DNA of 64,000 nucleotides from NCBI RefSeq assembly GCF_001995175.1, contig NZ_MUKN01000013.1:1-64000 (forward strand), in the 5' to 3' direction. Positions 1 through 64,000 of the stretch are shown here, in pieces. This DNA comes from Rathayibacter rhapontici (GTDB taxonomy: Bacteria; Actinomycetota; Actinomycetes; Actinomycetales; Microbacteriaceae). A program made the translations under genes and the position numbers. The notes below the pieces were generated by a model. It made no database searches. It worked only from the letters and a program-made list of their open reading frames with translations, and was not told the origin of the DNA. Position 1 is the stretch's first letter; each line of letters opens with the position of its first letter.

Positions 1-1106
1 CCAGCAGCGCGGCGCGGGCGGCGGCCACCCAGACGGCGTCGGAGCGGGCCGGGCCCGAGGTGACGGGGGCGGCGGCCGTGGCGGCGGGACCCGTGCCCGC
101 CGCGTTCTCGGCGCGCACGGCGACCGTGTAGGTGCCCTCGGCGACCCCGCGCAGCACGGCGGTGCGGGCGGTCGCGGGGAGCGACTCCGTGACGGCGGCG
201 CCCCCGCTGACCGGGGTGAGGGTGACGCGGTAGCCCGAGACGGGGGCGCGGCCGGAGCCGGCGGGCGCGCCGGTCCACGAGACGCTCACACTGTCGTCGG
301 TCGACGTGGCGCCGACGCCGGATGGCTGGACGGTCGGCGCGACGAGGTCGGCCGAGTGCAGCGCGGCGACCTGCTCGGCGGTGAGCGCCTCGTCGAACAC
401 GCGCAGGTCGCGGAAGGACCCGGCGTAGGTGGGGTCGGTGCGGTAGTTGCTCTTCCCGATCAGCACGCTGAGCGGGCCGGCGAACTCGGCGATGCGCGTC
501 GTCTTCGGCACCGCCGGGCCCATCGGCACGCCGTCGAGGTAGCCGCGGATCGAGTCGGCCGTGATGACCGTGGTGTACTGCGCCCACCGCGAGCGGGGCG
601 CGGCGGGCACCGAGTTCGCCGTCGAGGACGGCCCGACCTCGGTCGACCAGGGCTGGGAGGCGCTGGCCCCGTTCGTGAACACGCTCTTCGCGGAGCCGCC
701 CGGGTTCGAGGGGTTCAGGAACCAGTAGTTCGTCGGCACGTCGGGGTTCGCCGCGGTGCCGAAGAAGAGGGCGGAGTAGTTGCCGTTCGGCACCTCGCGC
801 TTCACCCAGGTCGAGACCGTCAGGTCCTCGCCCTGGTCGGTGACGACCGCTGCGGGGAGGCTCGCGTGGGGGCCGGTGCCGGAGCCGCCGGGCAGGGTGA
901 GGCCGTCGGTCCAGGTGACGGCGCCGACCGCGCGGCCGTCGTAGTCGCCGGCGCTGTCGACGAGGTCGGTGCTCAGCGGGTAGTGGGCCGCGGGGGCGGG
1001 AGGGATCGCGGCCGCGGCCGCCCCTCCGCTCGCGACGAGCCCGGAGGCGAGGAGCAGTCCGCAGACGGCTCTGGAGAGCAGGGCGGTACGACGGGAACGG
1101 CGCATG
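1..1106 (-). CDS. Secreted LamG / fibronectin type III protein (3' end outside window)
   Basis: The reading frame starts at an ATG (1104-1106) behind an AAGGATG ribosome site and runs off the left edge without a stop. It begins with an Arg-rich n-region and a hydrophobic stretch ending in an Ala run, a Sec signal peptide. Next comes a LamG/concanavalin-like domain (residues ~40-230, with YWFLNPSN, STWVKRE and ITADSIRGYLDG), then an FN3 domain (~240-330, VSWTGAPAGSG...VSGYRVTL). Such proteins are usually extracellular carbohydrate-binding modules in front of a catalytic domain, but any catalytic part lies outside the window. The LamG segment resembles that of the protein starting at 62270 (YWxLNP, WxTEVGP, TTVI). 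Only the architecture is certain; the substrate is unknown. Confidence 0.8.
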
Positions 1107-1138
1107 TCACATCCTTGTGAACGAGGGAGTCACCGGAT

Positions 1139-1152
1139 GTTACCGTGAACAG
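1139..1152 (-). promoter_or_regulatory. Candidate operator upstream of the LamG/FN3 gene
   Basis: TGTTACCGTGAACA lies 33 bases before the start codon of the LamG/FN3 gene. It is a partial dyad with a central CG (TGTTnnCGnnAACA), the usual shape of a LacI-family site. On the gene's strand it reads TGTTCACGGTAACATCC, close to TGTTCACGTTCACATCC in front of the second LamG gene at 62177. Its function is inferred from shape and position only. Confidence 0.35.
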
Positions 1153-1225
1153 TTTCGGACGGGCAAGGGTGCCGGGGGCGAGTGCGGTTGCTGTCCCGCG
1201 GTCGTCGGGCCGGTCGGCAGTGCGG

Positions 1226-1804
1226 TCAGCGAGACGCCGCGGATCGCTCCGGCGACAGGCCGACAGCCCGGACGCGCCCCTCCGCCGCCTCCAGGACCAC
1301 CACCTCGCCGTTCGCGATCCGCGGGAACGGGCGGCCGGTCAGCACCGCGATCCCGCTGCGGAGGAACGCGCCGTGCCCCACGATCACGGTGCCGGGAGTC
1401 GCCAGCAGCGCCAGGGCGGGTCCGCTCCGGGCGGTCAGCTCGTCGGCGGTCTCGCCGCCCGGGTAGGCCCCGTCCGGCCAGCGGTGGAGAGCCTCGTCGA
1501 CCGGCACCCCCTCCGCGTCGCCGTAGTCGCGCTCGAGGAGCAGCGGCTCGAGCGCGGGAGCGGGCAGTCCGAGCTCCGCCGCCACGATCTCAGCGGTGCG
1601 CCTCGCGCGCACGAGCGGCGAGCACACGACCCGGGTCCACGGGTCGCCCGCGAGGGCGAGGGCCGCCGCGAGGGCCTCGCGGTGCCCTTCCTCGTCCAGC
1701 GGGAGGTCGGCGCGGCCCTGCAGGCGGCGCTCGGCGTTCCAGCGGGTGCGCCCGTGACGGATCAGCGCGGTGCTGTCCCTCTGAGGGATCGGCGGCGTGC
1801 TCAC
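1226..1804 (-). CDS. Histidine phosphatase family protein
   Basis: A 192-aa protein of the phosphoglycerate-mutase-like (histidine phosphatase) superfamily. [10 protein letters not shown] at residues 14-23 holds the phospho-accepting His17 of the RHG motif, and a second catalytic His sits in [10 protein letters not shown] near residue 155. It is cytoplasmic, with no signal sequence. The GTG start (1802-1804) overlaps the TGA of the upstream ABC ATPase gene (GTGA), so the two are probably translationally coupled. A longer in-frame extension upstream only reads through the ATPase gene and was rejected. Alongside a metallophosphoesterase in the same gene set, it suggests removal of phosphate from an imported phosphorylated substrate. 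The substrate cannot be read from sequence. Confidence 0.85.
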
Positions 1805-2855
1805 GCGGCGGGCCGCGCGTAGGCGACGGCCCGGTCGACGTGCACCCGCACGTCCGCGCCGACCTCCGGCCGGAAGCCCTCGCTCCGGCAGCGCAGCGGC
1901 AGCCCCGCCCAGTCGAGGACGACGTCGTTGCCGGTGCGGCCGAAGAGCGAGGACACCACGGTCGCGGTCGTGCCGTCGGCGGCGGCGGGCTCGATCCGCA
2001 CGTCGTCGGGCAGGATCGCGACCTCGCAGTCGCCGTCGGGGTAGTCGCCGTCCAGCCGCGCCGGGTCCAGTCGCAGCGGGTGCGCCTCGGCGGTGAAGCC
2101 GTCGGCCGATCGTCGGCCCGCGACGGTGGTCGCGTCCGAGAGGAACCGGGCCACCAGCGCGGAAGCCGGGCGCTCGAGGAGCTCGGCGGGTGAGGCGACC
2201 TGCTGGATCCGGCCCGAGTCGAGCACCACGACGCGGTCGGCCAGCGCGAGCGCCTCCTCGCGGTCGTGGGTGACGTGCAGCACGGTGAGCCCCATCCGCC
2301 GGGTGAGCGACTGCAGCTCGATCCGGAGGCGGTCGCGCAGCGGCTCGTCGAGAGCCGAGAGCGCCTCGTCGAGCAGCAGGACGCGCGGCTCGGCGATCAG
2401 GCGCGGGCGATCGCGACCCGCTGGCGCTGTCCGCCCGAGAGGGTGGCCGGATCGCGGCGCTCGGCCCCCTCCAGCCCCACGAGCTCGAGCACCTCGGCGA
2501 CGCGGCGTGCACGGGAGCGGCGGTCGACCCCCGAGCGCCGCAGCGGGTAGTCGATGTTGCGGCCGACGTTCCAGTGCGGCCACACCGCGTGCTGCTGGAA
2601 GACCATGCCGAGTCCGCGCGCCTCGGGCGGAACGAACGCCGATCTGCTCGACACCACCGTCTCGCCGAGCCGGATCGTGCCGGAGGTGGGCGCGAGGAAT
2701 CCCGCGACCGAGCGGAGCAGGGTGGTCTTGCCCGATCCGGAGGGGCCGACGAGCGCGACGAACTCGCCGTCGCCGACCCGGAGGTCGATGTCGGCGAGCC
2801 CGACGGCGCCGGACGGGTAGCGCAGCGAGACGGAGTCGAGGGTGACGGAGGCCAC
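1801..2855 (-). pseudogene. ABC transporter ATPase, iron/2-aminoethylphosphonate type (frameshifted)
   Basis: ATPase subunit of the importer encoded with 2865-4550 and 4551-5590. The first 152 residues carry Walker A (GPSGSGKTT, ~37-45), a Q-loop and the signature LSGGQRQR. The frame then ends at 2397. The remainder (Walker [15 protein letters not shown], the H-loop HVTHD and a C-terminal TOBE-like domain) continues in another frame to 1801. The break is the codon run GCC TGA TC, where a three-C run (GCCCTGATC) would restore frame; the total length is one base short of a multiple of three. Either the gene is truly inactivated or, more likely given the same fault elsewhere in the window, one C was lost in sequencing. 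Confidence 0.85.
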
Positions 2856-2864
2856 GGCGACCTT

Positions 2865-4550
2865 TCAGCGGGGAGAGCGGGCGGCGAGTCCGAGACCGGC
2901 GAGCCCGACGAGGGTGATGAGGAGGGAGAGCGCGGCGGCCGTGTTGTAGGCGCCGGCCTGCTGCAGGTTGAAGATCGCGACGCCGAGGGTCTGCGCGCCG
3001 GGGGAGAGCAGCAGGACCGAGAGGGTCAGCTCCCGGACCGCGGTGAGCGCGACCAGGACGGCGCCCGAGATCGCGGCGGGCACCGCCATCCGGCACGAGA
3101 TGTCGAGGAGGGCGCGCAGTGCTCCCGCGCCCGAGACGCGGGCCGCCTCCTCCGCCGTGAGGGGAGTGGCGCGCAGCGGAGCCGCGACCGCCTGCACGAC
3201 GAGGGCGACGAACGACGTGATGTAGGCGCAGAGGATCAGCCAGGGCGTGTTGAACAGCCCGATCCGCGGGGCGAGGACGAGCCACGCCACCGCGATGACG
3301 AGCCCGGGCACCGCCTGGGGGAGCAGGGCCACGGCCCGCAGCGCGCCGTTGTCGCGCGCGCGGGTCCTCGTGGTCAGCGCGCCGATGCCGAGCCCGAGGA
3401 CTCCGCAGACGAGGCCGGCGAGGGCGGCGAGCAGGACGGACGTCGTCGCTCCGGTGATCGTGTTCTTCGCGGTGACGGCCCGGGTCAGGTTGTCGAGGGT
3501 GAGGTTCTCGAGCGTCAGCGGCACTCCGGGTGCGGGCAGCAGAGCCTGGCTGAGCAGGGCGAGGAGCGGGAGCAGGGTGAGGGCCAGCACGAAGCCCCAC
3601 GTCGCGACGGCCGCGGCACCCCGCGCCGGCCCGAGCGGGAGCCGCTGCGGGGTCGACGTGGAGGAGTCGAGCTCGACCCGGCGCCGGCCCAGCAGCAGGT
3701 CTAGGACGAGGGCGGCGAGGGCGACGACCAGCAGCACCGCGCCGATCGTGGCGACGACCTCGAGCGGGCGGTCGACGGTGCCCGACTGGATGTAGCGGTA
3801 GACGAGCGTCGAGAGCGTCGTGTACCGCTCGGGCAGTCCGATGATCGAGGGGATGCCGAAGTCGGCGAGGTTGCCGACGGCGATCAGGAGGAACGCGGAG
3901 GCGATCGCGGGGCGCAGCAGCGGCACCGTGATGGTCGTGAGGGCGCGCAGGGCCGACGCCCCGCCGATCCGCGCCGCCAGCTCGAGGTCGACCGGGATCC
4001 GGCGGATCGCGGCCGAGACGATCAGCATTGCGATCGGGTAGCTGTGGACGGTGAGCAGGAACACGACTCCGTCGCCGCCGTAGACGCTCCACAGCGGCCC
4101 GCCGGTCAGGCCGCGCCACCACAGGTTGACCGCGCTGGTGGGCCCGGCGAGGCCGACCCAGGCGATCGCGCCGACGAACGGAGGGACGAGCAGCGGGCTC
4201 AGGGCGAGCATCCGCAGGGCGCGGCGGCCGGGCAGGTCGGTGCGGTCGAGCAGCACTGCGAGCACCGTGCCGACGAGCACGGCGAGGGCGCCCGAGAGGG
4301 TGGAGGAGACGAGGCTGTTGACGCCCGCCTCGACGACGTCGCCCTCGAGCAGCGTGCCGACGTGGCTCCCGCCCGCCGCGAGGACCAGGACGGTGCCCAG
4401 CGGCACCAGCACCAGCGCCCCGCAGGCCGCCCAGAGCAGCAGCCGGAGCGCGCTCGCCCCCGAGAGCCGGGGCGCGCCCGGCAGCCGGGGCGCGCGCCCG
4501 CGACGCCGACCGGGGGCGGTCGACGTCGCGAGCACGGAGGAGGCCGTCAT
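2865..4550 (-). CDS. ABC transporter permease, fused two-domain (FbpB/ThiP-like)
   Basis: A 561-aa integral membrane protein made of two binding-protein-dependent transport permease domains in one chain, about six helices each, separated near residue 285-310 by a polar linker ([14 protein letters not shown]). Each half has an EAA-type coupling loop: [12 protein letters not shown] near residue 195 and [12 protein letters not shown] near residue 470. This fused arrangement is typical of importers for Fe(III), thiamine and 2-aminoethylphosphonate. The start lies directly after the stop of the SBP gene, and the ATPase follows after 9 bases, so the three form one operon. The phosphatase genes alongside favour a phosphorus compound over iron, which is inference. 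Confidence 0.85.
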
Positions 4551-5590
4551 CTACTGGAAGAGCGAGTTGAACGTCGCGACCGCGGCGTCCTGGCTGTCGC
4601 GGATCGTCTGCAGGTCGGGCGAGAGCACGGTGATCTCGTCCATCGCCGGAGCGCCCTCGGGGGTGCCGACGTCCGAGCGGACGGGGAGGTAGGACTGCTG
4701 GACCGCGAGCGTCTGACCGGCCTCGCTGACGAGGAAGTCGACGAACAGCTCCGACGCGGCCTGCTCGTCGGTGTCGGCGAAGATGCCGGCCGGCTGCGAG
4801 ACGTAGGGCACGCCCTCGGTGGGGTACGCGACGGCGATCGGAGAGCCCTGGGCGGCGAGCTCGCGCACCAGGTAGTCCACGACGATCCCGACCGGCTGGG
4901 TGCCCGAGGCGACGGCCTGCGAGACCGGGCCGTTGCTGTCGGCGATCACCGGGCGGTTGGCGGCGAGCTCGGTCAGCCAGGACTCGCCCAGCGAGGGCTC
5001 GTCGAGCCAGACGGCGGCGTTGTAGGCGGCCGCGCCCGAGACGTCGGGGTTCGGCATCACGAGGCGGTCGGCGTAGGACGGGTCGGTGAGGTCGGCCCAC
5101 GACTCGGGGGCGTCGGCCTCCTCGACGAGACCGGTGTTGTAGGCGATGACGGTCGGGATGATCCGGGTGCCCGTGTAGTAGCCCTCGGGGTCGACGCGTC
5201 CGGGTTCAGGGCGTCGACGTCGGCGGGCGAGTACTGCAGCAGCAGGTCCTCGGCGGCGTAGTCCTCGAAGGTGCCCGCGTCGGCGGCGAGGAGCACGTCG
5301 GCCTGCACGGCGCCGGCGGTGCGCTCGGACTCGATGCGGGCGGTCAGGTCGCCGGTGCCGGCGCGGAAGACCTCGACGGTGATCTCGGGGTGCTCCTCGT
5401 TGAAGGCGGCGACGAGGGCGTCGGCCTTCTCCTGCGGCTCGGAGGTGTAGAGCGTGATCGTGGCCGGCCGGGCGGCGGAGTCGCTCGCGGGGGCGGACTC
5501 GGCCGACTCCGCTCCTCCGCTGCAGCCGGCGAGGAGGAGGGTCGTGAGGGCGAAGGCCGGAACAGCGGCGGAACGCAGGAGGCGGGGCAT
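4551..5590 (-). pseudogene. ABC transporter substrate-binding lipoprotein, class-1 type (frameshifted)
   Basis: Periplasmic-type binding protein of the Fe/2-AEP/thiamine group. It starts at an ATG (5588-5590) with a lipoprotein signal ending in the lipobox LLLAGCSGG. The N-lobe (TITLYTSEPQEKADALVAAF) and C-lobe ([17 protein letters not shown] ... FNSLFQ) are both present but in different frames. The switch is near 5190-5200, after LNPDAS; one lost base there (GCGTC[C]GACCCCGAG) restores [15 protein letters not shown]. Full length would be about 346 residues, normal for the family. It is first in the operon with the permease and ATPase. Whether the break is real needs reads. Confidence 0.8.
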
Positions 5591-5633
5591 GGTGGTGTCC
5601 TTCTTCTGGAGGGAGGGCTTCGGGAGGCGGGGA

Positions 5634-6432
5634 TCAGAGGGCGACGGCGCGGCGCGCGGCCGTGACGAAGAGCGGCTCGGGCGTGCGCATGCTGACGGTG
5701 GTCGCGCCGACGGAGCGCGCGTCGAGGTGCACGAGCGAGAACATGGCGGAGTCGTGGCCGCTGACGGTGTCCGGACCCGCGTTCATCACCTGGTGGTAGG
5801 CGAGCGAGGGACCGACCGAGACCGGCACCGAGCCGACGACCGCGGCGAGGGGGTGGTGGAAGTGCCCCGCGAGGACGAGCCGGACGCGGTTCCGGCGAGC
5901 ACGGCGAGGAACTCGTCGGCGTCGCGCAGGCCCTGCTGCGCGAGGGTCGCAGCGGGGATCCGAGCGGCGGGTGGTGCAGCGCGACGACGGTGCCGGAGGG
6001 GTGCGGCACCGCGAGCCTCTCGGCCAGCCAGCGCAGGCGCGCCGGTCCGAGCGCGCCGTCGCCGGAGTCGAGGAGGACGAGGCGCACCGCGTCGAGCTCG
6101 ACGACGCGGTCGTGCCCCGCGGAGTGGCCCGGCAGGATCCGCGCGGCCACCGGGTCGTCGTGGTTGCCGAGCGTCGTCAGCACCGGAGCGCCGACGCGGT
6201 CCTCCAGGCGCTCGAGGGCCCGGGCGAGCGAGGAGTACGCGCTCGCGTGGCCCCGCTGCACGAGGTCGCCCGTGACGACGATCGCCTCGGGCGTGATCCC
6301 GGCGTCGAGGGCGTAGGTGCCGACCAGCTCGAGTCGCTCGAGGCCGTCGACCGCTCCGTAGAGCAGCTCGCCGTCGGTCGCGTGGACGTCGCTGACGTGC
6401 AGGATCGTGACGCGGCCGTTCTCGGTGCTCAC
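5634..6432 (-). pseudogene. Metallophosphoesterase, cyclic-nucleotide phosphodiesterase (CpdA/Icc-like) type (two frame breaks)
   Basis: Calcineurin-like phosphoesterase. The metal-binding blocks are visible: ILHVSDVHA (residues 9-17), VVTGDLVQRG (~51), TLGNHDDP (~88), ALHHPPLG (~150) and AGHFHHPLA in the last third. The protein reads cleanly to HHPPLGSPL, then shifts frame twice (near 5958 and near 5890) before the C-terminal part ending at 5634. The length is two bases short of a whole codon count, matching two single-base losses. It lies 43 bases upstream of the SBP start and probably heads or joins that operon. The activity is on phosphodiesters or phosphomonoesters; the substrate is unknown. 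Confidence 0.75.
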
Positions 6433-6541
6433 CGCGTCATCCCGTTCCCGCGTTCCACCCGATGCGGAACGTCGTTACGGAGCCAGGGTCGGCGGGTCCG
6501 ATGAACGTCGGGTAACGAGGGCGCGGCCTCGGTGCGAACGA

Positions 6542-7402
6542 TCAGATCTCGTCGGTGAGCGCCTCCGCGACCACGTCCCGCATGCCGGCGCCGGTCGGTG
6601 CGAGGCGGCGGGCGAGCTGCGAGTGCAGCACGTGCAGCAGCACCGTCTGGTTCAGGCGGCTGAGGAACGGATCGACGCCGTGGCCGTCGCCGGTCGGCGA
6701 GCTGATGAGCGCCACGGTCGCCAGCCGCGCGAGGGGCGCCCGGGCGAAGCTGGTGATCGCGAGGACGTCGGCGCCCCGATCGGCGGCGGCACGGCAGGCG
6801 GCCAGCGTGTGCGCGTTCGCTCCGGAGTAGCTGACGGCGAGGCACACGTCGCCGGGCTCGAGCGCGTGCGCGGCGAACTGCTGTGCCAGGACGTCGGCGG
6901 GCGCCTCGACCGAGCGGCCCAGGGTGCTCAGCCGCAGCGCCGCGTCCTGGAGGGGTGGGCCCGAGAAGCCGTTGCCGACCAGCACCAGGCGGTGCGCGGT
7001 GGCGAGCAGGTCGACGGCCCGGCCCACCGCCTCCGGATCGACGCCCTCGCGGGCCAGGCGCAGGGCGGCGACGGCGTCGTCGAAGACGGTGCGGACGCCT
7101 CCGTCGGAGGCCGCCGCGTCGACTCCCGTCCGGGGCGTCGACCGCGCCAGCTCGAGGCGGAGGTGCTGGAACCCGCGGAACCCGAGGCTCTGGCAGGCCC
7201 GGATGACCGTCGCGGCCGACGTCTCGGCGGCGGTCGCGAGCTCGGTCGTGGACCAGTCGACGACGTCCTCCGGCCGGCTGAGCACGACCCGCGCCACGCG
7301 GCGCTCGCTCGGTCCGAGGCGCCCGGAGGCGGCTCTCAGCTGGGCCAGGAGCGTGCTGTCACCGGTGGTCGCGGTGGTCGGGCGGGGCTCCGGCGTCGGC
7401 AT
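6542..7402 (-). CDS. MurR/RpiR family transcriptional regulator
   Basis: A 286-aa regulator with an N-terminal RpiR helix-turn-helix (residues ~20-95, with WSTTELATAAETSAATVIRA) and a C-terminal SIS sugar-phosphate isomerase-like domain (~120-260, with LVLVGNGFSG and AVSYSGANAHT). Family members bind phosphosugars or related effectors and usually control adjacent transport and catabolism genes. It is on the same strand, 109 bases upstream of the metallophosphoesterase, so it is the likely local regulator of the phosphoester/ABC gene set. The ATG at 7400-7402 was chosen because the upstream extension has no coding character. Confidence 0.8.
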   Translation of the reverse strand: MPTPEPRPTTATTGDSTLLAQLRAASGRLGPSERRVARVVLSRPEDVVDWSTTELATAAETSAATVIRACQSLGFRGFQHLRLELARSTPRTGVDAAASDGGVRTVFDDAVAALRLAREGVDPEAVGRAVDLLATAHRLVLVGNGFSGPPLQDAALRLSTLGRSVEAPADVLAQQFAAHALEPGDVCLAVSYSGANAHTLAACRAAADRGADVLAITSFARAPLARLATVALISSPTGDGHGVDPFLSRLNQTVLLHVLHSQLARRLAPTGAGMRDVVAEALTDEI

Positions 7403-7590
7403 CCGCGGAGCATAGCGAACGGAGGTGGCGCGCTCCGGGCGTCCGTGTGGGCGCCGAACGATTGGCTGCGCGCCTCGATCGGCACCGGCGGCCGGACGCG
7501 CGCGCCTCCGGCCGCCGTTCGCGACGGATCGACGCGGGAAGCCGGTCAAGCCCCTCCCACCCGCGGCACGGCTCCGCTTGTCTGAAGACC

Positions 7591-8049
7591 GTGGGGACGG
7601 CGGCGGAGAGACGGATCGTGCGCGAGCGCGCCTACCAGGGCGGGTTCCTGATCGGCGTCGCGCTGATGGCGGCCGTCGACGAGATCGTGTTCCACCAGAT
7701 CCTCGGCTGGCACCACTTCTACGACCGGTCCACCCCCGCCATCGGACTGCTGTCGGACGGACTGCTGCACGCGGTCGAGGTCGTCGCGCTGGTCGCCGGG
7801 TTCTTCCTGCTGCTGGATGCGCGGCGCCGCTCGGCACTGCGCGCGGGGGTCGCGGTGGCGGGCGGCCTCACCGGCGCGGGCCTCTTCCAGCTGTGGGACG
7901 GCGTCGTCGACCACAAGCTGCTCCGCGTGCACCAGGTGCGGTACGAGGTCGACCTGCTGCCGTACGACCTCGCCTGGATCGCGTCGGGCGCGCTCCTGCT
8001 CGTCGCGGGGATCGTGCTGTCGGTTCGCGCGCGGCGGCGCACCGCGTGA
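7591..8049 (+). CDS. DUF2243 family membrane protein
   Basis: About 152 residues with four predicted membrane segments. The family pattern is clear: GFLIGVALMAAVDEIVFHQIL at the start, LLSDGLLHA in the middle, and GLFQLWDGVVDHKLL near residue 100, giving conserved His/Asp/Glu residues in or near the membrane. Function is unknown. It overlaps the next gene by GTGA, and that neighbour is a CtaG-like protein, a pairing that hints at a role around respiratory oxidase assembly or copper. Start choice is between GTG 7591 and GTG 7618; both keep the whole domain. Confidence 0.75.
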   Translation: MGTAAERRIVRERAYQGGFLIGVALMAAVDEIVFHQILGWHHFYDRSTPAIGLLSDGLLHAVEVVALVAGFFLLLDARRRSALRAGVAVAGGLTGAGLFQLWDGVVDHKLLRVHQVRYEVDLLPYDLAWIASGALLLVAGIVLSVRARRRTA

Positions 8050-8831
8050 CTCCGCACGGCCATCCCCTGCTCGATCCCGGGCTCCTGCTGAGCGCGCCCC
8101 TCGTCGTCGCGGCGGCGCTCGCCGTGGGAGCGAGCCGGGCCGAGTCCCGTCGCCGCCGCCCCTGGCCGGTGCGCCGGCTCCTCCTGCTGCTCACGGGCCT
8201 CGGAGTCGCGATCGCGTCGCTGACCGGCCCGTTCGCGCAGTGGGCGCACGCGGATCCACGGGGCGCGATGCTCTCGCATCTCGCGCTGGGCCTGCTCGCG
8301 CCGCTCCTGATCATGACCTCGGCGCCCGTCACCCTCGCCCTGCGCGCCCTCGACGTCACCGCCGCCCGCCGGCTCTCCCGCGTGCTGCGGAGCCGCCCCG
8401 CGCGCGTGCTCGCGCATCCGATCCCCGCCGTCCTGCTCTCGACCGGCTCGCTCTGGCTCGTGCACGCGACGGGCCTGCTCGGGGCCGCGCACGCGGATCC
8501 GCTGCTGCACGCTCTGCTGGGCGTGCACTTCCTCGCCTCGGGCTGCCTGCTCACCGGCGCGCTGGTCGGCGTCGACCCGGCGCCGCACCGCGGGCCGTTC
8601 GGACTGCGGCTCGGAGTGGTCCTCGGCAGCATCGCCGCGCACGCGCTGCTCGGCACGACCCTCTACGCCGAGGCGGCGAGCGGCGCCGAGCGGCAGGCCG
8701 CGCAGATCCTGTACTACGGAGGCGACCTGCTCGAACTCGCGCTCGTCACGGTCCTCTTCGCGCAGCAGTACGCGGCGACGGCCCCCGGGAGGCCGCGCAA
8801 CCCCCTCCGCCGCCGCCCGGCGCATCCGTAG
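8046..8831 (+). CDS. CtaG-like cytochrome c oxidase assembly membrane protein
   Basis: A 261-aa polytopic protein of the caa3-type oxidase assembly factor (CtaG/DUF1404-like) family: about seven helices, with conserved His positions in AQWAHADPRGAMLSHL, LHALLGVHFLASG and GSIAAHALLGTTLY, and the C-terminal YYGGDLLELAL. Family members assist copper delivery to oxidase subunit I. The GTG start (8046-8048) overlaps the stop of the DUF2243 gene, so the two are co-translated. No oxidase gene is adjacent; an orphan subunit I lies at 52339. The family call is good, the biochemical role is inferred. Confidence 0.75.
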   Translation: MTPHGHPLLDPGLLLSAPLVVAAALAVGASRAESRRRRPWPVRRLLLLLTGLGVAIASLTGPFAQWAHADPRGAMLSHLALGLLAPLLIMTSAPVTLALRALDVTAARRLSRVLRSRPARVLAHPIPAVLLSTGSLWLVHATGLLGAAHADPLLHALLGVHFLASGCLLTGALVGVDPAPHRGPFGLRLGVVLGSIAAHALLGTTLYAEAASGAERQAAQILYYGGDLLELALVTVLFAQQYAATAPGRPRNPLRRRPAHP

Positions 8832-8840
8832 AGTCGCCGG

Positions 8841-9092
8841 ATGCTGCTGATCTTCGGAACCCGCTCCATCGAGGACGTCCTGCGCGTGCTCGTCTTCGTC
8901 TGCCGCGTCTGCGGAGTGCGCGACGAGCAGCGCGTGATCCGGAGCCGGACGCGGCTGTCCCTCTTCTTCGTCCCGCTGCTCACGGTGTCGTCGCGGTACC
9001 TGCTCGAGTGCAACAACTGCGGGACGGTGTCGCGCATCACGAAGCAGGAGGCGGAGGGCACCGTCCGCTGGGCGGGCAACTCGGACGCCTGA
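8841..9092 (+). CDS. Small zinc-ribbon protein
   Basis: An 83-aa protein with two CxxC knuckles, CRVCG (residues 22-26) and CNNCG (~57-61), separated by a hydrophobic stretch (LSLFFVPLLTV). This is the pattern of the zinc-ribbon family (zinc_ribbon_15) common in actinobacteria and of unknown function. It sits 9 bases after the CtaG-like gene on the same strand, so it is probably the last gene of that operon. The ATG at 8841 is the only good start. Confidence 0.75.
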   Translation: MLLIFGTRSIEDVLRVLVFVCRVCGVRDEQRVIRSRTRLSLFFVPLLTVSSRYLLECNNCGTVSRITKQEAEGTVRWAGNSDA

Positions 9093-9114
9093 CGCGGGTC
9101 GCGCGGACGCGGAC

Positions 9115-9330
9115 CGGGCCCTGGGTCGCCCCGAGCGTCCGATCCGCGTCCACTCGTGAAGCGCGGACGCCGCGAGTGGTCGCGCATCAGGGTCCGCACT
9201 GTGTCGTCAGCCCGTTCCGCGCCCACTCGCGAGACCCGGCCGCCGCCGGTGGGTGCCGGCCGGGCTCCGAGAGGCGTCGAGCGCCCGTCTCGCGTCCACT
9301 CGAGAGCGCCCTGTCCGGTCCGCGGGCACT
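9115..9330. repeat. Intergenic CCACTCG palindromic repeat cluster
   Basis: Gene-free spacer between convergent units, filled with repeated short motifs. Copies of CCACTCG or CACTCG occur after CGCG at 9147 (GATCCGCGTCCACTCG), 9219 (GTTCCGCGCCCACTCG), 9293 (CGCGTCCACTCGAG) and 9327 (CGCGGGCACTCG), with an inverted CGCGAGTGG at 9172. Facing copies can form hairpins. Related motifs recur at 37082-37262 and 61920-62110. Confidence 0.55.
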
Positions 9331-9337
9331 CGCCGGT

Positions 9338-10042
9338 TCAGCGACTGCGCCGCAGCAGCACGATCCCCGTCAGCACCTGCCATGCCGTGATCGAGTACAC
9401 CGCGAGGCGCTCCCAGGCCCCGTCGGGCAGCAGGTCGATGCTCGTGGTCCCCGAGTCGACCCGGAGCAGGACCAGCGCCGCGAGTCCGACGGCGCCGAGC
9501 GCACCGCTCGCGATCGCATAGCCCCGGGGCACCGCATGGCGGCGGGCGGTCGCGCCGGCGGCGATCGACGCGGCGTTGCCTCCGATGATCGCGAGGGCCG
9601 CGCCGAGGACGTGCAGCCAGCCGATCCCGCTCTCGGCGCTCGCCCGGCTCCCGTGCACGACGCCGATCAGCGCGCTGCCGACGGCGAAGGCGGCCGCCGG
9701 CGCGAGGAGCGCCCGCCATCGCCCGCCGGGCACGGCGCGCGCGGTGAGGACCGCGGCGGCGAGGTAGAGCACGCCTTGCAGCACGAAGGCCGTGTTCATC
9801 ACGGCGCTCAGCGGCGAGTCGATCGCACGTCCCTGGTAGAGCTCGACGTCGGGGACACCGAGGTCGCTGATGTAGTTCGCCGCGTAGCTGTAGCCGGGGA
9901 ACGCGGCCGCCGCGATCGCCTCGCCGCCGATGTAGACGACGGCGCCGAGCAGCCACAGCACGCCGGCCGGCCGGCCGAGGCGCGTCGCGAGCTCACGGGA
10001 CGAAGAGGGACAGGAGCGTCGAGAGGATCCCGAGTACGACAC
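9338..10042 (-). CDS. DUF998 family membrane protein
   Basis: A 234-aa protein with six predicted membrane helices. The N-terminal block (YIGGEAIAAAAFPGYSYAAN, YISDLGVPDV) and the central HGSRASAESGIGWLHVLGA match the DUF998 family, whose function is unknown. A GTG at 10040-10042 is used as start, which makes it overlap the upstream gene by about 50 bases. A later internal start would remove this overlap but would cut close to the first helix. The two genes are probably co-transcribed. Confidence 0.7.
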   Translation of the reverse strand: MSYSGSSRRSCPSSSRELATRLGRPAGVLWLLGAVVYIGGEAIAAAAFPGYSYAANYISDLGVPDVELYQGRAIDSPLSAVMNTAFVLQGVLYLAAAVLTARAVPGGRWRALLAPAAAFAVGSALIGVVHGSRASAESGIGWLHVLGAALAIIGGNAASIAAGATARRHAVPRGYAIASGALGAVGLAALVLLRVDSGTTSIDLLPDGAWERLAVYSITAWQVLTGIVLLRRSR

Positions 10043-10376
10043 CGGCTCCGAGGAGGATCAGGCCCGTCAGCCGCAGCGCCCGCACGGCGTCGCTCCAGCG
10101 GTGCAGCCGGATCCGCTCGGGGTCCTCCTCGCGGTAGTGCACCTCCCGCTGCTCCGATCGGACCGGCGCGAGGGGGTCGCCCGGCCTCAGCGGATGCGAG
10201 CGCACCTCGCCGGCGCGCGTCACCCAGTGCAGGGAGCGAGGGGGGCCGTCCTCGAGGTACGCGGTCGTCGGCAGCCAGCGTCCGTCGACCAGCGCCGCGA
10301 CGAAGGCGGCGAGCAGGAACAGGAGGCCGAGCGGGGCCGTGGTCAGCGAGAGCGCCTCGAGGATCGTCTCCAGCAT
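9993..10376 (-). CDS. Small two-helix membrane protein, function unknown
   Basis: A 127-aa protein with an N-terminal helix (TTAPLGLLFLLAAFVAAL), a polar, charged middle of about 60 residues (PPRSLHWVTRAGEVRSHPLR) and a C-terminal helix (LTGLILLGAGVVLGIL). No family was recognised. It precedes and overlaps the DUF998 gene on the same strand, suggesting a two-gene unit. Start ATG at 10374-10376, with AGGAGAGG-like bases about 7 upstream. Confidence 0.6.
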   Translation of the reverse strand: MLETILEALSLTTAPLGLLFLLAAFVAALVDGRWLPTTAYLEDGPPRSLHWVTRAGEVRSHPLRPGDPLAPVRSEQREVHYREEDPERIRLHRWSDAVRALRLTGLILLGAGVVLGILSTLLSLFVP

Positions 10377-10444
10377 CCGGTGCCTCTCCTCGTCGTCGGA
10401 TCACGAGAGTAGCGAGTGCGCCCTGAATGGACCCGGCAGCGGAG

Positions 10445-11173
10445 TCAGAGGAGGTCGCGCAGGGCCTCGCACGTGCGGTCGGGGTCCTCGAGGTGCAGGT
10501 CGTGGTGCAGGCCGGGGAGGCGGCGGACGCCCCAGCCGAGGTGCTCCAGCGATCCGACGAGGGCGTCGGGGAGCACGGAGGGGGACTCGTCCGACAGGAC
10601 GAGGGTGGAGGGCACGGCCGGCGGCGCGGCGGCGAGCGGATGGAAGGCGACGTCGCGGAACACTCCGATCGCCATCCTCCGGTCGAACTGCTCCTGAGCG
10701 TGCGCGACGAGGGCCCGGGTGTCCGGGTCGAGCGGAGTCGCCGCTCCGCTGCGGCGCGCGCGGAGAGCCTGGGCGACACCGAGGCTCAGCAGCGGCACGA
10801 GCCAGAACAGGCGCCCGGCGATCCCCGTGGTCGGCAGGGCGAGCCGGAAGCCGGGGTCGAGGTAGATCGCGCGGGACGGCGCGAGGCGCTCGACGGCGCG
10901 GACGAGGACCGGTCCGCCGAGGGAGTGCCCGACGATGCTGTGGAGGCCGGCGGGGAGGGTCTCGACCAGATCGTCGGCCAGCGCGTCGAGCCCGTACGAC
11001 GCGGCGCGGTCGCTGCTCCCGTGCCCGCGCAGATCGACGGTCGTCACGGTCCACCGCCCGTCGGCGAGCATCCGGTCGATCAGCGGCTGCCACGTCGCCC
11101 CGCTCGCGCCGAGCCCGTGCACGAGCCCCACCGTGATCGGCCCGGAGCCGGACGTCCTCGTCGTCAACCGCAT
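10445..11173 (-). CDS. Alpha/beta hydrolase
   Basis: A 242-aa single-domain alpha/beta-hydrolase. It shows the oxyanion-hole region VHGLGASG (18-25), strand/turn VDLRGHGSSD (46-55), nucleophile elbow GHSLGG with Ser84, a late acid in LVLSDESPS, and GLHHDLHLE near the C-terminus, which supplies the catalytic His. Cytoplasmic, no signal sequence. It could be an esterase, lactonase or epoxide-type hydrolase; the sequence does not decide. It stands alone on the minus strand with spacers of 68 and 126 bases. Confidence 0.8.
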   Translation of the reverse strand: MRLTTRTSGSGPITVGLVHGLGASGATWQPLIDRMLADGRWTVTTVDLRGHGSSDRAASYGLDALADDLVETLPAGLHSIVGHSLGGPVLVRAVERLAPSRAIYLDPGFRLALPTTGIAGRLFWLVPLLSLGVAQALRARRSGAATPLDPDTRALVAHAQEQFDRRMAIGVFRDVAFHPLAAAPPAVPSTLVLSDESPSVLPDALVGSLEHLGWGVRRLPGLHHDLHLEDPDRTCEALRDLL

Positions 11174-11299
11174 GGGGTCATCCTCCTCCGCCTGAGCACG
11201 AGGGGAGCCGTTCCAGCGCGGCCCGGCGGTGAGCTCGCGCGACCGTCCCGAGCGCGCACCGGATCCCTCGGGCGTCGCGCGCGAGCAGGGCGCTCGGAC

Positions 11300-11950
11300 T
11301 CAGGCGGCCCGTCGCGCCGCGAGAGTGCGACCGTGGTGCCCGGCGCGCTCCTCGGCGACGGCTCTGAGCTCCTCCGCGATGTCCGTGAACCGGTCCAGGC
11401 TCGGGTTCACTCCGACGAGGGTGAACTCGCGGGTGACGACCTCGAGGTCGAGCTCCCAGACGTCCTCGAGGATCCGGCGCATCCACCCGGTCGCGTGATC
11501 CCAGCCCTCGCGGGGAGTCCCGGCGGCGTAGTTGCCGCCCTGCACGGTGACGAGCACGGCGGGCCTGCCGGCGATCGAGGGGGTCCGCCCGGGAGCCATG
11601 CGCGGGTCCGTGAGCACGAGGTCGACGTACGTCTTGAAGTGCTGCGAGACGCCGAAGTTGTAGAGCGGCACTGCGAAGAGGAGTGCATCGGCTCCCTCGA
11701 GCTCGTCGGTCAGCTCGGCTGCCAGAGCTGCAGCCTCGTTCTGCGCGGCGCTGCGCGCCTCGGGGGGCGTCATCGATCCCGCCACCGCGTCCGACCACGA
11801 GGTCGACGGGAGGGGGTCGGAGCCGAGGTGGCGACGGACGATCGCGGCATCGGGGTGCGCGGCTCGCCACTCGTTCTCGACGATGTCTCCGAGAGCGCGG
11901 CTCGTCGATCCCTCGACGCGGATGCTGGCGTCCAGACGGAACAGGGACAT
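11300..11950 (-). CDS. FMN-dependent NADH-azoreductase / quinone reductase
   Basis: A 216-aa flavodoxin-fold reductase. Family blocks: N-terminal LFRLDASIRVEGSTSRALGD (phosphate-binding Ser run), VPLYNFGVSQHFKTYVDLV near residue 95 and VTVQGGNYAAGTP near residue 138. Such enzymes use FMN and NADH to reduce quinones and azo compounds by two electrons and guard against electrophiles. The gene is divergent from an HxlR regulator at 12118, a classic arrangement for redox- or quinone-sensing control. The shared spacer holds the dyad at 12036-12050. Confidence 0.8.
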   Translation of the reverse strand: MSLFRLDASIRVEGSTSRALGDIVENEWRAAHPDAAIVRRHLGSDPLPSTSWSDAVAGSMTPPEARSAAQNEAAALAAELTDELEGADALLFAVPLYNFGVSQHFKTYVDLVLTDPRMAPGRTPSIAGRPAVLVTVQGGNYAAGTPREGWDHATGWMRRILEDVWELDLEVVTREFTLVGVNPSLDRFTDIAEELRAVAEERAGHHGRTLAARRAA

Positions 11951-12035
11951 TCTTCTCCTTCGCGGGACTCCGCTCGTGCGATCCGAGCGTGTCCGGGCTG
12001 TCGCCCTGCGGGTGGCGGGGCGGTGAACCGCTGTG

Positions 12036-12050
12036 GTTACCGTCAGTAAC
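12036..12050. promoter_or_regulatory. Candidate HxlR operator
   Basis: GTTACCGTCAGTAAC, a perfect 5+5 dyad with a 5-base centre, lies between the divergent azoreductase and hxlR-type genes. Two further GTTAC half-sites follow at 12068 and 12089. HxlR-family proteins such as HypR and YodB bind short AT-containing dyads of this size next to reductase genes, so this is the likely binding site; the assignment is inferred. Confidence 0.5.
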
Positions 12051-12117
12051 TGTGTACGCTCTGATCCCGTTACCGCAATCGCACCCCTGTTACCCCGCGG
12101 TGACCGAAGGAGGAGCG

Positions 12118-12594
12118 ATGTCCCGCGATGATCGAGGCCGCGCCCTCCAGGAACGCCTCAGCGAGTCCATGCCCTCCATGCACCAGCTCTGCTCGGGGGA
12201 GTCGCCGGAGCTGTTCCGATCGCTGATGTCGCGCATCGGCGACAAGTGGACCCTCCTGGTCATCGGAGTACTGGGGAACGACCGCCTGCGCTTCACCGAG
12301 ATCGCCGACACGATTCCGGGCATCTCCCGCCGCATGCTCACGGTCACTCTGCGCGCCCTCGAGCGCGACGGACTCCTCTCACGGACCGTGTACGCGCAGG
12401 TTCCGCCCCGAGTCGAGTACGAGGTCACCGATCTCGGACGCTCCCTGCAGACCGTCGCCTTCGCGGTCGGCGACTGGGTCGGGGACCATCAGCAGACGAT
12501 CGTCGAGAACAGGCGCAGCTTCGACGCCGCCGCCGACCCCGCTGGCCCTGGGCGGCAGGCGGACGAGCCGAGCTCCGGAGCGCAGGCGCGCTGA
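12118..12594 (+). CDS. HxlR family transcriptional regulator
   Basis: A 158-aa winged-helix regulator. The HxlR core spans residues ~20-120: a Cys in HQLCSGESPELFRSLMSRI, GDKWTLLVIGVL, RFTEIADTIPGISRRMLT (recognition helix), LERDGLLSRTVYAQVPPRVEY and LTDLG-like VTDLGRSL. HxlR members such as HypR, YodB and QorR sense disulfide or electrophile stress, often through a conserved N-terminal Cys; Cys24 here is a candidate. A strong AAGGAGGAGCG ribosome site fixes the ATG at 12118 even though the frame is open upstream. It is divergent from the azoreductase it probably represses. Confidence 0.85.
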   Translation: MSRDDRGRALQERLSESMPSMHQLCSGESPELFRSLMSRIGDKWTLLVIGVLGNDRLRFTEIADTIPGISRRMLTVTLRALERDGLLSRTVYAQVPPRVEYEVTDLGRSLQTVAFAVGDWVGDHQQTIVENRRSFDAAADPAGPGRQADEPSSGAQAR

Positions 12595-12711
12595 GCGCCG
12601 GAGGAACCCTGTCCCCTTCTCTGAGAGGAGCAGGACGGCGTCCTCCTCCCGCGGAGGGGTCGGTGGTTCCCGGGCGAGCCGGACTCTCCTCCGCGAGGTC
12701 GCCTCCTCCGT

Positions 12712-12804
12712 CGCGTTCACAACGAAGGAAGGATGCGCGGGCTGCAACGTGGACACGCGTCCCCGCCGCTCGCCCGAGCGCATCCTTCCTTCGTTGTGAA
12801 CGCG
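12712..12804. repeat. Perfect 27-bp inverted repeat with 39-nt loop
   Basis: The left arm 12712-12738 (beginning CGCGTTCACAACGAAGG) is exactly complementary to the right arm 12778-12804 (ending CCTTCGTTGTGAACGCG), 27 bp without mismatch. The 39-base loop contains a small GGAC-ACGC-GTCC hairpin. It lies between convergent genes, but the stem is far longer than an ordinary terminator and there is no T run. No target-site duplication was found at its edges. Confidence 0.85.
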
Positions 12805-12832
12805 GAGTCCGGCTCCCGGACTCCGCTCGGCG

Positions 12833-13752
12833 TCAGGCCGGGCCCTCGGTCAGCCAGCGCTGGAACGTGACGAGCATGTCCTTGTTCGTCTGCGACGGCA
12901 CCACGTGGCCGTACTGCCGCCCGCACCCGAGTGCGGCAGGAGCGACACCTCTTTGGCGACCGGCAGCGCGCGGCGGTAGAGACGGGCCGAGTGCTTCTCG
13001 TAGGGGACGACCTGGTCCTCGGGCGAGCCGCTGATGCGCAGGCGCGTCTTCGCCCAGACCGACTGCGGCAGGTAGATCGGGTTGGTCGCCTTCACCGCGG
13101 CGACGTCGTTGCCGTAGGCCGGCAGCACGCTCTCGGGCCGGCGGAGGAGGACGTCCTCCATGTCGTACACCCCGCTCGCGTGGTACGCACCGCGGATGTT
13201 GGGGACCATCCTCTTGCCGTACGCGTAGCAGAGCAGCGCCCCGCCGCCCGAGTTCGAGCGCAGGAACGAGACGGACACCTTCCAGAGCTTTGTCACGTAG
13301 GCCGTCGCGTTGCGCTGCGCCTGCAGCGCCGCCGCGCTGGTCCAGACGCTGCCGCCGTAGTTCGGGCAGATGCTGACCATGCCCTGGTCCACGGCCTGGT
13401 CGGCGGTGTACTGGAACGCGCCCGAGAGCGCCGCGTAGCTGCTCCCGTTGGCGTGGTAGTACCAGAGGAACGTCGCGTTGCGGGTGAGGCTGGGAGCCGC
13501 CGCGTGCGGCACGAAGAGGCGCGTGCGGTCACCCGAGATGAGGACGTCGATGACCTCGTACTTCTTCATCCCGAAGCGGGACGTGACGGTGTCGCCCCGC
13601 CCGAGCTCGCCGGGGAGCTTGGGCACCTTGCTGTAGTTCGGCGCCGCCGACGCGGGGGTGGCGAAGGCCAGCGCCGCGCCGAGGCCGAGGACGGTGCCGC
13701 TGACGAGCGAGCGACGGGAGAGCGCGGACGGAGTCCGGTCAGGATCGGACAT
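12833..13752 (-). pseudogene. Tat-exported alpha/beta hydrolase (late frameshift)
   Basis: Secreted esterase-like protein of about 306 residues. The N-terminus has a twin-arginine signal (LSRRSLVSG, then a hydrophobic stretch and TPASAA cleavage region, residues ~10-37). The nucleophile is probably in SNSGGGALL, the acid in SGSPEDQVVP, and the catalytic His in QYGHVVPSQTNKD. That last segment is in a different frame: one base is missing near 12917-12930 (GCGGGCGG then CAGTACGGC), and without correction the protein loses its His. The start ATG (13750-13752) has an AAGGGA ribosome site. The substrate is unknown; polyester or plant-polymer esterases have this shape. Confidence 0.75.
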
Positions 13753-14038
13753 GGTGAGGTCCCTTCGGGAGAGTCGCCTTGCCGACCGCGAGCGGATCGG
13801 GAAGTGGGAGAGGTGCGGAGAGCGCCGGGTCCGCGCCTCGCCGTGACAGCGTACCCGCGGGCCCTGGCGCGTTCCAGGGCGGGAGCGGAACTGCCCGCCC
13901 CCCGTTCGGCAGTCGACCGCTCGTGGGGATCCGAAGCGAGAGAGCGCGAAGCGGTCCGGATCGCGACGCGGAGACCTCATGCGGTAAGCGGGAGGTCTAC
14001 CATGGACGAACACCCCCGGATACTTCGGTTACCGGTTA
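13753..14038. other. Spacer without a supported gene
   Basis: Upstream region of the Tat-exported hydrolase, together with the downstream flank of the NYN gene. Reading frames run through it on both strands, but codon and residue composition are random-like. I checked for a tRNA here because a hairpin follows at 14039; no T-loop or acceptor pairing was found. Confidence 0.5.
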
Positions 14039-14064
14039 GAAGGCCCCGCTCCGGCGGGGCCTTC
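14039..14064 (-). terminator. Stem-loop terminator of the NYN gene
   Basis: An 11-bp perfect stem (GAAGGCCCCGC / GCGGGGCCTTC) with a four-base loop, 19 bases past the stop codon of the NYN-domain gene. No strong T run follows, which is common in GC-rich actinobacteria. Confidence 0.65.
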
Positions 14065-14082
14065 GGCATTCCTGCGTCCCCC

Positions 14083-14748
14083 TCAGGCCCACGCCGCCGG
14101 ACGGTGGAAGACCCGGCCGCGGCTGTCGACGAGCTGCGCGGGGAACTGCGACGCCGCCAGTACGGCGTCCGTGACGTGACCGATGAAGGCCGGTGCGGTC
14201 TTGACCAGTTCCTTCGAGCTCCGCGCCGACGGCATCGGGAAGATGATGCCGAACTCGCGACCAGACTCGCGCAGGATCTCGAGTGGAGGCACCTGGTCGG
14301 AGTCGTTCGAGAGGAGCACGTAGATGTCGGCCAGGGATCGATGGGCGTCGGCGATCATCCGAGCAGCCAGATGCACGTCCGAGCCCTTCTCCTCGACCTT
14401 GCGCACCTTGACCTGCACGTACCGCCCGGTCAGCGGGTCGACCGTGAGGGGGACGGAGTCCATCCACCGGTTGTCGTTGCGGAATCTCCCGTGATGGATC
14501 GACACCGCTGAGTCGGTGCCGAGCGCACGGAGGTACGTCTGCTGCCGGACGGGGGCCTGGACGTCGACCGACATTCCAGGGCGCACGTTCGCCGTGAAGT
14601 AGCGGACGAAGGTGACCTCGTAGTCGGGCATGATCGCCTGGCCGAGCGCCCGCAGGTCGAGCCACTTCAGATGCGGCTTGTCGTCGAGCGCGCGACGGTA
14701 GAGGTTGAACCCGTCGACGTAGAGGCGCGCCGTCGGCTTCCCTGTCAT
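14083..14748 (-). CDS. NYN domain protein (LabA/DUF88-like, PIN-type nuclease fold)
   Basis: A 221-aa cytoplasmic protein. NYN acidic metal-site blocks are visible: LYVDGFNLY near the N-terminus (Asp12), EEKGSDVHLAARM around residue 122 and YVLLSNDSDQVPPLEI around residue 145. This is the LabA-like branch, predicted metal-dependent RNase. It is a single-gene unit with its own terminator. The RNA target is unknown. The ATG at 14746-14748 is the first reasonable start, at the edge of a 200-base spacer. Confidence 0.8.
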   Translation of the reverse strand: MTGKPTARLYVDGFNLYRRALDDKPHLKWLDLRALGQAIMPDYEVTFVRYFTANVRPGMSVDVQAPVRQQTYLRALGTDSAVSIHHGRFRNDNRWMDSVPLTVDPLTGRYVQVKVRKVEEKGSDVHLAARMIADAHRSLADIYVLLSNDSDQVPPLEILRESGREFGIIFPMPSARSSKELVKTAPAFIGHVTDAVLAASQFPAQLVDSRGRVFHRPAAWA

Positions 14749-14949
14749 GACGAGAGAGCCTAGGACCCTCGCCCCGCCCGGCGCGCAGGGCTGTGGACAA
14801 CGCCCTCAGAAGCCTTCGTCCGCGCGAGGGGACGCGCTCCTGGAGCTGCGTGGGAGCCGGAGCCCGATCCTGGACCGATCAGGTGCAACGGACGCCGCCG
14901 CGGACGGACTACGCACCGCCCCCGGAGACGCGTCAACGCGGTCACGCCG

Positions 14950-15825
14950 TCAGGCCGGCAGCCGCAGCAGCCCGCCGGCCGAGCGGATGGTCGCCGCGGC
15001 GACCGCCATCGCCCGCGTGAGCACCGCGGTCGGGTCCGCGTCCGGGCCGTCGAGCCCGGCGACGACCGCCGAGAACGTCGCGTCACCCGCTCCCATCGTG
15101 TCGACGACCGGTCCCGGGGCGCCGGCGATCGGCACGGAGTCGCGCCCCGTCCGCCGCACCAGCGCGGCACCGAGCGGGCCCGCGGTCTCGAGCACCGCGC
15201 CCGCGCCCGCCGCGAGGATCCGCTCCGTCGCCTCCGCGAGGCCCGTGCCGAAGACCAGCTCGGCGTCCTCCGCTCCCACCTTCACCAGGTCGGCGCGGGC
15301 CGAGAGTGCGAGGAGGCCCGCGGCGAAGGCGTCGCGGTCGCGCAGGAGGCCCGGCCGCGGATTAGCGTCGATCGCCAGCCGGGCGCCCCCGGGCACCAGG
15401 GCCTCGAGGGCTGCCACCTCGGCCGCGTCGTCGAACGGGAAGCCGCTGACGACGATCCGGTCGCTGCGGGCGGCGGCCGCGCGCAGCTCGTCGGTCGGGA
15501 GGAGGGTGCGCGAGCGCGACGCCTGGGAGAAGGAGTAGCGGGGCTCGCCGTCGGTCCGGTCCGACACGGCCCGTCCCGTGCCCCGCGGAGCCGGAGTGGC
15601 GAGGAGGGGGACGCCGTGCGCGCGCAGGTGCTCGCGCAGGAGCTGCCCGGCGGCGTCGTCGCCGACCATCCCCGCGAGCAGGGACGGCGTGCCGAGCACG
15701 GCGAGGCCGACCGCGACGTTGAGGGCGGAGCCGCCCGGGACGTCGATCGAGCCGGCGGGATCCCGCATCTCGTCGATCAGGACGTCCCCGAGGACGAGGA
15801 CGGGCGCGGGGAGGGAGGAGGACAT
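14950..15825 (-). CDS. PfkB family carbohydrate kinase, fructokinase-like
   Basis: A 291-aa sugar kinase. PfkB signature 1 is the GG-containing DVPGGSALNVAVGLAVLG (~28-46), and signature 2 is DTMGAGDATFSAVV with catalytic base Asp248. Members phosphorylate fructose, ribose or nucleosides with ATP. It is the last gene of the minus-strand run SBP, permease, permease, LacI, kinase that starts at 20103, next to two GH32 fructosidases, so free fructose is the likely substrate (inferred). There is a 69-base gap from the LacI gene. Confidence 0.85.
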   Translation of the reverse strand: MSSSLPAPVLVLGDVLIDEMRDPAGSIDVPGGSALNVAVGLAVLGTPSLLAGMVGDDAAGQLLREHLRAHGVPLLATPAPRGTGRAVSDRTDGEPRYSFSQASRSRTLLPTDELRAAAARSDRIVVSGFPFDDAAEVAALEALVPGGARLAIDANPRPGLLRDRDAFAAGLLALSARADLVKVGAEDAELVFGTGLAEATERILAAGAGAVLETAGPLGAALVRRTGRDSVPIAGAPGPVVDTMGAGDATFSAVVAGLDGPDADPTAVLTRAMAVAAATIRSAGGLLRLPA

Positions 15826-15894
15826 GACGCCTTTCGAGGAGAGGTGCGCGGGCGCGCCGAACGGCGCCCCCGACGGGGCGGAAGAGCGACGGGA

Positions 15895-16950
15895 TCAGGA
15901 AGCGGGTGCCTGCACGGAGTCGCGGGGGACCAGCGGGCAGGGCAGCAGCACCGGGTGGGAGGCGAGGAGGAGCTCCTCGCCCGATCCGCCGATGAGCCGG
16001 ACGAGCGTGTCGACCGCCCAGGCGCCCATCTCGTAGTGCGGCAGGGCGACCGTGGTGAGCGGCGGGTGGAGGCCCTCGGCGATGATCTCCTGGTTGTCGA
16101 ACCCGACGACGGAGAGGTCGCGCGGGATCTCGAGGTGCAGCTCGGCGGCTGCGCGGTAGGCGCCCATCGCCATGCGGTCGTTGTAGCAGAAGAGGGCGGT
16201 GGGCCGGTCGGGGCGCGAGAGGAGCCGGGTGCCGGCGCGGTAGCCGCCGGGGCTCTCCGAGACCTCCTCGACGATCAGCGACTCGTCGACCTCGAGGCCG
16301 GCCTCGGCGTGCACCTCGCGGTACGCCTGGAGGCGGAGCCGGGTCGCGGGCACGTCGTCGCGGTTCGTGAGGAACCCGATGCGGCGGTGCCCGGCGGAGA
16401 CGAGCTCGGTGACCGCCGCGCGCGCCCCGCCGAGCTCGTCGGGCACGGCCGACGGGATCCGGCCCTCGGTGTCGCGCGCGTCGATCAGCACCGACGGGAT
16501 CGCGTGCAGCGACTCCGGGAGCGAGACCTCGCGGTGGAACATCGTGGCGAAGAGGATGCCGTCGACCTGGTTGTCCATCAGGGTGCGGATGGGGGCGCCG
16601 AGATCGCCGGAGTCGCGCATCGTGTTGATCAGGACGAGCGTGAGGCCGTGCGCGTGGGCGGCCTCCTGAGCGCCGAGGATGATGCGGCCGGCGTGCGGAG
16701 TGGTCGCGATCTCCTCGCTGATCAGGCCGATCATGTCGGTCCGCTGCCGACGGAGGCTGCGCGCGATGCGGTTGGCGCCGTAGCCCAGCCTGGCCGCGGT
16801 GGCCCGCACCCGCTCGCGCGTCTCGTCGCTCGCGCGGGCCGACTCGACGTCGTTGAGGATGTGGGAGACGGTGGTCACGGAGACGCCCGCCTCGCGAGCG
16901 ACGTCGCGGATGCCGACTGCCTTAGGGGTCACGTCTCCCACATCCCTCAT
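15895..16950 (-). CDS. LacI family regulator 1 of the fructan locus
   Basis: A 351-aa LacI/GalR repressor. The HTH is at residues ~13-60 (GIRDVAREAGVSVTTVSHIL, hinge RIARSLRR), followed by a periplasmic-binding-like sensor domain (IGLISEEIATTPHAG ... ALFCYNDRMAMGAY ... VVGFDNQEI). Its place between the permease and kinase genes makes it a local regulator. The 31-bp palindrome at 20196-20226 controls this operon and the divergent GH32, so it is the likely target. The sensor domain resembles LacI 2 at 26397 (same NDRxAMG, GFDxQE and TxxALPHYE blocks), suggesting chemically related effectors. Confidence 0.85.
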   Translation of the reverse strand: MRDVGDVTPKAVGIRDVAREAGVSVTTVSHILNDVESARASDETRERVRATAARLGYGANRIARSLRRQRTDMIGLISEEIATTPHAGRIILGAQEAAHAHGLTLVLINTMRDSGDLGAPIRTLMDNQVDGILFATMFHREVSLPESLHAIPSVLIDARDTEGRIPSAVPDELGGARAAVTELVSAGHRRIGFLTNRDDVPATRLRLQAYREVHAEAGLEVDESLIVEEVSESPGGYRAGTRLLSRPDRPTALFCYNDRMAMGAYRAAAELHLEIPRDLSVVGFDNQEIIAEGLHPPLTTVALPHYEMGAWAVDTLVRLIGGSGEELLLASHPVLLPCPLVPRDSVQAPAS

Positions 16951-16984
16951 CGCTCGAACGTCGAGACTATCGCCGCGCGCCCGC

Positions 16985-17824
16985 TCATCCCTTGACCGCG
17001 CCCAGGGTGAGGCCGGCGACGATGTGCCGCTGCAGCACGAGCGTGAGCAGGATCACGGGCAGGGAGTAGAGGACGGCCAGAGCCGTCATCGCGCCCCAGT
17101 CGAGCCCGAACTGCGTCTGGAAGTTCGCGATCACGATCGGAGTCGTCTGCGCGCGCACCGCGGTGAGCAGCAGCGCGAAGAGGAACTCGTTCCACGAGGC
17201 GAGGAACGCGAAGATCGCGGTGACCGCGACTCCGCCCGCCGTCACGGGGATCACGACGCGCCACAGGGCGCCGAGCCGCGACGCTCCGTCGATCTTGGCC
17301 GCCTCCTCGAGCTCGCCGGGGACCGCCTCGAAGAAGCTCGACATGAGCCAGATCGAGAGGGGGAGCGAGATCGTGGTGTGCGCGATCGCCAGGGCGAGCG
17401 AGGTGTCGGCGATGCCGAGCGTGCGGAAGATCGAGATCATCGGGGCGCCGACGACGATCGGCGGCACCATCCGCATCACGAGCGCGCCGACGATGAAGAT
17501 CCGGCCGAGCCGCGTGCGGAAGCGCGTCACCGCGTAGGCGGCGGGGATCGCGAGCACGAGCGAGACGGCGGTGCTGAGGACCGCGGTCACGATGCTGTTG
17601 ATGAAGGAGGCGACGACTCCGTCGCGGCTGAGCGCCGCCACGTAGTTGTCGAGGGTCCACTGCGTGGGCAGGATCCGCGGGGGGACCGCGATCGTCTCGA
17701 GCGGCGTCTTGAGCGACGTCAGCAGCATGTAGACGAAGGGGAATCCGTAGAGGACGACGGCGAGGGCGAGCGCGATCCAGATGATCGCGCGGGGGCCGAC
17801 GCGGGTGGCTTCGAGTCCGTTCAC
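16985..17824 (-). CDS. CUT1 sugar ABC transporter permease (MalG type), importer 1
   Basis: A 279-aa permease with six helices and the MalG-type EAA loop (EEAAKIDGASRLGALWRVVIP, ~190-210) that contacts the ATPase. The GTG start (17822-17824) overlaps the stop of the MalF-type gene (GTGA). The long reading frame continuing upstream is only a shadow of the MalF and SBP genes. No ATPase is encoded in the cluster, so a shared MsiK-like ATPase elsewhere is assumed. Likely cargo is a fructo-oligosaccharide or DFA, from context. Confidence 0.85.
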   Translation of the reverse strand: MNGLEATRVGPRAIIWIALALAVVLYGFPFVYMLLTSLKTPLETIAVPPRILPTQWTLDNYVAALSRDGVVASFINSIVTAVLSTAVSLVLAIPAAYAVTRFRTRLGRIFIVGALVMRMVPPIVVGAPMISIFRTLGIADTSLALAIAHTTISLPLSIWLMSSFFEAVPGELEEAAKIDGASRLGALWRVVIPVTAGGVAVTAIFAFLASWNEFLFALLLTAVRAQTTPIVIANFQTQFGLDWGAMTALAVLYSLPVILLTLVLQRHIVAGLTLGAVKG

Positions 17825-18675
17825 GAGGTGCTCTCTCCTCCGGGTCGCCAGATCGTGAGGATCGCGACGAGGGCGACGGTCAGCATGACGACGAGGTACA
17901 CCGTGCCCATCGCGCTCGCGAGTCCCGGATCGCCGAACCGGATCATGGTGCGGTAGATCAGCAGCGACATCGTCTCGGTGCTCTGCTGCGGTCCGCCGTT
18001 GGTCTGGATGAGGATGACGTCGAACGCCCGAGCGGCATCGATCCCGCGCAGGATCAGCGCGACCGCGATGACCGGCCGCAGCAGCGGGATGACGATGCGG
18101 AAGAGGATCGCCGGGTAGCGGGCACCGTCCAGGCGCGCGGCCTCGATGACGTCGCCGGGGATGTTCTGGAGGCCCGCGAACAGGACCAGCGTGACGAACG
18201 AGGTGGTCAGCCAGATGTCCGGGATCGCCACTGAGAACAGCGCGATGGACGGGTCGCTCAGCCACGCGATCTGACCGGGCGAGGACAGGATCCCGACGCG
18301 GCTCAGGACCTCGTTGACGATGCCGAAGTTGTCGATCAGGAGGAAGCGCCAGAGCAGTCCGGCCACGATCGGAGCGATCATCAGCGGGTACAGGAAGATC
18401 GTGCGGAAGACCCGCGAGGCGTCGCCCAGCGCCGTGAACAGCAGCGCGACTCCGAGGCCCAGCACGAACTCGAGCGTCACGACCACGATCGTGTAGACGA
18501 GGGTGCGCCACGAGGCGTTGAGGAAGTCGGGCGAGCCGAAAGCGGTGGCGTAGTTGCCGAGGCCGACGAACTCCCGGCTGCCGGCGATCGGGTCGATCTC
18601 GAAGAAGGAGTCGCCGACGAACTGCAGCAGCGGCCAGCCGACGAAGGCGGCGAGGAACAGGGCGGCCGGCACCAT
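17821..18675 (-). CDS. CUT1 sugar ABC transporter permease (MalF type), importer 1; N-terminus uncertain
   Basis: A 284-aa MalF-type permease with six helices and an EAA loop (IEAARLDGARYPAILFRIV). The frame can only be opened at ATG 18675, inside the expected first helix region and with no ribosome site. Upstream, the same strand encodes a typical permease N-terminus (ALTDRRFAALL directly in front), while a better placed GTG at 18769, 15 bases after the SBP stop, is in a different frame. A net loss of two bases (or gain of one) in the G/C runs at about 18700-18760 would join them and add about 30 residues. Confidence 0.75.
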   Translation of the reverse strand: MVPAALFLAAFVGWPLLQFVGDSFFEIDPIAGSREFVGLGNYATAFGSPDFLNASWRTLVYTIVVVTLEFVLGLGVALLFTALGDASRVFRTIFLYPLMIAPIVAGLLWRFLLIDNFGIVNEVLSRVGILSSPGQIAWLSDPSIALFSVAIPDIWLTTSFVTLVLFAGLQNIPGDVIEAARLDGARYPAILFRIVIPLLRPVIAVALILRGIDAARAFDVILIQTNGGPQQSTETMSLLIYRTMIRFGDPGLASAMGTVYLVVMLTVALVAILTIWRPGGESTS

Positions 18676-18783
18676 CAGCAGGGCGGCGAAGCGGCGGTCG
18701 GTGAGGGCGCGGCGCGGGGGCCGGCGCGGCCGGGGAGGTCCCCGACCGGGCGCCGCGCGCGGTGCTCACCTGCGTGGCGGAGG

Positions 18784-20103
18784 TCACTCGGCCACCAGCG
18801 ACTCGACCTGCTGCTTCGCGTCCTCGAGCAGAGCCTGGTTGTCGGCTCCGGGCTCGACGGCCTTCTGCAGCATCGGCACGAGCACGGTGTCGACGATCTG
18901 CTGCCACTCGGCGACCGCGGGGCGGGGGAGCGTGGCGGGCGACTCGAGCGTCTCGAGCAGGGGGCCGTAGTTCTCGTAGCCCTCGACGGTGGAGTACTTC
19001 TCGAGCACCGAGATGCGCGAGGCGAGGCCCAGGCTCGTGTCGGCGCTGAGCTCGTTGTTGTCGAAGGCGTACTGCACGAACTCGAGCGCCTTCTCCTGCT
19101 TCTCGCTCGCCTTCGCGACCGAGAGGTACCAGGCGCCGGGGACGCCGGCGGGGCCGGCCTCGCCGCCGATCATCGGAGCGACGCCCACGTTGCCGGCCAC
19201 GGCCGCGTCGGCGGGGATCTGGCGGTAGGCGTGCGCCCAGAAGCGCATCATCGCGGTCTTGCCCTGGTTGAACAGGTTCTGCGCACCGGCCCAGTCGAGC
19301 TGCGCGGCTCCGGGAGGGGCGTAGGGGAGGAGGCTCGTGTAGAAGTCGAGCGCCTTCCGGCTGTTCTCGTCGCCGAGCGAGACGGCGCCGTCGGTGTCGG
19401 TGACCATGGTGGTCTCGCCGGTCTGCGACAGGGTGGCGAGCCACTCCGTCTCGACCGCGCCCTTGACGTCGGTGCCGTAGAGGTCGGGCGTGCCGTCGCC
19501 GTCGGTGTCCTGCGTGAAGAACTCGGCGGCGTCGGTGTACTGCTCCCAGGTGGTGGGCGGCACGAGGTCGTAGCCGTACTCGGCCTTGAAGGCCTCCTGC
19601 TGGGCCGGGTCCTCGAAGAGGTCGGTGCGGTAGTAGAGGATCTCGGAGTTGGTCCAGGCCGGCATACCGACCTTGCTGCCGTCGACGGTCGCCTCGGCGA
19701 CGAGCGAGGGGAACAGGTCGGCCGTGACCTCGTCGGTGTAGAGGTCGTCGAGCGGAGTGACGGCGCCGGCGAAGGCGGGCAGCCAGATCGCGTCGAGCGC
19801 GGCCACGTCGAACGAGACGCTGCCCGAGGAGAACTCGCTGTTGAGGCGGTTGTAGAGGCCGTCGTAGGGGAGCTCGACGAACTCGATCGAGGTGCCGGTC
19901 TCCTCGGTGTACTGGTCGGCGATGGGCTGCAGCTCGCCGTGGCCGCCGGCCTCGACGAGGACGGTCACGGTGTCGGCGTCGCCGGAGGCACCGGTGCCGC
20001 CGCCGGCACCGCAGCCGGCGAGGACGGTGGTGGCGGTGAGGGCGACGGCGCCGACCACGAGGAGGCGGCGGGCGGGTCGGGGGGAAGGTCTGCGAAGCGA
20101 CAT
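18784..20103 (-). CDS. CUT1 sugar-binding lipoprotein, importer 1
   Basis: A 439-aa extracellular binding protein (SBP family 1). A Sec/lipoprotein signal ends in LAGCGAGG (lipobox Cys ~29); the family blocks VEFVELPYDGLYNRL-like, DGSKVGMPAWTNSEILYYR and LDWAGAQNLFNQGKTAMM follow. A DTDGDGTPD motif resembles a calcium loop. It is first in the operon SBP-permease-permease-LacI-kinase and is transcribed from the palindromic promoter at 20196-20226, giving a leader of about 88 bases. The start ATG at 20101-20103 was chosen over an upstream in-frame start because the lipoprotein signal begins there. Confidence 0.85.
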   Translation of the reverse strand: MSLRRPSPRPARRLLVVGAVALTATTVLAGCGAGGGTGASGDADTVTVLVEAGGHGELQPIADQYTEETGTSIEFVELPYDGLYNRLNSEFSSGSVSFDVAALDAIWLPAFAGAVTPLDDLYTDEVTADLFPSLVAEATVDGSKVGMPAWTNSEILYYRTDLFEDPAQQEAFKAEYGYDLVPPTTWEQYTDAAEFFTQDTDGDGTPDLYGTDVKGAVETEWLATLSQTGETTMVTDTDGAVSLGDENSRKALDFYTSLLPYAPPGAAQLDWAGAQNLFNQGKTAMMRFWAHAYRQIPADAAVAGNVGVAPMIGGEAGPAGVPGAWYLSVAKASEKQEKALEFVQYAFDNNELSADTSLGLASRISVLEKYSTVEGYENYGPLLETLESPATLPRPAVAEWQQIVDTVLVPMLQKAVEPGADNQALLEDAKQQVESLVAE

Positions 20104-20195
20104 CACTTCGGCTCCAATCGAAAGCAGTGGGGGCGGGAGGGGCGGCCGCTGTCGAGGCGACCGCACGACGACAGCATGCATCGAATGCACACGAT

Positions 20196-20226
20196 TGACA
20201 ATACGTTTTGCCAAAACGTATTGTCA
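20196..20226. promoter_or_regulatory. 31-bp palindromic operator with divergent promoters
   Basis: TGACAATACGTTTTG (20196-20210) and CAAAACGTATTGTCA (20212-20226) are exact reverse complements around one C. On the plus strand a -35 TTGACA (20195-20200) and -10 TATTGT (20219-20224) with 18-base spacing predict a start at 20231, the A of the GH32 ATG. By symmetry the minus strand has GTGACA and TATTGT for the SBP operon, starting near 20191. One LacI-type repressor bound here would close both promoters. Confidence 0.75.
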
Positions 20227-20230
20227 CGAT

Positions 20231-21489
20231 ATGACCAGCACCTCCTCCCTCGGCCTCGAGCGCGCCGACGCCCTCCGCCCGCGGATCCACTTCACCGCCG
20301 AGTCCGGCTGGATCAACGATCCGCACGGGCTGACCTTCCACGACGGCCGCTACCACCTCTTCCACCAGTACGTCCCGGGCAGCACGGTCTGGGCCCCGAA
20401 CTGCCACTGGGGCCACGCGGTCGCCACCGACCTCCTGCACTGGGAGCACCGCCCCGTCGCCCTCGCCCCCGGCGACGGTGACGGCGGCATCTGGACGGGC
20501 AGCCTCGTCGTGGCCGAGGACGGCGCTCGGATCCTCTACACCTCGACCGTGGAGGCGGACTACGCGCTCGGCCGGGTCCGCGTCGCCCGGCCGGTCGATG
20601 AGAGCTGGGACGAGTGGGTGAAGGGCGACGTGCTGGTCGAGCCGCCCGCCGACCCCGACGTGGTCGTGTTCCGCGATCCGTTCGTGCTCCGCGAGGGCGA
20701 CGGCTGGCGCATGTTCGTCGGCGCCGGCACCGCGGCGGGCGAGGCTCTGGCGATCACCTACACCTCCAGTGATCTCGACTCGTGGCAGCACGACGGAGTC
20801 GCCGCGCGCCGCTCCTCCGCCGAGCGCGAGCCGGTGTGGACGGGCGCCCTCTGGGAGTGCCCGCAGGTGGTCGAGGTCGACGGCCGGCACGTGCTGATCA
20901 GCTCCGTCTGGGACGACGACGTCCTGCACTACGCGGCCTACGGCATCGGCGACTACGCCGACGGGCGCTTCGAGGCGCGCGACTGGGGGCGCCTGAGCTT
21001 CGGCGACTCCTACTACGCCCCCTCGTTCTTCCGGGACGAGGACGCCGGCCGTGCCTGATGTTCTGGATGCGCGGAGTCGCCGACGCCGAGGCCGGCTGGA
21101 GCAGCGCGCTGAGCCTCCCGCACCTGCTCGCGATCCGCGACGAGCGCCTCGTGCTGCTGCCGCACCCGGCGTGGGCGGGCGGTCGGATCGTCGAGGCCGA
21201 GGGCCCGCTGGACGGCCCCGTGCGCCTCGACTGGACGCCGGAGACCCCGGGCGACCGCCTCGAGATCGCCCCGTCGTCCGCGCTCGTGTGGAGCGGCTCC
21301 GAGCTCGCGCTCGAGCGGGTCGGCTCGGAGCCGTGGACCGCGCCCCATGCGGGCGGCCCGGTCGCGGTGGCCGTGGATGGACCGGTGCTGGAGGCCGTGA
21401 CGGCCGCCGGAGTGCTGGGCGGGCCGATTGCCCCGGCTACCGGCGTCCGCGTGCTCGGCGGCCGGGTCGAGGCGCGCGCGATCGACTGA
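20231..21489 (+). pseudogene. GH32 beta-fructosidase 1 (frameshifted)
   Basis: Cytoplasmic glycoside hydrolase family 32 enzyme releasing terminal beta-linked fructose from fructo-oligosaccharides or sucrose. The three catalytic motifs are present: WINDPHG with nucleophile Asp30, FRDPF with Asp149, and WECPQ with acid/base Glu209. The frame stops at 21056-21058 and resumes one base away: CGTGCC TGATG needs one more C to read RALMFWMRG. Total length would be 420 residues, with a short C-terminal sandwich. The transcript is predicted leaderless from the 20196 palindrome. There is no signal peptide, so substrate must be imported. The motifs are intact, so a sequencing deletion is the simpler explanation. 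Confidence 0.85.
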
Positions 21490-21547
21490 TCGGGAGGGCG
21501 GGCCGGTCCGGAGGGTGCGCGCACCTCCTCGGGGCGCTCGCCCTTTC

Positions 21548-21613
21548 TTGATCAAACGCTTGAACATCTCCGCCGACCGCGCTAGCGTCCTAGTTGTTCA
21601 AGCGTTTGATCAA
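21548..21613 (+). promoter_or_regulatory. Promoter flanked by paired LacI-type operators (GH32-2 operon)
   Basis: Two exact inverted copies of a 19-bp site face each other: TTGATCAAACGCTTGAACA (21548-21566) and TGTTCAAGCGTTTGATCAA (21595-21613). Each contains a near-palindromic core TCAA(A/G)CG(C/T)TTGA with a central CG; the core centres are 46 bp apart. Between them a -35 TTGAAC (21560-21565) and -10 TAGCGT (21583-21588) with 17-base spacing fit a sigma-70-like promoter. The left site covers the -35 and the right site covers the transcript start. Confidence 0.7.
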
Positions 21614-21624
21614 AGGTGATCCCC

Positions 21625-23145
21625 ATGACAGAGACGATCGGCACCGCCGGCGAGGCCGAGTCCTCCTCCGCCCTCGACCGCAGCGGCGCCCCCGCCCACG
21701 ACCTGCTCTTCCAGCCCGCCCGCGGCTGGGTCGGCGACGTGATCCCCGTCGAGCGCGACGGGGAGTTCCACCTCTTCTACCTGCACGAGCTGCGCGACGA
21801 TCCCAAGCCCGGCACCGCGTGGTCGCTGGTGACGACCCGGGACTTCGTGCACTTCGAGGACCGCGGCGTCTCGCTCCCGCACGGCGGAGCGGATGAGGAC
21901 GACTTCAACGCGTACACCGGCTCGGTCGTCCACGACGACGGCGTCGACCACCTCTTCTACACCGGCCACAACCCGTGGCGGCTGGGCCCCGACGGAGTCA
22001 CTCCGCTGCAGGTCGTCATGCACGCGACGAGCGTCGACGGGATGCGCACCTGGGTGAAGCACCCGGAGGACACCTTCGGCGCGACCGAGGGGTTCGAGCC
22101 CGGCGACTGGCGCGACCCGTTCGTCTTCCGCTCGGAGCCCGAGGGGGAGTGGCGGATGCTGCTCGCCGCCCGCCACGTCGACGGTCCTTCGCGCCGCCGC
22201 GGCACGATCGCGCAGCTCGTCTCGAGCGATCTGCGCAGCTGGCGCCCGGTCGCTCCGTTCTGGGACCCCCGCCGGTACATCGCGCACGAGTGCCCGGACG
22301 TCTTCCCGTGGGGTGCCCACTGGTACCTCGTGTCGTCGGAGTTCTCGGAGGACTTCACCACGCGCTACCGGATCGCGGACTCGGTCGACGGGCCCTGGCG
22401 CGTGCCGCTGCACGACTCCGTCGACGGCCGGGCGTTCTACGCGTCGAAGAGCGTCGAGCGCGACGGGCGGCGGTTCTTCGCCGGCTGGATCGCCTCCAAG
22501 GAGGACTCCCGCGACGACGGCGCCTACCAGTGGGCCGGCACGATGTCGGTGCTCGAGGCCCTGCAGCGCGACGACGGCACCCTGGGGTTCACGCTCCCGG
22601 AGGAGGTCCTCGCGGCCTTCGACGAGGAGCTGCCCGTCGTGCTCCACGACGAGAGCGGAGCGGTCGACTCGCGCGACGAGATCCGCCTCGCGGTGCCCGA
22701 CGGCTACGCGGCCCGACTCGGCGCCTTCGACCTGCCGCCGGTCTTCTCGGCCTCGGTCCGCTTCGACATCGCCGAGGGCACGACCGAGTGCGGGATCCTC
22801 CTGCGCAGCAGCGCCGACGGCGACGAGTCGTACGTCCTGCGCCTCGAGCCCACGCGGAACCGCATGGTGCTCGACCGCTGGCCGCGCCGCCTCACCGGTC
22901 CGATGCAGTGGCAGATCTCGGGCGACGTGCCCTTCGCCGTCGAGCTCGAGCGCCCGGCCGACCTCTCTCCCGGCGAGCACCGCCTCGACCTGATCGTCGA
23001 CGGCTCCGCGCTCGTCGCGGTCCTCGATCGTTCCGTCGCACTCAGCGCGCGGATCTACGACCGGCCCACCGGCCGGATCGGACTCTTCGCGGGGGAGGGG
23101 GAGGTCGTGTTCCGCGACCTCCGACTCCGCCGCAGGACGACCTGA
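21625..23145 (+). CDS. GH32-family protein 2 (divergent nucleophile motif)
   Basis: A 506-aa cytoplasmic GH32-like enzyme with five-bladed propeller (residues ~25-310) and C-terminal beta-sandwich (~330-500). WRDPF (Asp164) and HECPD (acid/base Glu222) are present, but the first motif reads GWVGDVIPV (Asp38) instead of WMNDPNG, so the subsite -1 pocket differs from invertases. It could cleave an unusual fructoside such as inulobiose or a DFA-derived disaccharide. The ATG at 21625 is used because AAAGGTG precedes it; an in-frame GTG at 21616 is the alternative. First gene of the operon GH32, SBP, permease, permease, LacI, GH172. Confidence 0.8.
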   Translation: MTETIGTAGEAESSSALDRSGAPAHDLLFQPARGWVGDVIPVERDGEFHLFYLHELRDDPKPGTAWSLVTTRDFVHFEDRGVSLPHGGADEDDFNAYTGSVVHDDGVDHLFYTGHNPWRLGPDGVTPLQVVMHATSVDGMRTWVKHPEDTFGATEGFEPGDWRDPFVFRSEPEGEWRMLLAARHVDGPSRRRGTIAQLVSSDLRSWRPVAPFWDPRRYIAHECPDVFPWGAHWYLVSSEFSEDFTTRYRIADSVDGPWRVPLHDSVDGRAFYASKSVERDGRRFFAGWIASKEDSRDDGAYQWAGTMSVLEALQRDDGTLGFTLPEEVLAAFDEELPVVLHDESGAVDSRDEIRLAVPDGYAARLGAFDLPPVFSASVRFDIAEGTTECGILLRSSADGDESYVLRLEPTRNRMVLDRWPRRLTGPMQWQISGDVPFAVELERPADLSPGEHRLDLIVDGSALVAVLDRSVALSARIYDRPTGRIGLFAGEGEVVFRDLRLRRRTT

Positions 23146-23177
23146 CACCCACCCTCCCCCACAGAAATGGAAACCCG

Positions 23178-24512
23178 ATGAAGCGAATCCATTCCGCCGC
23201 AGCGATCGCCCTCTCGGCGGTCCTGCTGGCAGGCTGCGCCACCGCCGCCGGCGGCAGCGACCCCTCCGACGTCGACCCCTCCGGCGACGTCGTCCCCCGC
23301 GAGATCTCGTGGCTGCTCTCGCGTCCGATCGACGGACCGACCATCTCGATCATGGAGGACCTCGCCGACGAGTACGCGGCCGACCACCCGGGCTTCGCGC
23401 TCAACCTGATCACCACCCCCGACCGTCCCTCCTACGTGCAGAAGTACGAGACGCTCGCCGCGGCGAACAAGCTCCCCGAGCTGTTCGACACGGATGCCAC
23501 CCCGTACGCGAAGAAGCTGGCCGACCAGGGCCGGATGATGGACGCCGAGGCACTGCTCAAGGACCTCGGGCTGTACGACAGCTACCGCCCCAATGCGCTC
23601 GACTACCAGCGCTTCGACGACGGCTCGCTCCGGATGATCCCGTTCGAGTTCCAGCTCGAGTACTTCTGGTACAACAAGGCCCTCTTCGAGGAGGCCGGGG
23701 CGAGCATCCCGACGTCGCTCGACGACTTCCCGGCGCTGTGCACGCAGCTCCGCGAGGCCGGCATCACTCCGATCGCCCTCGACGGGCAGGACCAGTGGCC
23801 GCTCGAGCGGTACATGGCGTTCCAGCCCTTCCGCCTCGCCGGCCCGGACTACGTCCAGGGCGTGAAGACGGGGGAGACCTCGCTGAGCGACGAGGTCGGC
23901 ACGAAGGCCGTCCAGTGGCTCTCGGACCTCGGCGCGGCCGGCTGCTTCGACGAGGGCTTCTCGTCGACGGGGTACTCGGACGCGCAGTCGACCTTCACCT
24001 CCGGCACCGCCGCGATGTACAACATCGGCACCTGGGAGCTGGGCAACCTCGCCACCGACGCCCTCGACGAAGGGGTGCGCGACGACGTCGACTTCTTCAC
24101 CCTGCCGACCGTCGCCGACTCCGCCACGGAGCCGAACGAGTACGTCGTGAGCTCGGGCATCGGCATGGCGGTCAACGCCAAGACGTACGACCCGCTGGTG
24201 CGCGACTTCCTGAAGTTCGCCCTCGAGAAGTACCCCGCGCTGTACGCCGCCACCGGTGCGCTGTCGCCGACGACGGATGTGGAGACCACCCTCCCGGCGA
24301 ACGCCACTCCGCTCTACCAGAAGGCGCTCGACCAGGCCGACGACCTCGGCTCGGCGCTCGCCATGCCGTGGGACACGCAGCTCGATCCCGCCTCGAACAC
24401 GCGTCTGCAGCAGGAGCTCGTGCTCCTGATCCAGGGCAACGCGACCCCGCAGGAGTTCACCGACACCGTCGACTCCACCATCGCCGAGAACGCGCCGAAG
24501 TTCTTCGGCTGA
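23178..24512 (+). CDS. CUT1 sugar-binding lipoprotein, importer 2
   Basis: A 444-aa extracellular sugar-binding protein. The signal peptide ends in the lipobox LAGCATAA (Cys ~21). Mature blocks include MIPFEFQLEYFWYNKALFEEAG and GTAAMYNIGTWELGNLA, typical of SBP family 1 proteins for oligosaccharides. It starts 32 bases after GH32-2 and is followed by a strong stem-loop before the permease genes, which probably keeps the binding protein in excess of the membrane subunits. Confidence 0.85.
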   Translation: MKRIHSAAAIALSAVLLAGCATAAGGSDPSDVDPSGDVVPREISWLLSRPIDGPTISIMEDLADEYAADHPGFALNLITTPDRPSYVQKYETLAAANKLPELFDTDATPYAKKLADQGRMMDAEALLKDLGLYDSYRPNALDYQRFDDGSLRMIPFEFQLEYFWYNKALFEEAGASIPTSLDDFPALCTQLREAGITPIALDGQDQWPLERYMAFQPFRLAGPDYVQGVKTGETSLSDEVGTKAVQWLSDLGAAGCFDEGFSSTGYSDAQSTFTSGTAAMYNIGTWELGNLATDALDEGVRDDVDFFTLPTVADSATEPNEYVVSSGIGMAVNAKTYDPLVRDFLKFALEKYPALYAATGALSPTTDVETTLPANATPLYQKALDQADDLGSALAMPWDTQLDPASNTRLQQELVLLIQGNATPQEFTDTVDSTIAENAPKFFG

Positions 24513-24524
24513 TCCTCCCCATCG

Positions 24525-24550
24525 GGGCGGGGGCCCACCGGCCCCCGCCC
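24525..24550 (+). terminator. Intercistronic stem-loop after the binding-protein gene
   Basis: GGGCGGGGGCC pairs perfectly over 11 bp with GGCCCCCGCCC around a CACC loop, between the SBP 2 stop (24512) and permease start (24564). There is no T run. Such hairpins protect the upstream message or partly end transcription in ABC importer operons. Confidence 0.65.
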
Positions 24551-24563
24551 GAAAGGTGACGAC

Positions 24564-25445
24564 ATGCTCCCCAGTCGCTCGCGGCTCTCCGTCGCGGTGT
24601 TCCTCCTCCCGCCCCTCCTCGTGTACGGCATCGCCGTGCTCCTGCCGATCGTGCAGTCCCTCTTCCTCAGCCTCTTCAGCTGGGACGGGATCAGCTCGCC
24701 CGAGTTCATCGGCCTCGGCAACTACGTCCGCATGCTGACCGGCGACGACGTGTTCTGGACCGCGCTGGGCAACAGCCTCGGCTACCTCGTGATCTGCCTC
24801 GTCCTCCAGCTCGGCGGCGGCCTCCTGGTCGCGAGCCTGCTGACGGCCCTGACCCGCGGGCGCGAGCTCGTGAAGACCCTCTACCTGCTGCCGGCGGTCA
24901 TCTCGACCGTCGCCATCGCCTTCCTGTTCCAGCGGATCTACTCGACCTCGCCCGAGGGGCTGCTCAACCAGCTCCTCGAGTTCGTCGGGCTCGGCTCGCT
25001 GGCGCGGCCCTGGCTCTCGGACGTGAACACCGTCCTCGCGGCGGTCTCGATCCCCGAGGGCTGGCGCTTCACGGGCCTCTACGTCGTGATCCTCTACGCC
25101 GCGCTCATCGCGGTGCCGCAGGAGCTCGAGGAGGCGGCCCGCCTGGACGGCGCGTCCCGGTGGACGGTCTTCTCGAAGATCCGCTTCCCCTACATCCGCC
25201 CCGTGTGGATCACGACCACGATCATGGCCGCGACCTACAGCCTGCGCGGCTTCGACATCCCGTTCCTGCTGACCAACGGCGGGCCCGGGCAGGCCTCGGA
25301 GCTGCTCACCACCTACATGTACAAGAAGGCCTTCGTCGGCACCGACTTCGGCTATGCGAGCGCGATCTCCGTGTTCATCGTCGTGGAGTGCCTCCTCGCC
25401 GTGGGCCTCATCTACCTCCTCCTGAGAAGAAAGGCCGACGCATGA
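24564..25445 (+). CDS. CUT1 sugar ABC transporter permease (MalF type), importer 2
   Basis: A 293-aa permease with six helices (first: VAVFLLPPLLVYGIAVLLP) and the EAA loop EEAARLDGASRWTVFSKIRFP at about residue 195. It has the C-terminal GFDIPFLLTNGGPGQASE block found in MalF-like sugar permeases. A GAAAGGTGACGAC ribosome site precedes the ATG at 24564. The stop overlaps the next start (ATGA). Confidence 0.85.
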   Translation: MLPSRSRLSVAVFLLPPLLVYGIAVLLPIVQSLFLSLFSWDGISSPEFIGLGNYVRMLTGDDVFWTALGNSLGYLVICLVLQLGGGLLVASLLTALTRGRELVKTLYLLPAVISTVAIAFLFQRIYSTSPEGLLNQLLEFVGLGSLARPWLSDVNTVLAAVSIPEGWRFTGLYVVILYAALIAVPQELEEAARLDGASRWTVFSKIRFPYIRPVWITTTIMAATYSLRGFDIPFLLTNGGPGQASELLTTYMYKKAFVGTDFGYASAISVFIVVECLLAVGLIYLLLRRKADA

Positions 25446-26338
25446 CCGGCACGGCCACTGCGGTCCGCTCCGCCCCGCGCACCCGCCCCCTCCCGCGGCC
25501 CCGCCGCCGACGCCCGGACCGCTTCAAGGTCCTCACGGCGGTCCTCGTCACGGTCATCGTGATCGTGCAGGTGTACCCGCTCGCCTGGCTGTTCCTCACC
25601 AGCCTGCGGACGGAGGAGGACTTCGTCACGGGCAACCCGTTCGCCCTCCCGAGCTCGATCACCTTCGACAACTACGTCCGCGCCTTCAGCCTCGGCAACC
25701 TCGGGCTGAACATCCTCAACAGCCTGATCGTCACCCTCGGCGCGAACGTGCTGATCGTGATCCTCGGGATGATGGCCGCCTACGCGCTGCAGGTGCTCGG
25801 GTTCCGCTTCAGCGGTGTCGTCCGGGGGCTGTTCCTGCTCGGCATCATCGTGCCGGTGCAGATCGCGCTCGTCCCGCTCTTCGTCGACTACTCGGCGGTC
25901 GGGGCGCTCGACACCTACCTCTCGATGATCATCCCGCTCGCCGGATTCGCGTTCCCGCTGTCGGTCTACCTCTTCAGCTCGTTCTTCGAGTACATCCCGC
26001 GCGAGATGTACGAGGCGGCGTCGATCGACGGGGCGGGGCCGTACCGGATCTTCCTCGGGATCACGCTGCCCCTGTCGACCAACACGATCGTCAGCGTGGT
26101 GCTGGTGAACAGCATCTTCATCTGGAACGACTTCATCTTCGCGAACACGTTCGTGCTCAGCGACGGACTGAAGACGATCCCGCTGGGGCTGCAGAACTAC
26201 ATCGGGGCGATGGGCAACGTCGACTGGACGGCGACCTTCGCGGCGGTCTGCGTGACGGTCACGCCGCTGCTGCTCGTCTTCCTGATCCTGAACCGAGCCA
26301 TGATCTACGGGCTCGAGGCCGGGGCGAGCAAGGGATAG
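25442..26338 (+). CDS. CUT1 sugar ABC transporter permease (MalG type), importer 2
   Basis: A 298-aa permease with an Arg/Pro-rich cytoplasmic N-terminus (~28 residues), six helices and the EAA loop YEAASIDGAGPYRIFLGITLP near residue 200. ATGA overlap with the MalF-type gene. Partner of 24564-25445; the ATPase must come from elsewhere in the genome. The frame running in from upstream is a shadow of the MalF gene. Confidence 0.85.
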   Translation: MTGTATAVRSAPRTRPLPRPRRRRPDRFKVLTAVLVTVIVIVQVYPLAWLFLTSLRTEEDFVTGNPFALPSSITFDNYVRAFSLGNLGLNILNSLIVTLGANVLIVILGMMAAYALQVLGFRFSGVVRGLFLLGIIVPVQIALVPLFVDYSAVGALDTYLSMIIPLAGFAFPLSVYLFSSFFEYIPREMYEAASIDGAGPYRIFLGITLPLSTNTIVSVVLVNSIFIWNDFIFANTFVLSDGLKTIPLGLQNYIGAMGNVDWTATFAAVCVTVTPLLLVFLILNRAMIYGLEAGASKG

Positions 26339-26396
26339 CGATGACTAGCATGAAGGACGGCGGCGGACAGGCCCGCGCCGGGGCGGGTGGAGCATC

Positions 26397-27446
26397 ATGA
26401 CGACCGACGCGCCGGGTGCAGGAGCCCCCCGCGCGGTCACCATGAAGGACGTCGCCGACCTCGCCGAGGTCTCCGTCGCCACCGTCTCGCTCGTCGTCAA
26501 CGGCAAGAAGCGCGACCGGATCGGCGAGAAGACCCGCTCGCGGGTGCTGAAGGCGGTCGCCGAGCTCGGCTACCGGCCCAACGTCCTCGCGCAGAGCCTG
26601 GTCAGCGGGCAGTCGCGCTTCATCGGCATGGTCGCCGACTCGATCGCGACCCTGCCGTTCGCCGGCCAGATCCTCCGCGGGGCGCAGGAGGAGGCGTGGC
26701 GCAACGGCTACGTGCTGCTCGTCGCCGACACGGGCGACCGGCCCGACGCGGTCGAGAATGCGATCGACATGATGGCCGACCACCAGGCCGTCGGGATCCT
26801 CTACTCCACCTGGTACCACCGCGAGGTGGAGCCGACCGCGCGGCTGCGCACGCTGCCGACCGTCTTCGTCAACTGCTTCTCGAGCGACCCGACCGACTCC
26901 TCGATCGTGCCGGACGAGGTGCAGGGCGGCTACCTCGCCACTCGACTGCTCCTGGACCGCGGGCACCGGCGGATCGTCTTCATCAACTCCACCGAGGACG
27001 CCCCGTCGACCGTGGGTCGCCTCGCCGGGTTCCGGACGGCGCTCGGCGTGGAGGGGATCCCGGAGGACGAGGACTCGGTCGTCGACATCTACCCGGAGCG
27101 GACCGGCGGGTTCCAGGAGGCCGGCTTCCTGGCCGCGTCGGACATCCTCGACCGGGCCGATCGCCCCACGGCGGTCTTCTGCTACAACGACCGGACCGCG
27201 ATGGGCGTCTACGAGGCGGCGAAGGAGCGCGGGCTGCGGATCCCCGAGGACCTCGCCGTCATCGGCTTCGACGACCAGGAGGTCATCTCGGCGCACCTGC
27301 GCCCGGGACTGACCACCATCGCCCTCCCGCACTACGAGATCGGCGTGCGCGGAGTGCGGACGCTGCTGTCGCGCATCGAGCGCGGGGAGACGGAGCGGGG
27401 CGTCGAGAAGGTCGACTGCCCGCCCGTGCTGCGCCGCTCGATCTGA
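26397..27446 (+). CDS. LacI family regulator 2 of the fructan locus
   Basis: A 349-aa LacI/GalR repressor: HTH at ~15-62 (TMKDVADLAEVSVATVSLVV, hinge VLAQSLVSG) and a sensor domain with FCYNDRTAMGVY and VIGFDDQEVIS. Encoded inside the GH32-2/importer 2/GH172 operon, so it is probably autoregulated through the paired operators at 21548-21613. Its sensor domain is close to LacI 1, while the HTH recognition residues differ (VSVATVSLV versus VSVTTVSHI), in line with the different operator cores of the two operons. Confidence 0.85.
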   Translation: MTTDAPGAGAPRAVTMKDVADLAEVSVATVSLVVNGKKRDRIGEKTRSRVLKAVAELGYRPNVLAQSLVSGQSRFIGMVADSIATLPFAGQILRGAQEEAWRNGYVLLVADTGDRPDAVENAIDMMADHQAVGILYSTWYHREVEPTARLRTLPTVFVNCFSSDPTDSSIVPDEVQGGYLATRLLLDRGHRRIVFINSTEDAPSTVGRLAGFRTALGVEGIPEDEDSVVDIYPERTGGFQEAGFLAASDILDRADRPTAVFCYNDRTAMGVYEAAKERGLRIPEDLAVIGFDDQEVISAHLRPGLTTIALPHYEIGVRGVRTLLSRIERGETERGVEKVDCPPVLRRSI

Positions 27447-27571
27447 GCCCTGCGCGCCCCTCGCGGCGCGCTCCCTCCTCCGGGCGCCCGGTTCCTCCGC
27501 CGCGCCCGGATCCTCCTCCGCGACCCTCCGCGACCCCCGTCGCGATCCCTCTCCGACGAAAGGCACGACCC

Positions 27572-28663
27572 ATGTCCGACCTGCCCTCCTACCTCCGCAC
27601 CGCAGCCGTGCAGAGCCGCGCGATCACCGCCGAGAACCCGACCGGTGCCCGCGGCGCCGGCGGCCACGAGTCCTCCGCGCTCGGCCCCGGCCGCAAGGGC
27701 CGCGCCTTCCTCCCGCTCCGCTCCGGCGGCACGCTGACCCTCGCCGACATCGACGGCCCCGGAGTGATCCGGCACATCTGGATCACCGTGCCCGACAGCA
27801 CCCCCGAGGCCCCGTTCGTCCTGCGCGACCTCGTGCTGCGCGCCTACTGGGACGACTCCGACGAGCCCGCGATCGAGGTGCCGCTCGGCGACTTCTTCTG
27901 CAACGGCTTCGGCGCCCGCAGCGTCGTCACGTCGGCTCCGATCGTCGTGGCGCCGACCGGAGGGATGAACAGCTACTTCGCGATGCCGTTCCGCTCGCAC
28001 GCGCGGCTCACCCTCGAGAGCCAGCACGCCGGCGGCATCGAGGCGGTGTTCTTCCAGATCGACTACACGCTCGGCGACGACCTGGCGGAGGACGTCGGCT
28101 ACCTGCACGCCCAGTGGCGGCGGACCCGGTCGCCCCAGAAGGGCGAGGACCACGTCATCGTCGACGGGATCCGCGGAGCCGGCACCTACGTCGGCACGTA
28201 CGTCGCGCTCACCGCGCTCGGCCGCTACTGGTGGGGCGAGGGAGAGGTGAAGTTCTACCTCGACGGCGACGACGACCTGCCCACGATCTGCGGAACCGGA
28301 CTCGAGGACTACGCCGGCGGCGCCTGGGCGTTCCAGGACCGCCTGACGAACGAGGTCGAGCCCGAGGTCTTCACCTACAGCGCGCCCTACTTCGGCTACC
28401 CGCAGCGGCAGACGAACGACACGTCACGGCGCTCGCCGTACGCGACCTCGATGCCGACGACGCACGGCCTCTACCGCTGGCACCTGCTCGATCCGATCCA
28501 CTTCTCGCAGGAGCTCTGCGCCACCCTGCAGCAGATCGGGCACGACGGCACCCGCCTCTTCGAGCGGACCGACGACATCTGCACGACCGCCTACTGGTAC
28601 CAGAGCACCCCCGCGGCGCCCTTCCCGCCCCTGCCCGCGCAGGCCGACCGGCAGCCGCTGTAG
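27572..28663 (+). CDS. GH172 (DUF2961) difructose-dianhydride / alpha-fructofuranosidase-type enzyme
   Basis: A 363-aa protein with the DUF2961 fold (double beta-sandwich), now CAZy family GH172. Characterised members include the Bifidobacterium dentium difructose dianhydride I synthase/hydrolase (alpha-D-fructofuranosidase) and mycobacterial/gut D-arabinofuran-degrading enzymes. Family blocks here: GPGVIRHIWIT (~64-74), EVPLGDFFCNGFG (~102-114), GGMNSYFAMPFR (~130), and GTGLEDYAGGAW (~247-258) with conserved Glu/Asp. No signal peptide, so cytoplasmic. It is last in an operon with GH32 and a sugar importer, which favours DFA I or another alpha-fructoside over arabinan. A GAAAGG site precedes the ATG. 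Confidence 0.8.
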   Translation: MSDLPSYLRTAAVQSRAITAENPTGARGAGGHESSALGPGRKGRAFLPLRSGGTLTLADIDGPGVIRHIWITVPDSTPEAPFVLRDLVLRAYWDDSDEPAIEVPLGDFFCNGFGARSVVTSAPIVVAPTGGMNSYFAMPFRSHARLTLESQHAGGIEAVFFQIDYTLGDDLAEDVGYLHAQWRRTRSPQKGEDHVIVDGIRGAGTYVGTYVALTALGRYWWGEGEVKFYLDGDDDLPTICGTGLEDYAGGAWAFQDRLTNEVEPEVFTYSAPYFGYPQRQTNDTSRRSPYATSMPTTHGLYRWHLLDPIHFSQELCATLQQIGHDGTRLFERTDDICTTAYWYQSTPAAPFPPLPAQADRQPL

Positions 28664-28725
28664 GGCGCTGCGGATCCGCCCTTGACGCGCGGAGGGACTC
28701 GTGGGACCCTCCCGCGTCGATCGGC

Positions 28726-28741
28726 ATGTAATGCGTTACAT
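28726..28741 (+). promoter_or_regulatory. Candidate LacI operator in front of LacI 3
   Basis: ATGTAATGCGTTACAT is a 16-bp dyad (ATGTAA / TTACAT) with the central TGCG expected of a LacI-family site. It sits 69 bases before the LacI 3 start and is the first regulatory candidate for the LacI 3, importer 3, GH116 operon. Confidence 0.55.
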
Positions 28742-28809
28742 CGCCTCGGCCCGCACCTCCGAACGGTGGTGCGGACAGTCCGACAGCCCTCGATGAGGAG
28801 GCCTGAATC

Positions 28810-29826
28810 ATGACCTACGGACAGATCGCGCGCCTCGCCGGAGTCTCGACGGCGACCGTCTCCCGCGTGCTCGCCGGCTCGGGATACGTGAGCGAGGAGC
28901 GGGCCGAGAAGGTCCTGGCGGCGGCCCAGGAGCTGCACTACCGCTCCAATCGGGCGGCCAGGACCCTCCGCCGGCGGCGGTCGGACAGCATCGGCCTGAT
29001 CGTCTCGGACGTCGAGTACCCGTTCTTCGCCTCGGCCGCCCGGTCGATCGAGGCGGCCGCCGCGGCCAACGGCTGCGCGGTGCTCGTCTGCAACAGCGAC
29101 GAGGACCTCGCCCGGGAGCGCTTCTACTTCGATCTCCTGGTCGAGGAGCAGGTCGCCGGAGTGATCGTCGCTCCGGCCATCGAGGACGCCTCCGTCCTCG
29201 CGCCCCTGATCCGCGCCGGGATCCCCGTCGTCACGCTCGACCGGCGCTTCGACGGCGATCCGGTCGACAGCGTGCTGCTCGACAACCGGGCCGCCGCCGA
29301 GCTCCTCGTCCAGGATCTCGTGGCGCACGGGCACCGGCGGTTCGCCGCCGTCGTCGGCACCACCATCGCGACTCCGAGCCGCGAGCGGCTCGAGACCATC
29401 GAGGCCGCGCTCGAGACGGTGCCCGGCAGCTCGCTCCTCATCGTCGAGAGCCGGCTGAAGTCGACGGTCGGCGTGCAGCACGCACTCGACACCGTGGGCG
29501 AGCACGTCGTCGAGATGATGCTGGCCGCGGACGAGCGGCCCACGGCGGTCCTCTGCGCGAACGCGATCATGCTCACCAGCGTCCTCGGCGCCCTCCGCGA
29601 CGCCGGCCTGGCCGTGCCCGGCGACGTCGCGGTCGTCGGCTTCGACGACATGCCCGGGTTCGCCCTCTTCGAGACGCCCGTCACCGTCGCCGCGCAGCCG
29701 ACGGACGAGATCGGGCGCACCGCGGCCCGCCTCCTCTTCGACCGGATCGCGCATCCCGAGCTGCCGACCCGCTCCGTCCGCGTGGCCCCCGAGTTCCACC
29801 ACCGCCGCAGCTGCGGCGCCTCCTGA
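28810..29826 (+). CDS. LacI family regulator 3
   Basis: A 338-aa LacI/GalR regulator: HTH at the very N-terminus (TYGQIARLAGVSTATVSRVL, hinge RAARTLRRRR) and a sensor domain (IGLIVSDVEYPFFASAA ... AVVGFDDMPGFALFE). It is less similar to LacI 1 and 2 than these are to each other. It is the first gene of the operon with importer 3 and GH116 and probably acts at 28726-28741. The ATG at 28810 follows a GAGGAGGCC ribosome site. Confidence 0.85.
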   Translation: MTYGQIARLAGVSTATVSRVLAGSGYVSEERAEKVLAAAQELHYRSNRAARTLRRRRSDSIGLIVSDVEYPFFASAARSIEAAAAANGCAVLVCNSDEDLARERFYFDLLVEEQVAGVIVAPAIEDASVLAPLIRAGIPVVTLDRRFDGDPVDSVLLDNRAAAELLVQDLVAHGHRRFAAVVGTTIATPSRERLETIEAALETVPGSSLLIVESRLKSTVGVQHALDTVGEHVVEMMLAADERPTAVLCANAIMLTSVLGALRDAGLAVPGDVAVVGFDDMPGFALFETPVTVAAQPTDEIGRTAARLLFDRIAHPELPTRSVRVAPEFHHRRSCGAS

Positions 29827-29863
29827 TCCTCCGTCCACCCTCTCCCTCAGAAACGAGACCCTC

Positions 29864-31135
29864 ATGAGCACTTCGCGAGACGACGATGTCCGCACCGGTC
29901 GCCGACGCCGTCGAGCAGCCACCCTCGCCACGGCCTTCGCCTCGGTCCTCCTCCTCGCCGGCTGCGCCGGCTCCGGATCCTCCTCCGACGCCCTCACCGT
30001 CTACAACTGGGGCAGCGCCGACGAGGCGAAGGTCTACGACAGCGTCTTCACCGAGTTCGGCGCCGCGAACGGCGTCACCGTCGAGGACAACGTCGTCCCG
30101 GTGAACGCCTGGGGCGACTACGTCTCGAAGCTCGCCACCCAGGTGGCATCGGGCAACTCCCCGGACCTGCTGAACATGGCGATGGAGGGCACCCGCCTCT
30201 CCGAGGACAAGGGCCTGCTCACTCCGCTGGACGAGTACCTCTCGGAGAGCGAGCTCGCCGAGCGCCTCGACTCCGTGCCCGAGGTCCTGAAGGACGCGTA
30301 CACCGTCGACGGGAAGCTCTACGAGATCCCCAACGGCTACCAGACGATGGTGATCTACGCGAACACCGACCTCTTCGCCGAGAAGGGGGTGCCGCTGCCC
30401 GACCCGGACTGGACGTGGGACGACTTCCTCGCGACCGCGCAGGCGCTGAACGGGGACGACGTCAAGGGCTTCGGCCTGCCGTGGGGCTTCTTCCAGATGC
30501 AGCCGTGGCTCTCGAGCAACGGCGCCTCGCTCGTGAGCGACGACCTGTCGGCACCCACCCTGACCGATCCCGCCGTCGTGGAGTCGGTCACGTTCATCCG
30601 GGACCTGGTGCAGACCCACGAAGTGTCGCCGGATCCGACCAACATCGACGTGTACTCGCAGTTCTCGGCCGGCAAGTTCGGGATGATCGCCGCGGGCCGC
30701 TGGCCGATCCCCGCGTGGTCCTCGAGCGGCTTCGACAGCTACGTCGCCCTGCCCTGGCCGAAGATGACCTCCCACACCACGGTCGTCGGAGGATCCGGCT
30801 GGGCGATCAGCGCGAAGTCCGAGAACAAGGACGCCGCGTGGAAGGCGATCGAGGCCCTCATGGACCCCGAGACGATCACCTCGATCAGCGACATCGGGCA
30901 GCAGATCCCGATCTTCCCCGGAACGGCGACCCCGACCGGCGACAAGGCCGCCGACGACGCCCTCGCGTTCCTCGAGACGGCTCCGGACGACGCCAAGGCC
31001 GTACCGGCCCCGCCGTGGTTCGACACCCTCGAGTCGGTGACGATGCGCTACATGTCGCAGATCGTGACCGGCCAGCTCGAGCCGGAGGACGGGCTGCAGC
31101 AGGCCCAGGACGAGATCGAGGCGGCGATCGAATGA
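29864..31135 (+). CDS. CUT1 sugar-binding lipoprotein, importer 3
   Basis: A 423-aa binding protein with an Arg-rich n-region, signal ending at LLLAGCAGSG (Cys ~35) and SBP-family-1 blocks (TVYNWGSADEAKVYDSVFTEF, LYEIPNGYQTMVIYANTDLF, SGWAISAKSENKDAAWKAIE). Spacing from LacI 3 is 37 bases. The downstream permease start overlaps its stop (ATGA). The substrate is unknown; the GH116 enzyme at the operon end suggests a beta-glucoside or similar. Confidence 0.85.
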   Translation: MSTSRDDDVRTGRRRRRAATLATAFASVLLLAGCAGSGSSSDALTVYNWGSADEAKVYDSVFTEFGAANGVTVEDNVVPVNAWGDYVSKLATQVASGNSPDLLNMAMEGTRLSEDKGLLTPLDEYLSESELAERLDSVPEVLKDAYTVDGKLYEIPNGYQTMVIYANTDLFAEKGVPLPDPDWTWDDFLATAQALNGDDVKGFGLPWGFFQMQPWLSSNGASLVSDDLSAPTLTDPAVVESVTFIRDLVQTHEVSPDPTNIDVYSQFSAGKFGMIAAGRWPIPAWSSSGFDSYVALPWPKMTSHTTVVGGSGWAISAKSENKDAAWKAIEALMDPETITSISDIGQQIPIFPGTATPTGDKAADDALAFLETAPDDAKAVPAPPWFDTLESVTMRYMSQIVTGQLEPEDGLQQAQDEIEAAIE

Positions 31136-32058
31136 CGGCCGGCGTGCTCGACGTCGCGAGACCACGGGCGGCCGTCGCCCGTCGGCGACGACCGGTCAAC
31201 CGCACGGCGTGGGTCTTCGTCGCACCGGCGACGCTCGGATTCCTCGTCTTCATCCTGCTCCCGCTGCTGCTGACGATCGTCTACAGCTTCACGGAGTACG
31301 ACCTGTTCGACTCGCCGCGCTTCGTCGGCCTCGAGAACTACACCGCCATGCTCAGCGACTCGCGGCTGGCGCACGTCTATCTGAACACCGCCGTCTTCAC
31401 GCTGCTGGCGACCCCGCTGAACGTGGGGCTCGCGCTCGTCCTGGCGGTCGGGCTGCACCAGGTGCTCAACCGGTTCGTCAGCGCGTTCGCGAGAGCGGCG
31501 TTCTTCTTCCCCTCGCTGGTCGGGCTGGTGTTCGTCGCCATCATCTGGCAGTTCTTCTTCCAGACCGACTTCGGCATCATCAACTACTACCTCGGGCTCG
31601 TGGGCGTCGACCCGGTGCCCTGGCTGTCGAGTCCGGAGTGGGCGATCCCGTCGGTCGTGATCCTGGACGTCTGGAAGAACGTCGGACTCGCGACGATCAT
31701 CCTGCTGGCCGGCCTCCAGGGGATCCCGGCCGTCTACTACCAGGCGGCCGCGATCGACGGGGCGGGAGGATGGCGCCGGTTCCGGTCCATCACCGTCCCG
31801 CTGCTCTCGCCGCAGCTGTTCTTCGTGCTCACGCTCTACCTGATCGGCGCGGTGAAGGTGTTCGAGTCGATCGTGGTCCTCACCGACGGCGGCCCGGGCG
31901 ACGCGAGCCGCAGCGTGGTGATGTACATCTACGAGAAGGCCTTCAAGTCGTTCGACTTCGGCTACGCGTCCGCGGTCTCCGTGACGCTCCTCGTGATCGT
32001 CTCCCTCGTCACGCTGGTGCAGTTCCGCGTCTCGCGACGGTGGGTGCACTATGAGTAG
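31132..32058 (+). CDS. CUT1 sugar ABC transporter permease (MalF type), importer 3
   Basis: A 308-aa permease with a basic cytoplasmic N-terminus, six helices (first: AWVFVAPATLGFLVFILLP) and the EAA loop YQAAAIDGAGGWRRFRSITVP near residue 205. The ATG at 31132 overlaps the SBP 3 stop. The long reading frame entering from 30415 is the SBP gene's shadow. Confidence 0.85.
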   Translation: MTAGVLDVARPRAAVARRRRPVNRTAWVFVAPATLGFLVFILLPLLLTIVYSFTEYDLFDSPRFVGLENYTAMLSDSRLAHVYLNTAVFTLLATPLNVGLALVLAVGLHQVLNRFVSAFARAAFFFPSLVGLVFVAIIWQFFFQTDFGIINYYLGLVGVDPVPWLSSPEWAIPSVVILDVWKNVGLATIILLAGLQGIPAVYYQAAAIDGAGGWRRFRSITVPLLSPQLFFVLTLYLIGAVKVFESIVVLTDGGPGDASRSVVMYIYEKAFKSFDFGYASAVSVTLLVIVSLVTLVQFRVSRRWVHYE

Positions 32059-32923
32059 GCGCGACGGCCGGTCCCGGCTGCGGCGTCTGGGTGACGCCCT
32101 CCCGACCGCGGTCCTGGTCCTGGGCGGGCTGGCGATGCTGCTGCCGTTCCTCTTCATGGTCTCGACCTCGCTGCGACCGGTGAGCGATTCGGTCACGGTG
32201 CCGCCCCAGTGGCTGCCCGCGACGGTCGACTTCTCGAACTACGCCCGGCTGGCCTCGCAGGAGTACCCGGTCCTGACGTTCCTGCAGAACTCGCTCGTGG
32301 TCTCGATCCTGTCGACGGCGGGGATCGTCGTGACCAGTGCGCTGGCGGGCTACGCCTTCGCGAAGTTCGAGTTCCGGTTCCGCGAGCCGCTGTTCGCCCT
32401 GCTGCTGCTGTCCCTGATGATCCCCATCCAGGTGACCATCGTCCCGCTCTACGCGATCATGCAGCAGCTCGGGCTCCTCAACTCGCTCTGGTCGCTGATC
32501 CTGCCGGCACTGCTGGGGGCCTTCGCTCCGGGTATCGCCGGCGCGTTCGGGATCTTCCTGATGCGGCAGTTCTTCCGGGGCACCCCGGATGCGCTGCTGG
32601 AAGCGGCGATGCTCGACGGAGCGAGCAGGGCGCGGGCCTTCTTCCAGGTCGCGCTGCCCCTCGCGAAGCCGGCGATCGCCTCGCTCGCGCTGATCGTCTT
32701 CATCCTGTCCTGGAACGACTACTTCTCTCCGCTGATCTTCCTCAACAGCACCGAGACGATGACGCTCCCCGTCGGGATCCAGTCGCTGCGCCCGCCCTTC
32801 GGGCAGGGCAGCAGCCTCGTGATGGCGGCCGTGACCGTCGCCCTCCTCCCCGTCCTCGTCGTGTTCCTCGTCGGCCAGCGCTGGATCGTCCAGGGCTTCA
32901 CGCGATCGGGGCTCAACGAATGA
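32051..32923 (+). CDS. CUT1 sugar ABC transporter permease (MalG type), importer 3
   Basis: A 290-aa permease with six helices and the EAA loop LEAAMLDGASRARAFFQVALP near residue 185. It overlaps the MalF-type gene by 8 bases. Together with 29864-32058 it forms a complete CUT1 membrane module without an ATPase gene. Confidence 0.85.
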   Translation: MSRRDGRSRLRRLGDALPTAVLVLGGLAMLLPFLFMVSTSLRPVSDSVTVPPQWLPATVDFSNYARLASQEYPVLTFLQNSLVVSILSTAGIVVTSALAGYAFAKFEFRFREPLFALLLLSLMIPIQVTIVPLYAIMQQLGLLNSLWSLILPALLGAFAPGIAGAFGIFLMRQFFRGTPDALLEAAMLDGASRARAFFQVALPLAKPAIASLALIVFILSWNDYFSPLIFLNSTETMTLPVGIQSLRPPFGQGSSLVMAAVTVALLPVLVVFLVGQRWIVQGFTRSGLNE

Positions 32924-32976
32924 CCCTCCTCACCACCCCCACCTCTCACCTGTCACCGACGAAGGAGTCCCCCTCG

Positions 32977-35478
32977 ATGAACGACCACGACGACTGGACC
33001 GGCGCCGCCCAGGAGCGCGTCCGCCACTACCCGGGCACGGCCTCGGAGGCCGCGTTCCTGCTCGGCGGGATCGGCACGGGCAACGTCTCGATCGGCGCCC
33101 GCGGCGAGTTCCGCGACTGGGAGATCTTCAACTGGCCCGGGAAGGGCCAGTACATGCCGTTCACCTTCTTCGCGATCCGCACCCGGACGCTGAGCGGGGA
33201 GGTGAGGACGGCCGTCCTCGAGTCCGAGATCGCCGGCCCGCACGCCAAGTCGCACGGCTACTTCAACGGCGAGCTCGCCGGGCTGCCCCGCTTCAGGACC
33301 TCGCGGATGTGGTCGCTCTACCCCTCGGTGTTCGTGGAGCTGACCTCGCCGGATCTCCCCGTGACGGTCGTGCTCGAGGCGTTCACGCCCTTCGTCCCGG
33401 GCGACGAGCTCGATTCGGGGATCCCGGGAGCGGTCCTGCGCTACCACGTCACCAATCTGACGGAGGAGTCGCTCGACGTCTCGGTCGTCGGCTCGCTGAC
33501 GAACGCGCTCGGCTTCGGCGGCTACGACGTCTTCGGCAACCTGAAGCTCTCGGGCACCCCCTCGAACGTGCTGCGCGAGGAGGAGGAGCTGACGGGGCTC
33601 TTCTACACGTCCGACGACGCCCCCGGCACGGAGCAGTTCGGCACCATGGCCTTCGCGACCACGGAGCCCGACGCGAACTACCGCCCGGAGTGGCTGCAGG
33701 GGCAGTGGACCGACAACGCCCAGGACTTCTGGGACGACTTCACCGACGACGGCGCCCTCGACTTCTTCCACTCCGTCGACGCGCCCGGCTCGGAGCTCGA
33801 CCACTTCTACGACTTCAGCTACCTCCGCCTGCGCGAGAAGATCGGCTCGATCGCCGTGCCCAAGCTCCTCGGAGCCGGCGGCACCGAGACGTTCGAGTTC
33901 GCCTTCACCTGGCACGTCCCGCACCGGCCGAAGGGCTGGGTCGAGGTCGACGCGGACCTCGAGCGGCACGCGGCCGGCGGCTACCCGACGATCCGCAACC
34001 ACTACGCCCTCGTCTACGAGGATGCCTGGGCGGCGCTCGCCGATCTGCTCGGCCGGCTCGACTCGCTCGACGCCCGTTCGCGCGCGTTCACCCGCTCGCT
34101 GTACTCCTCGTCGGTGCCCGACGTGGTGCTGGAGGCCGTCGCCACCAACATCACGGTCATCCGGAGCCACACCTGCTTCTGGCTGGAGGACGGGAACTTC
34201 TACGGCTGGGAGGGGATCCGCAACGACGTCGGATGCGGCCTCGGCAACGTGAACCACGTCTGGAACTACGCTCAGGGCCTCGCGTTCCTCTTCCCGCGGC
34301 TCGAGGTCTCGATGCGCCGGATGGAGTTCCTCCTCGAGATCGACGAGCACGGAGCCGTCCCCTTCCGCTCCCGGCAGTCGCTCGGCGAGGAGCGCTGGAA
34401 GATGGTGCCGGCCGCGGACGGGCAGCTGGGCGCCGTCGTGCGCGCCTGCCGCGAATGGCGGCTGACCGGGGACGACGACTACCTGCGCGAGATCTGGCCG
34501 TCGCTCGTCCTCGCGATGGAGTACGCGATCACCACCTGGGACACCGACGGCGACCTGGTGCCCGACTCCCAGCAGAGCAACACCTACGACATCGAGTTCT
34601 ACGGTGCCAACGGGATGATGGGCACGCTCATGGTCGCGGCGCTGCGGGCGATGTCGGACATGGCGGACGGCCTGGCCGAGTCCGAGGCGTCGGCCGACTA
34701 CGCCGAGAAGGCCGCGCGCTCGAGCGCCGCTCTCGACGCCCTGTGCTGGAACGGCTCGTTCTACGTGCAGGACCTCGCGGATCCGGACGCCCACCGCTAC
34801 CAGTTCGGCCGGGGCTGCCACTCGGACCAGCTCCTGGGGCAGTTCCTCGCGTCCGTGACCGGCCTGGGTCACGTCCTGCCGGCGGAGCGGGTCCGCTCGG
34901 CGCTGTCCGCGATCGTCCGTCACAACCTGCGCGACGAGATGAGGACGGTCGGCACCGTCCAGCGCGTCTACGCACTGAACGACGAGGCCGGACTGGTGCT
35001 GTGCAGTTGGCCCGACGGCGGGCGCCCGCGGTTCCCGTTCGGCTACAGCGACGAGGTGTGGACCGGTGTCGAGTACCAGGTCGCCGCGTCGCTCGTCTAC
35101 GAGGGCCTCGTCGAGGACGCCGTGGCGATCGTGACCGAGGTGCGCGCCCGCCAGGACGGCGTGCTCCGGAACCCCTGGAGCGAGAACGAGGCCGGCCACC
35201 ACTACAGCAGGTCCCTGGCGAGCTGGGCGCTGCTCACCGCCTACTCCGGCTTCACAGCCGATCTCGGACGCGGACGCGTGCGGTTCGCTCCGGTCGTCGA
35301 GGGCGACTTCTCGACGTTCTGGTCGCACGGGAAGGGCTGGGGCACCTACACCCAGACCGTCGGCGGCGACGGCCGGCTCGTGGCGGTCGTCGAGGTGATC
35401 GAGGGCGAGCTCGGCACGGAGTCGCCCGAGACGCCCGCGGACGAGGTGCGGATCGAGGCCGCGGGAGCCCGGGTCTGA
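32977..35478 (+). CDS. GH116 family glucosidase (GBA2/bile-acid-glucosidase type)
   Basis: An 833-aa cytoplasmic enzyme. The N-terminal beta-sandwich (residues ~15-360; AFLLGGIGTGNVSIGARGEF, RDWEIFNWPGKG) precedes an (alpha/alpha)6 barrel. By comparison with family members, the nucleophile is Glu404 in FWLEDGNFYGWEG and the acid/base is Asp538 in NTYDIEF; GYSDEVWTGVEYQ is a further hallmark. GH116 members act on beta-glucosides, beta-xylosides or glucosylceramide. GAAGGAG, nine bases before ATG 32977, decides the start; an ATG at 32920 overlapping the permease stop would add 19 residues. Last gene of the LacI 3 operon. Confidence 0.8.
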   Translation: MNDHDDWTGAAQERVRHYPGTASEAAFLLGGIGTGNVSIGARGEFRDWEIFNWPGKGQYMPFTFFAIRTRTLSGEVRTAVLESEIAGPHAKSHGYFNGELAGLPRFRTSRMWSLYPSVFVELTSPDLPVTVVLEAFTPFVPGDELDSGIPGAVLRYHVTNLTEESLDVSVVGSLTNALGFGGYDVFGNLKLSGTPSNVLREEEELTGLFYTSDDAPGTEQFGTMAFATTEPDANYRPEWLQGQWTDNAQDFWDDFTDDGALDFFHSVDAPGSELDHFYDFSYLRLREKIGSIAVPKLLGAGGTETFEFAFTWHVPHRPKGWVEVDADLERHAAGGYPTIRNHYALVYEDAWAALADLLGRLDSLDARSRAFTRSLYSSSVPDVVLEAVATNITVIRSHTCFWLEDGNFYGWEGIRNDVGCGLGNVNHVWNYAQGLAFLFPRLEVSMRRMEFLLEIDEHGAVPFRSRQSLGEERWKMVPAADGQLGAVVRACREWRLTGDDDYLREIWPSLVLAMEYAITTWDTDGDLVPDSQQSNTYDIEFYGANGMMGTLMVAALRAMSDMADGLAESEASADYAEKAARSSAALDALCWNGSFYVQDLADPDAHRYQFGRGCHSDQLLGQFLASVTGLGHVLPAERVRSALSAIVRHNLRDEMRTVGTVQRVYALNDEAGLVLCSWPDGGRPRFPFGYSDEVWTGVEYQVAASLVYEGLVEDAVAIVTEVRARQDGVLRNPWSENEAGHHYSRSLASWALLTAYSGFTADLGRGRVRFAPVVEGDFSTFWSHGKGWGTYTQTVGGDGRLVAVVEVIEGELGTESPETPADEVRIEAAGARV

Positions 35479-35483
35479 GCATC

Positions 35484-35522
35484 GACGGACGGCTCGCCCC
35501 GACGAGGGGCGGGCCGTTCGTC
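35484..35522. terminator. Bidirectional stem-loop terminator between GH116 and GH91
   Basis: A 17-bp stem with two G-T pairs (left arm ending CGGCTCGCCCC, right arm starting GGGGCGGGCCG) and a GACGA loop, between the convergent stops at 35478 and 35541. It can serve both transcripts. Confidence 0.75.
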
Positions 35523-35540
35523 GTGCGGGCTGCGACCGGG

Positions 35541-36875
35541 TCAGCCCGGGATCGACGGAGTCGTGCGCACCGCGTTGACCGAGCGGTCGGCGACGACCTC
35601 GTCCTCGGTGCCGGAGTCGAGGATCGTGTTGCCGGCGGACGCGGCGTCGACCTGCACCGCCACGACTGCGAGCCGCGCCGAGGTCGTCGTCGAGAGCAGC
35701 GCGTCGACCTGCGCCTCGAAGGCGGATCCGCCCGAGGCGGCGCGGACGTCCTTGCCGACGGTGTGGTTGCCCGAGACCTGGTTGCCGGTGCCGCCGACCA
35801 GGCGGACGATCACCGGCGCGGATCCCTCGGGGCGCACCTTCCGGGCGTCCACCACCTCCGAGACGTGGTTCGCGAGCACGGAGTTGTCGCTGCCGTCGAT
35901 CCGGACGAGGCCGAAGTCGTCGTCGCGGCCGTTGTCGATGCCGAGGAACGGCGTCCACGGCTCGTGGTCGCGCAGCAGGTGGTTGGAGGCGACGAGGTTC
36001 TCGGAGCTGCCCTCGTCGAGCAGCACCATGCCGGGGTAGAAGGAGTGCAGGCGGTTGGCGACGACGCTCGAGCGCGTCACTCCGCTCAGGTGCACGCTGC
36101 TCGCGCCGCGGGGGAACACGTTGTTCGCGGTGATCAGCAGCCCGCCGTGGTTCTCGGCGCGGATCGAGTGCCCGTGCGGGCCGGCGCCGAGCAGGTTGTC
36201 GGTGATCTTCGACGCCTGGCCCCAGCCGAGGAGCTCGATGCAGCTGCCGCTCTCGGCGAGGAAGTTGTCGTGGATCGAGAGCGCGTCGGCGTGGTGGATC
36301 GTGAGCGCGTGCTCGAGGTAGACGAAGCCCATCCCGGTGACGCGGAAGGAGTCGTTGGCGCTCGTGACCAGGATGCCCGTGCGGCCGTTCACGTACGTGT
36401 TCTCGGGGTGGACGTCGGTGCCGTCGGCCTCGAAGTGCATGCCGTCGAGGCAGAAGTCGACGAACTCGACCGAGCTGATCCGCGGGCTGCCCTCGCGGCG
36501 GACGAGGAACGCGGCGCCCTCCTCCTGCGTGGCGCCTCCCTCCAGCAGCACCTGGATGCGGCTGCCGCCCGGCCACAGCTCGTGCAGGTCCGGCCACTCC
36601 TCCTCGGGCACGTTGAAGCGGATGCTGGAGGACGTGAAGCCGTGGCCGGAGCCCTGGATGCGCAGGTAGCTGATGTCGATGACGACCTGCGTGCGGAGCG
36701 GGTAGTCGCCCGGCGGGAGGTGGATCACGGCGCCGGGCCTGCCGCCCTGCCGCTCGTCGGTGGCGGTCTGCCGGCTCCGGACGTCGTCGAGGATGCTGTT
36801 CAGCACCTCGCCGACGTCGCGGGTGGGGTCGCCGACGGGCCAGGTCGTGACGTCGTACTGGAAGGGGCCGGGCAT
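35541..36875 (-). CDS. GH91 beta-helix enzyme: inulin fructotransferase or DFA III hydrolase
   Basis: A 444-aa right-handed beta-helix protein. Blocks matching GH91 inulin fructotransferases as I remember them: YDVTTWP (7-13), PGAVIHLPPGDYPLRTQVVID (47-67), GSGHGFTSSSIRF (75-87), GMGFVYLEHAL (181-191) and FYPGMV. The catalytic pair, Asp and Glu eleven residues apart, is Asp203/Glu214 in HDNFLAESGSCIE. GH91 enzymes either cut inulin to DFA III or DFA I without water, or (DFA-IIIase branch) hydrolyse DFA III to inulobiose. Known fructotransferases are mostly secreted; this one starts MPGPFQYDV with no signal peptide, favouring an intracellular role. The start at 36875 excludes a non-coding extension. 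Confidence 0.85.
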   Translation of the reverse strand: MPGPFQYDVTTWPVGDPTRDVGEVLNSILDDVRSRQTATDERQGGRPGAVIHLPPGDYPLRTQVVIDISYLRIQGSGHGFTSSSIRFNVPEEEWPDLHELWPGGSRIQVLLEGGATQEEGAAFLVRREGSPRISSVEFVDFCLDGMHFEADGTDVHPENTYVNGRTGILVTSANDSFRVTGMGFVYLEHALTIHHADALSIHDNFLAESGSCIELLGWGQASKITDNLLGAGPHGHSIRAENHGGLLITANNVFPRGASSVHLSGVTRSSVVANRLHSFYPGMVLLDEGSSENLVASNHLLRDHEPWTPFLGIDNGRDDDFGLVRIDGSDNSVLANHVSEVVDARKVRPEGSAPVIVRLVGGTGNQVSGNHTVGKDVRAASGGSAFEAQVDALLSTTTSARLAVVAVQVDAASAGNTILDSGTEDEVVADRSVNAVRTTPSIPG

Positions 36876-36970
36876 CGGTGCTCGCTCTCGTGTTCTGGGG
36901 GTGCGGCGTGCGGAGGGAGCGCCTCCGGATCGAGGAGCCCACGGCGAGGAGTCGCTCCGCACTGCCATGC

Positions 36971-36986
36971 GACAAAACGATTTGTC
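36971..36986 (-). promoter_or_regulatory. LacI-type operator upstream of GH91
   Basis: GACAAAACGATTTGTC (near dyad, central CG) lies 96 bases before the GH91 start. Read on the gene's strand, GACAAATCGTTTTGTC matches 13 of 16 positions of GACAATACGTTTTGCC in the 20196 palindrome. This puts GH91 in the same regulon as importer 1 and GH32-1, probably under LacI 1. Confidence 0.6.
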
Positions 36987-37081
36987 ACGACCGACTGTAG
37001 GACCAATCGCGGGGTGAGGAAAGGGGGAGTGGTGACGGCGATGCTCGCGCGGGTGGCGACTGGTCGCTCGTCGGTCTCTGC

Positions 37082-37262
37082 GGGTCGGATCGGGCCCGTT
37101 CCGAGTCCCCTCGCGGGTGCGTTGCTGCACGAGTGGACGCGATCCGGGCCCGGCGGGTCGGATGGGGCCCGCGTCGGTTCCACTCGCGGGGGCGTCGTCG
37201 CGCGAGTCGGCGCGATCCGGGCTCTGCAGGCCGGGTCGGGCCGGTTCCGCGCCCACCCGCGG
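37082..37262. repeat. Three tandem ~75-bp intergenic repeat units
   Basis: Units beginning GGGTCGG start at 37082, 37155 and 37233 (third incomplete). Each has GGGCCCG or similar, then CCNCTCGCGGG, then GCNCGAGTNG and CGCGATCCGGGC. The ACTCGCG and CGCGAGT parts of the second unit can pair. It fills the 388-base gap between GH91 and the ThrE-like gene; no gene is seen there. Related to the clusters at 9115 and 61920. Confidence 0.55.
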
Positions 37263-37263
37263 G

Positions 37264-38921
37264 TCAGCCGCGGTCCGGGTCCGCGGGGTCGGAGCCGCCG
37301 TTCGCCTCCGGTGCCCCGATCGTGCTGACGATCGGGAGGGTCCCGGTCCGCACGAGCGGCTCGTGCGGATCCGACGCAGGCGCTGCCGGATCCGCGACCG
37401 GCAGCGGCGCGGTGGTCGGGGACGGCTCACCCTCGCTGTACAGCACATCGGCGGCCAGCGCCGCGTCCATCCCGCGATCCCGCCGAGCCCGCGCGCGCAC
37501 CGGCGCCACCGCGCGCACCACCGGCGTCCGCAGTCGGCGGTACGCGATCCGGCCGAGCGTGACTCCGCCCGCGAGACCGACCGCGATCATCCCGGCCTGC
37601 AGCAGCAGCTCGATGCCGCTCGTCGGATCGCCGCCGGACGTCAGGTCCAGCACGCCGCGGTAGAGCGTCAGCCCGGGCAGCAGCGGCACGATCCCGCAGG
37701 CGGTCGTCACGACGGCGGGGATACGCATCCGGTCGGACAGGGCCTCGCCGAGCAGGCCGATGACGAGCGCGGGGGCGGCGCTGGCCATCAGAGGAGCGGC
37801 GCCGAGGGCGAGGAGCGAGTCCGAGGCCAGCCACGCGCCGGCTCCCGCGAGCGCGGCGATCAGCGCCGGCCGCGGCGGGGTGTGCGACGAGAGCGCCCAG
37901 GCGCCGGCCGCGATCCCCGCGCCGAGGATCTGCACGCCGGCCGGCCAGGGGCGGGCGTAGGAGTCGACGAGCACGAGCTCGACGCCGAGGGAGCGGGCCG
38001 CGTCCAGCACGGCGGCGATGCCGACGACGATGCCCAGGGTGAGCAGGCCGACCTCGAGCAGCGCCCGCCCGCGGTGATCGGGAAGCCGTTGATCGCGTCG
38101 TCGGCGGCGCCGACGAACGAGAGGCCGGCGAGCAGGACGACGACCCCGGAGGCGACCACCAGCGCCGGCGGCAGCGCGGCGAGCTCGACCGGCAGCTGCG
38201 GCACGACCGCGAGCAGCAGCACCGCCACTCCGGTCGCGACCGCCGCGCCCGCGATCTGCTGGAAGAAGGCGGGCAGGCCCCACCCGCCCAGCAGGCGGGT
38301 GACGGTGTCGATCAGGGCGGCGGTCGCGGCCGCCACGAGGACCACGAGGGGTCCGCCGCCGAGCAGCACCGCGACTCCGGCGGCCATGACGGCCAGGGTG
38401 AGGGTGACGACGGCGCGGCGGTAGCGGTGCGGCTGCACGAGGATCGCATCGAGCCGCTCGTGGGCCGCCTCGAACTGGTGCCGGGCCTCGTCGCGCGCCT
38501 CGGTCGAGTCGACGGTGTCGGCGACCCGCACCTCGGGGGAGCCGTCGGTGATCGCGGTGACCAGCGCGGTCACCCGGGCGAGCCGCTCGTAGTCGGCGCT
38601 GCGGGTCTGCACCACCCGCAGCACGCTCACGCCGGGGGAGTCGTCGCCTCCGTCGTGCACCACGAGGATCGACGTGAACGTGAGGTCGACCTGCACCTCG
38701 ATGCCGTACGCCCGGCAGACGCGCTGGATCGTCTCGGTCACCTCGGCCGCCGCCGCTCCGAGCGAGAGCAGCGTCTCGCCGAGCCGCACCGCCAGCTCGA
38801 GCACGCTGCGCACGGTCTGCTCGGCGAGGGAGGCGCGACGGGCGCGACGGCTGACGGGCGCGGCGGGCTTCTGCCCGCTGAGCGTGCCGACGACCTGCTG
38901 GAGGAGGCGAGGAGGGCGCAT
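37264..38921 (-). pseudogene. ThrE-like threonine/serine exporter family protein (frameshifted)
   Basis: About 552 residues if in one frame. A cytoplasmic N-terminal domain of the ThrE/DUF1212 family (ETLLSLGAAAAEVTETIQRVCRAYGIEVQVDLTFTSI-like, residues ~45-85, quoted in part) is followed by about ten helices in two modules. The frame breaks after NGFPITAGG near 38070: GCGGGCGGG then CGCTGCTCGAG needs one more base to read ALLEVGLLTLG. The last ~60 residues are a Pro/Ala/Asp-rich tail. Family members export Thr/Ser or move small metabolites; substrate not provable. ATG at 38919-38921. Confidence 0.8.
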
Positions 38922-39050
38922 CCGTCGAGCCTAGGCAGACCGCGGGCCGTCCGTGACCGCGCTCTCCGACACCCCCTGGCGCCCCCGCCCGGGATGTGAG
39001 GGGATGGAGCCCGGTGCACCTCGCACCTCCCCCTCTCGGAAAGGTCGAGC

Positions 39051-40045
39051 ATGTCGCTCAGCGTGCTGTTCATCGGTGGAACCGGCATCATCAGCGCGGA
39101 GGGCGTGCGCCGCTCCCTCGCGCTCGGGTACGACGTGACCGTGCTCAACCGCGGGCGCACGTCGATCCGGCCGCTCCCCGAAGGCGTGCGGACCCTCACC
39201 GCCGACGTCCGCGACTCCGCCTCGATGCGCGACGCTCTGGGCGACGAGCGCTTCGACGTCGTCGTCGAGTTCGCCGCGTTCACCCCGGAGCACGTGCAGC
39301 AGGACGTCGACCTGTTCGCCGGGCGCACCGGCCAGTACGTCTTCATCAGCTCGGCCTCGGCCTATCAGAAGCCTCCGGCGCGCGTCCCGGTGACCGAGTC
39401 GACTCCGTTGCGGAACCCGTTCTGGACCTACTCGCAGGACAAGATCGCCTGCGAGGACCTCCTCGTCGCCGAGTACCGGCGCAGCGGCTTCCCCGTGACG
39501 ATCGTGCGGCCCTCGCACACCTACGACCGCACCGCGCTGCCGGTCGACGGAGGCTGGACCGTGATCGACCGGATGCGGCGCGGCCTCGAGGTGGTCGTCC
39601 CGGGCGACGGCACCTCGCTCTGGACCCTGACCCACAGCAGCGACGTGGCCGTCGGCCTCGTCGGCCTGTTCGGCGCCACCGCCGCGATCGGCGAGGCCTT
39701 CCACATCACCGGCGACGAGACGCCACGTGGGACCGCATCCACCAGGACCTGGCCGCCGCCGCCGGGACCGAGGCGCGAATCGTGCACGTCGCCTCCGACG
39801 CGATCGCCGCCGCCGACCCCGAGCTCGGCGCCGGGATCCTCGGCGACAAGGCGCACTCGATGGTCTTCGACAACGCGAAGGTGCGGAGCCTGGTGCCCGC
39901 GTTCTCGCCGGCCGTGCGGTTCAGCGACGGCGCGCGCGAGATCGTCGAGTGGTACGACGCCGATCCATCGCGCCGGGTCGTCGACGAGCGGATGAACGCG
40001 CTGTTCGACTCCCTGATCGAGGCGTACCGGCCTCGGCCGCTCTGA
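39051..40045 (+). pseudogene. NAD-dependent epimerase/dehydratase family protein (frameshifted)
   Basis: Extended SDR protein of about 331 residues. Rossmann motif FIGGTGIISAEGVRR (residues 7-21) and the second-strand NRGRTS favour NAD(P) binding; the active-site Ser is in FISSASAYQK, the usual YxxxK is replaced in context by WTYSQDKIACE. The closing part (WDRIHQDLAAAAGTEARIVHVA ... YRPRPL) is in another frame, the break being at 39721-39724 (GAGACG then CCACGTGG, one base short). A GGAAAGGTC site precedes the ATG. NAD-dependent sugar or isoflavone-reductase-like chemistry is possible. Confidence 0.75.
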
Positions 40046-40062
40046 CCGCGAGCGCGCCGGCG

Positions 40063-40800
40063 TCAGGCCGTGGCGACGTGCCGTGCCGCGACTCCGTCGA
40101 CGCGCTCGTGATCGAGCGCCTCGCGGTACTCGGCGATCGCCGCGAGGACGAGTGCGGTGCCGATCAGCTCGGCCGCCTCCTCGAGGTGGATCAGCAGCTG
40201 CGACGTCTCGGCGAGGAGGTTGCCGATCAGCTCCATGCCCAGCGAGCCGCCGACGAAGACCGCTCCGGCCCCGATCAGCTGGAACGCGATGCGGCGGGGC
40301 AGCGCGCGCAGCAGCGGCAGCGTCGCGAGGGCGAAGAGGACGATCAGCGGCAGGAGGAGGACGGCGAGCGTCGAGGACTGCTCGTGCATCTGCAGCAGCT
40401 CGTCCATCGACAGGCAGGCGAACGTCACCGCGACGCAGGCCCACGCCCACCACGGCGACCGGTGGAGCACGCGCTCGACGCGGGCGAGGTCCCAGGCGAC
40501 CAGGGCCACGACGACGAGCAGGATGCTCGAGTACCAGGCCGGCAGGTTGCGCTCGTAGTTGACGTTCAGCCAGAACGAGACGAAGTCGAAGGCCTCGCGG
40601 ACGCTGCCGCCGCTCGTGCGGGTGGCCGTGTCGAGGGCGACCACGATCGAGCTCGCGAGCAGGAGTGCGACGGCGGTGAGGACCAGGCCGAGGCGCAGTC
40701 GACGGGAGGGGATCGTGATGCGGAGGATGACGAGCTCGTCTCTGGGGGCAGGGGGCTGCTCGCGGCGGGTGCGACGGTGCACGGACACGGGGGTGAACAT
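40063..40800 (-). CDS. Polytopic membrane protein with conserved MDE...HE motif
   Basis: About 245 residues with seven predicted helices: one at ~30-50 (LGLVLTAVALLLASSIVVAL), a WYSSILLVVVALVAWDLARV helix, then FACLSMDELLQMHEQSS where Asp, Glu and His sit at the membrane edge, and four more helices. The Asp-Glu...His-Glu cluster looks like a metal or catalytic site and a related motif recurs in uncharacterised bacterial membrane proteins. Function unknown. I start at the ATG 40798-40800; a longer frame exists upstream but reads through a promoter-like AT-richer spacer. Confidence 0.6.
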   Translation of the reverse strand: MFTPVSVHRRTRREQPPAPRDELVILRITIPSRRLRLGLVLTAVALLLASSIVVALDTATRTSGGSVREAFDFVSFWLNVNYERNLPAWYSSILLVVVALVAWDLARVERVLHRSPWWAWACVAVTFACLSMDELLQMHEQSSTLAVLLLPLIVLFALATLPLLRALPRRIAFQLIGAGAVFVGGSLGMELIGNLLAETSQLLIHLEEAAELIGTALVLAAIAEYREALDHERVDGVAARHVATA

Positions 40801-40948
40801 CCACTGAACACGAGGTGGACGCAGTGTAGATGAATTCGCATGGAAACTCCCCCATAAGAGGGACTGTGCAACGTCTGTCGGGTTCCCCGCGGGTCCTCCG
40901 CTCGACCGCCTCCCGCCGACGGTGCTCCCGTGCGCGAGGATCGGGGGC

Positions 40949-41696
40949 ATGAGTGCGCAGCGAGGTCTCGGCGACGGACGTGCCGACGGAGTGTGGTGCC
41001 AGCTCGGCGAACCCCTGACCGCGCTGCAGATCGCGCGCAGCGGAGTCGACTGGCTGGCCCTCGACGCGCAGCACGGGGCGTTCGACGACTCCGCCGTCGT
41101 GGCGACGCTGCGGGCGGCGGCGGTGCTCGAGGAGCGGCCGCCCGTCGCCGTGCGGGTCGCCGAGCTCTCGGACGCGCTGATCGGCCGGGCGCTCGACGCC
41201 GGTGCCGACGTGGTGATCGTGCCGATGATCGAGACCGTCGCCCAGGCGGAGGCGGCCGTCCGGGCCGCGCACTACCCGCCGGTCGGACGACGCAGCTGGG
41301 GCCCGATGGCGGGGCTGTGGGGGGCGGTCGCCCCGGCCCCGACCGAGGCGCGCTGCGAGCTGTGGGTGATGATCGAGACGCGCGCCGGCCTCGACGCGGT
41401 CGACGGGATCCTCGCGGTGCCGGGCGCGCGGGCGCTTCGTGGGCCCGTTCGACCTGGCGATCGCCCTCGGGGTCGCGCTGCCCGACCTGATCGCCGCCGA
41501 CGGATCCGGCGACCCGCTGCCCGCGATCGCGGCGGCGGCCCGTCGCTCCGGCGCGCGCGCAGGGGCGTTCGCCGGCGACCCCGAGCGGGCGGAGCGACTC
41601 CGCGCGCTCGGCTTCGACGTGGTCGCGGTCGTCACCGATCAGGCGCTGATCGCCCTCGGCGCCGCCGCGGCGCTGCGGTCGGGGGAGCGCGGCTGA
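40949..41696 (+). pseudogene. HpcH/HpaI aldolase/citrate lyase family protein (frameshifted)
   Basis: Class II pyruvate aldolase-like protein of about 250 residues. VDWLALDAQHGAFDD (~31-45), VIVPMIETVAQAEAAV (metal-site Glu) and GRRSWGPMAG are family hallmarks, and the last third holds VGPFDLAIALG. The frame breaks at about 41437: GCGCTTCGTG lacks two bases relative to an ALFVGPFDLA reading, most simply a lost CT from CTCT. Members cleave 2-keto-3-deoxy or 4-hydroxy-2-oxo acids to pyruvate and an aldehyde. No partner catabolic genes lie adjacent. Confidence 0.75.
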
Positions 41697-41788
41697 TCGG
41701 GCTGCGCGACGGGGCGCTCCCGCGGCGGGTCGACCGCCGTTCCCCCGGTCGCGTCCCGCCGTTCACCGCGCCCGCCTAGGGTCGCCGC

Positions 41789-42262
41789 ATGGCGATCACC
41801 GGGACGGCCCCGCGCGGCACGGCGCGCCTCGTCCTGGCGGTGGTCGCGGCCGCGAGCGCCGTCCTGCTGCTGGGCCACGCCGCGGTGCAGGGGGTCGGCG
41901 CGCTCGTGTTCTGGCAGCCGTGCTGGTCGCAGGGCTACGGGAGCGACGCCTGCGCCTACCTGCAGTACGAGGCGCCGACGCCGGAGTGGCTCGCTCCGCT
42001 GTGGGTCTGGTTCGCCGAGCTGGTGCTCGCGATCGCCGTGCTGGTGCTGTCGATGCGCGCGCAGGGGCGCATCGTGCCGCCGGCCTTCGCGCTCCTGGCG
42101 GTGCTGGGGTCGAGCATCCTCGTCGACTACGCCTTCACCCCGGCGATCAACGGCGGCTACCTCTCGGCTGACGACCCTCCGGGGTTCGGCCTGATCGGCG
42201 CGGTCTGCCAGGCCGTGGCGGGAGTGCTGCTGCTGGTGACGGCGGTGCCACCGCGCCGCTGA
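41789..42262 (+). CDS. Four-helix membrane protein, function unknown
   Basis: A 157-aa protein with helices at about 11-35, 70-90, 98-118 and 130-150 and an extracytoplasmic loop holding two Cys and aromatic residues (FWQPCWSQGYGSDACAYLQ) that may form a disulfide. No family recognised. It stands between the aldolase and the hairpin repeats. The ATG at 41789 has no strong ribosome site. Confidence 0.6.
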   Translation: MAITGTAPRGTARLVLAVVAAASAVLLLGHAAVQGVGALVFWQPCWSQGYGSDACAYLQYEAPTPEWLAPLWVWFAELVLAIAVLVLSMRAQGRIVPPAFALLAVLGSSILVDYAFTPAINGGYLSADDPPGFGLIGAVCQAVAGVLLLVTAVPPRR

Positions 42263-42294
42263 GCCGCCGGCCCCGCGCAGCCGCCGGCACGCCC

Positions 42295-42423
42295 CGGTTC
42301 CTCACAAGTTGCGGTAAGTGCTCGCACTTCCCGCAACTATCGGAGGAGCGTGCCGCGCACCCCGCCGCGGTTCCTCAGTAGTTGCGGTGACCGCTCGCGC
42401 TTCCCGCAACTATCGGAGACGCG
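42295..42423. repeat. Hairpin repeat pair upstream of the APH-fold gene (copies 1 and 2)
   Basis: Two copies of a ~55-bp element at 42295-42350 and 42369-42423. Each has GGTTCCTCA, then AGTTGCGGT, a variable middle ending GCTCGC(A/G)CTTC, then CCGCAACT and GGAG(G/A). AGTTGCGG and CCGCAACT pair (42307-42338 and 42380-42411); in copy 1 the middle AAGTG-CTCG-CACTT extends the hairpin. Start-to-start distance is 73-74 bases. Confidence 0.85.
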
Positions 42424-42465
42424 AGGCCGCCCGGCGACCTCCGGCGCGCGGCCTACGCTGGCCGC

Positions 42466-43215
42466 ATGGACGGACCTCTTGCCGGCGGCAACATGAACGA
42501 CGTCGAGCGCAGCGGGGACACGGTCCTGCGGAACGCCGGACCGTGGACGCCGACCGTGCACCGCTACCTCCGGTACCTGGCCGTCGCCGGGATCGACTGG
42601 GCGCCCCGGCCCCTCGGCGTCGAGGGCGGGCGCGAGAGGCTCTCGTTCGTCGAGGGGGAGGTGCCGCTCTACCCGCTGCCCGCCTGGGTGTGGAGCGACT
42701 CCGTCCTCGAGGAGGGCGCGCGCCGGCTGCGCGAGCTGCACGACGCGAGCATCGGCTTCGGCGTCGACGGCGCCGTCTGGCAGGCGCCGGCCAAGGTGCC
42801 GGCCGAGGTGATCTGCCACAACGACTTCGCCCCGCACAATCTGGCGTTCGTCGACGGCGCCGTCGTCGGCGCCATCGACTTCGACATGTGCTCGCCGGGC
42901 CCTCGGCTCTGGGACATCGCCTACTTCGCGACGCGCGTCGTCCCGTTGACGGCCGTGACTCCGGAGGGAGCGCCCGGGATGAGCGACGCGCGGCGCCGGG
43001 TCGAGCTGATCCTGCGCCGGTACGGCTCCGATGCGACCTGGGCGGACGTCCTCCGCGTGGCGGTCGTCCGACTCCACGACCTCGCCGAGATGTCGATCGG
43101 CAAGGCCGAGGAGCTCGGCAAGCCGCACCTCCTCGCGGAGGCGGCGGAGTACACCGCGGACGCGCATTTTCTCCGCGACCTGCTCGACGGCGACACGCGC
43201 CCCGCGGCAGTCTGA
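42466..43215 (+). CDS. Phosphotransferase, aminoglycoside phosphotransferase (APH) fold
   Basis: A 249-aa APH-family kinase. The catalytic loop is CHNDFAPHNL with Asp120, followed by the DFD-like metal motif AIDFDMCSPGPRLWDIAYF about 18 residues later. The N-lobe is short and lacks an obvious glycine-rich loop, as is common in this family. Substrates range from aminoglycosides to choline, homoserine and macrolides; without a resistance context none is preferred. The gene is exactly bracketed by two pairs of hairpin repeats, suggesting a gene cassette or a terminator-like insulation. Confidence 0.75.
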   Translation: MDGPLAGGNMNDVERSGDTVLRNAGPWTPTVHRYLRYLAVAGIDWAPRPLGVEGGRERLSFVEGEVPLYPLPAWVWSDSVLEEGARRLRELHDASIGFGVDGAVWQAPAKVPAEVICHNDFAPHNLAFVDGAVVGAIDFDMCSPGPRLWDIAYFATRVVPLTAVTPEGAPGMSDARRRVELILRRYGSDATWADVLRVAVVRLHDLAEMSIGKAEELGKPHLLAEAAEYTADAHFLRDLLDGDTRPAAV

Positions 43216-43234
43216 GCCGCCGCCACCCCGCCCG

Positions 43235-43369
43235 CGGTTCCTCACTAGTTGCGGTGAGTGCTCGCGCTTCCCGCAACTTCTGAAGGAGCGGCGCCCTGCA
43301 CCCCGACCCGCCGCGGTTCCTCAAGAGTTGCGGTAACGGCTCGCGCTTCCCGCAACTTTTGGAGGAGCG
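43235..43369. repeat. Hairpin repeat pair downstream of the APH-fold gene (copies 3 and 4)
   Basis: Two more copies of the 42295 element at 43235-43290 and 43314-43369, same orientation, with paired arms AGTTGCGG/CCGCAACT at 43247-43278 and 43326-43357. Start-to-start distance is 79 bases. The first copy begins 19 bases after the APH gene's stop codon. Confidence 0.85.
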
Positions 43370-43412
43370 AGGAGGGGCCCCGCCCGGAGTCGCCCGTCCC
43401 CACGCCCCCGCG

Positions 43413-45392
<1,980 letters not shown>

Positions 45393-45574
45393 CTCCCGTT
45401 TCTACGCCCCGCGAGGGGGCCGCCAGGACCGTTCGGGGAAATCACCCGTGAGGATTCCGTAGGGATTTCGGCCGCAGCGCCGGTGAGGGGGATCGACCCT
45501 CGGGAACAAGGCGGGAACGGGCGGACGAGGGGGGATCGGGGGTGACGAGCTCTCAGCCTCAGCGGTGCCGCCGA

Positions 45575-46006
45575 TCACCAGTCCACGAGCGCGGCGAGGT
45601 CCTCGGCGACGAAGATGCAGAACGGATGACCGGACGGATCCGCGAAGACGTAGAGCGGGCCCTCCGCGTCGTCGCTCTGGTCGTCGATCACCTCGGCGCC
45701 CAGCCCCACGGCGCGCTCGCGCTGCTCCTCCAGCTCGGCGGCGTCCGCCACCATCAGGTCGAGGTGCAGCTGCTGCGGGTGCTCGCCCTCGGGCCAGGTC
45801 GCCCGCTGCAGTCGGTCGACCCGCTGGAACGCGAGCCGCATACCCTCGGGCGTGCGCAGCGCGACCCAGTCCGCGCGGTCGTCGGAGCCGTCGGCCGGCG
45901 GCTCGTCGCCGGGCCGGTAGCGGCCGCCGAGGAGGGCGGCGTAGAAGGTCGCGAGACCTCGCGCGTCCTCCGTGTCGAGCACGATCTGTCGCAGTCGCAG
46001 TGCCAT
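45575..46006 (-). CDS. VOC family protein (glyoxalase/dioxygenase fold)
   Basis: A 143-aa two-repeat VOC protein: repeat 1 from IVLDTEDARGLATFYAALLGG, repeat 2 from LHLDLMVADAAELEEQ to LYVFADPSGHPFCIFVAED, which carries the usual DPSGHPFCI ending. A metal-binding His lies in QLHLDL. Members include glyoxalases, fosfomycin-resistance enzymes and many of unknown function. The ATG at 46004-46006 starts the domain cleanly; the open frame upstream lacks coding character. Confidence 0.75.
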   Translation of the reverse strand: MALRLRQIVLDTEDARGLATFYAALLGGRYRPGDEPPADGSDDRADWVALRTPEGMRLAFQRVDRLQRATWPEGEHPQQLHLDLMVADAAELEEQRERAVGLGAEVIDDQSDDAEGPLYVFADPSGHPFCIFVAEDLAALVDW

Positions 46007-46211
46007 GGCGGCAGGGTACGCCGGGCCGGGCCGGGCCGACAGGTGCCGGGATCCGCTGCCGCCGCCGGTGCGCGGCCCGCCCGTGTCCGCAACCGAGGTC
46101 GGAAAGGCGATCAGCGGACGGATGCGCCCGGCTGCGGCTCCTCGTCCTCGGTTCCGCACGTCCTCGCCGCACGACCGCCGGCGAGCGGGAGCTCTCGTCC
46201 TCCGCGGCGGG

Positions 46212-46243
46212 GCTCCTCAGCGGCTGCGCTCCTCAGCGGCTGC
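46212..46243. repeat. 16-bp tandem duplication over the dioxygenase stop codon
   Basis: GCTCCTCAGCGGCTGC occurs twice in immediate succession (46212-46227 and 46228-46243). The second copy contains the TCA complementary to the stop codon of the dioxygenase gene, so the message carries two consecutive copies of the end, AGCCGCTGA. It is probably a recent slippage event. Confidence 0.8.
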
Positions 46244-47197
46244 GCGGAGCACCCGCGCCGCCGGGAGCCGCGCCCGCGGTCGGCGTCGTCGTCGTGTCGA
46301 CCCGGGCCGTCAGCGCCACGGAGTAGCCCGACGCGACGTCCCCGGTCGTCGTGCCCAGCTGCAGCACGCCGCCGTCGTCGCCGAAGACGTTGTCGTCCTC
46401 GAGTGAGACCTGCGCGAGGTCCGCCGTCGATCCGCTGTACTCGTCGAGCGCGTAGACGGCGGCGCAGGCGTCCTCGGGGAGGGCGACCTGCGAGGTCGCG
46501 ACGCGTTCGCCGCGTCGGTGATCGAGGCGGCGTCGGGGTAGACCTCGAAGTGGATGTGCGGCCAGCGACCGGAGTAGCAGGCGGGGAAGACGGAGGCGAA
46601 CGTCACCGATCCGCTCGCGTCGGCGACCTGGACCCCGCGCAGGTACGTCTCGTCCTCGACCCCGGAGGAGTACATCGAGTAGTTCCCGTCGGCGTCGCAG
46701 TGCCAGACGTAGACGGCCGCCCCCTCGAACGGAACGTCGCCGTTCGCCGTGTCGAGGATCGTGAGGGTCAGCGTCATCGGCACGCCCGCGGCGGTCGCTC
46801 CGCCGTCGATGCTCGAGCGGATGTCGCTGCGCACGACTCCGGCGTTCTCGAGCACGTCGACGCCGTTCGAGCCGTCGCCCGGGTAGGGGCCGGCGGTCTC
46901 GTCGGGGATCTCGCCGATCGCTGTCGTGCCGGTCGACGCCGTCCCGGACGAGGCGGCGCCGGAGGATCCGCTCGCGGACGACGAGCCCGTGCTGCCGCCC
47001 GCGTCGGTGGTGCAGGCCGCGAGCCCCATCGTCGCCGCTCCGACTCCGATCAGCGAGAGCACCCGGCGGCGGCTGACGAGCGTGGCGACGTCGAACGGGA
47101 GCCCCTGGTCGACGACCTCCTCGTGCGGCCGGTCGAGGCGCCGCCCCTGGTAGGCGGGTCCCTGCGGGGTGAGGTCGGGCTCGGGGATGCGGGTCAT
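46233..47197 (-). pseudogene. Exported intradiol ring-cleavage dioxygenase-like protein (frameshifted)
   Basis: About 321 residues. A twin-arginine-like SRRRVLSLIGVGAATMGLAAC signal with lipobox-type Cys (~42-62) is followed by a Ser/Gly/Thr linker and the intradiol dioxygenase fold: ETAGPYPGDGSN, AAVYVWHCDADGNYSMYS and GRWPHIHFEVYP, where Tyr and His residues are the expected Fe(III) ligands. The frame breaks after TDAANA near 46507 (one base short) and resumes as VATSQVALPED. Exported intradiol-like lipoproteins are common in actinobacteria and mostly uncharacterised. The final residues are Thr/Ala/Gly-rich. Confidence 0.75.
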
Positions 47198-47368
47198 GGT
47201 GTCCTCCTCGGACGTCGGCTGCGCATCCGACTCTGGCCGCCCGGCCTATGACTCCCCTATGACCCTTCGATGAACCGACCATTACCGACGAGGCATCCTC
47301 CGACCGTCGAGACGACCCGGTGCCGCAGGACGTCTCGACGGTCCGAGGACGTCTCGACCGAGGACGGC

Positions 47369-47905
47369 TCAGCGGGCCGCCCGCTCCCGGATCGCCAGGA
47401 TCACGTCGGTCTTCGCGTCGGAGTACGCGTTCATGTCGTCCCAGCGACGGCGCAGCAGCTCGCGCTTGACGCTCTCGTAGAGCGCCCGGTCGGCGGGGTC
47501 CGAGCGGAGGCGGTCCCGCAGCAGCAGGTACGCCGCTACGGCCGGGTCGCCGTCCGCGTAGACGTGCACGTGCACGTCCCGCGCAGGGGTCCGTACGAGG
47601 CGGTGGCCCGGCTCCCGCACGCGCAGCAGGTATCCAGCGGCCAGGAGCGCGTCGAGGTAGTCCTCCTCGGCCGTGATGTCGTCGACGATCACGACGATGT
47701 CGATGATCGGCTTCGCGGCGAGACCCGGCACGGACGTCGATCCGATGTGCTCGACCCCGACCCCCGGCAGCGCCTCGAGGATCCGGCGCCGGTGCTCGAG
47801 GAAGAGCGCGGGCCAGCTCTCGTCGTACTCGTGCAGGGCGACCTCGAGCGGCTCGACTCCGCCGATCAGCTCGACGGAGGTGGCATCGGGGCGGCGGGAG
47901 GACAT
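47369..47905 (-). CDS. GrpB family protein (nucleotidyltransferase fold)
   Basis: A 178-aa GrpB/UPF0157 protein. Family blocks: EVALHEYDESWPALF (~21-35), VEHIGSTSVPGLAAKPIIDIVV (~52-73) with the nucleotidyltransferase-like GS...D pattern, VHVHVYADGD and the terminal YSDAKTDVI. Biochemical function is unproven for the family. Monocistronic, between the dioxygenase and catalase genes on the same strand. Confidence 0.85.
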   Translation of the reverse strand: MSSRRPDATSVELIGGVEPLEVALHEYDESWPALFLEHRRRILEALPGVGVEHIGSTSVPGLAAKPIIDIVVIVDDITAEEDYLDALLAAGYLLRVREPGHRLVRTPARDVHVHVYADGDPAVAAYLLLRDRLRSDPADRALYESVKRELLRRRWDDMNAYSDAKTDVILAIRERAAR

Positions 47906-47969
47906 CCGCCCATCCTCGCGAAGAGAAGGGCCGGAGGGATCGCTCCCCCCCGGCCCGCAGAGGCAGGAG

Positions 47970-49652
47970 CTACGCCGTCTCCTCCTGCACGTGCTTCGCG
48001 ACCTTGTTCGCGCGCGCGTTCGGCACGGTGTGCGTCATGACGAGGCCCTCGACGTCCCGCGAGCCGTTGCGGCCGAGGTTCGCGAGGCGGGCGAGCTCGT
48101 CCTCGGACAGGGTCTGCGACTGCAGCGGAGGCAGGTCCTTCACCTCGTCGAGGGTGATGCCCAGGCCCTCGCCGACGCGGCGGCCGAGGTCGTCCTCCAC
48201 CAGGTAGAAGTGCCACAGCATCCGCTCCTGCACGGGGCGGGCGGCCTGCGAGATCAGGTCGACGAAGTTCGCCACCAGGTCGTCGCGCTCCCACTCCTCC
48301 AGCAGCAGGTAGCGCTGGCCGGCCTGGGTGTAGTCGTTCGTGCGCGGGATCCGCTTGCGGGTGAGGCGCCCGGTGATCTCGGGCCCCTGGTCGTCGTGGG
48401 TCGGGTACTGCGCCTCGCGCAGGCCGCCCGTGATCGAGGGCTCGTAGTTCACGTGCGGGTTCTCACCGCCGTGGTCCTGGTGGAACGCCATCTGCCCGTC
48501 GCGCTGGTTGGTCGCGACGTTCACGTTCTTCGGCGCGTTCACCGGCAGCTGCAGGTAGTTCGGGCCGACGCGGTAGCGCTGGGTGTCGGAGTAGGAGAAG
48601 GTGCGGCCGACCAGCATCTTGTCGTCCGAGAAGTCGAGGCCGTCGACCAGGACGCCGGTGCCGAACGAGAGCTGCTCGTTCTCGGCGAAGTGGTTGGTGA
48701 CGTTGCGGTTCAGGACCATCCGGCCGACCGTCTTCGGCGGGAACTCGTTCTCGGGCCACACCTTGGTGTCATCGAGCGGATCGAAGTCGAGTTCCGGGTG
48801 GTCGTGGTCGTCCATCAGCTGCACGCGCAGCTCCCACTCCGGGTACTCGCCGCGCTCGATGGCCTCGTAGAGGTCCTTCGACGCGTGGCCGAGGTCGCCG
48901 CCCTGCACGACGGCGGCGTCGGCCTCGGTCATGCTGTTGACGCCGACCGACGGGATCCAGTGGTACTTGACCAGCTTCGTGTCGCCGGCCTGATTCACCC
49001 ACTTGTAGGTGTTCACTCCGAAGCCCTGCTGGTGGCGGTAGTCGGCCGGGATGCCGCGCGGGCTGAACAGGTTGACCAGCATGTGCATCGACTCCGGTGT
49101 CTGCGACATGAAGTCGAAGATGCGCGCGGGCTCCTGCCGGAACGTGACCGGGTCGGGCTTGAGCGAGTGGATCACGTCGGGGAACTTGATGGCGTCGCGG
49201 ATGAAGAAGACGCCGAGGTTGTTGCCCACGAGGTCCCAGTTGCCGTCCTCGGTGTAGAACTTCACGGCGAAGCCGCGGGGGTCGCGCGCGGCCTCGGAAG
49301 AGTCGCGGCCGCCGATCACGGTCGAGAAGCGGATCGCGACATCGGTGCGCTTCCCCGCCTCCTGGAAGAGCTTCGCCCGGGTGTACCGCGAGATCGGCTC
49401 GTCGCCCCAGGTGCCGGTCGCCTCGAAGTAGCCGAAGGCGACGGCGCCGCGGGCGTGCACCACCCGCTCGGGGATCCGCTCGCGGTCGAAGTGGCTGATC
49501 TTCTCGAGGAACTGGTAGTTCTCGAGCGTGGCCGGGCCGCGGGCCCCGACCGTGCGCTGGTTCTGGTTGTCGTAGACGGGGTGGCCCTGACGGTTGGTCA
49601 GGATCTTCCGGTCGTCGCCCTCGGCGGGCGGCTGGGAGGAGACGTCGGTCAT
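47970..49652 (-). CDS. katA: Monofunctional heme catalase
   Basis: A 560-aa catalase that dismutates hydrogen peroxide. The distal His66 lies in RVVHARG, the distal Asn in the NWDLVGNN region, and the proximal heme Tyr in [28 protein letters not shown] is a further hallmark. The extra C-terminal ~60 residues ([18 protein letters not shown] ... HVQEETA) are usual for small-subunit clade catalases of this length. Cytoplasmic. It is downstream of a CBS-domain gene on the same strand's far side; a 156-base spacer with two direct repeats lies upstream. Confidence 0.93.
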
Positions 49653-49738
49653 GGATCAGGTGTCCTTTCCAGGTGGCGGTCCCCTCCATCCGATCAGAGA
49701 CCGCCGACACGCGCGCCGGGTTGACGGGTGAACGGGGA

Positions 49739-49803
49739 GGGGCGGAACGGGGTCGTGAGGACCCCTCCCCGGGGTGGGGCGGAACGGGGGCGTCAGGAGC
49801 CCC
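49739..49803. repeat. Direct repeat of a 27-bp hairpin-forming unit
   Basis: GGGGCGGAACGGGGTCGTGA (first part of 49739-49765, ending GGACCCC) recurs at 49776-49803 as GGGGCGGAACGGGGGCGTCA, ending GGAGCCCC. Period 37 bases. Each can form a small stem (GGGGTC/GGACCCC). They lie 6 bases past the CBS gene's stop, so they may end its transcript. Confidence 0.6.
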
Positions 49804-49808
49804 GCGCC

Positions 49809-50222
49809 TCACTCCTCCGAGATGTCCGCCACGGCCTCGCCGACCTCGGCGGCGCCGAGCGCGCGGGCCAGGTCGGCCTGCGCGATCATGCCGACCAGGT
49901 CGTGTCCGTCGATCACGGGCAGGCGGCGCACCTGGTGCTTCCGCATGGTCTCGAGCGCCTCGGAGGCGTCATCGTCGGCTCCGATCGTCACCGGCTTCCC
50001 CTGCGCGAGGGAGCCGGCGGTCGACGATGCCGGATCCTGCCCCTCGGCCAGGGCGCGGACGACGATGTCGCGGTCGGTGAGCACTCCCTTCAGCTGCCCG
50101 TCCGAGCCGCAGATCGGCAGCGCCCCGACGTCGAGGTCGCGCATCTTCTCGGCAGCCTTCTGCAGGGTCTCGTCCTCGCCGATGCACTCGGCGCCGGGGG
50201 TCATGATCTCGCGTGCACGCAT
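49809..50222 (-). CDS. CBS domain pair protein
   Basis: A 137-aa stand-alone tandem CBS protein (Bateman module). First CBS: MRAREIMTPGAECIGEDETLQ to GVLTDRDIVVRALAEG; second: KPVTIGADDDASEALETM to VIDGHDLVGMIAQADLARAL. Such modules bind adenine nucleotides such as AMP/ATP. DRDI and the QADL ends match the usual pattern. ATG at 50220-50222. Upstream of the catalase on the same strand but separated by repeats, so probably its own unit; stress-linked CBS proteins are frequent beside catalases (inference). Confidence 0.85.
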   Translation of the reverse strand: MRAREIMTPGAECIGEDETLQKAAEKMRDLDVGALPICGSDGQLKGVLTDRDIVVRALAEGQDPASSTAGSLAQGKPVTIGADDDASEALETMRKHQVRRLPVIDGHDLVGMIAQADLARALGAAEVGEAVADISEE

Positions 50223-50463
50223 GTCCGTGTCCTTCCTGGTCGCTGCGGCCGCAGTCCGGGCCGCGAGGCCAGTCCAGGGCTCCGGCGTGAGCGGGTCAGG
50301 AGTGTTCCCCGCGCCGATCCGCCCGGCTACCCTGCCGCGCCGGAATCCGGACGACGCGGCGCGGCGCATCGCAGTCGGGCCCGGAGGTCAAGCCCCGTGC
50401 CCGGCGTCGGTGGTGCCGTCTTGACTCCTTCGAGCACGAGGAACGGGACGGAAGGAGACCCTC

Positions 50464-50700
50464 ATGATGCGGATCGCGGTACCGGAGCAGCTCGAGGACG
50501 TCGCCCTCGACCCGATCGGGGACGACGGCTGGCGGGTGCGGGACGGGTCGGAGGACGCGGGCGACCCCGCGGCGATCCTCGGCTTCATCAGCCCGTCCTC
50601 GCGCGGCTTCCGGGCGTACCGGATCGGCCGCACCGAGAACGACGTGCACTGCGCGACGCTGGAGGACGCGCGGGCCGTGTACGTCGCGGGCCGAAGATGA
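50464..50700 (+). CDS. Small hypothetical protein
   Basis: A 78-aa (77 if the second Met is used) acidic-to-neutral soluble protein, MMRIAVPEQLEDVAL at the start and ISPSSRGFRAYRIGRTENDV in the middle. No family recognised. A GAAGGAGACC ribosome site sits before the ATG pair, which supports expression. The gene after it on the same strand starts 25 bases later, and both may be one unit. Confidence 0.55.
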   Translation: MMRIAVPEQLEDVALDPIGDDGWRVRDGSEDAGDPAAILGFISPSSRGFRAYRIGRTENDVHCATLEDARAVYVAGRR

Positions 50701-50725
50701 CGGGCCCGGGCTCCGGGGAGCGGTG

Positions 50726-50995
50726 ATGTCCGTGCGCGTCGTGATGCTCCGCGAGATCCCCCGGCGGCGGTCGACGCGGATCATGTGGCTGATGTGGTCG
50801 CTCTTCGGCTACTCCTGCCGCCCCTGCCCGGAGACGTCGCGGGACAGGAGCCGGCTGGCCGTGGAGTTCTGGGTCATCGCGCCGACCGCGTCGGCCGACA
50901 CCCTCGCGTCGTACGAGTGGGAGCTCGACGACGCCCTCGCGAGCCGGAGGATCAAGGCCGGGTGCACCGGCGAGGGCGCGCGGCTCGAGCGGTGA
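50726..50995 (+). CDS. Small hypothetical protein
   Basis: An 89-aa protein with a short aromatic/hydrophobic stretch (IMWLMWSLFGYSCRPCP) holding a CRPC pair, then a soluble part (AVEFWVIAPTASADTLASYEWELDDALASRR). No family recognised. GGGGAGCGGTG precedes the ATG; a GTG three bases earlier is equivalent. Between the 77-aa protein and the YbdK gene. Confidence 0.5.
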   Translation: MSVRVVMLREIPRRRSTRIMWLMWSLFGYSCRPCPETSRDRSRLAVEFWVIAPTASADTLASYEWELDDALASRRIKAGCTGEGARLER

Positions 50996-51071
50996 TCACG
51001 ACGTCTACCCCGTGCTCCGACGGCGTGTAAACCCTCTCCAGTGTCCGTCGCCGACTGCCGACTCTGATCGC

Positions 51072-52238
51072 ATGACCACGGTGAGCAGCGCCCCGGCGAC
51101 CACGACCGCACCCGCCCCGAGCGGTGCCGCCCCTCCCGCGCGCCCCGGGCTCCGCACGTTCGGCGTCGAGGAGGAGCTGCTCCTGGTCTCGCCCGAGACC
51201 GGGCAGGCGGTGCCGGTGGCCGAGAAGCTGCTGCGCGAGACGCAGCGCTCCTCCGCACCCCTGCAGCGGGAGCTGCAGCAGGAGATGATCGAGGCGGTCA
51301 CCGCGCCGTGCTTCTCGGCGGCGCAGTTGGCCGACGAGGTGCTGCAGGCGCGGCGGGCGGCCGACATCGCCGCCGCACGGCACGGCGCCCGGGCGCTGCC
51401 GCTGGCGACCAGCCCGACGTCCGCGACGCCGCATCCGAGCCTGCGCCCCCGCTACCTCGAGATGCTCGTGCGCTACGGAGCGACGGCCCGCAGCACGCTC
51501 GCCTGCGGCCTCCACGTGCACGTCGGCATCCTCGACGCGGCGGAGGGCGTCGCGGTCCTGGACCGCATCCGGGTCTGGCTCCCGGTGCTGCTGGCACTCA
51601 GCGCGAACTCGCCGTTCGCCGACGGAGTCGACACCGGCTACGCCAGCCACCGCTCCCAGACGCTCTCGCAGTGGCCCTCGGCCGGCCCCAGCGACGTCTT
51701 CGGCACGGCGGACGCCTACGCCGCCTTCGAGGACGACCTCCTGCGCACCGGCGTCCTGATGGACGCGGGGATGCTCTACCTCGACGCCCGCCTCTCGCGC
51801 AGCTACCCGACGATCGAGATCAGGGTCGCCGACGTGTGCCTCCGCGCCGAGGACACGGCGGTGCTCGCCGCCCTCGTCCGCGCGCTCGTCGACACCGCGG
51901 CGGAGGAGTGGCGGAGTGGCCGGGAGCCGGCCCCCTGCTCCGTCGGCGTGCTGCGTCTGGCGACCTGGCGCGCCCGGCGCTCGGGCATCGACGAGCAGCT
52001 CGTGCACCCCGCGACCGGGCAGCCGGCCGACGCGGTCCGGGTCGTCGAGGCGCTGCTCGAGACGGTGCGGCCGGCGCTCGCCGCGAGCGGCGACGAGGAG
52101 CTGGTGGTGGACGGGGTGCACCGGATCCTGTTCCGCGGCTCCGGCGCCCATTGGCAGCGCCGGGTGGCCCGCCGCTCGAGCGTCGAGGACGTGGCGCTGC
52201 AGCTCTGCCGCGACCTCTCGGCCGGGCGGCTCCGATGA
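51072..52238 (+). CDS. ybdK: Carboxylate-amine ligase, YbdK / glutamate-cysteine ligase 2 type
   Basis: A 388-aa member of the GCS2/YbdK family. [16 protein letters not shown] (~30-45) is the glutamate-binding start, [12 protein letters not shown] (~143) the metal/ATP region, and [17 protein letters not shown] (~250) the signature near the active site. These enzymes join glutamate to an amine or cysteine with ATP; in actinobacteria some work in glutathione, mycothiol-related or ergothioneine routes, others are unassigned. The ATG at 51072 was chosen because the upstream open frame has no coding character. Confidence 0.85.
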
Positions 52239-52338
52239 CCTCCTGGCCGATCGGAGCCCGAGAAGTCAACCGCCTCCTCCCGGGGCGTCCGCGAGGACTG
52301 GACTACCGCCGACCGCTCAGCACCAGGAGGGACCGCCC

Positions 52339-54060
52339 GTGACCGTCACCGCTCCGCACTCCGAAAAGGCGCGCGTCCGATCGCGCCCCGGTCGCCCCCG
52401 CGGGCGCCTCGCGCAGATCGCCACCTCCACCGACCACAAGGTCGTCGGCAACCTCTACCTCGTGACGGCGGTCGGCCACTTCATGGTCGCCGGACTGCTC
52501 GCGCTCATCATCCGCGCCGAGCTGTACGAGCCCGGCATGAACGTGCTGAACAGCCGCGTGGAGTACAACCAGCTGTTCACCATGCACGGCACGAGCATGA
52601 TGCTGCTGTTCGCGACTCCGCTGTTCTCGGGTTTCGCGAACGCGCTCATGCCGTTGCAGATCGGAGCGCCGGACGTGGCCTTCCCCCGGTTGAACGCGCT
52701 GTCGTTCTGGCTCTACTTCTGGGGCGGCCTCATCGTCGTGGTGCCGATGCTCACGCCTTTCGGCTCCGCCGAATTCGGCTGGACCGCCTACACGCCGCTC
52801 TCGACCGGCGGATACACCCCCGGGATCGGGGGGAGCCTCTGGGTGATCGGGCTGATCCTGACCGGGTTCTCGACGATCCTCGGTGCGGTGAACTTCATCA
52901 CGACGATCATCACGATGCGCGCGCCCGGCATGACCATGTTCCGGATGCCGATCTTCACGTGGAACGTGCTGATCACGTCGATCCTCGCGATCCTGGCGTT
53001 CCCCCTGCTCGCCGCTGCGCTCTTCGGGCTGGCCGCCGACCGCCTCTGGGGCGGCCACGTCTACGACCCGGCCGGCAGCGGACCCCTGCTCTGGCAGCAC
53101 CTGTTCTGGTTCTTCGGGCACCCCGAGGTCTACATCATCGCGCTGCCGTTCTTCGGGATCGTCTCGGAGGTGTTCCCCGTCTTCAGCCGCAAGCCGCTCT
53201 TCGGCTACAAGAGCATCATCTACGCGAGCATCGCGATCGCGGCCCTCTCAGTGACGGTCTGGGCTCACCACATGTTCGCGACCGGCTCCGTCCTGCTGCC
53301 CTTCTTCTCCCTCCTCACGATGCTCATCGCGGTGCCGACCGGAGTGAAGATCTTCAACTGGGTGGGCACGATGTGGCGAGGGTCGGTGACGTTCGAGACG
53401 CCCATGATCTGGGCGATCGGGTTCCTGGTGACCTTCACCTTCGGCGGCCTCACGGGCGTGATCCTCGCGTCACCGCCGCTGGACTTCCACGTGCACGACT
53501 CGTACTTCGTCGTCGCCCACTTCCACTACGTCGTCTTCGGGACCGTGGTCTTCGCGATGTTCTCCGGCTTCTACTTCTGGTGGCCGAAGTTCACCGGCAC
53601 GATGCTCCACGAGGGCTGGGGCAAGGCGCACTTCTGGATGCTCTTCATCGGCTTCCACGCGACGTTCCTCATCCACCACTGGCTCGGCGTCAACGGCATG
53701 CCCCGCCGCTACGCCAGCTACCTGCCCGAGGACGGCTTCACCTGGATGCACCAGCTCTCCTCCGTCGGCTCGGCGCTGCTGGGGGCCTCGATGCTGCCGT
53801 TCCTGTGGAACGTGTGGATCACGTTCCGCCGCGGGCAGCGCGTCGAGGTGGACGATCCGTGGGGCACTGCCCGCTCGCTCGAGTGGGCCACCTCGTGCCC
53901 GCCGCCGCGGCACAACTTCGTGACCATCCCCAAGATCCGCTCGGAGGGGCCTGCTTTCGACCTGCACCACCCGGAGGCCGGTCCCGCGATCGGACGCGGC
54001 CCGATGCGCGACGAGCCCGAGAGCGGCACGGATCCCCAGGAGCGGGGGCCGTCGATCTGA
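52339..54060 (+). CDS. ctaD: Cytochrome c oxidase subunit I (stand-alone copy)
   Basis: A 573-aa heme-copper oxidase subunit I with twelve helices. The Cu-B site motif is HPEVY with His261 and cross-linked Tyr265; HHMFATG and [13 protein letters not shown] carry further Cu-B and heme ligands. [16 protein letters not shown] and the K-channel region TGVKIFNW place it in the A-type group. The hydrophilic C-terminal tail is about 70 residues. A CAGGAGG site precedes GTG 52339. Subunits II and III are not adjacent, so this looks like an extra CtaD paralogue that would pair with subunits made elsewhere. Confidence 0.9.
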
Positions 54061-54068
54061 TGCGCGGC

Positions 54069-54740
54069 TCACCTGTCCGAGCTGACGTGCACAGTCTCCC
54101 CCGCGAGGACGAAGCGGAGCCCGCTCCCGTCGCCGAACGCGTCGCGCAGCTCCGAGGGCAGCGAGGGCGAGACCGTGAGCTGCGCCGTGGCGGGGAAGGA
54201 CCGCGCACTGCAGCCGCTGTACACGATCCCGGACGCATCGCTTTCGGCAGGGACGACGTACAGGCACGAGCCGCCGTCCTCGCCGCTGGGCCGCTTCACC
54301 ACCCGGAGGCCGTGGAAGTCGTCGGACGCGAGGGTGTCCTCGGAGCCGCCCCAGCCGGCGAGGTCGTCGGCGGGCGCCAGGCGGAGGGTCGCGACCTCGC
54401 GGGAGTCGGAGCCGGCGGCGAGGGTCGTCACTCCGGCTCCGAGGAGCGCAGCGGCGACGAGGGCGGCCGCCCGGAGGAGGAGGCGGGGGAGCCGGGCGGA
54501 GGCGGATCGGGGCGTCCCGGGAGCCGCGTCGGGCGGTGCCGGGTCGGTCTCGCCGAACGGGTCCTCCGTTGCGACCGGGGCGGCCTCCGCGACCGGCCCC
54601 CTCGACACGGGACCGGATCGGGGTGCCGCCGCCGCCTCGAGCGCCCGCAGCCGCGACCACTCCCCCGGAGCGAGGTCCGGCCCGCGCCCGTACGCCCGGC
54701 GCTGCAGGGCGCGGAGCTCGTCGTGCGCAGGCTCGTCCAT
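54069..54740 (-). CDS. Single-pass membrane protein, function unknown
   Basis: A 223-aa protein: an acidic cytoplasmic region (~1-85; an RALQRRAYGRG motif, then Pro/Ala-rich), one helix (~87-108, LLLRAAALVAAALLGAGVTT) and an extracytoplasmic domain (~115-223) with two Cys (SCLYVVPAES, VYSGCSARSF) that may form a disulfide. It resembles anti-sigma-factor-like or sensor architecture, but no family was recognised. Its stop lies 9 bases from the convergent ctaD stop. Confidence 0.6.
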   Translation of the reverse strand: MDEPAHDELRALQRRAYGRGPDLAPGEWSRLRALEAAAAPRSGPVSRGPVAEAAPVATEDPFGETDPAPPDAAPGTPRSASARLPRLLLRAAALVAAALLGAGVTTLAAGSDSREVATLRLAPADDLAGWGGSEDTLASDDFHGLRVVKRPSGEDGGSCLYVVPAESDASGIVYSGCSARSFPATAQLTVSPSLPSELRDAFGDGSGLRFVLAGETVHVSSDR

Positions 54741-54761
54741 CCTCCGCAGTGTGCCACCGCG

Positions 54762-55352
54762 TCAGCGGCGGACGGCCTCCGACACCGCCTCGACGGCACG
54801 GTCGACCGCGGCCCGCCGGGCGCCGTCGTCCTCCTGCTCGGACTCGTGGACGAAGACCGTCACGCCCCGCACGGCCCCGCAGTAGTCGACGATCCCGTGC
54901 TCGATCTGCGTCCGCAGCGACTGCTCGTAGCCGTGGCGCTCGTAGACGCCGGCGTCGTCCCCGGCGATCGGCACGAGGTGCACGGTGAGAGCGCCGAGGC
55001 GGCGGCGCATCCCTCCGGCCGGGTCGATCGAGAAGGCCCAGCCGTTGACGAAGACGCGGTCGATCCAGCCCTTCAGCAGGGCCGGCATCGACCACCAGTA
55101 CACGGGGAAGACGAGCACGAGGTGCTCGGCGCCGTCGAGCCGCCGCTGCTCGCGGCCGACGTCCTCGGGGAAGTCGCCGGCCACCCGGTACGAGTGACGA
55201 TCCGCGGCGGAGAACCGCGGATCGAAGCCCTCGGCGGCCAGGTCGGCGACCTCGACGGAGCCGACCGCCGCGGCGATCCTCCGCGCGATCGTCGAGGTGA
55301 GCGACTCCGGATCAGGGTGAGCGGTGACGATGAGCGTGTTCACCCGGCCCAT
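54762..55352 (-). CDS. NAD(P)H quinone oxidoreductase (flavodoxin-2 fold)
   Basis: A 196-aa flavodoxin-like reductase of the NQO/MdaB/KefF type. LIVTAHPDPESLTSTIARRI (7-26) is the FMN phosphate-binding start, HLVLVFPVYWWSMPALLKGWIDRVF (~77-101, shown in part) the conserved middle. Reduces quinones by two electrons with NAD(P)H and FMN in the cytoplasm. Twenty-one bases downstream on the same strand is the membrane protein at 54069; co-transcription is possible. Confidence 0.85.
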   Translation of the reverse strand: MGRVNTLIVTAHPDPESLTSTIARRIAAAVGSVEVADLAAEGFDPRFSAADRHSYRVAGDFPEDVGREQRRLDGAEHLVLVFPVYWWSMPALLKGWIDRVFVNGWAFSIDPAGGMRRRLGALTVHLVPIAGDDAGVYERHGYEQSLRTQIEHGIVDYCGAVRGVTVFVHESEQEDDGARRAAVDRAVEAVSEAVRR

Positions 55353-55383
55353 CCAACCGGGTCCCTCCTGGGACCGTCCCGGG

Positions 55384-55589
55384 TCAGGCCGGCTCGGGGT
55401 GGTTCAGGAAGTCGAGGTCCGGCCTGTCCGTCACCTCGTCGCTCCAGGAGGGGCGCGACGGCTGCATCCGCTGCATCTCGGCCTCGATGTGGGAGAGGAC
55501 GGCCTCATCGACCGGCTCCTCGCCGTGGCTGTTCTCGACAGGAGAGGTGCGCCAGGGATCGTCGACCGGTGAGGACCTGCTCTACGCAC
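55384..55589 (-). pseudogene. Possible small protein gene with one frame break
   Basis: On the minus strand, 55 codons before the TGA at 55384-55386 read like a real acidic protein (PWRTSPVENSHGEEP, then LSHIEAEMQRMQPSRPSW and DLDFLNHPEPA). No start codon is in that frame before a TAG, but a GTG at 55587-55589 behind GGGGCGG is one frame off; one lost base near 55560 would join them to a 69-aa protein. Evidence is composition only. Confidence 0.3.
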
Positions 55590-55751
55590 GGCGCCGCCCC
55601 GGGCGGGGCGTCCCTCCCACCCTGACCCCTCTTCCGTTCTCTCCAGCGAGCAGTCAACCCCCTCACAGGATCGCCGTCGTCGTTCCTACGGTCGGTCGAG
55701 AGGGGCGCCACCCCGGGCGCTCCGCTTCCCTCACCCCCTGAAGGACTCCCC

Positions 55752-56018
55752 ATGACGAACAACTCCGCACACACCCCGACCGCCCGCCGTGTCGCGACCG
55801 AGACGAAGGGCGCTCTGAAGACCACCGAGTTCTACGTCTTCCTCGTGATCTCGATCGCGATCCTGGTCGCGGCCGCCGTGACCGACAACGGCGAGGACGG
55901 CCAGGGCTTCACCGCCGACCACGCCTGGATGTACGTCTCGTTCGTGACCGTCGGCTACCTGATCAGCCGCGGCCTCGCCAAGTCGGGCTCGCACAACCAC
56001 GAGCGCGACGACCGCTGA
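55752..56018 (+). CDS. Small membrane protein, function unknown
   Basis: An 88-aa protein with two helices: TEFYVFLVISIAILVAAAV (~26-44) and MYVSFVTVGYLISRGLA (~60-76), and a charged His-rich tail (GSHNHERDDR). The loop reads TDNGEDGQGFTADHAW. Such small proteins are widespread in actinobacteria and uncharacterised. Start ATG 55752 follows AAGGACTCCCC. A bidirectional terminator follows at 56041. Confidence 0.7.
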   Translation: MTNNSAHTPTARRVATETKGALKTTEFYVFLVISIAILVAAAVTDNGEDGQGFTADHAWMYVSFVTVGYLISRGLAKSGSHNHERDDR

Positions 56019-56040
56019 GCGCACCCCGGCGTCCAGCGGT

Positions 56041-56072
56041 GGAGCCGTCCGCCCTCCCGGGCGGGCGGCTCC
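56041..56072. terminator. Bidirectional stem-loop terminator
   Basis: GGAGCCGTCCGCCC pairs over 14 bp (one G-T) with GGGCGGGCGGCTCC around a TCCC loop, between the convergent ends at 56018 and 56103. Confidence 0.8.
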
Positions 56073-56102
56073 GTCGTCGCTCGGGGAGCTGAGGCGCCGC
56101 CG

Positions 56103-56885
56103 TCAGGAGGCGGCGGCCTCGGAGGTGCGGGCGTGCGCGAGGATCTCGCGCGCGACCTCGCCCGGCGCGGTGTGCACGACCACGTGCCGGTGCCCGGGAA
56201 CCGTGCGGAGCGTTCCTCCGTGGGCCGCGGCGATCAGCCGTGAGCACCACTCCTCCGTGGCGATCGGGTCGTTCGAGCCCCGCAGGACGAGCAGCGGAGC
56301 GGCGAGCCCGACGATCCGCTCGTGGGTCGGGTAGGCGAGCATCGCCGCCACCTCGGTGAAGTACCAGCGCGGCCCCGTTCGGACGTAGTCGGTGAACACC
56401 ACCGCGTTCGTCGGCAGCGGCTCTAGCATGCTGTCGCGGGCCAGCACGAGGGTCTGCCGCAGCGCCGTGGGGTGGGCGGAGTCGGTGACGGGGCCCACGA
56501 GGACGACGTGACTGACGAGGTCCGCGCGCTGCAGGGCCAGCTCGAGGGCGAACTGCGCGCCCATCGAGTGGCCGACGGCGACGCACGAGGCGATCCCGAG
56601 CAGGTCGAGGACCTGCCCGACCAGCCCGGCGTACTCCTCCACCGGCACGGATCGCCACGGCTTGGGCGTGGCTCCGAAGCCGGGGAGGTCGAGCGCCACG
56701 ACCCGCGCATCGGGCGCGAGGTGCGCGGCGAGCCGGCGGTAGGGGCGGTGCGACAGTCCGACGCCGTGCAGGAGGAGGACGACCGGCCCGTCGCCGCCTC
56801 CGTCGTGGACGTCGACCACGAGCCCGTCGGGACCGAGCACGAGACGGGACCGCTCGAGGCGGACCGGGGAAGTGGAGGAGGGCAC
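56103..56885 (-). CDS. Alpha/beta hydrolase
   Basis: A 260-aa alpha/beta hydrolase. LLLHGVGLSH (~37-46), ALDLPGFGATPKPW (~68-81), nucleophile elbow VGHSMGAQ (~103-110), acid in LRGSNDPIATEE and catalytic His in PGHRHVVVHTAP. It resembles C-C bond hydrolases and haloalkane/epoxide-type enzymes, without a deciding feature. It is divergent from the GNAT gene with only 42 bases between starts. Confidence 0.8.
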   Translation of the reverse strand: MPSSTSPVRLERSRLVLGPDGLVVDVHDGGGDGPVVLLLHGVGLSHRPYRRLAAHLAPDARVVALDLPGFGATPKPWRSVPVEEYAGLVGQVLDLLGIASCVAVGHSMGAQFALELALQRADLVSHVVLVGPVTDSAHPTALRQTLVLARDSMLEPLPTNAVVFTDYVRTGPRWYFTEVAAMLAYPTHERIVGLAAPLLVLRGSNDPIATEEWCSRLIAAAHGGTLRTVPGHRHVVVHTAPGEVAREILAHARTSEAAAS

Positions 56886-56927
56886 GGCTCATGCTCGCAC
56901 CGATCCGCGCGCCCGTACGATCGAGGG

Positions 56928-57374
56928 GTGCCCGAGGAGCCCCGCCTGACCGAGACCACGGCCGCCGACGCCGTGGCGCTGACGCTGTTCGTCCTGCAGG
57001 AGGCCGAGATCATGCGGCGCTACGGCGGAGACGACCCCGGGCCGCGGCCGGGACCCGGGACCCCGACGCTCCTGCTCCGCGTCGACGGCGAGGTCGTGGG
57101 CTGCGTGGCGCTCACCGCGGAGGGCGAGGTCGGCGAGATCAAGCGGATGTACGTGATCGAGCAGGCGCGCGGCCGCGGCTTCAGCCGGCTCCTGCTCGCG
57201 GGGGTCGAGGAGCTCGCGGCGCGGCACGGAGTCGAGCTGCTGCGCCTGGTCACGGGCACGCAGCAGCCCGAGGCCGTGGCCCTCTACGAGAGCTCGGGCT
57301 ACGAGCCGATCCCGGGCTTCGGCTACTGGGGCGACGAGCCCGAGAGCCTCTGCTTCGCGAAGCGGCTCGGCTGA
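56928..57374 (+). CDS. GNAT family N-acetyltransferase
   Basis: A 148-aa acetyltransferase: GEVVGCVALTAEGEVGEIKRMYVIEQARGRGFSRLLL (~53-89, quoted only for its RGRGFS acetyl-CoA pyrophosphate loop at ~81-86) and the final ALYESSGYEPIPGFGYW block. The substrate is unknown. GTG at 56928-56930 with GAGGG in front. Confidence 0.8.
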   Translation: MPEEPRLTETTAADAVALTLFVLQEAEIMRRYGGDDPGPRPGPGTPTLLLRVDGEVVGCVALTAEGEVGEIKRMYVIEQARGRGFSRLLLAGVEELAARHGVELLRLVTGTQQPEAVALYESSGYEPIPGFGYWGDEPESLCFAKRLG

Positions 57375-57807
57375 GGCGGACGGAATCGAGGTCGGGAGGG
57401 GCTTCGGGCCTCGTTCGGGAGCCTGGCGCCCCTCCGCTCCTCGGTTGCGAACGGTCCGACCCTCACAGACGAGGCTGAGCACCACGACACGGAGGAATCA
57501 CGCGCCGTCGGCGCTCCCAGCCTTACTTCTGCAGCCGTGAGGCCGCGCACCCCGCCCGCCCCGCGACGGCACGCTCCGAGCGGACCGGCGGAGGGCACCG
57601 GTAGTCTGATCCGGACCCCGGCGCGCGCCATGCCCGCGCCGCAGTCTCCTCCTCCGCCGTCGCGGAGGTCCTCGGCTGCCCACGCGGCCGAGGTGACACC
57701 GTTCCGCAGAGCCGGAGCGCTGGTCGCAGCAGCACCGGCCGGCCCGGTGCGCCCCTATGCCACGCACATCCCGGCACGACGCCGGCCCCTCCTATCGGAA
57801 AGCACCC
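57375..57807. other. Gene-free spacer with promoter and long leader of the RNase J gene
   Basis: No gene is supported in this 433-base spacer. A TAGTCT -10-like element (57602-57607, in ACCGGTAGTCTGAT) predicts a start near 57614 and a leader of about 195 bases before the RNase J ATG. Inverted segments such as CCGCGGAGG-like and GGCCGAGG runs suggest secondary structure, in keeping with autoregulation known for some RNase J messages (inference). In many actinobacteria dapA precedes this gene; it is absent here. Confidence 0.45.
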
Positions 57808-59514
57808 ATGCGAAACGCCCGCACAGCCAAGCCCGCCCGCCACCACCTCGAACTGGCGGCTCCGAAGCCGCTCGAGAAGGGCGGTCTGCGCATCACCCCT
57901 CTGGGCGGTCTCGGCGAGATCGGCCGCAACATGACCGTCTTCGAGCACAAGGGCAAGCTGCTCATCGTCGACTGCGGCGTCCTCTTCCCCGAGGAGAACC
58001 AGCCCGGCATCGACGTGATCCTCCCCGACTTCGCCGCGATCCGCTCGCGCCTGAAGGACATCGAGGCCATCGTGCTCACTCATGGCCACGAGGACCACAT
58101 CGGCGGTGTGCCGTACCTGCTCAAGGAGCGGGCCGACATCCCGATCATCGCGTCGACCTTCACGCTCGCGCTGATCTCGGCGAAGCTGCAGGAGCACCGC
58201 ATCACCCCGCGCACCCGCCCGGTCAAGGAGGGCGACCGCGTCGACGCCGGCGTGTTCGACCTCGAGTTCCTCGCCGTGAACCACTCGATCCCCGACGGCC
58301 TCGCCGTCGCGATCCGCACCGAGGCCGGCCTCGTGCTGCACACGGGCGACTTCAAGATGGACCAGTTCCCGCTCGACGGCCGCACCACCGACCTCCCCGG
58401 CTTCGCGCGCCTGGGCGACGAGGGCGTCGACCTCTTCCTCGTCGACTCCACCAACGCCGACGTCCCCGGCTTCGCGATCTCGGAGGGCGACCTCGCCCCC
58501 GCGATCGACCAGGTGTTCCGCACCGCCCCGCGCCGCATCGTCGTGTCGAGCTTCGCGAGCCACGTGCACCGCATCCAGCAGGTCCTCGACGCCGCGCACC
58601 GCCACGGCCGCAAGGTCGCGTTCGTCGGCCGCTCGATGGTCCGCAACATGGGCATCGCCGCCGAGCTCGGCTACCTCAAGATCCCGGCCGGCCTCGTCGT
58701 CGACATGAAGGTCCTCGAGAAGCTCCCCGCGACCGAGATCGTGATGATCTGCACCGGGTCGCAGGGCGAGCCCATGGCCGCGCTCTCGCGCATGGCCAAC
58801 AAGGACCACATCATCGACATCGGTCCCGGCGACACCGTGCTGCTGGCCAGCTCGCTGATCCCCGGCAACGAGAACGCGATCTACCGCATCATCAACGCGT
58901 TCACGCGCTGGGGCGCGACCGTCGTGCACAAGGGCAACGCCAAGGTGCACGTCTCGGGCCACGCGAGCGCCGGCGAGCTCGCCTACTGCTACAACATCCT
59001 CCGCCCGACCCACGTGCTGCCCGTGCACGGCGAGTGGCGCCACCTCACGGCGAACGCCGCGATCGCGACGCGCACCGGCATCGACGAGAAGAACGTCTTC
59101 GTCATCGAGGACGGCGTCTCGATCGACCTGGTCAAGGGCCGCGCCCGCATGAGCGGCCGCATCGACGCCGACCACATCCTGGTCGACGGCACCACGATGG
59201 GCGTCGCCACCGAGGACGCCATGATCGACCGCCGCGTGCTCGCCGAGGAGGGCGCGATCACCGTGCTCGCCATCGCCGACCTCGACCGCGGCACCCTCGG
59301 CGAGCCCGTCGAGTTCTTCACCCGCGGCTTCGTGGAGGAGCCGGGCTGGCAGGCCAACGCGAGCAAGGCCATCGACGACGCCGTGCTGCAGGCCGCCGGA
59401 ACGCCGACCGACCGCGAGGCGCTCGAGAAGCTGATCACCCGCACGCTCGGCCGCTGGCTGACCCGCCGTCACCGCCGCAACCCGGTCATCACCACGATCG
59501 TCGTCGAGGAGTAG
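57808..59514 (+). CDS. rnj: Ribonuclease J
   Basis: A 568-aa RNase J with endo- and 5'-exonuclease activity in mRNA turnover and rRNA maturation. Metallo-beta-lactamase motif LTHGHEDHIGG with His92, His94, Asp96 and His97; VLHTGDFKMDQ; beta-CASP blocks SSFASHVHRIQQ and CTGSQGEPMAAL; and GHASAGELAYCY. The ATG at 57808 has GGAAAGC upstream; an in-frame start at 57757 is less likely. A strong terminator follows at 59528. Confidence 0.92.
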   Translation: MRNARTAKPARHHLELAAPKPLEKGGLRITPLGGLGEIGRNMTVFEHKGKLLIVDCGVLFPEENQPGIDVILPDFAAIRSRLKDIEAIVLTHGHEDHIGGVPYLLKERADIPIIASTFTLALISAKLQEHRITPRTRPVKEGDRVDAGVFDLEFLAVNHSIPDGLAVAIRTEAGLVLHTGDFKMDQFPLDGRTTDLPGFARLGDEGVDLFLVDSTNADVPGFAISEGDLAPAIDQVFRTAPRRIVVSSFASHVHRIQQVLDAAHRHGRKVAFVGRSMVRNMGIAAELGYLKIPAGLVVDMKVLEKLPATEIVMICTGSQGEPMAALSRMANKDHIIDIGPGDTVLLASSLIPGNENAIYRIINAFTRWGATVVHKGNAKVHVSGHASAGELAYCYNILRPTHVLPVHGEWRHLTANAAIATRTGIDEKNVFVIEDGVSIDLVKGRARMSGRIDADHILVDGTTMGVATEDAMIDRRVLAEEGAITVLAIADLDRGTLGEPVEFFTRGFVEEPGWQANASKAIDDAVLQAAGTPTDREALEKLITRTLGRWLTRRHRRNPVITTIVVEE

Positions 59515-59527
59515 TCCCGGACCGCCC

Positions 59528-59561
59528 GAGCGCCCGTCCCCTGCAGAGGGGGCGGGCGCTC
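59528..59561 (+). terminator. Stem-loop terminator of rnj
   Basis: A 14-bp stem (GAGCGCCCGTCCCC with GGGGGCGGGCGCTC, one T-G pair) and a TGCAGA loop, 13 bases after the rnj stop. No T run. Confidence 0.8.
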
Positions 59562-59586
59562 AGTCGTGCTCGGTAGAATCGGAGGG

Positions 59587-59742
59587 ATGTCCTCCCCGTC
59601 CCGCGCCCGCGCCCGTGCGGCGGCCGCGTTCCCGAACCGGCTGCTGCTGACCAAGCGCGCCTCCGGGACCAACGGATGGCTGAGCTCGTGGGGCACGAAC
59701 GCGCACGGCGAGATCGCCGGCTGCCCGCCGCCGCGCGCCTAG
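59587..59742 (+). CDS. Possible 51-residue small protein
   Basis: An ATG-TAG frame of 52 codons between rnj and nhaA, reading MSSPSRARARAAAAF, then LLLTKRASGTNGWLSSWGTN and CPPPRA. It is basic at the N-terminus with two Trp in GWLSSWG. A TAGAAT -10 element (59574-59579) places a transcript start at or next to the ATG, so it may be leaderless; GGAGGG also directly precedes the ATG. No family recognised. The nearby terminator makes an independent unit plausible. Confidence 0.45.
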   Translation: MSSPSRARARAAAAFPNRLLLTKRASGTNGWLSSWGTNAHGEIAGCPPPRA

Positions 59743-59814
59743 AGCGCGACCGCCCCTCCTCCGGAGACAGCGGCCGCGCTCCCGCGCCCGCCACCTCTCC
59801 GATCGGACGACCCC

Positions 59815-61095
59815 ATGGCTCACCACGACCTGCCCGCCGACCAGGCACCGCACTCCATCTGGCGGGGGCTCCGCCAGACCCTGCAGAAGGACACCGTCGG
59901 CGGTGCCTTCCTCCTCACTGCCACGCTGCTCGCGCTGATCATCGCGAACAGCCCCGCGTCCTCGCTCTACGAGGCGGTGCGCGACTTCCGGTTCGGACCC
60001 GAGGCGCTGCACCTGAACCTCAGCGTCGGCTCGTGGGCGGCCGACGGCCTGCTCGCGATCTTCTTCTTCGTCGTCGGCCTCGAGCTCAAGGAGGAGTTCG
60101 TCGCCGGCTCGTTGCGGAACCCGCGCACCGCGCTCGTGCCGATCGTGGCGGCGGTCGGCGGAGTCGTCACTCCGGCCCTGATCTTCGTCGCCGTGAACCT
60201 GCAGCGCGGAGGAGCGGCGCTCGACGGCTGGGCGATCCCCGCCGCCACCGACATCGCGTTCGCAGTGGCGGTGATCGCGGTCGTCGGCCGGTTCCTGCCG
60301 CCGGCGCTGCGGACCTTCCTCCTGACCCTCGCGGTCGTCGACGACCTCATCGCGATCACGATCATCGCCGTCTTCTACACGGCCGGCATCGACGCGCTGA
60401 TGCTCGGCCTCGCGCTGATCCCGCTCGCCGTCTTCGCCGTCTGCGTGCAGCGCGGCGTGCGCGCGTGGTGGGTGCTGATCCCGCTGGGAGTCGCGACCTG
60501 GGCGCTCGTGCACGCCTCCGGGGTGCACGCGACGGTCGCCGGTGTGCTGCTGGGCTTCATGGTGCCGGTCGCCGCGACGAAGCGGGCGCGCGTGCAGGTG
60601 GGCACCGATGCCGGGGGCCGGCCGATCTACGACGGGCTCGCCGCCCACTTCGCCGACCGGTGGAGCGTGCTGTCGACGGCGTTCGCGGTGCCCGTGTTCG
60701 CCTTCTTCTCGGCCGGAGTGACGGTCGGCGGCCTCGCCGGGCTGGCGGAGTCGTTCCAGGACACCATCGCGCTGGGCATCATCGCCGGTCTCGTGCTCGG
60801 CAAGCCGATCGGCATCGTGGGCAGCACGTTCCTGCTGACCCGGTTCCGCGGGATCTCGCTCGATCCGTCGCTCCGCTGGATCGACATGCTCGGCATGGCC
60901 TTCGTCGCGGGCATCGGATTCACGGTGTCGCTGCTCGTGGGCGAGCTCTCGTTCGGCGCCGGCAGCGAGTCCGACGACCACGTGAAGGTCGGCGTGCTGG
61001 CCGGCTCGCTCCTCGCGGCGGTCATCGGAGGCGCGATCCTCGCGGTGCGGAACCGGCGCTACCGCGCGGCGCCCGCCCCTTCGCTGGTCGAGTAG
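59815..61095 (+). CDS. nhaA: Na+/H+ antiporter NhaA
   Basis: A 426-aa antiporter with about twelve helices. Family hallmarks: [31 protein letters not shown] (conserved Asp) and the paired aspartates of the ion site in [26 protein letters not shown] near the end. Exchanges sodium for protons for pH and salt homeostasis. The last residues and stop (SLVE, TAG) are provided by a dispersed TGGTCGAGTAG repeat, so the natural C-terminus may have been changed by repeat insertion. Confidence 0.92.
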
Positions 61096-61246
61096 CCGCG
61101 CAGCGCCTATCGAGACCGACATGGCCGGCGGTGGTGGATCTCGATACGGCCTCTGCGAGGCCTACTCGATCAGCAGCTGGCGAGTGCCACCTCCTCTCGT
61201 TGGTCGAGTAGCCGCGGAGCGGCGTCTCGAGACCGACGTGTCCGGC
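61086..61246. repeat. Three copies of a TGGTCGAGTAG / CGAGACC dispersed repeat
   Basis: Copy A at 61086-61129 (TGGTCGAGTAGCCGCGCAGC ... CGAGACCGACATGGCCGG), copy C at 61202-61246 (TGGTCGAGTAGCCGCGGAGC ... CGAGACCGACGTGTCCGG) and an inverted copy B at 61140-61174 (ATCTCGATACGGCC ... CTACTCGATCA). Each contains complementary inner arms. Similar REP-like elements are known from Microbacteriaceae genomes. Confidence 0.75.
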
Positions 61247-61328
61247 GCGATCCGGGTCCGTAGGGTGGTCGCGGCGGGGGAGAGGCGGGCGGATGCGCGG
61301 CACGCGATCGTCACGGGAGGTTCCCCTC

Positions 61329-61868
61329 GTGCAGTGGCACTGGTTCAGGCGGGCGAGGACGCCGAGCGAGAGCATCCTGATCGGGATGCTCGTGCTCGCG
61401 ATCCCCGCGTGGAACCTCTCCGGAATCCTCCTCGACGGGATCTCGCTCGGGCTGAGGCTCGGCGTCCTCGTGGCCCTCTCCGTGATCCTGTTCGGCGTGA
61501 TGGCGGCGCTCATGGCCGTCAGGCACCCCACTCCCCACGCCGACCTCGCCGCGCGCACGGTCCGGGTCCGATCGCGGATCACTGCGTTCGCCGACTTCAC
61601 CTCGGCGAAGCGGCTCTTCCGCGGCAGCCGGTCGAAGCGGGTGGTGATCGAGCTGCACGCGCCCGGGCAGACCGTGCTGCTCGAGCTCCGCGATGACCTC
61701 GGTCGCGTGACGACCGGGCGGACGCAGGAGGCGATCCTCGAGTTCCTCCACGGGAGCGGAGTCGTGCTGCCCACGTCGAGGGACGATCCGACGGGGCGCT
61801 TCACCGAGCTGAACTTCCCCGCAGCCTCAGCCGGGAGCAGGCGATCGCGCTGGCCGAGCGGCCGCTGA
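61329..61868 (+). CDS. Small two-helix membrane protein (probable 3' frameshift)
   Basis: Two helices (ILIGMLVLAIPAWNLSGILL and LRLGVLVALSVILFGVMAAL, ~15-65) are followed by a soluble domain (VRVRSRITAFADFTSAKRLF, VVIELHAPGQTVLLELRDDL). In this frame it ends at 61868 with 179 codons. From about 61820 the next frame reads SLSREQAIALAERPLTAPDV to a TGA at 61903, which looks like the true C-terminus; one base seems lost after TTCCCC. GTG 61329 is preceded by GGGAGG; an ATG at 61293 is the alternative. Function unknown. Confidence 0.6.
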   Translation: MQWHWFRRARTPSESILIGMLVLAIPAWNLSGILLDGISLGLRLGVLVALSVILFGVMAALMAVRHPTPHADLAARTVRVRSRITAFADFTSAKRLFRGSRSKRVVIELHAPGQTVLLELRDDLGRVTTGRTQEAILEFLHGSGVVLPTSRDDPTGRFTELNFPAASAGSRRSRWPSGR

Positions 61869-61903
61869 CCGCACCCGACGTCGGCTCGGGGGCGCACGGC
61901 TGA

Positions 61904-62165
61904 GGTGCGCGGCCGTCGTCCCGAACGCGATCCGGGTCGACCGCGACACCGTCGTCCTGCGGCGGCCGGCCCTCCGCGCCGACGGGGCGCGAACCGGGTC
62001 CTGACGGCGCCGGACACCCCGTTCCGAGCCCGATCGCGGAGGCGGGCGCACCCGAGTGGGCGCGGAACGGGGTCCGCAAGCGCCGCAGAGCCCGGTCCGG
62101 GTCCACTCGATCCGGCCCGGGCGCGGAGCCGTGATCCTCCTCCGGGGTGGCCCTCCGTGAACCGT
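61904..62165. repeat. Spacer with CCACTCG-family repeats, no gene
   Basis: Contains CGAACGCGATCCGGGTCGAC (near 61920), CCCGTTCCGAGCCCGATCGCG (62021 on, shown in part), CGAGTGGGCGCGGAAC (62063 on) and GGGTCCACTCGATCCGG (62098 on), the same family as at 9115 and 37082. Facing copies can pair. No coding evidence on either strand. Confidence 0.5.
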
Positions 62166-62171
62166 CTCATT

Positions 62172-62190
62172 TAGAGTGTTCACGTTCACA
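62172..62190 (+). promoter_or_regulatory. Promoter -10 and operator-like site of the second LamG gene
   Basis: A TAGAGT -10-like hexamer (62172-62177) runs straight into TGTTCACGTTCACA (62177-62190), which shares TGTTCACG and ACATCC with the site in front of the first LamG gene (1139-1152). It would lie over the transcript start, a position suited to repression. Confidence 0.4.
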
Positions 62191-62269
62191 TCCCGTGCGA
62201 AGACGCGCGGATCCGCGGAGCCCTGCGGGTCGGTCGTCGACGCCGCACCGACCACAGAGGGCCTTCTGC

Positions 62270-64000
62270 ATGACTCGATCACGTTCGGCGGTGAGGATCG
62301 CACTGGCGATCGGCACCGTCGCCGCCACGGCGCTTCTCGGCGCCACGGTACCGAGCTCCGCTTTCGGAGCCACGGAGACTCCGCTCCTGCACTACACGTT
62401 CGACACCGCGCCCACCGGCGCGACGATCGACGACGTGAGCGGCAACGACTACGACGCGACGTTGCGTCGCACCGGCGCGGAGGTCCGCAACGGCGCGATC
62501 AGCTTCCCCGGCGGCTCCGCGGCCGCCGCGCCCTACCTCGAGATCCCCACCGCGCCGCTGGTCGGCAAGAAGGACCTCACGTTCTCGACCTGGCTCTCGC
62601 CCCGCTCCGGAGCGGCCAACACCGCCGCGGCGTTCGTCGGCGCGCCGATCGCGAGCGGCGCCCAGCACTCCTCCGGGTACTGGCTGCTGAACCCCACGAA
62701 CACCGCCGGCTACGTCAAGTCCGTCGTCACCAACTCCGTCAACGCCGGCGCCCCCTGGGGCACCGAGGTCGGCCCCGGAGCGACGAACACGCAGACGCTC
62801 GGAGCGCGCACCCCCGCGGGTCTGTCGCTCTACACGACCGTCATCGACGGCACGAACGGCACACTGAAGGTCTATGTCAACGGCACCCAGATCGGCACCA
62901 CGACGACGATCGCGCGCAACGTCTCGTCCTTCGGCTCGTCCCTCGTCGCCTACCTCGCCCGCTCGACCTATCCCGACGCGGGCTGGAACGGCGACATCGA
63001 CGACTTCGCCGTCTACGGCAGCGCCCTCACCGGTGACGCCGTGAGCGCGCTCTACTCCTCGCAGGCCCTCGACCGCGCCGTCGCCTCGGTGACGATCCCG
63101 ACCGAGGCCACCGCGAGCTTCCCGCTGCCCGCCACCGCCAGCGGCGTCGCGATCACCTGGACCTCGAGCAGCTCCGCGATCGCGGTCAGCGGAGGCACCG
63201 CCACCGTCACGCGCCCCGCCGCCGGCTCGCCCGCTGCCTCCGTGGTCCTCACCGCGACCTACGCGGTCGGCGGCACCACCCGCTCCGTCGCCTACCCGGT
63301 GTCCGTCGCTCCCCAGCTCAGCGACACCGAGAAGGTCGACCGTGACCTCGCCTCGATCACGATCCCGAACGTCGGCGACATCCGCACCAACGTGACCGTG
63401 CCCTCGACGGGCGTGCTCGGCTCCGGTCTCGTCTGGAGCGTCGTCAGCCCGAGCGGCGCGACCCTCCGCGACGGCAGCGCCGCCGGCACCCGCACCATCG
63501 ACGTCGAGCGCCCCGCCGCCGGCGGCACCGCGATCGACGTCGTCGTCCGCGCGACGGCGACCAGCGGAACGGTGAGCCGCACGCGCGACTTCACCCTCCG
63601 CGTCCAGCCGCTGCCCGTCGGCACCGACGACACCGAGGCCTACGTCTGGGCGTTCTTCACCGGAGAGGGCGACGGCGCCGAGCAGGTCAGCCTCGCCGCC
63701 TCGAAGGGCAATGACGCGCTCTCGTGGAACACCCTGAACGGCGGCAAGCCCGTCTTCTCGTCGACCCTGGGCACCCAGGGGCTGCGCGACCCGTTCATCA
63801 TCCGGTCGAAGGAGGGCGACAAGTTCTTCATGCTCGCCACCGACCTCAAGATCGCCGGCCTCGCGGGCGGCTTCGACACGTCGCAGAAGTCGGGCTCGAA
63901 GCACATCGAGGTGTGGGAGTCGACCGACCTCGTGAACTGGTCCGCGCAGCGGCACGTCAAGGTGTCCTCCGACTTCGTCGGCAACACCTGGGCGCCCGAG
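62270..64000 (+). CDS. Secreted LamG / Ig-like / GH43-like protein (3' end outside window)
   Basis: An open frame of 577 codons runs from ATG 62270 off the right edge. Signal peptide (VRIALAIGTVAATALLGATV, cleavage near AFGA). LamG domain at ~38-265 (HYTFDTAPTGATIDD, SGYWLLNPTNTAGY, TTVIDGTNGTLKVYVNG). Two atrophied bacterial Ig-like domains at ~268-350 and ~355-450 (VAITWTSSSSAIAV; SGLVWSVVSPSGA). Then the start of a five-bladed propeller of the GH43 type (AYVWAFFTGEGDG, GLRDPFIIRS with Asp507, VWESTDLVNWS). It is probably an extracellular arabinan/arabinofuranosyl or related exo-enzyme; the remaining catalytic residues are outside the window. Confidence 0.8.
   Translation, partial: MTRSRSAVRIALAIGTVAATALLGATVPSSAFGATETPLLHYTFDTAPTGATIDDVSGNDYDATLRRTGAEVRNGAISFPGGSAAAAPYLEIPTAPLVGKKDLTFSTWLSPRSGAANTAAAFVGAPIASGAQHSSGYWLLNPTNTAGYVKSVVTNSVNAGAPWGTEVGPGATNTQTLGARTPAGLSLYTTVIDGTNGTLKVYVNGTQIGTTTTIARNVSSFGSSLVAYLARSTYPDAGWNGDIDDFAVYGSALTGDAVSALYSSQALDRAVASVTIPTEATASFPLPATASGVAITWTSSSSAIAVSGGTATVTRPAAGSPAASVVLTATYAVGGTTRSVAYPVSVAPQLSDTEKVDRDLASITIPNVGDIRTNVTVPSTGVLGSGLVWSVVSPSGATLRDGSAAGTRTIDVERPAAGGTAIDVVVRATATSGTVSRTRDFTLRVQPLPVGTDDTEAYVWAFFTGEGDGAEQVSLAASKGNDALSWNTLNGGKPVFSSTLGTQGLRDPFIIRSKEGDKFFMLATDLKIAGLAGGFDTSQKSGSKHIEVWESTDLVNWSAQRHVKVSSDFVGNTWAPE

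Follow-up and report, generated by a model that had tools for sequence, protein, structure and literature searches.

Between positions 14950 and 36875 of the window, the whole stretch of 64,000 nucleotides of Rathayibacter rhapontici DNA that we analyzed, lie genes for GH91, GH172, GH116, two GH32 proteins, a PfkB kinase, three importers and three LacI regulators. We asked whether these genes form one pathway and on which sugars they would act. The gene inventory of the original prediction was confirmed by domain and family matches for every named gene; for the importers, profile matches were found for three solute-binding proteins and one permease (PF00528). The view of the locus as a single pathway did not hold: the locus consists of three modules, each of the import-and-digest type, with differing operators. 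Our favored reading, held with moderate confidence, is a composite locus that serves small fructofuranosyl sugars, chiefly difructose anhydrides (DFAs) that other organisms produce from fructans. We recognized no importer ATPase among the locus genes and assume that the three importers share one encoded elsewhere in the genome. In a same-genus genome, homologues of both flanking genes were just 222 bp apart, suggesting that the region is variable.

Module 1 and DFA III

Module 1 is the known DFA III module, with DFA III assigned as its probable substrate from sequence and context. It comprises the following features.

14950..15825, minus strand: PfkB-type carbohydrate kinase, probable fructokinase (PF00294, E 5e-29)
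15895..16950, minus strand: LacI1 regulator (54-62% homologue in 8/8 GH91 loci)
16985..17824, minus strand: importer 1 permease b (PF00528; 71-76% homologue in 8/8 GH91 loci)
17821..18675, minus strand: importer 1 permease a, with an uncertain start codon (72-80% homologue in 8/8 GH91 loci)
18784..20103, minus strand: importer 1 solute-binding lipoprotein SBP1 (PF01547; 57-69% homologue in 8/8 GH91 loci)
20195..20227, no strand: pair of overlapping operators of the LacI1 type, spaced 13 bp apart, in the interval from SBP1 to GH32a
20231..21489, plus strand: GH32a beta-fructofuranosidase, frame broken near 21049-21058 (PF00251, E 3e-55, N-terminal part)
35541..36875, minus strand: GH91 DFA III hydrolase, the outlier of module 1 (72.5% identity over 444 residues to the A. 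chlorophenolicus DFA-IIIase)
36969..36988, no strand: LacI1-type operator upstream of GH91

The GH91 protein scored 719-720 bits against DFA-IIIase versus 364, 356 and 257 bits against inulin fructotransferases, those that form DFA III giving 356-364 bits. Its closest relative, AcDFA-IIIase, is a crystallized enzyme about 73% identical to it, and the two N-termini, read by eye, begin alike. Homologues of importer 1 and LacI1 were present in all eight GH91 loci of relatives, a GH32 gene in seven and a PfkB gene in three. The best PDB match of GH32a was a beta-fructosidase (141.5 bits). That of PfkB was a fructokinase (66.6 bits), and its match to the NCBIfam fructokinase model fell far below the cut-off of that model. 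The proposal that GH91 is a DFA III hydrolase, presumably intracellular, accompanied by an importer, a regulator and a GH32 enzyme was supported by the bit scores, the 72.5% identity, the conservation in 8/8 loci and the operator. DFA III would enter through importer 1 and be opened to inulobiose by cytosolic GH91; a GH32 enzyme would then split inulobiose to fructose, which PfkB would phosphorylate.

The LacI1-type palindrome gave six strand-wise matches (three sites) with up to 3 mismatches, and none in 100 shuffles. The pattern was drawn from those same three sites, so its conservation in relatives is the real test: LacI1-type sites lay upstream of SBP1 in 8/8 GH91 loci, and the 13-bp pair was found in 7/8. 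These data suggest that a single type of operator could place the far-off GH91 gene under LacI1 control together with importer 1 and GH32a. The shared operators that had been claimed for the locus were thus found in part; the LacI1 type is common to importer 1/GH32a and GH91, whereas the palindromes before GH32b and LacI3 differ. One regulon for the whole locus was rejected because only the LacI1 operator is shared.

Module 2 and the gate residue of GH172

21548..21567 and 21594..21613, no strand: two LacI2-type palindromes before GH32b
21616..23145, plus strand: GH32b, a divergent GH32 with WVGD, WRDP and HECP motifs (PF00251, E 1.3e-32)
23178..24512, plus strand: importer 2 solute-binding protein SBP2 (profile match; homologues in GH172 loci)
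24564..25445, plus strand: importer 2 permease a (homologues in GH172 loci)
25442..26338, plus strand: importer 2 permease b (homologues in GH172 loci)
26397..27446, plus strand: LacI2 regulator (profile match; comparison with GH172 loci)
27572..28663, plus strand: GH172 (DUF2961, E 2.3e-82), gate residue Ala253

The set of GH32b, SBP2 and both permease homologues was found in 11/80 GH172 loci, in the same order in 8 of the 11, and recurs across actinobacteria and Paenibacillus. When 13 loci resembling module 2 were searched, nothing convincingly matched the LacI2-type palindromes. GH32b, whose best PDB match was the GH32 entry 6r3r (133 bits), is intact and is the sole clear GH32 in the genome besides GH32a.

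In ExoMA1-type GH172, Asn253 blocks fructofuranose, and the residue at this position separates the arabinose type from the fructose type. In our alignment Asn253 corresponds to Gly299 of aFFase1 and to Ala253 of the window GH172, which therefore has a small residue there, Ala instead of Gly. The -1 subsite is also kept: W220, E223, E245, D246 and W252 match aFFase1 Trp267, Glu270, Glu291, Asp292 and Trp298. At the +1 subsite, the position of aFFase1 Lys147 is a gap in the alignment, and Glu85 falls outside the aligned stretch. Identity to aFFase1 was 33.5% over the 206 residues of the fragment compared; PMC8605356 used a range above about 47% for the aFFase1 type. The best PDB match was an exo-alpha-D-arabinofuranosidase, with 279.5 bits versus 131 for aFFase1. 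In a quick tree, the window GH172 grouped with L026, L033 and L065 (95% SH-aLRT), all of which carry module-2 genes, and the 11 Asn-gate rows formed one side of a branch that excludes it (100% SH-aLRT; ExoMA1 was not a row). Judged by these sequences, the window GH172 belongs to neither the DFA I clade nor the D-arabinan clade. Its membership among the DFA I hydrolases was rejected on the low identity, the gap at Lys147 and the tree.

A GH32 gene lay within about 10 kb in 21/55 GH172 loci with an Ala or Gly gate, in 1/6 with Ser, in 0/19 with Cys and in 0/11 with Asn. None was within reach in the other 34 of the 55 Ala/Gly-gate loci or in the 3/3 Ala-gate loci from the family search. The original prediction that GH172 acts on fructofuranosides kept part of its ground: the small gate residue, the position outside the D-arabinan clade and the lack of a GH183 match in the genome speak for it, and the position outside the DFA I hydrolase clade against it. 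From sequence and context, module 2 would import a second fructofuranosyl sugar, of which GH172 would cut the alpha-D-fructofuranosyl bond and GH32b the beta bond.

Module 3, GH116 and alternative readings

28727..28740, no strand: LacI3-type palindrome TGTAATGCGTTACA before LacI3
28810..29826, plus strand: LacI3 regulator (profile match)
29864..31135, plus strand: importer 3 solute-binding protein SBP3 (profile match; bit-score comparison with DFA I-type loci)
31132..32058, plus strand: importer 3 permease a (comparison with GH172 loci)
32051..32923, plus strand: importer 3 permease b (comparison with GH172 loci)
32977..35478, plus strand: GH116, exo-beta-D-arabinofuranosidase-like, with an altered nucleophile loop (GH116 domains)

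The LacI3-type palindrome was absent from the other loci searched. SBP3 scored 255-358 bits in 4/4 loci with a Gly-gate, Lys147-bearing GH172 of the DFA I type, and at most 150 bits in other groups. The 150-bit match, the next best, adjoins a D-arabinan-type GH116 in G126; apart from G126, the importers of other GH116/D-arabinan loci matched SBP3 at no more than 68 bits. When 72,556 plasmid records were searched for SBP3 homologues (E up to 1e-30), a DFA I-type GH172 lay within 2 kb in 11/11 plasmids with such a homologue, and the converse held in 11/12; seven of the 11 come from R. phaseoli plasmids that are nearly identical, which leaves about three lineages. Among 396 genomes of the order, with four candidates scored per genome, SBP3 was found at E 1e-55 only in its own genome. 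A search of that genome with the aFFase1 fragment gave nothing at E 1e-20. The importer of module 3 is therefore of the type that adjoins DFA I-type GH172 elsewhere, and here GH116 fills that slot. These data suggest that importer 3 may take up a DFA I-type sugar for module 3 and that GH116, in the position occupied in other bacteria by the DFA I-type GH172, may contribute to its breakdown.

GH116 is the oddest gene of the locus, and its type had been left undiscussed in the original prediction; its family is not known to act on fructose sugars. It is of the exo-beta-D-arabinofuranosidase type (662 bits, versus 103 for beta-glucosidase). It keeps the catalytic Glu431 and Asp557 and the O2-binding His446 and Arg483 (the chain numbering, inferred from the match, is 4 higher), roles taken from ExoMA2 (PMC10509167). 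Among 24 aligned rows, the SC...CT nucleophile loop and the N...C motif are altered in the window GH116 only; the alignment held 22 whole or near-whole other loci, none with the altered loop, fragment L131 having been dropped. The P value computed for these private changes is descriptive, since its segments were picked once the positions of the changes were known. GH116 was matched in 0/80 GH172 loci at E 1e-6, and no other window-like GH116 was found among the 396 order genomes (24 matched, own included, E up to 1e-100) or among 291 genomes of the phylum, where its own was the single match (E up to 1e-110). We propose, tentatively and as a possibility that we consider doubtful, that GH116 is the first of its family to act on fructofuranosyl bonds. 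Its target might be the beta-D-fructofuranosyl bond in DFA I, or in a related difructose, taken up by importer 3; cleavage there would leave an alpha-linked difructose for the Ala-gate GH172, the reverse of the order known for aFFase1 and GH32. The nucleophile loop of GH116 would have been remodeled to make room for the C1 hydroxymethyl group, which is absent in D-arabinose.

Alternatively, only module 1 handles difructose anhydrides, and modules 2 and 3, which would act on unrelated furanosides or oligosaccharides, came to lie beside it by entry into a variable region. The differing operators and the closeness of the flanking homologues in the same-genus genome fit this reading, as does the rarity of GH91 and GH172 together (GH91 near 2/80 GH172 loci; GH172 near 0/8 GH91 loci within about 20 kb). 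But module 2 carries GH32 together with a GH172 of small gate residue, and importer 3 belongs to the type associated with DFA I, and we regard this reading as unlikely.

We think it improbable that GH172 and GH116 are the exo-alpha- and exo-beta-D-arabinofuranosidase pair of a D-arabinan system, a chance neighbor of the DFA III module, even though the best PDB matches of both are such enzymes, GH116 retains its catalytic and O2-binding residues, and LacI3 is 35-40% identical to LacI proteins of D-arabinan loci (up to 186 bits, versus up to 188 to those of DFA I loci). The gate is Asn in 11/11 GH172 proteins of the D-arabinan clade and Ala in the window GH172, which lies outside it. The GH183 endo-D-arabinanase was found in 7/7 genomes with a GH116 of 43-49% identity versus none in the own genome (93.85% complete), no D-arabinose isomerase was recognized by eye in the locus, and the importers of D-arabinan loci are of another type. 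The reading was lowered on the Ala gate, the GH183 search, the clade and the importer type; the case named in advance as fatal to the original prediction, a GH172 active on D-arabinan only, thus lost ground.

It is very improbable that the locus has decayed and the DFA III pathway no longer works: the GH32a reading frame is broken into two parts (20231-21058 and 21049-21489) that share one frame in 4 relatives, but a ThrE-type gene 17 kb away (37264-38921) is split likewise, making a draft sequencing error likely, and GH32b is still intact.

If the composite reading is true, importers 1 and 3 would be genomic markers for scavengers of DFA III and DFA I-type sugars, the gate residue would give a quick rule for fructose- versus arabinose-type members of the large, little-characterized GH172 family, and the GH116 family would be extended by a branch active on fructofuranosides. 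Family names alone would then be a poor basis for annotating GH172 together with GH116 as D-arabinan degradation.

Comparison with known systems

The DFA III module of Arthrobacter and Blautia combines a GH91 DFA-IIIase, a GH32 and an ABC importer, sometimes with a kinase (PMC11538131). The window resembles it in its DFA-IIIase-subfamily GH91, GH32, importer and kinase, and differs in that GH91 lies about 15 kb from the rest of module 1, with two modules between.

The combination of GH91, GH172 and GH32 is not new, contrary to the earlier view that no such single locus was known. In Streptomyces davaonensis these genes lie close together (BN159_0187, 0193, 0194), according to PMC8605356, and we found R. 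phaseoli plasmids with GH91, an aFFase1-like GH172 and GH32 within about 10.5 kb. As far as the S. davaonensis locus is described there, these loci (L194 for the plasmids) share with the window the grouping of GH91, GH172, GH32 and importers, but they are without GH116 and their GH172 is of the DFA I type. The R. phaseoli importers, unlike those of the window, carry their own UgpC ATPase genes.

The D-arabinan locus of Microbacterium arabinogalactanolyticum holds GH183, the GH172 ExoMA1 and the GH116 ExoMA2 (PMC10509167). The window shares the GH172 and GH116 pair without secretion signals (43% and 45% identity); no GH183 was found, Ala replaces the gate Asn, the GH116 loop is altered and the importers differ.

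In the DFA I module of Bifidobacterium dentium, the GH172 aFFase1 (BBDE_2040) stands with a GH32 (BBDE_2039) and ABC genes (PMC8605356). The window likewise has GH172, GH32 and an importer without secretion signals, and its importer 3 belongs to the type that accompanies aFFase1-like GH172. In contrast, its GH172 is of another clade, with an Ala gate and without Lys147, and importer 3 is paired with GH116. What is new in this locus is GH116 inside a DFA I-type import module.

Gene content and contig setting

All genes named in the original prediction were located and its inventory was correct, comprising GH91, GH172, GH116, two GH32 genes, PfkB, three importers and three LacI regulators, which we assign to three modules.

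Genes of the locus (positions, strand, product)
14950-15825, minus, PfkB (module 1)
15895-16950, minus, LacI1 (module 1)
16985-17824, minus, importer 1 permease
17821-18675, minus, importer 1 permease
18784-20103, minus, solute-binding protein SBP1
20231-21489, plus, GH32a (module 1), frame broken
21616-23145, plus, GH32b (module 2)
23178-24512, plus, SBP2
24564-25445, plus, importer 2 permease
25442-26338, plus, importer 2 permease
26397-27446, plus, LacI2
27572-28663, plus, GH172 (module 2)
28810-29826, plus, LacI3 (module 3)
29864-31135, plus, SBP3
31132-32058, plus, importer 3 permease
32051-32923, plus, importer 3 permease
32977-35478, plus, GH116 (module 3)
35541-36875, minus, GH91 (module 1), convergent with GH116

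The window comes from contig 13 of a 3.88-Mb draft genome in 136 contigs (93.85% complete). Genome G171, from the same genus, has its homologues of the genes at 14083-14748 (48%) and 43413-45392 (84%) separated by 222 bp, so the locus-bearing stretch between them is either extra here or lost there; judged from this one genome, 14749-43412 (28.7 kb) is variable within the genus. G+C was 69.4-71.5% across 16-36 kb, 73-75% at 0-12 and 36-44 kb, and 70.7-72.5% further right. A ThrE-type exporter gene (37264-38921, minus) is split into two frames, as is GH32a, suggesting draft sequencing errors in the contig. Between GH91 and ThrE lie three 73-nt direct repeats (37057-37275; 68-71% identity to the first). 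A large ORF from 62147 to contig position 65197 (L174), judged by eye to be secreted and GH43-like, has a weak GH32 profile match (23.6 bits).

GH91 and the probable use of DFA III

The DFA III part of the locus is firm. GH91 shared 72.5% identity across 444 residues with the A. chlorophenolicus DFA III hydrolase, a crystallised enzyme, and phmmer gave 719 bits to DFA III hydrolase, 364 and 356 to DFA III-forming inulin fructotransferases and 257 to another fructotransferase. GH91 was found at E <=1e-60 in 12 of 396 sampled genomes of the order, this one included. We compared the neighbourhoods of eight relatives (64-72% identity), leaving out three with a distant GH91 (41-47%). Homologues of SBP1 (57-69%), permeases 1a (72-80%) and 1b (71-76%) and LacI1 (54-62%) were present in all eight, a GH32 close to GH32a in seven and PfkB in three.

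The window's GH91 is separated from the remaining module 1 genes by about 15 kb. Operator sites resembling GACAAAACGATTTGTC were found in the SBP1/GH32a gap (20195-20227) and upstream of GH91 (36969-36988). Sites of this kind precede SBP1 in 8/8 relatives, with the same 13-bp spaced pair in 7/8, where single-base shuffles gave 0 to 0.4 matches per locus. Because the distant GH91 carries the same operator as SBP1/GH32a, and this operator is kept in relatives, we assign GH91 to the LacI1 regulon. A second, fructotransferase-type GH91 copy was not found in this genome, which holds a single GH91, unlike G441, G516 and G279, which carry one. The bacterium looks like a user of DFA III rather than a maker. 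A Blautia study describes the same pathway, with importer, GH91 and GH32 (PMC11538131).

GH172 and its gate residue

According to PMC10509167, the fructofuranosidase aFFase1 accommodates the C1 hydroxymethyl group of fructose at Gly299, and in the arabinofuranosidase ExoMA1 this group is blocked by Asn253. The window GH172 has Ala253 at this gate and, in the alignment, keeps the other -1 subsite residues (W220, E223, E245, D246 and W252); the aligned protein has no counterpart of the +1 subsite Lys147 of aFFase1. GH172 was found in 8 of 199 family genomes, with Ala at the gate in three relatives (63-68%) and Asn in five (48-50%). Among the best 80 of 309 confirmed loci in named genomes, the gate was Ala in 42, Gly in 13, Cys in 19, Ser in 6 and Asn in none. 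A GH32 lay within about 10 kb in 13/42 Ala, 8/13 Gly, 0/19 Cys and 1/6 Ser loci of this set, and in 0/11 Asn-gate loci and 0/3 Ala-gate loci from the family search; the gate groups are also clades (7 gate-residue changes on a 104-row quick tree), so that loci counted by gate are not independent. The Cys-gate clade comprises 19 Paenibacillus-type loci (among L061-L103), 0/19 with GH32 nearby.

The full module 2 set of GH172, GH32b, SBP2 and the two importer 2 permeases occurred in 11 of the best 80 of 309 loci (L033, L043, L065, L066, L068, L075, L076, L077, L081, L082 and L084), eight with the window gene order, from Cellulomonas, Paenibacillus and Fontibacillus; L026, L070 and L073 had parts of the set. 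On the quick tree, the window GH172 grouped with L026, L033 and L065, carriers of module 2 genes (95% SH-aLRT), outside both the Asn and DFA I clades. We therefore regard it as a GH172 of a third type, for which alpha-D-fructofuranosidase activity is more probable than arabinofuranosidase activity. The GH172 part of the locus is probable. Many plasmids of Klebsiella and Sinorhizobium, and some of Enterococcus, carry GH172 genes about 50% identical to that of the window.

Module 3 and comparison with known systems

Homologues of SBP3 (255-358 bits) were found in four DFA I-type GH172 loci (G803, R. phaseoli R744, Rhizobium T136 and Arthrobacter NicSoilB4), whose GH172 is 60-63% identical to the aFFase1 fragment with the Gly gate and Lys147; both permeases follow (261-337 and 239-282 bits). 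The remaining locus groups gave <=150 bits for SBP3, the second best being the D-arabinan locus of G126 (150 bits). LacI3 does not discriminate between the two locus types. SBP3 homologues (E <=1e-30) occurred in 11 of 72,556 plasmid records, with a DFA I-type GH172 within 2 kb in 11/11, and the binding protein was present in 11/12 plasmid records with such a GH172; seven of those records are near-identical R. phaseoli plasmids, leaving about three independent lineages, four with G803. This kinship of SBP3 and permeases and the plasmid co-occurrence suggest that importer 3 is most likely of the DFA I type.

The slot beside importer 3 where a DFA I hydrolase would stand is occupied by GH116, which is the interesting part of the locus. 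It matched the exo-beta-D-arabinofuranosidase ExoMA2 at 662 bits (45% identity) versus about 103 for beta-glucosidases. Its relatives at 43-49%, in eight genomes, belong to D-arabinan-type loci; an Asn-gate GH172 and a LacI3-like gene stand beside the relative in 6/8, the other two contigs being 18.6 and 5.4 kb, and GH183 was present in 7/7 such genomes tested. GH183 was not found in the present genome, a 93.85% complete draft. The window GH116 retains Glu431, Asp557, His446 and Arg483 (published numbering). At 10 columns, however, it differs from a residue shared by all 23 other aligned rows; such changes number 7, 5 and 3 in the rows that come next and 0 to 3 in ExoMA2-like rows. Of its 10 changes, six fall in the loop that directly follows the nucleophile, where CG...VN replaces SC...CT, and in an N...C motif (here S...A). 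The GH116 of G126 also retains the nucleophile loop. No fructoside-active GH116 was reported in the titles and abstracts surveyed (open-licence literature).

The locus is genuine and composite, and part of the system was already known. Curtobacterium MCBD17_013 (L046) and Leifsonia shinshuensis (L052) each carry GH91 and an Ala-gate GH172 no more than 10 kb apart, and GH91 and GH172 are equally close in at least seven R. phaseoli plasmid records among the matches listed (60 of 84 GH91 records). The earlier statement that no characterised locus was known needs amending, since PMC8605356 names S. davaonensis genes of GH91, GH172 and GH32 whose locus tags are closely numbered. On the R. phaseoli plasmid locus L194 (7763-18248), from bean-nodule rhizobia, GH91, a DFA I-type GH172 and GH32 accompany two importers, each with an ATPase gene of its own. 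Plasmid pRphaR744b of R. phaseoli R744 carries LacI-SBP-permeases-UgpC-GH91 adjoining LacI-permeases-SBP-GH172-UgpC and GH32.
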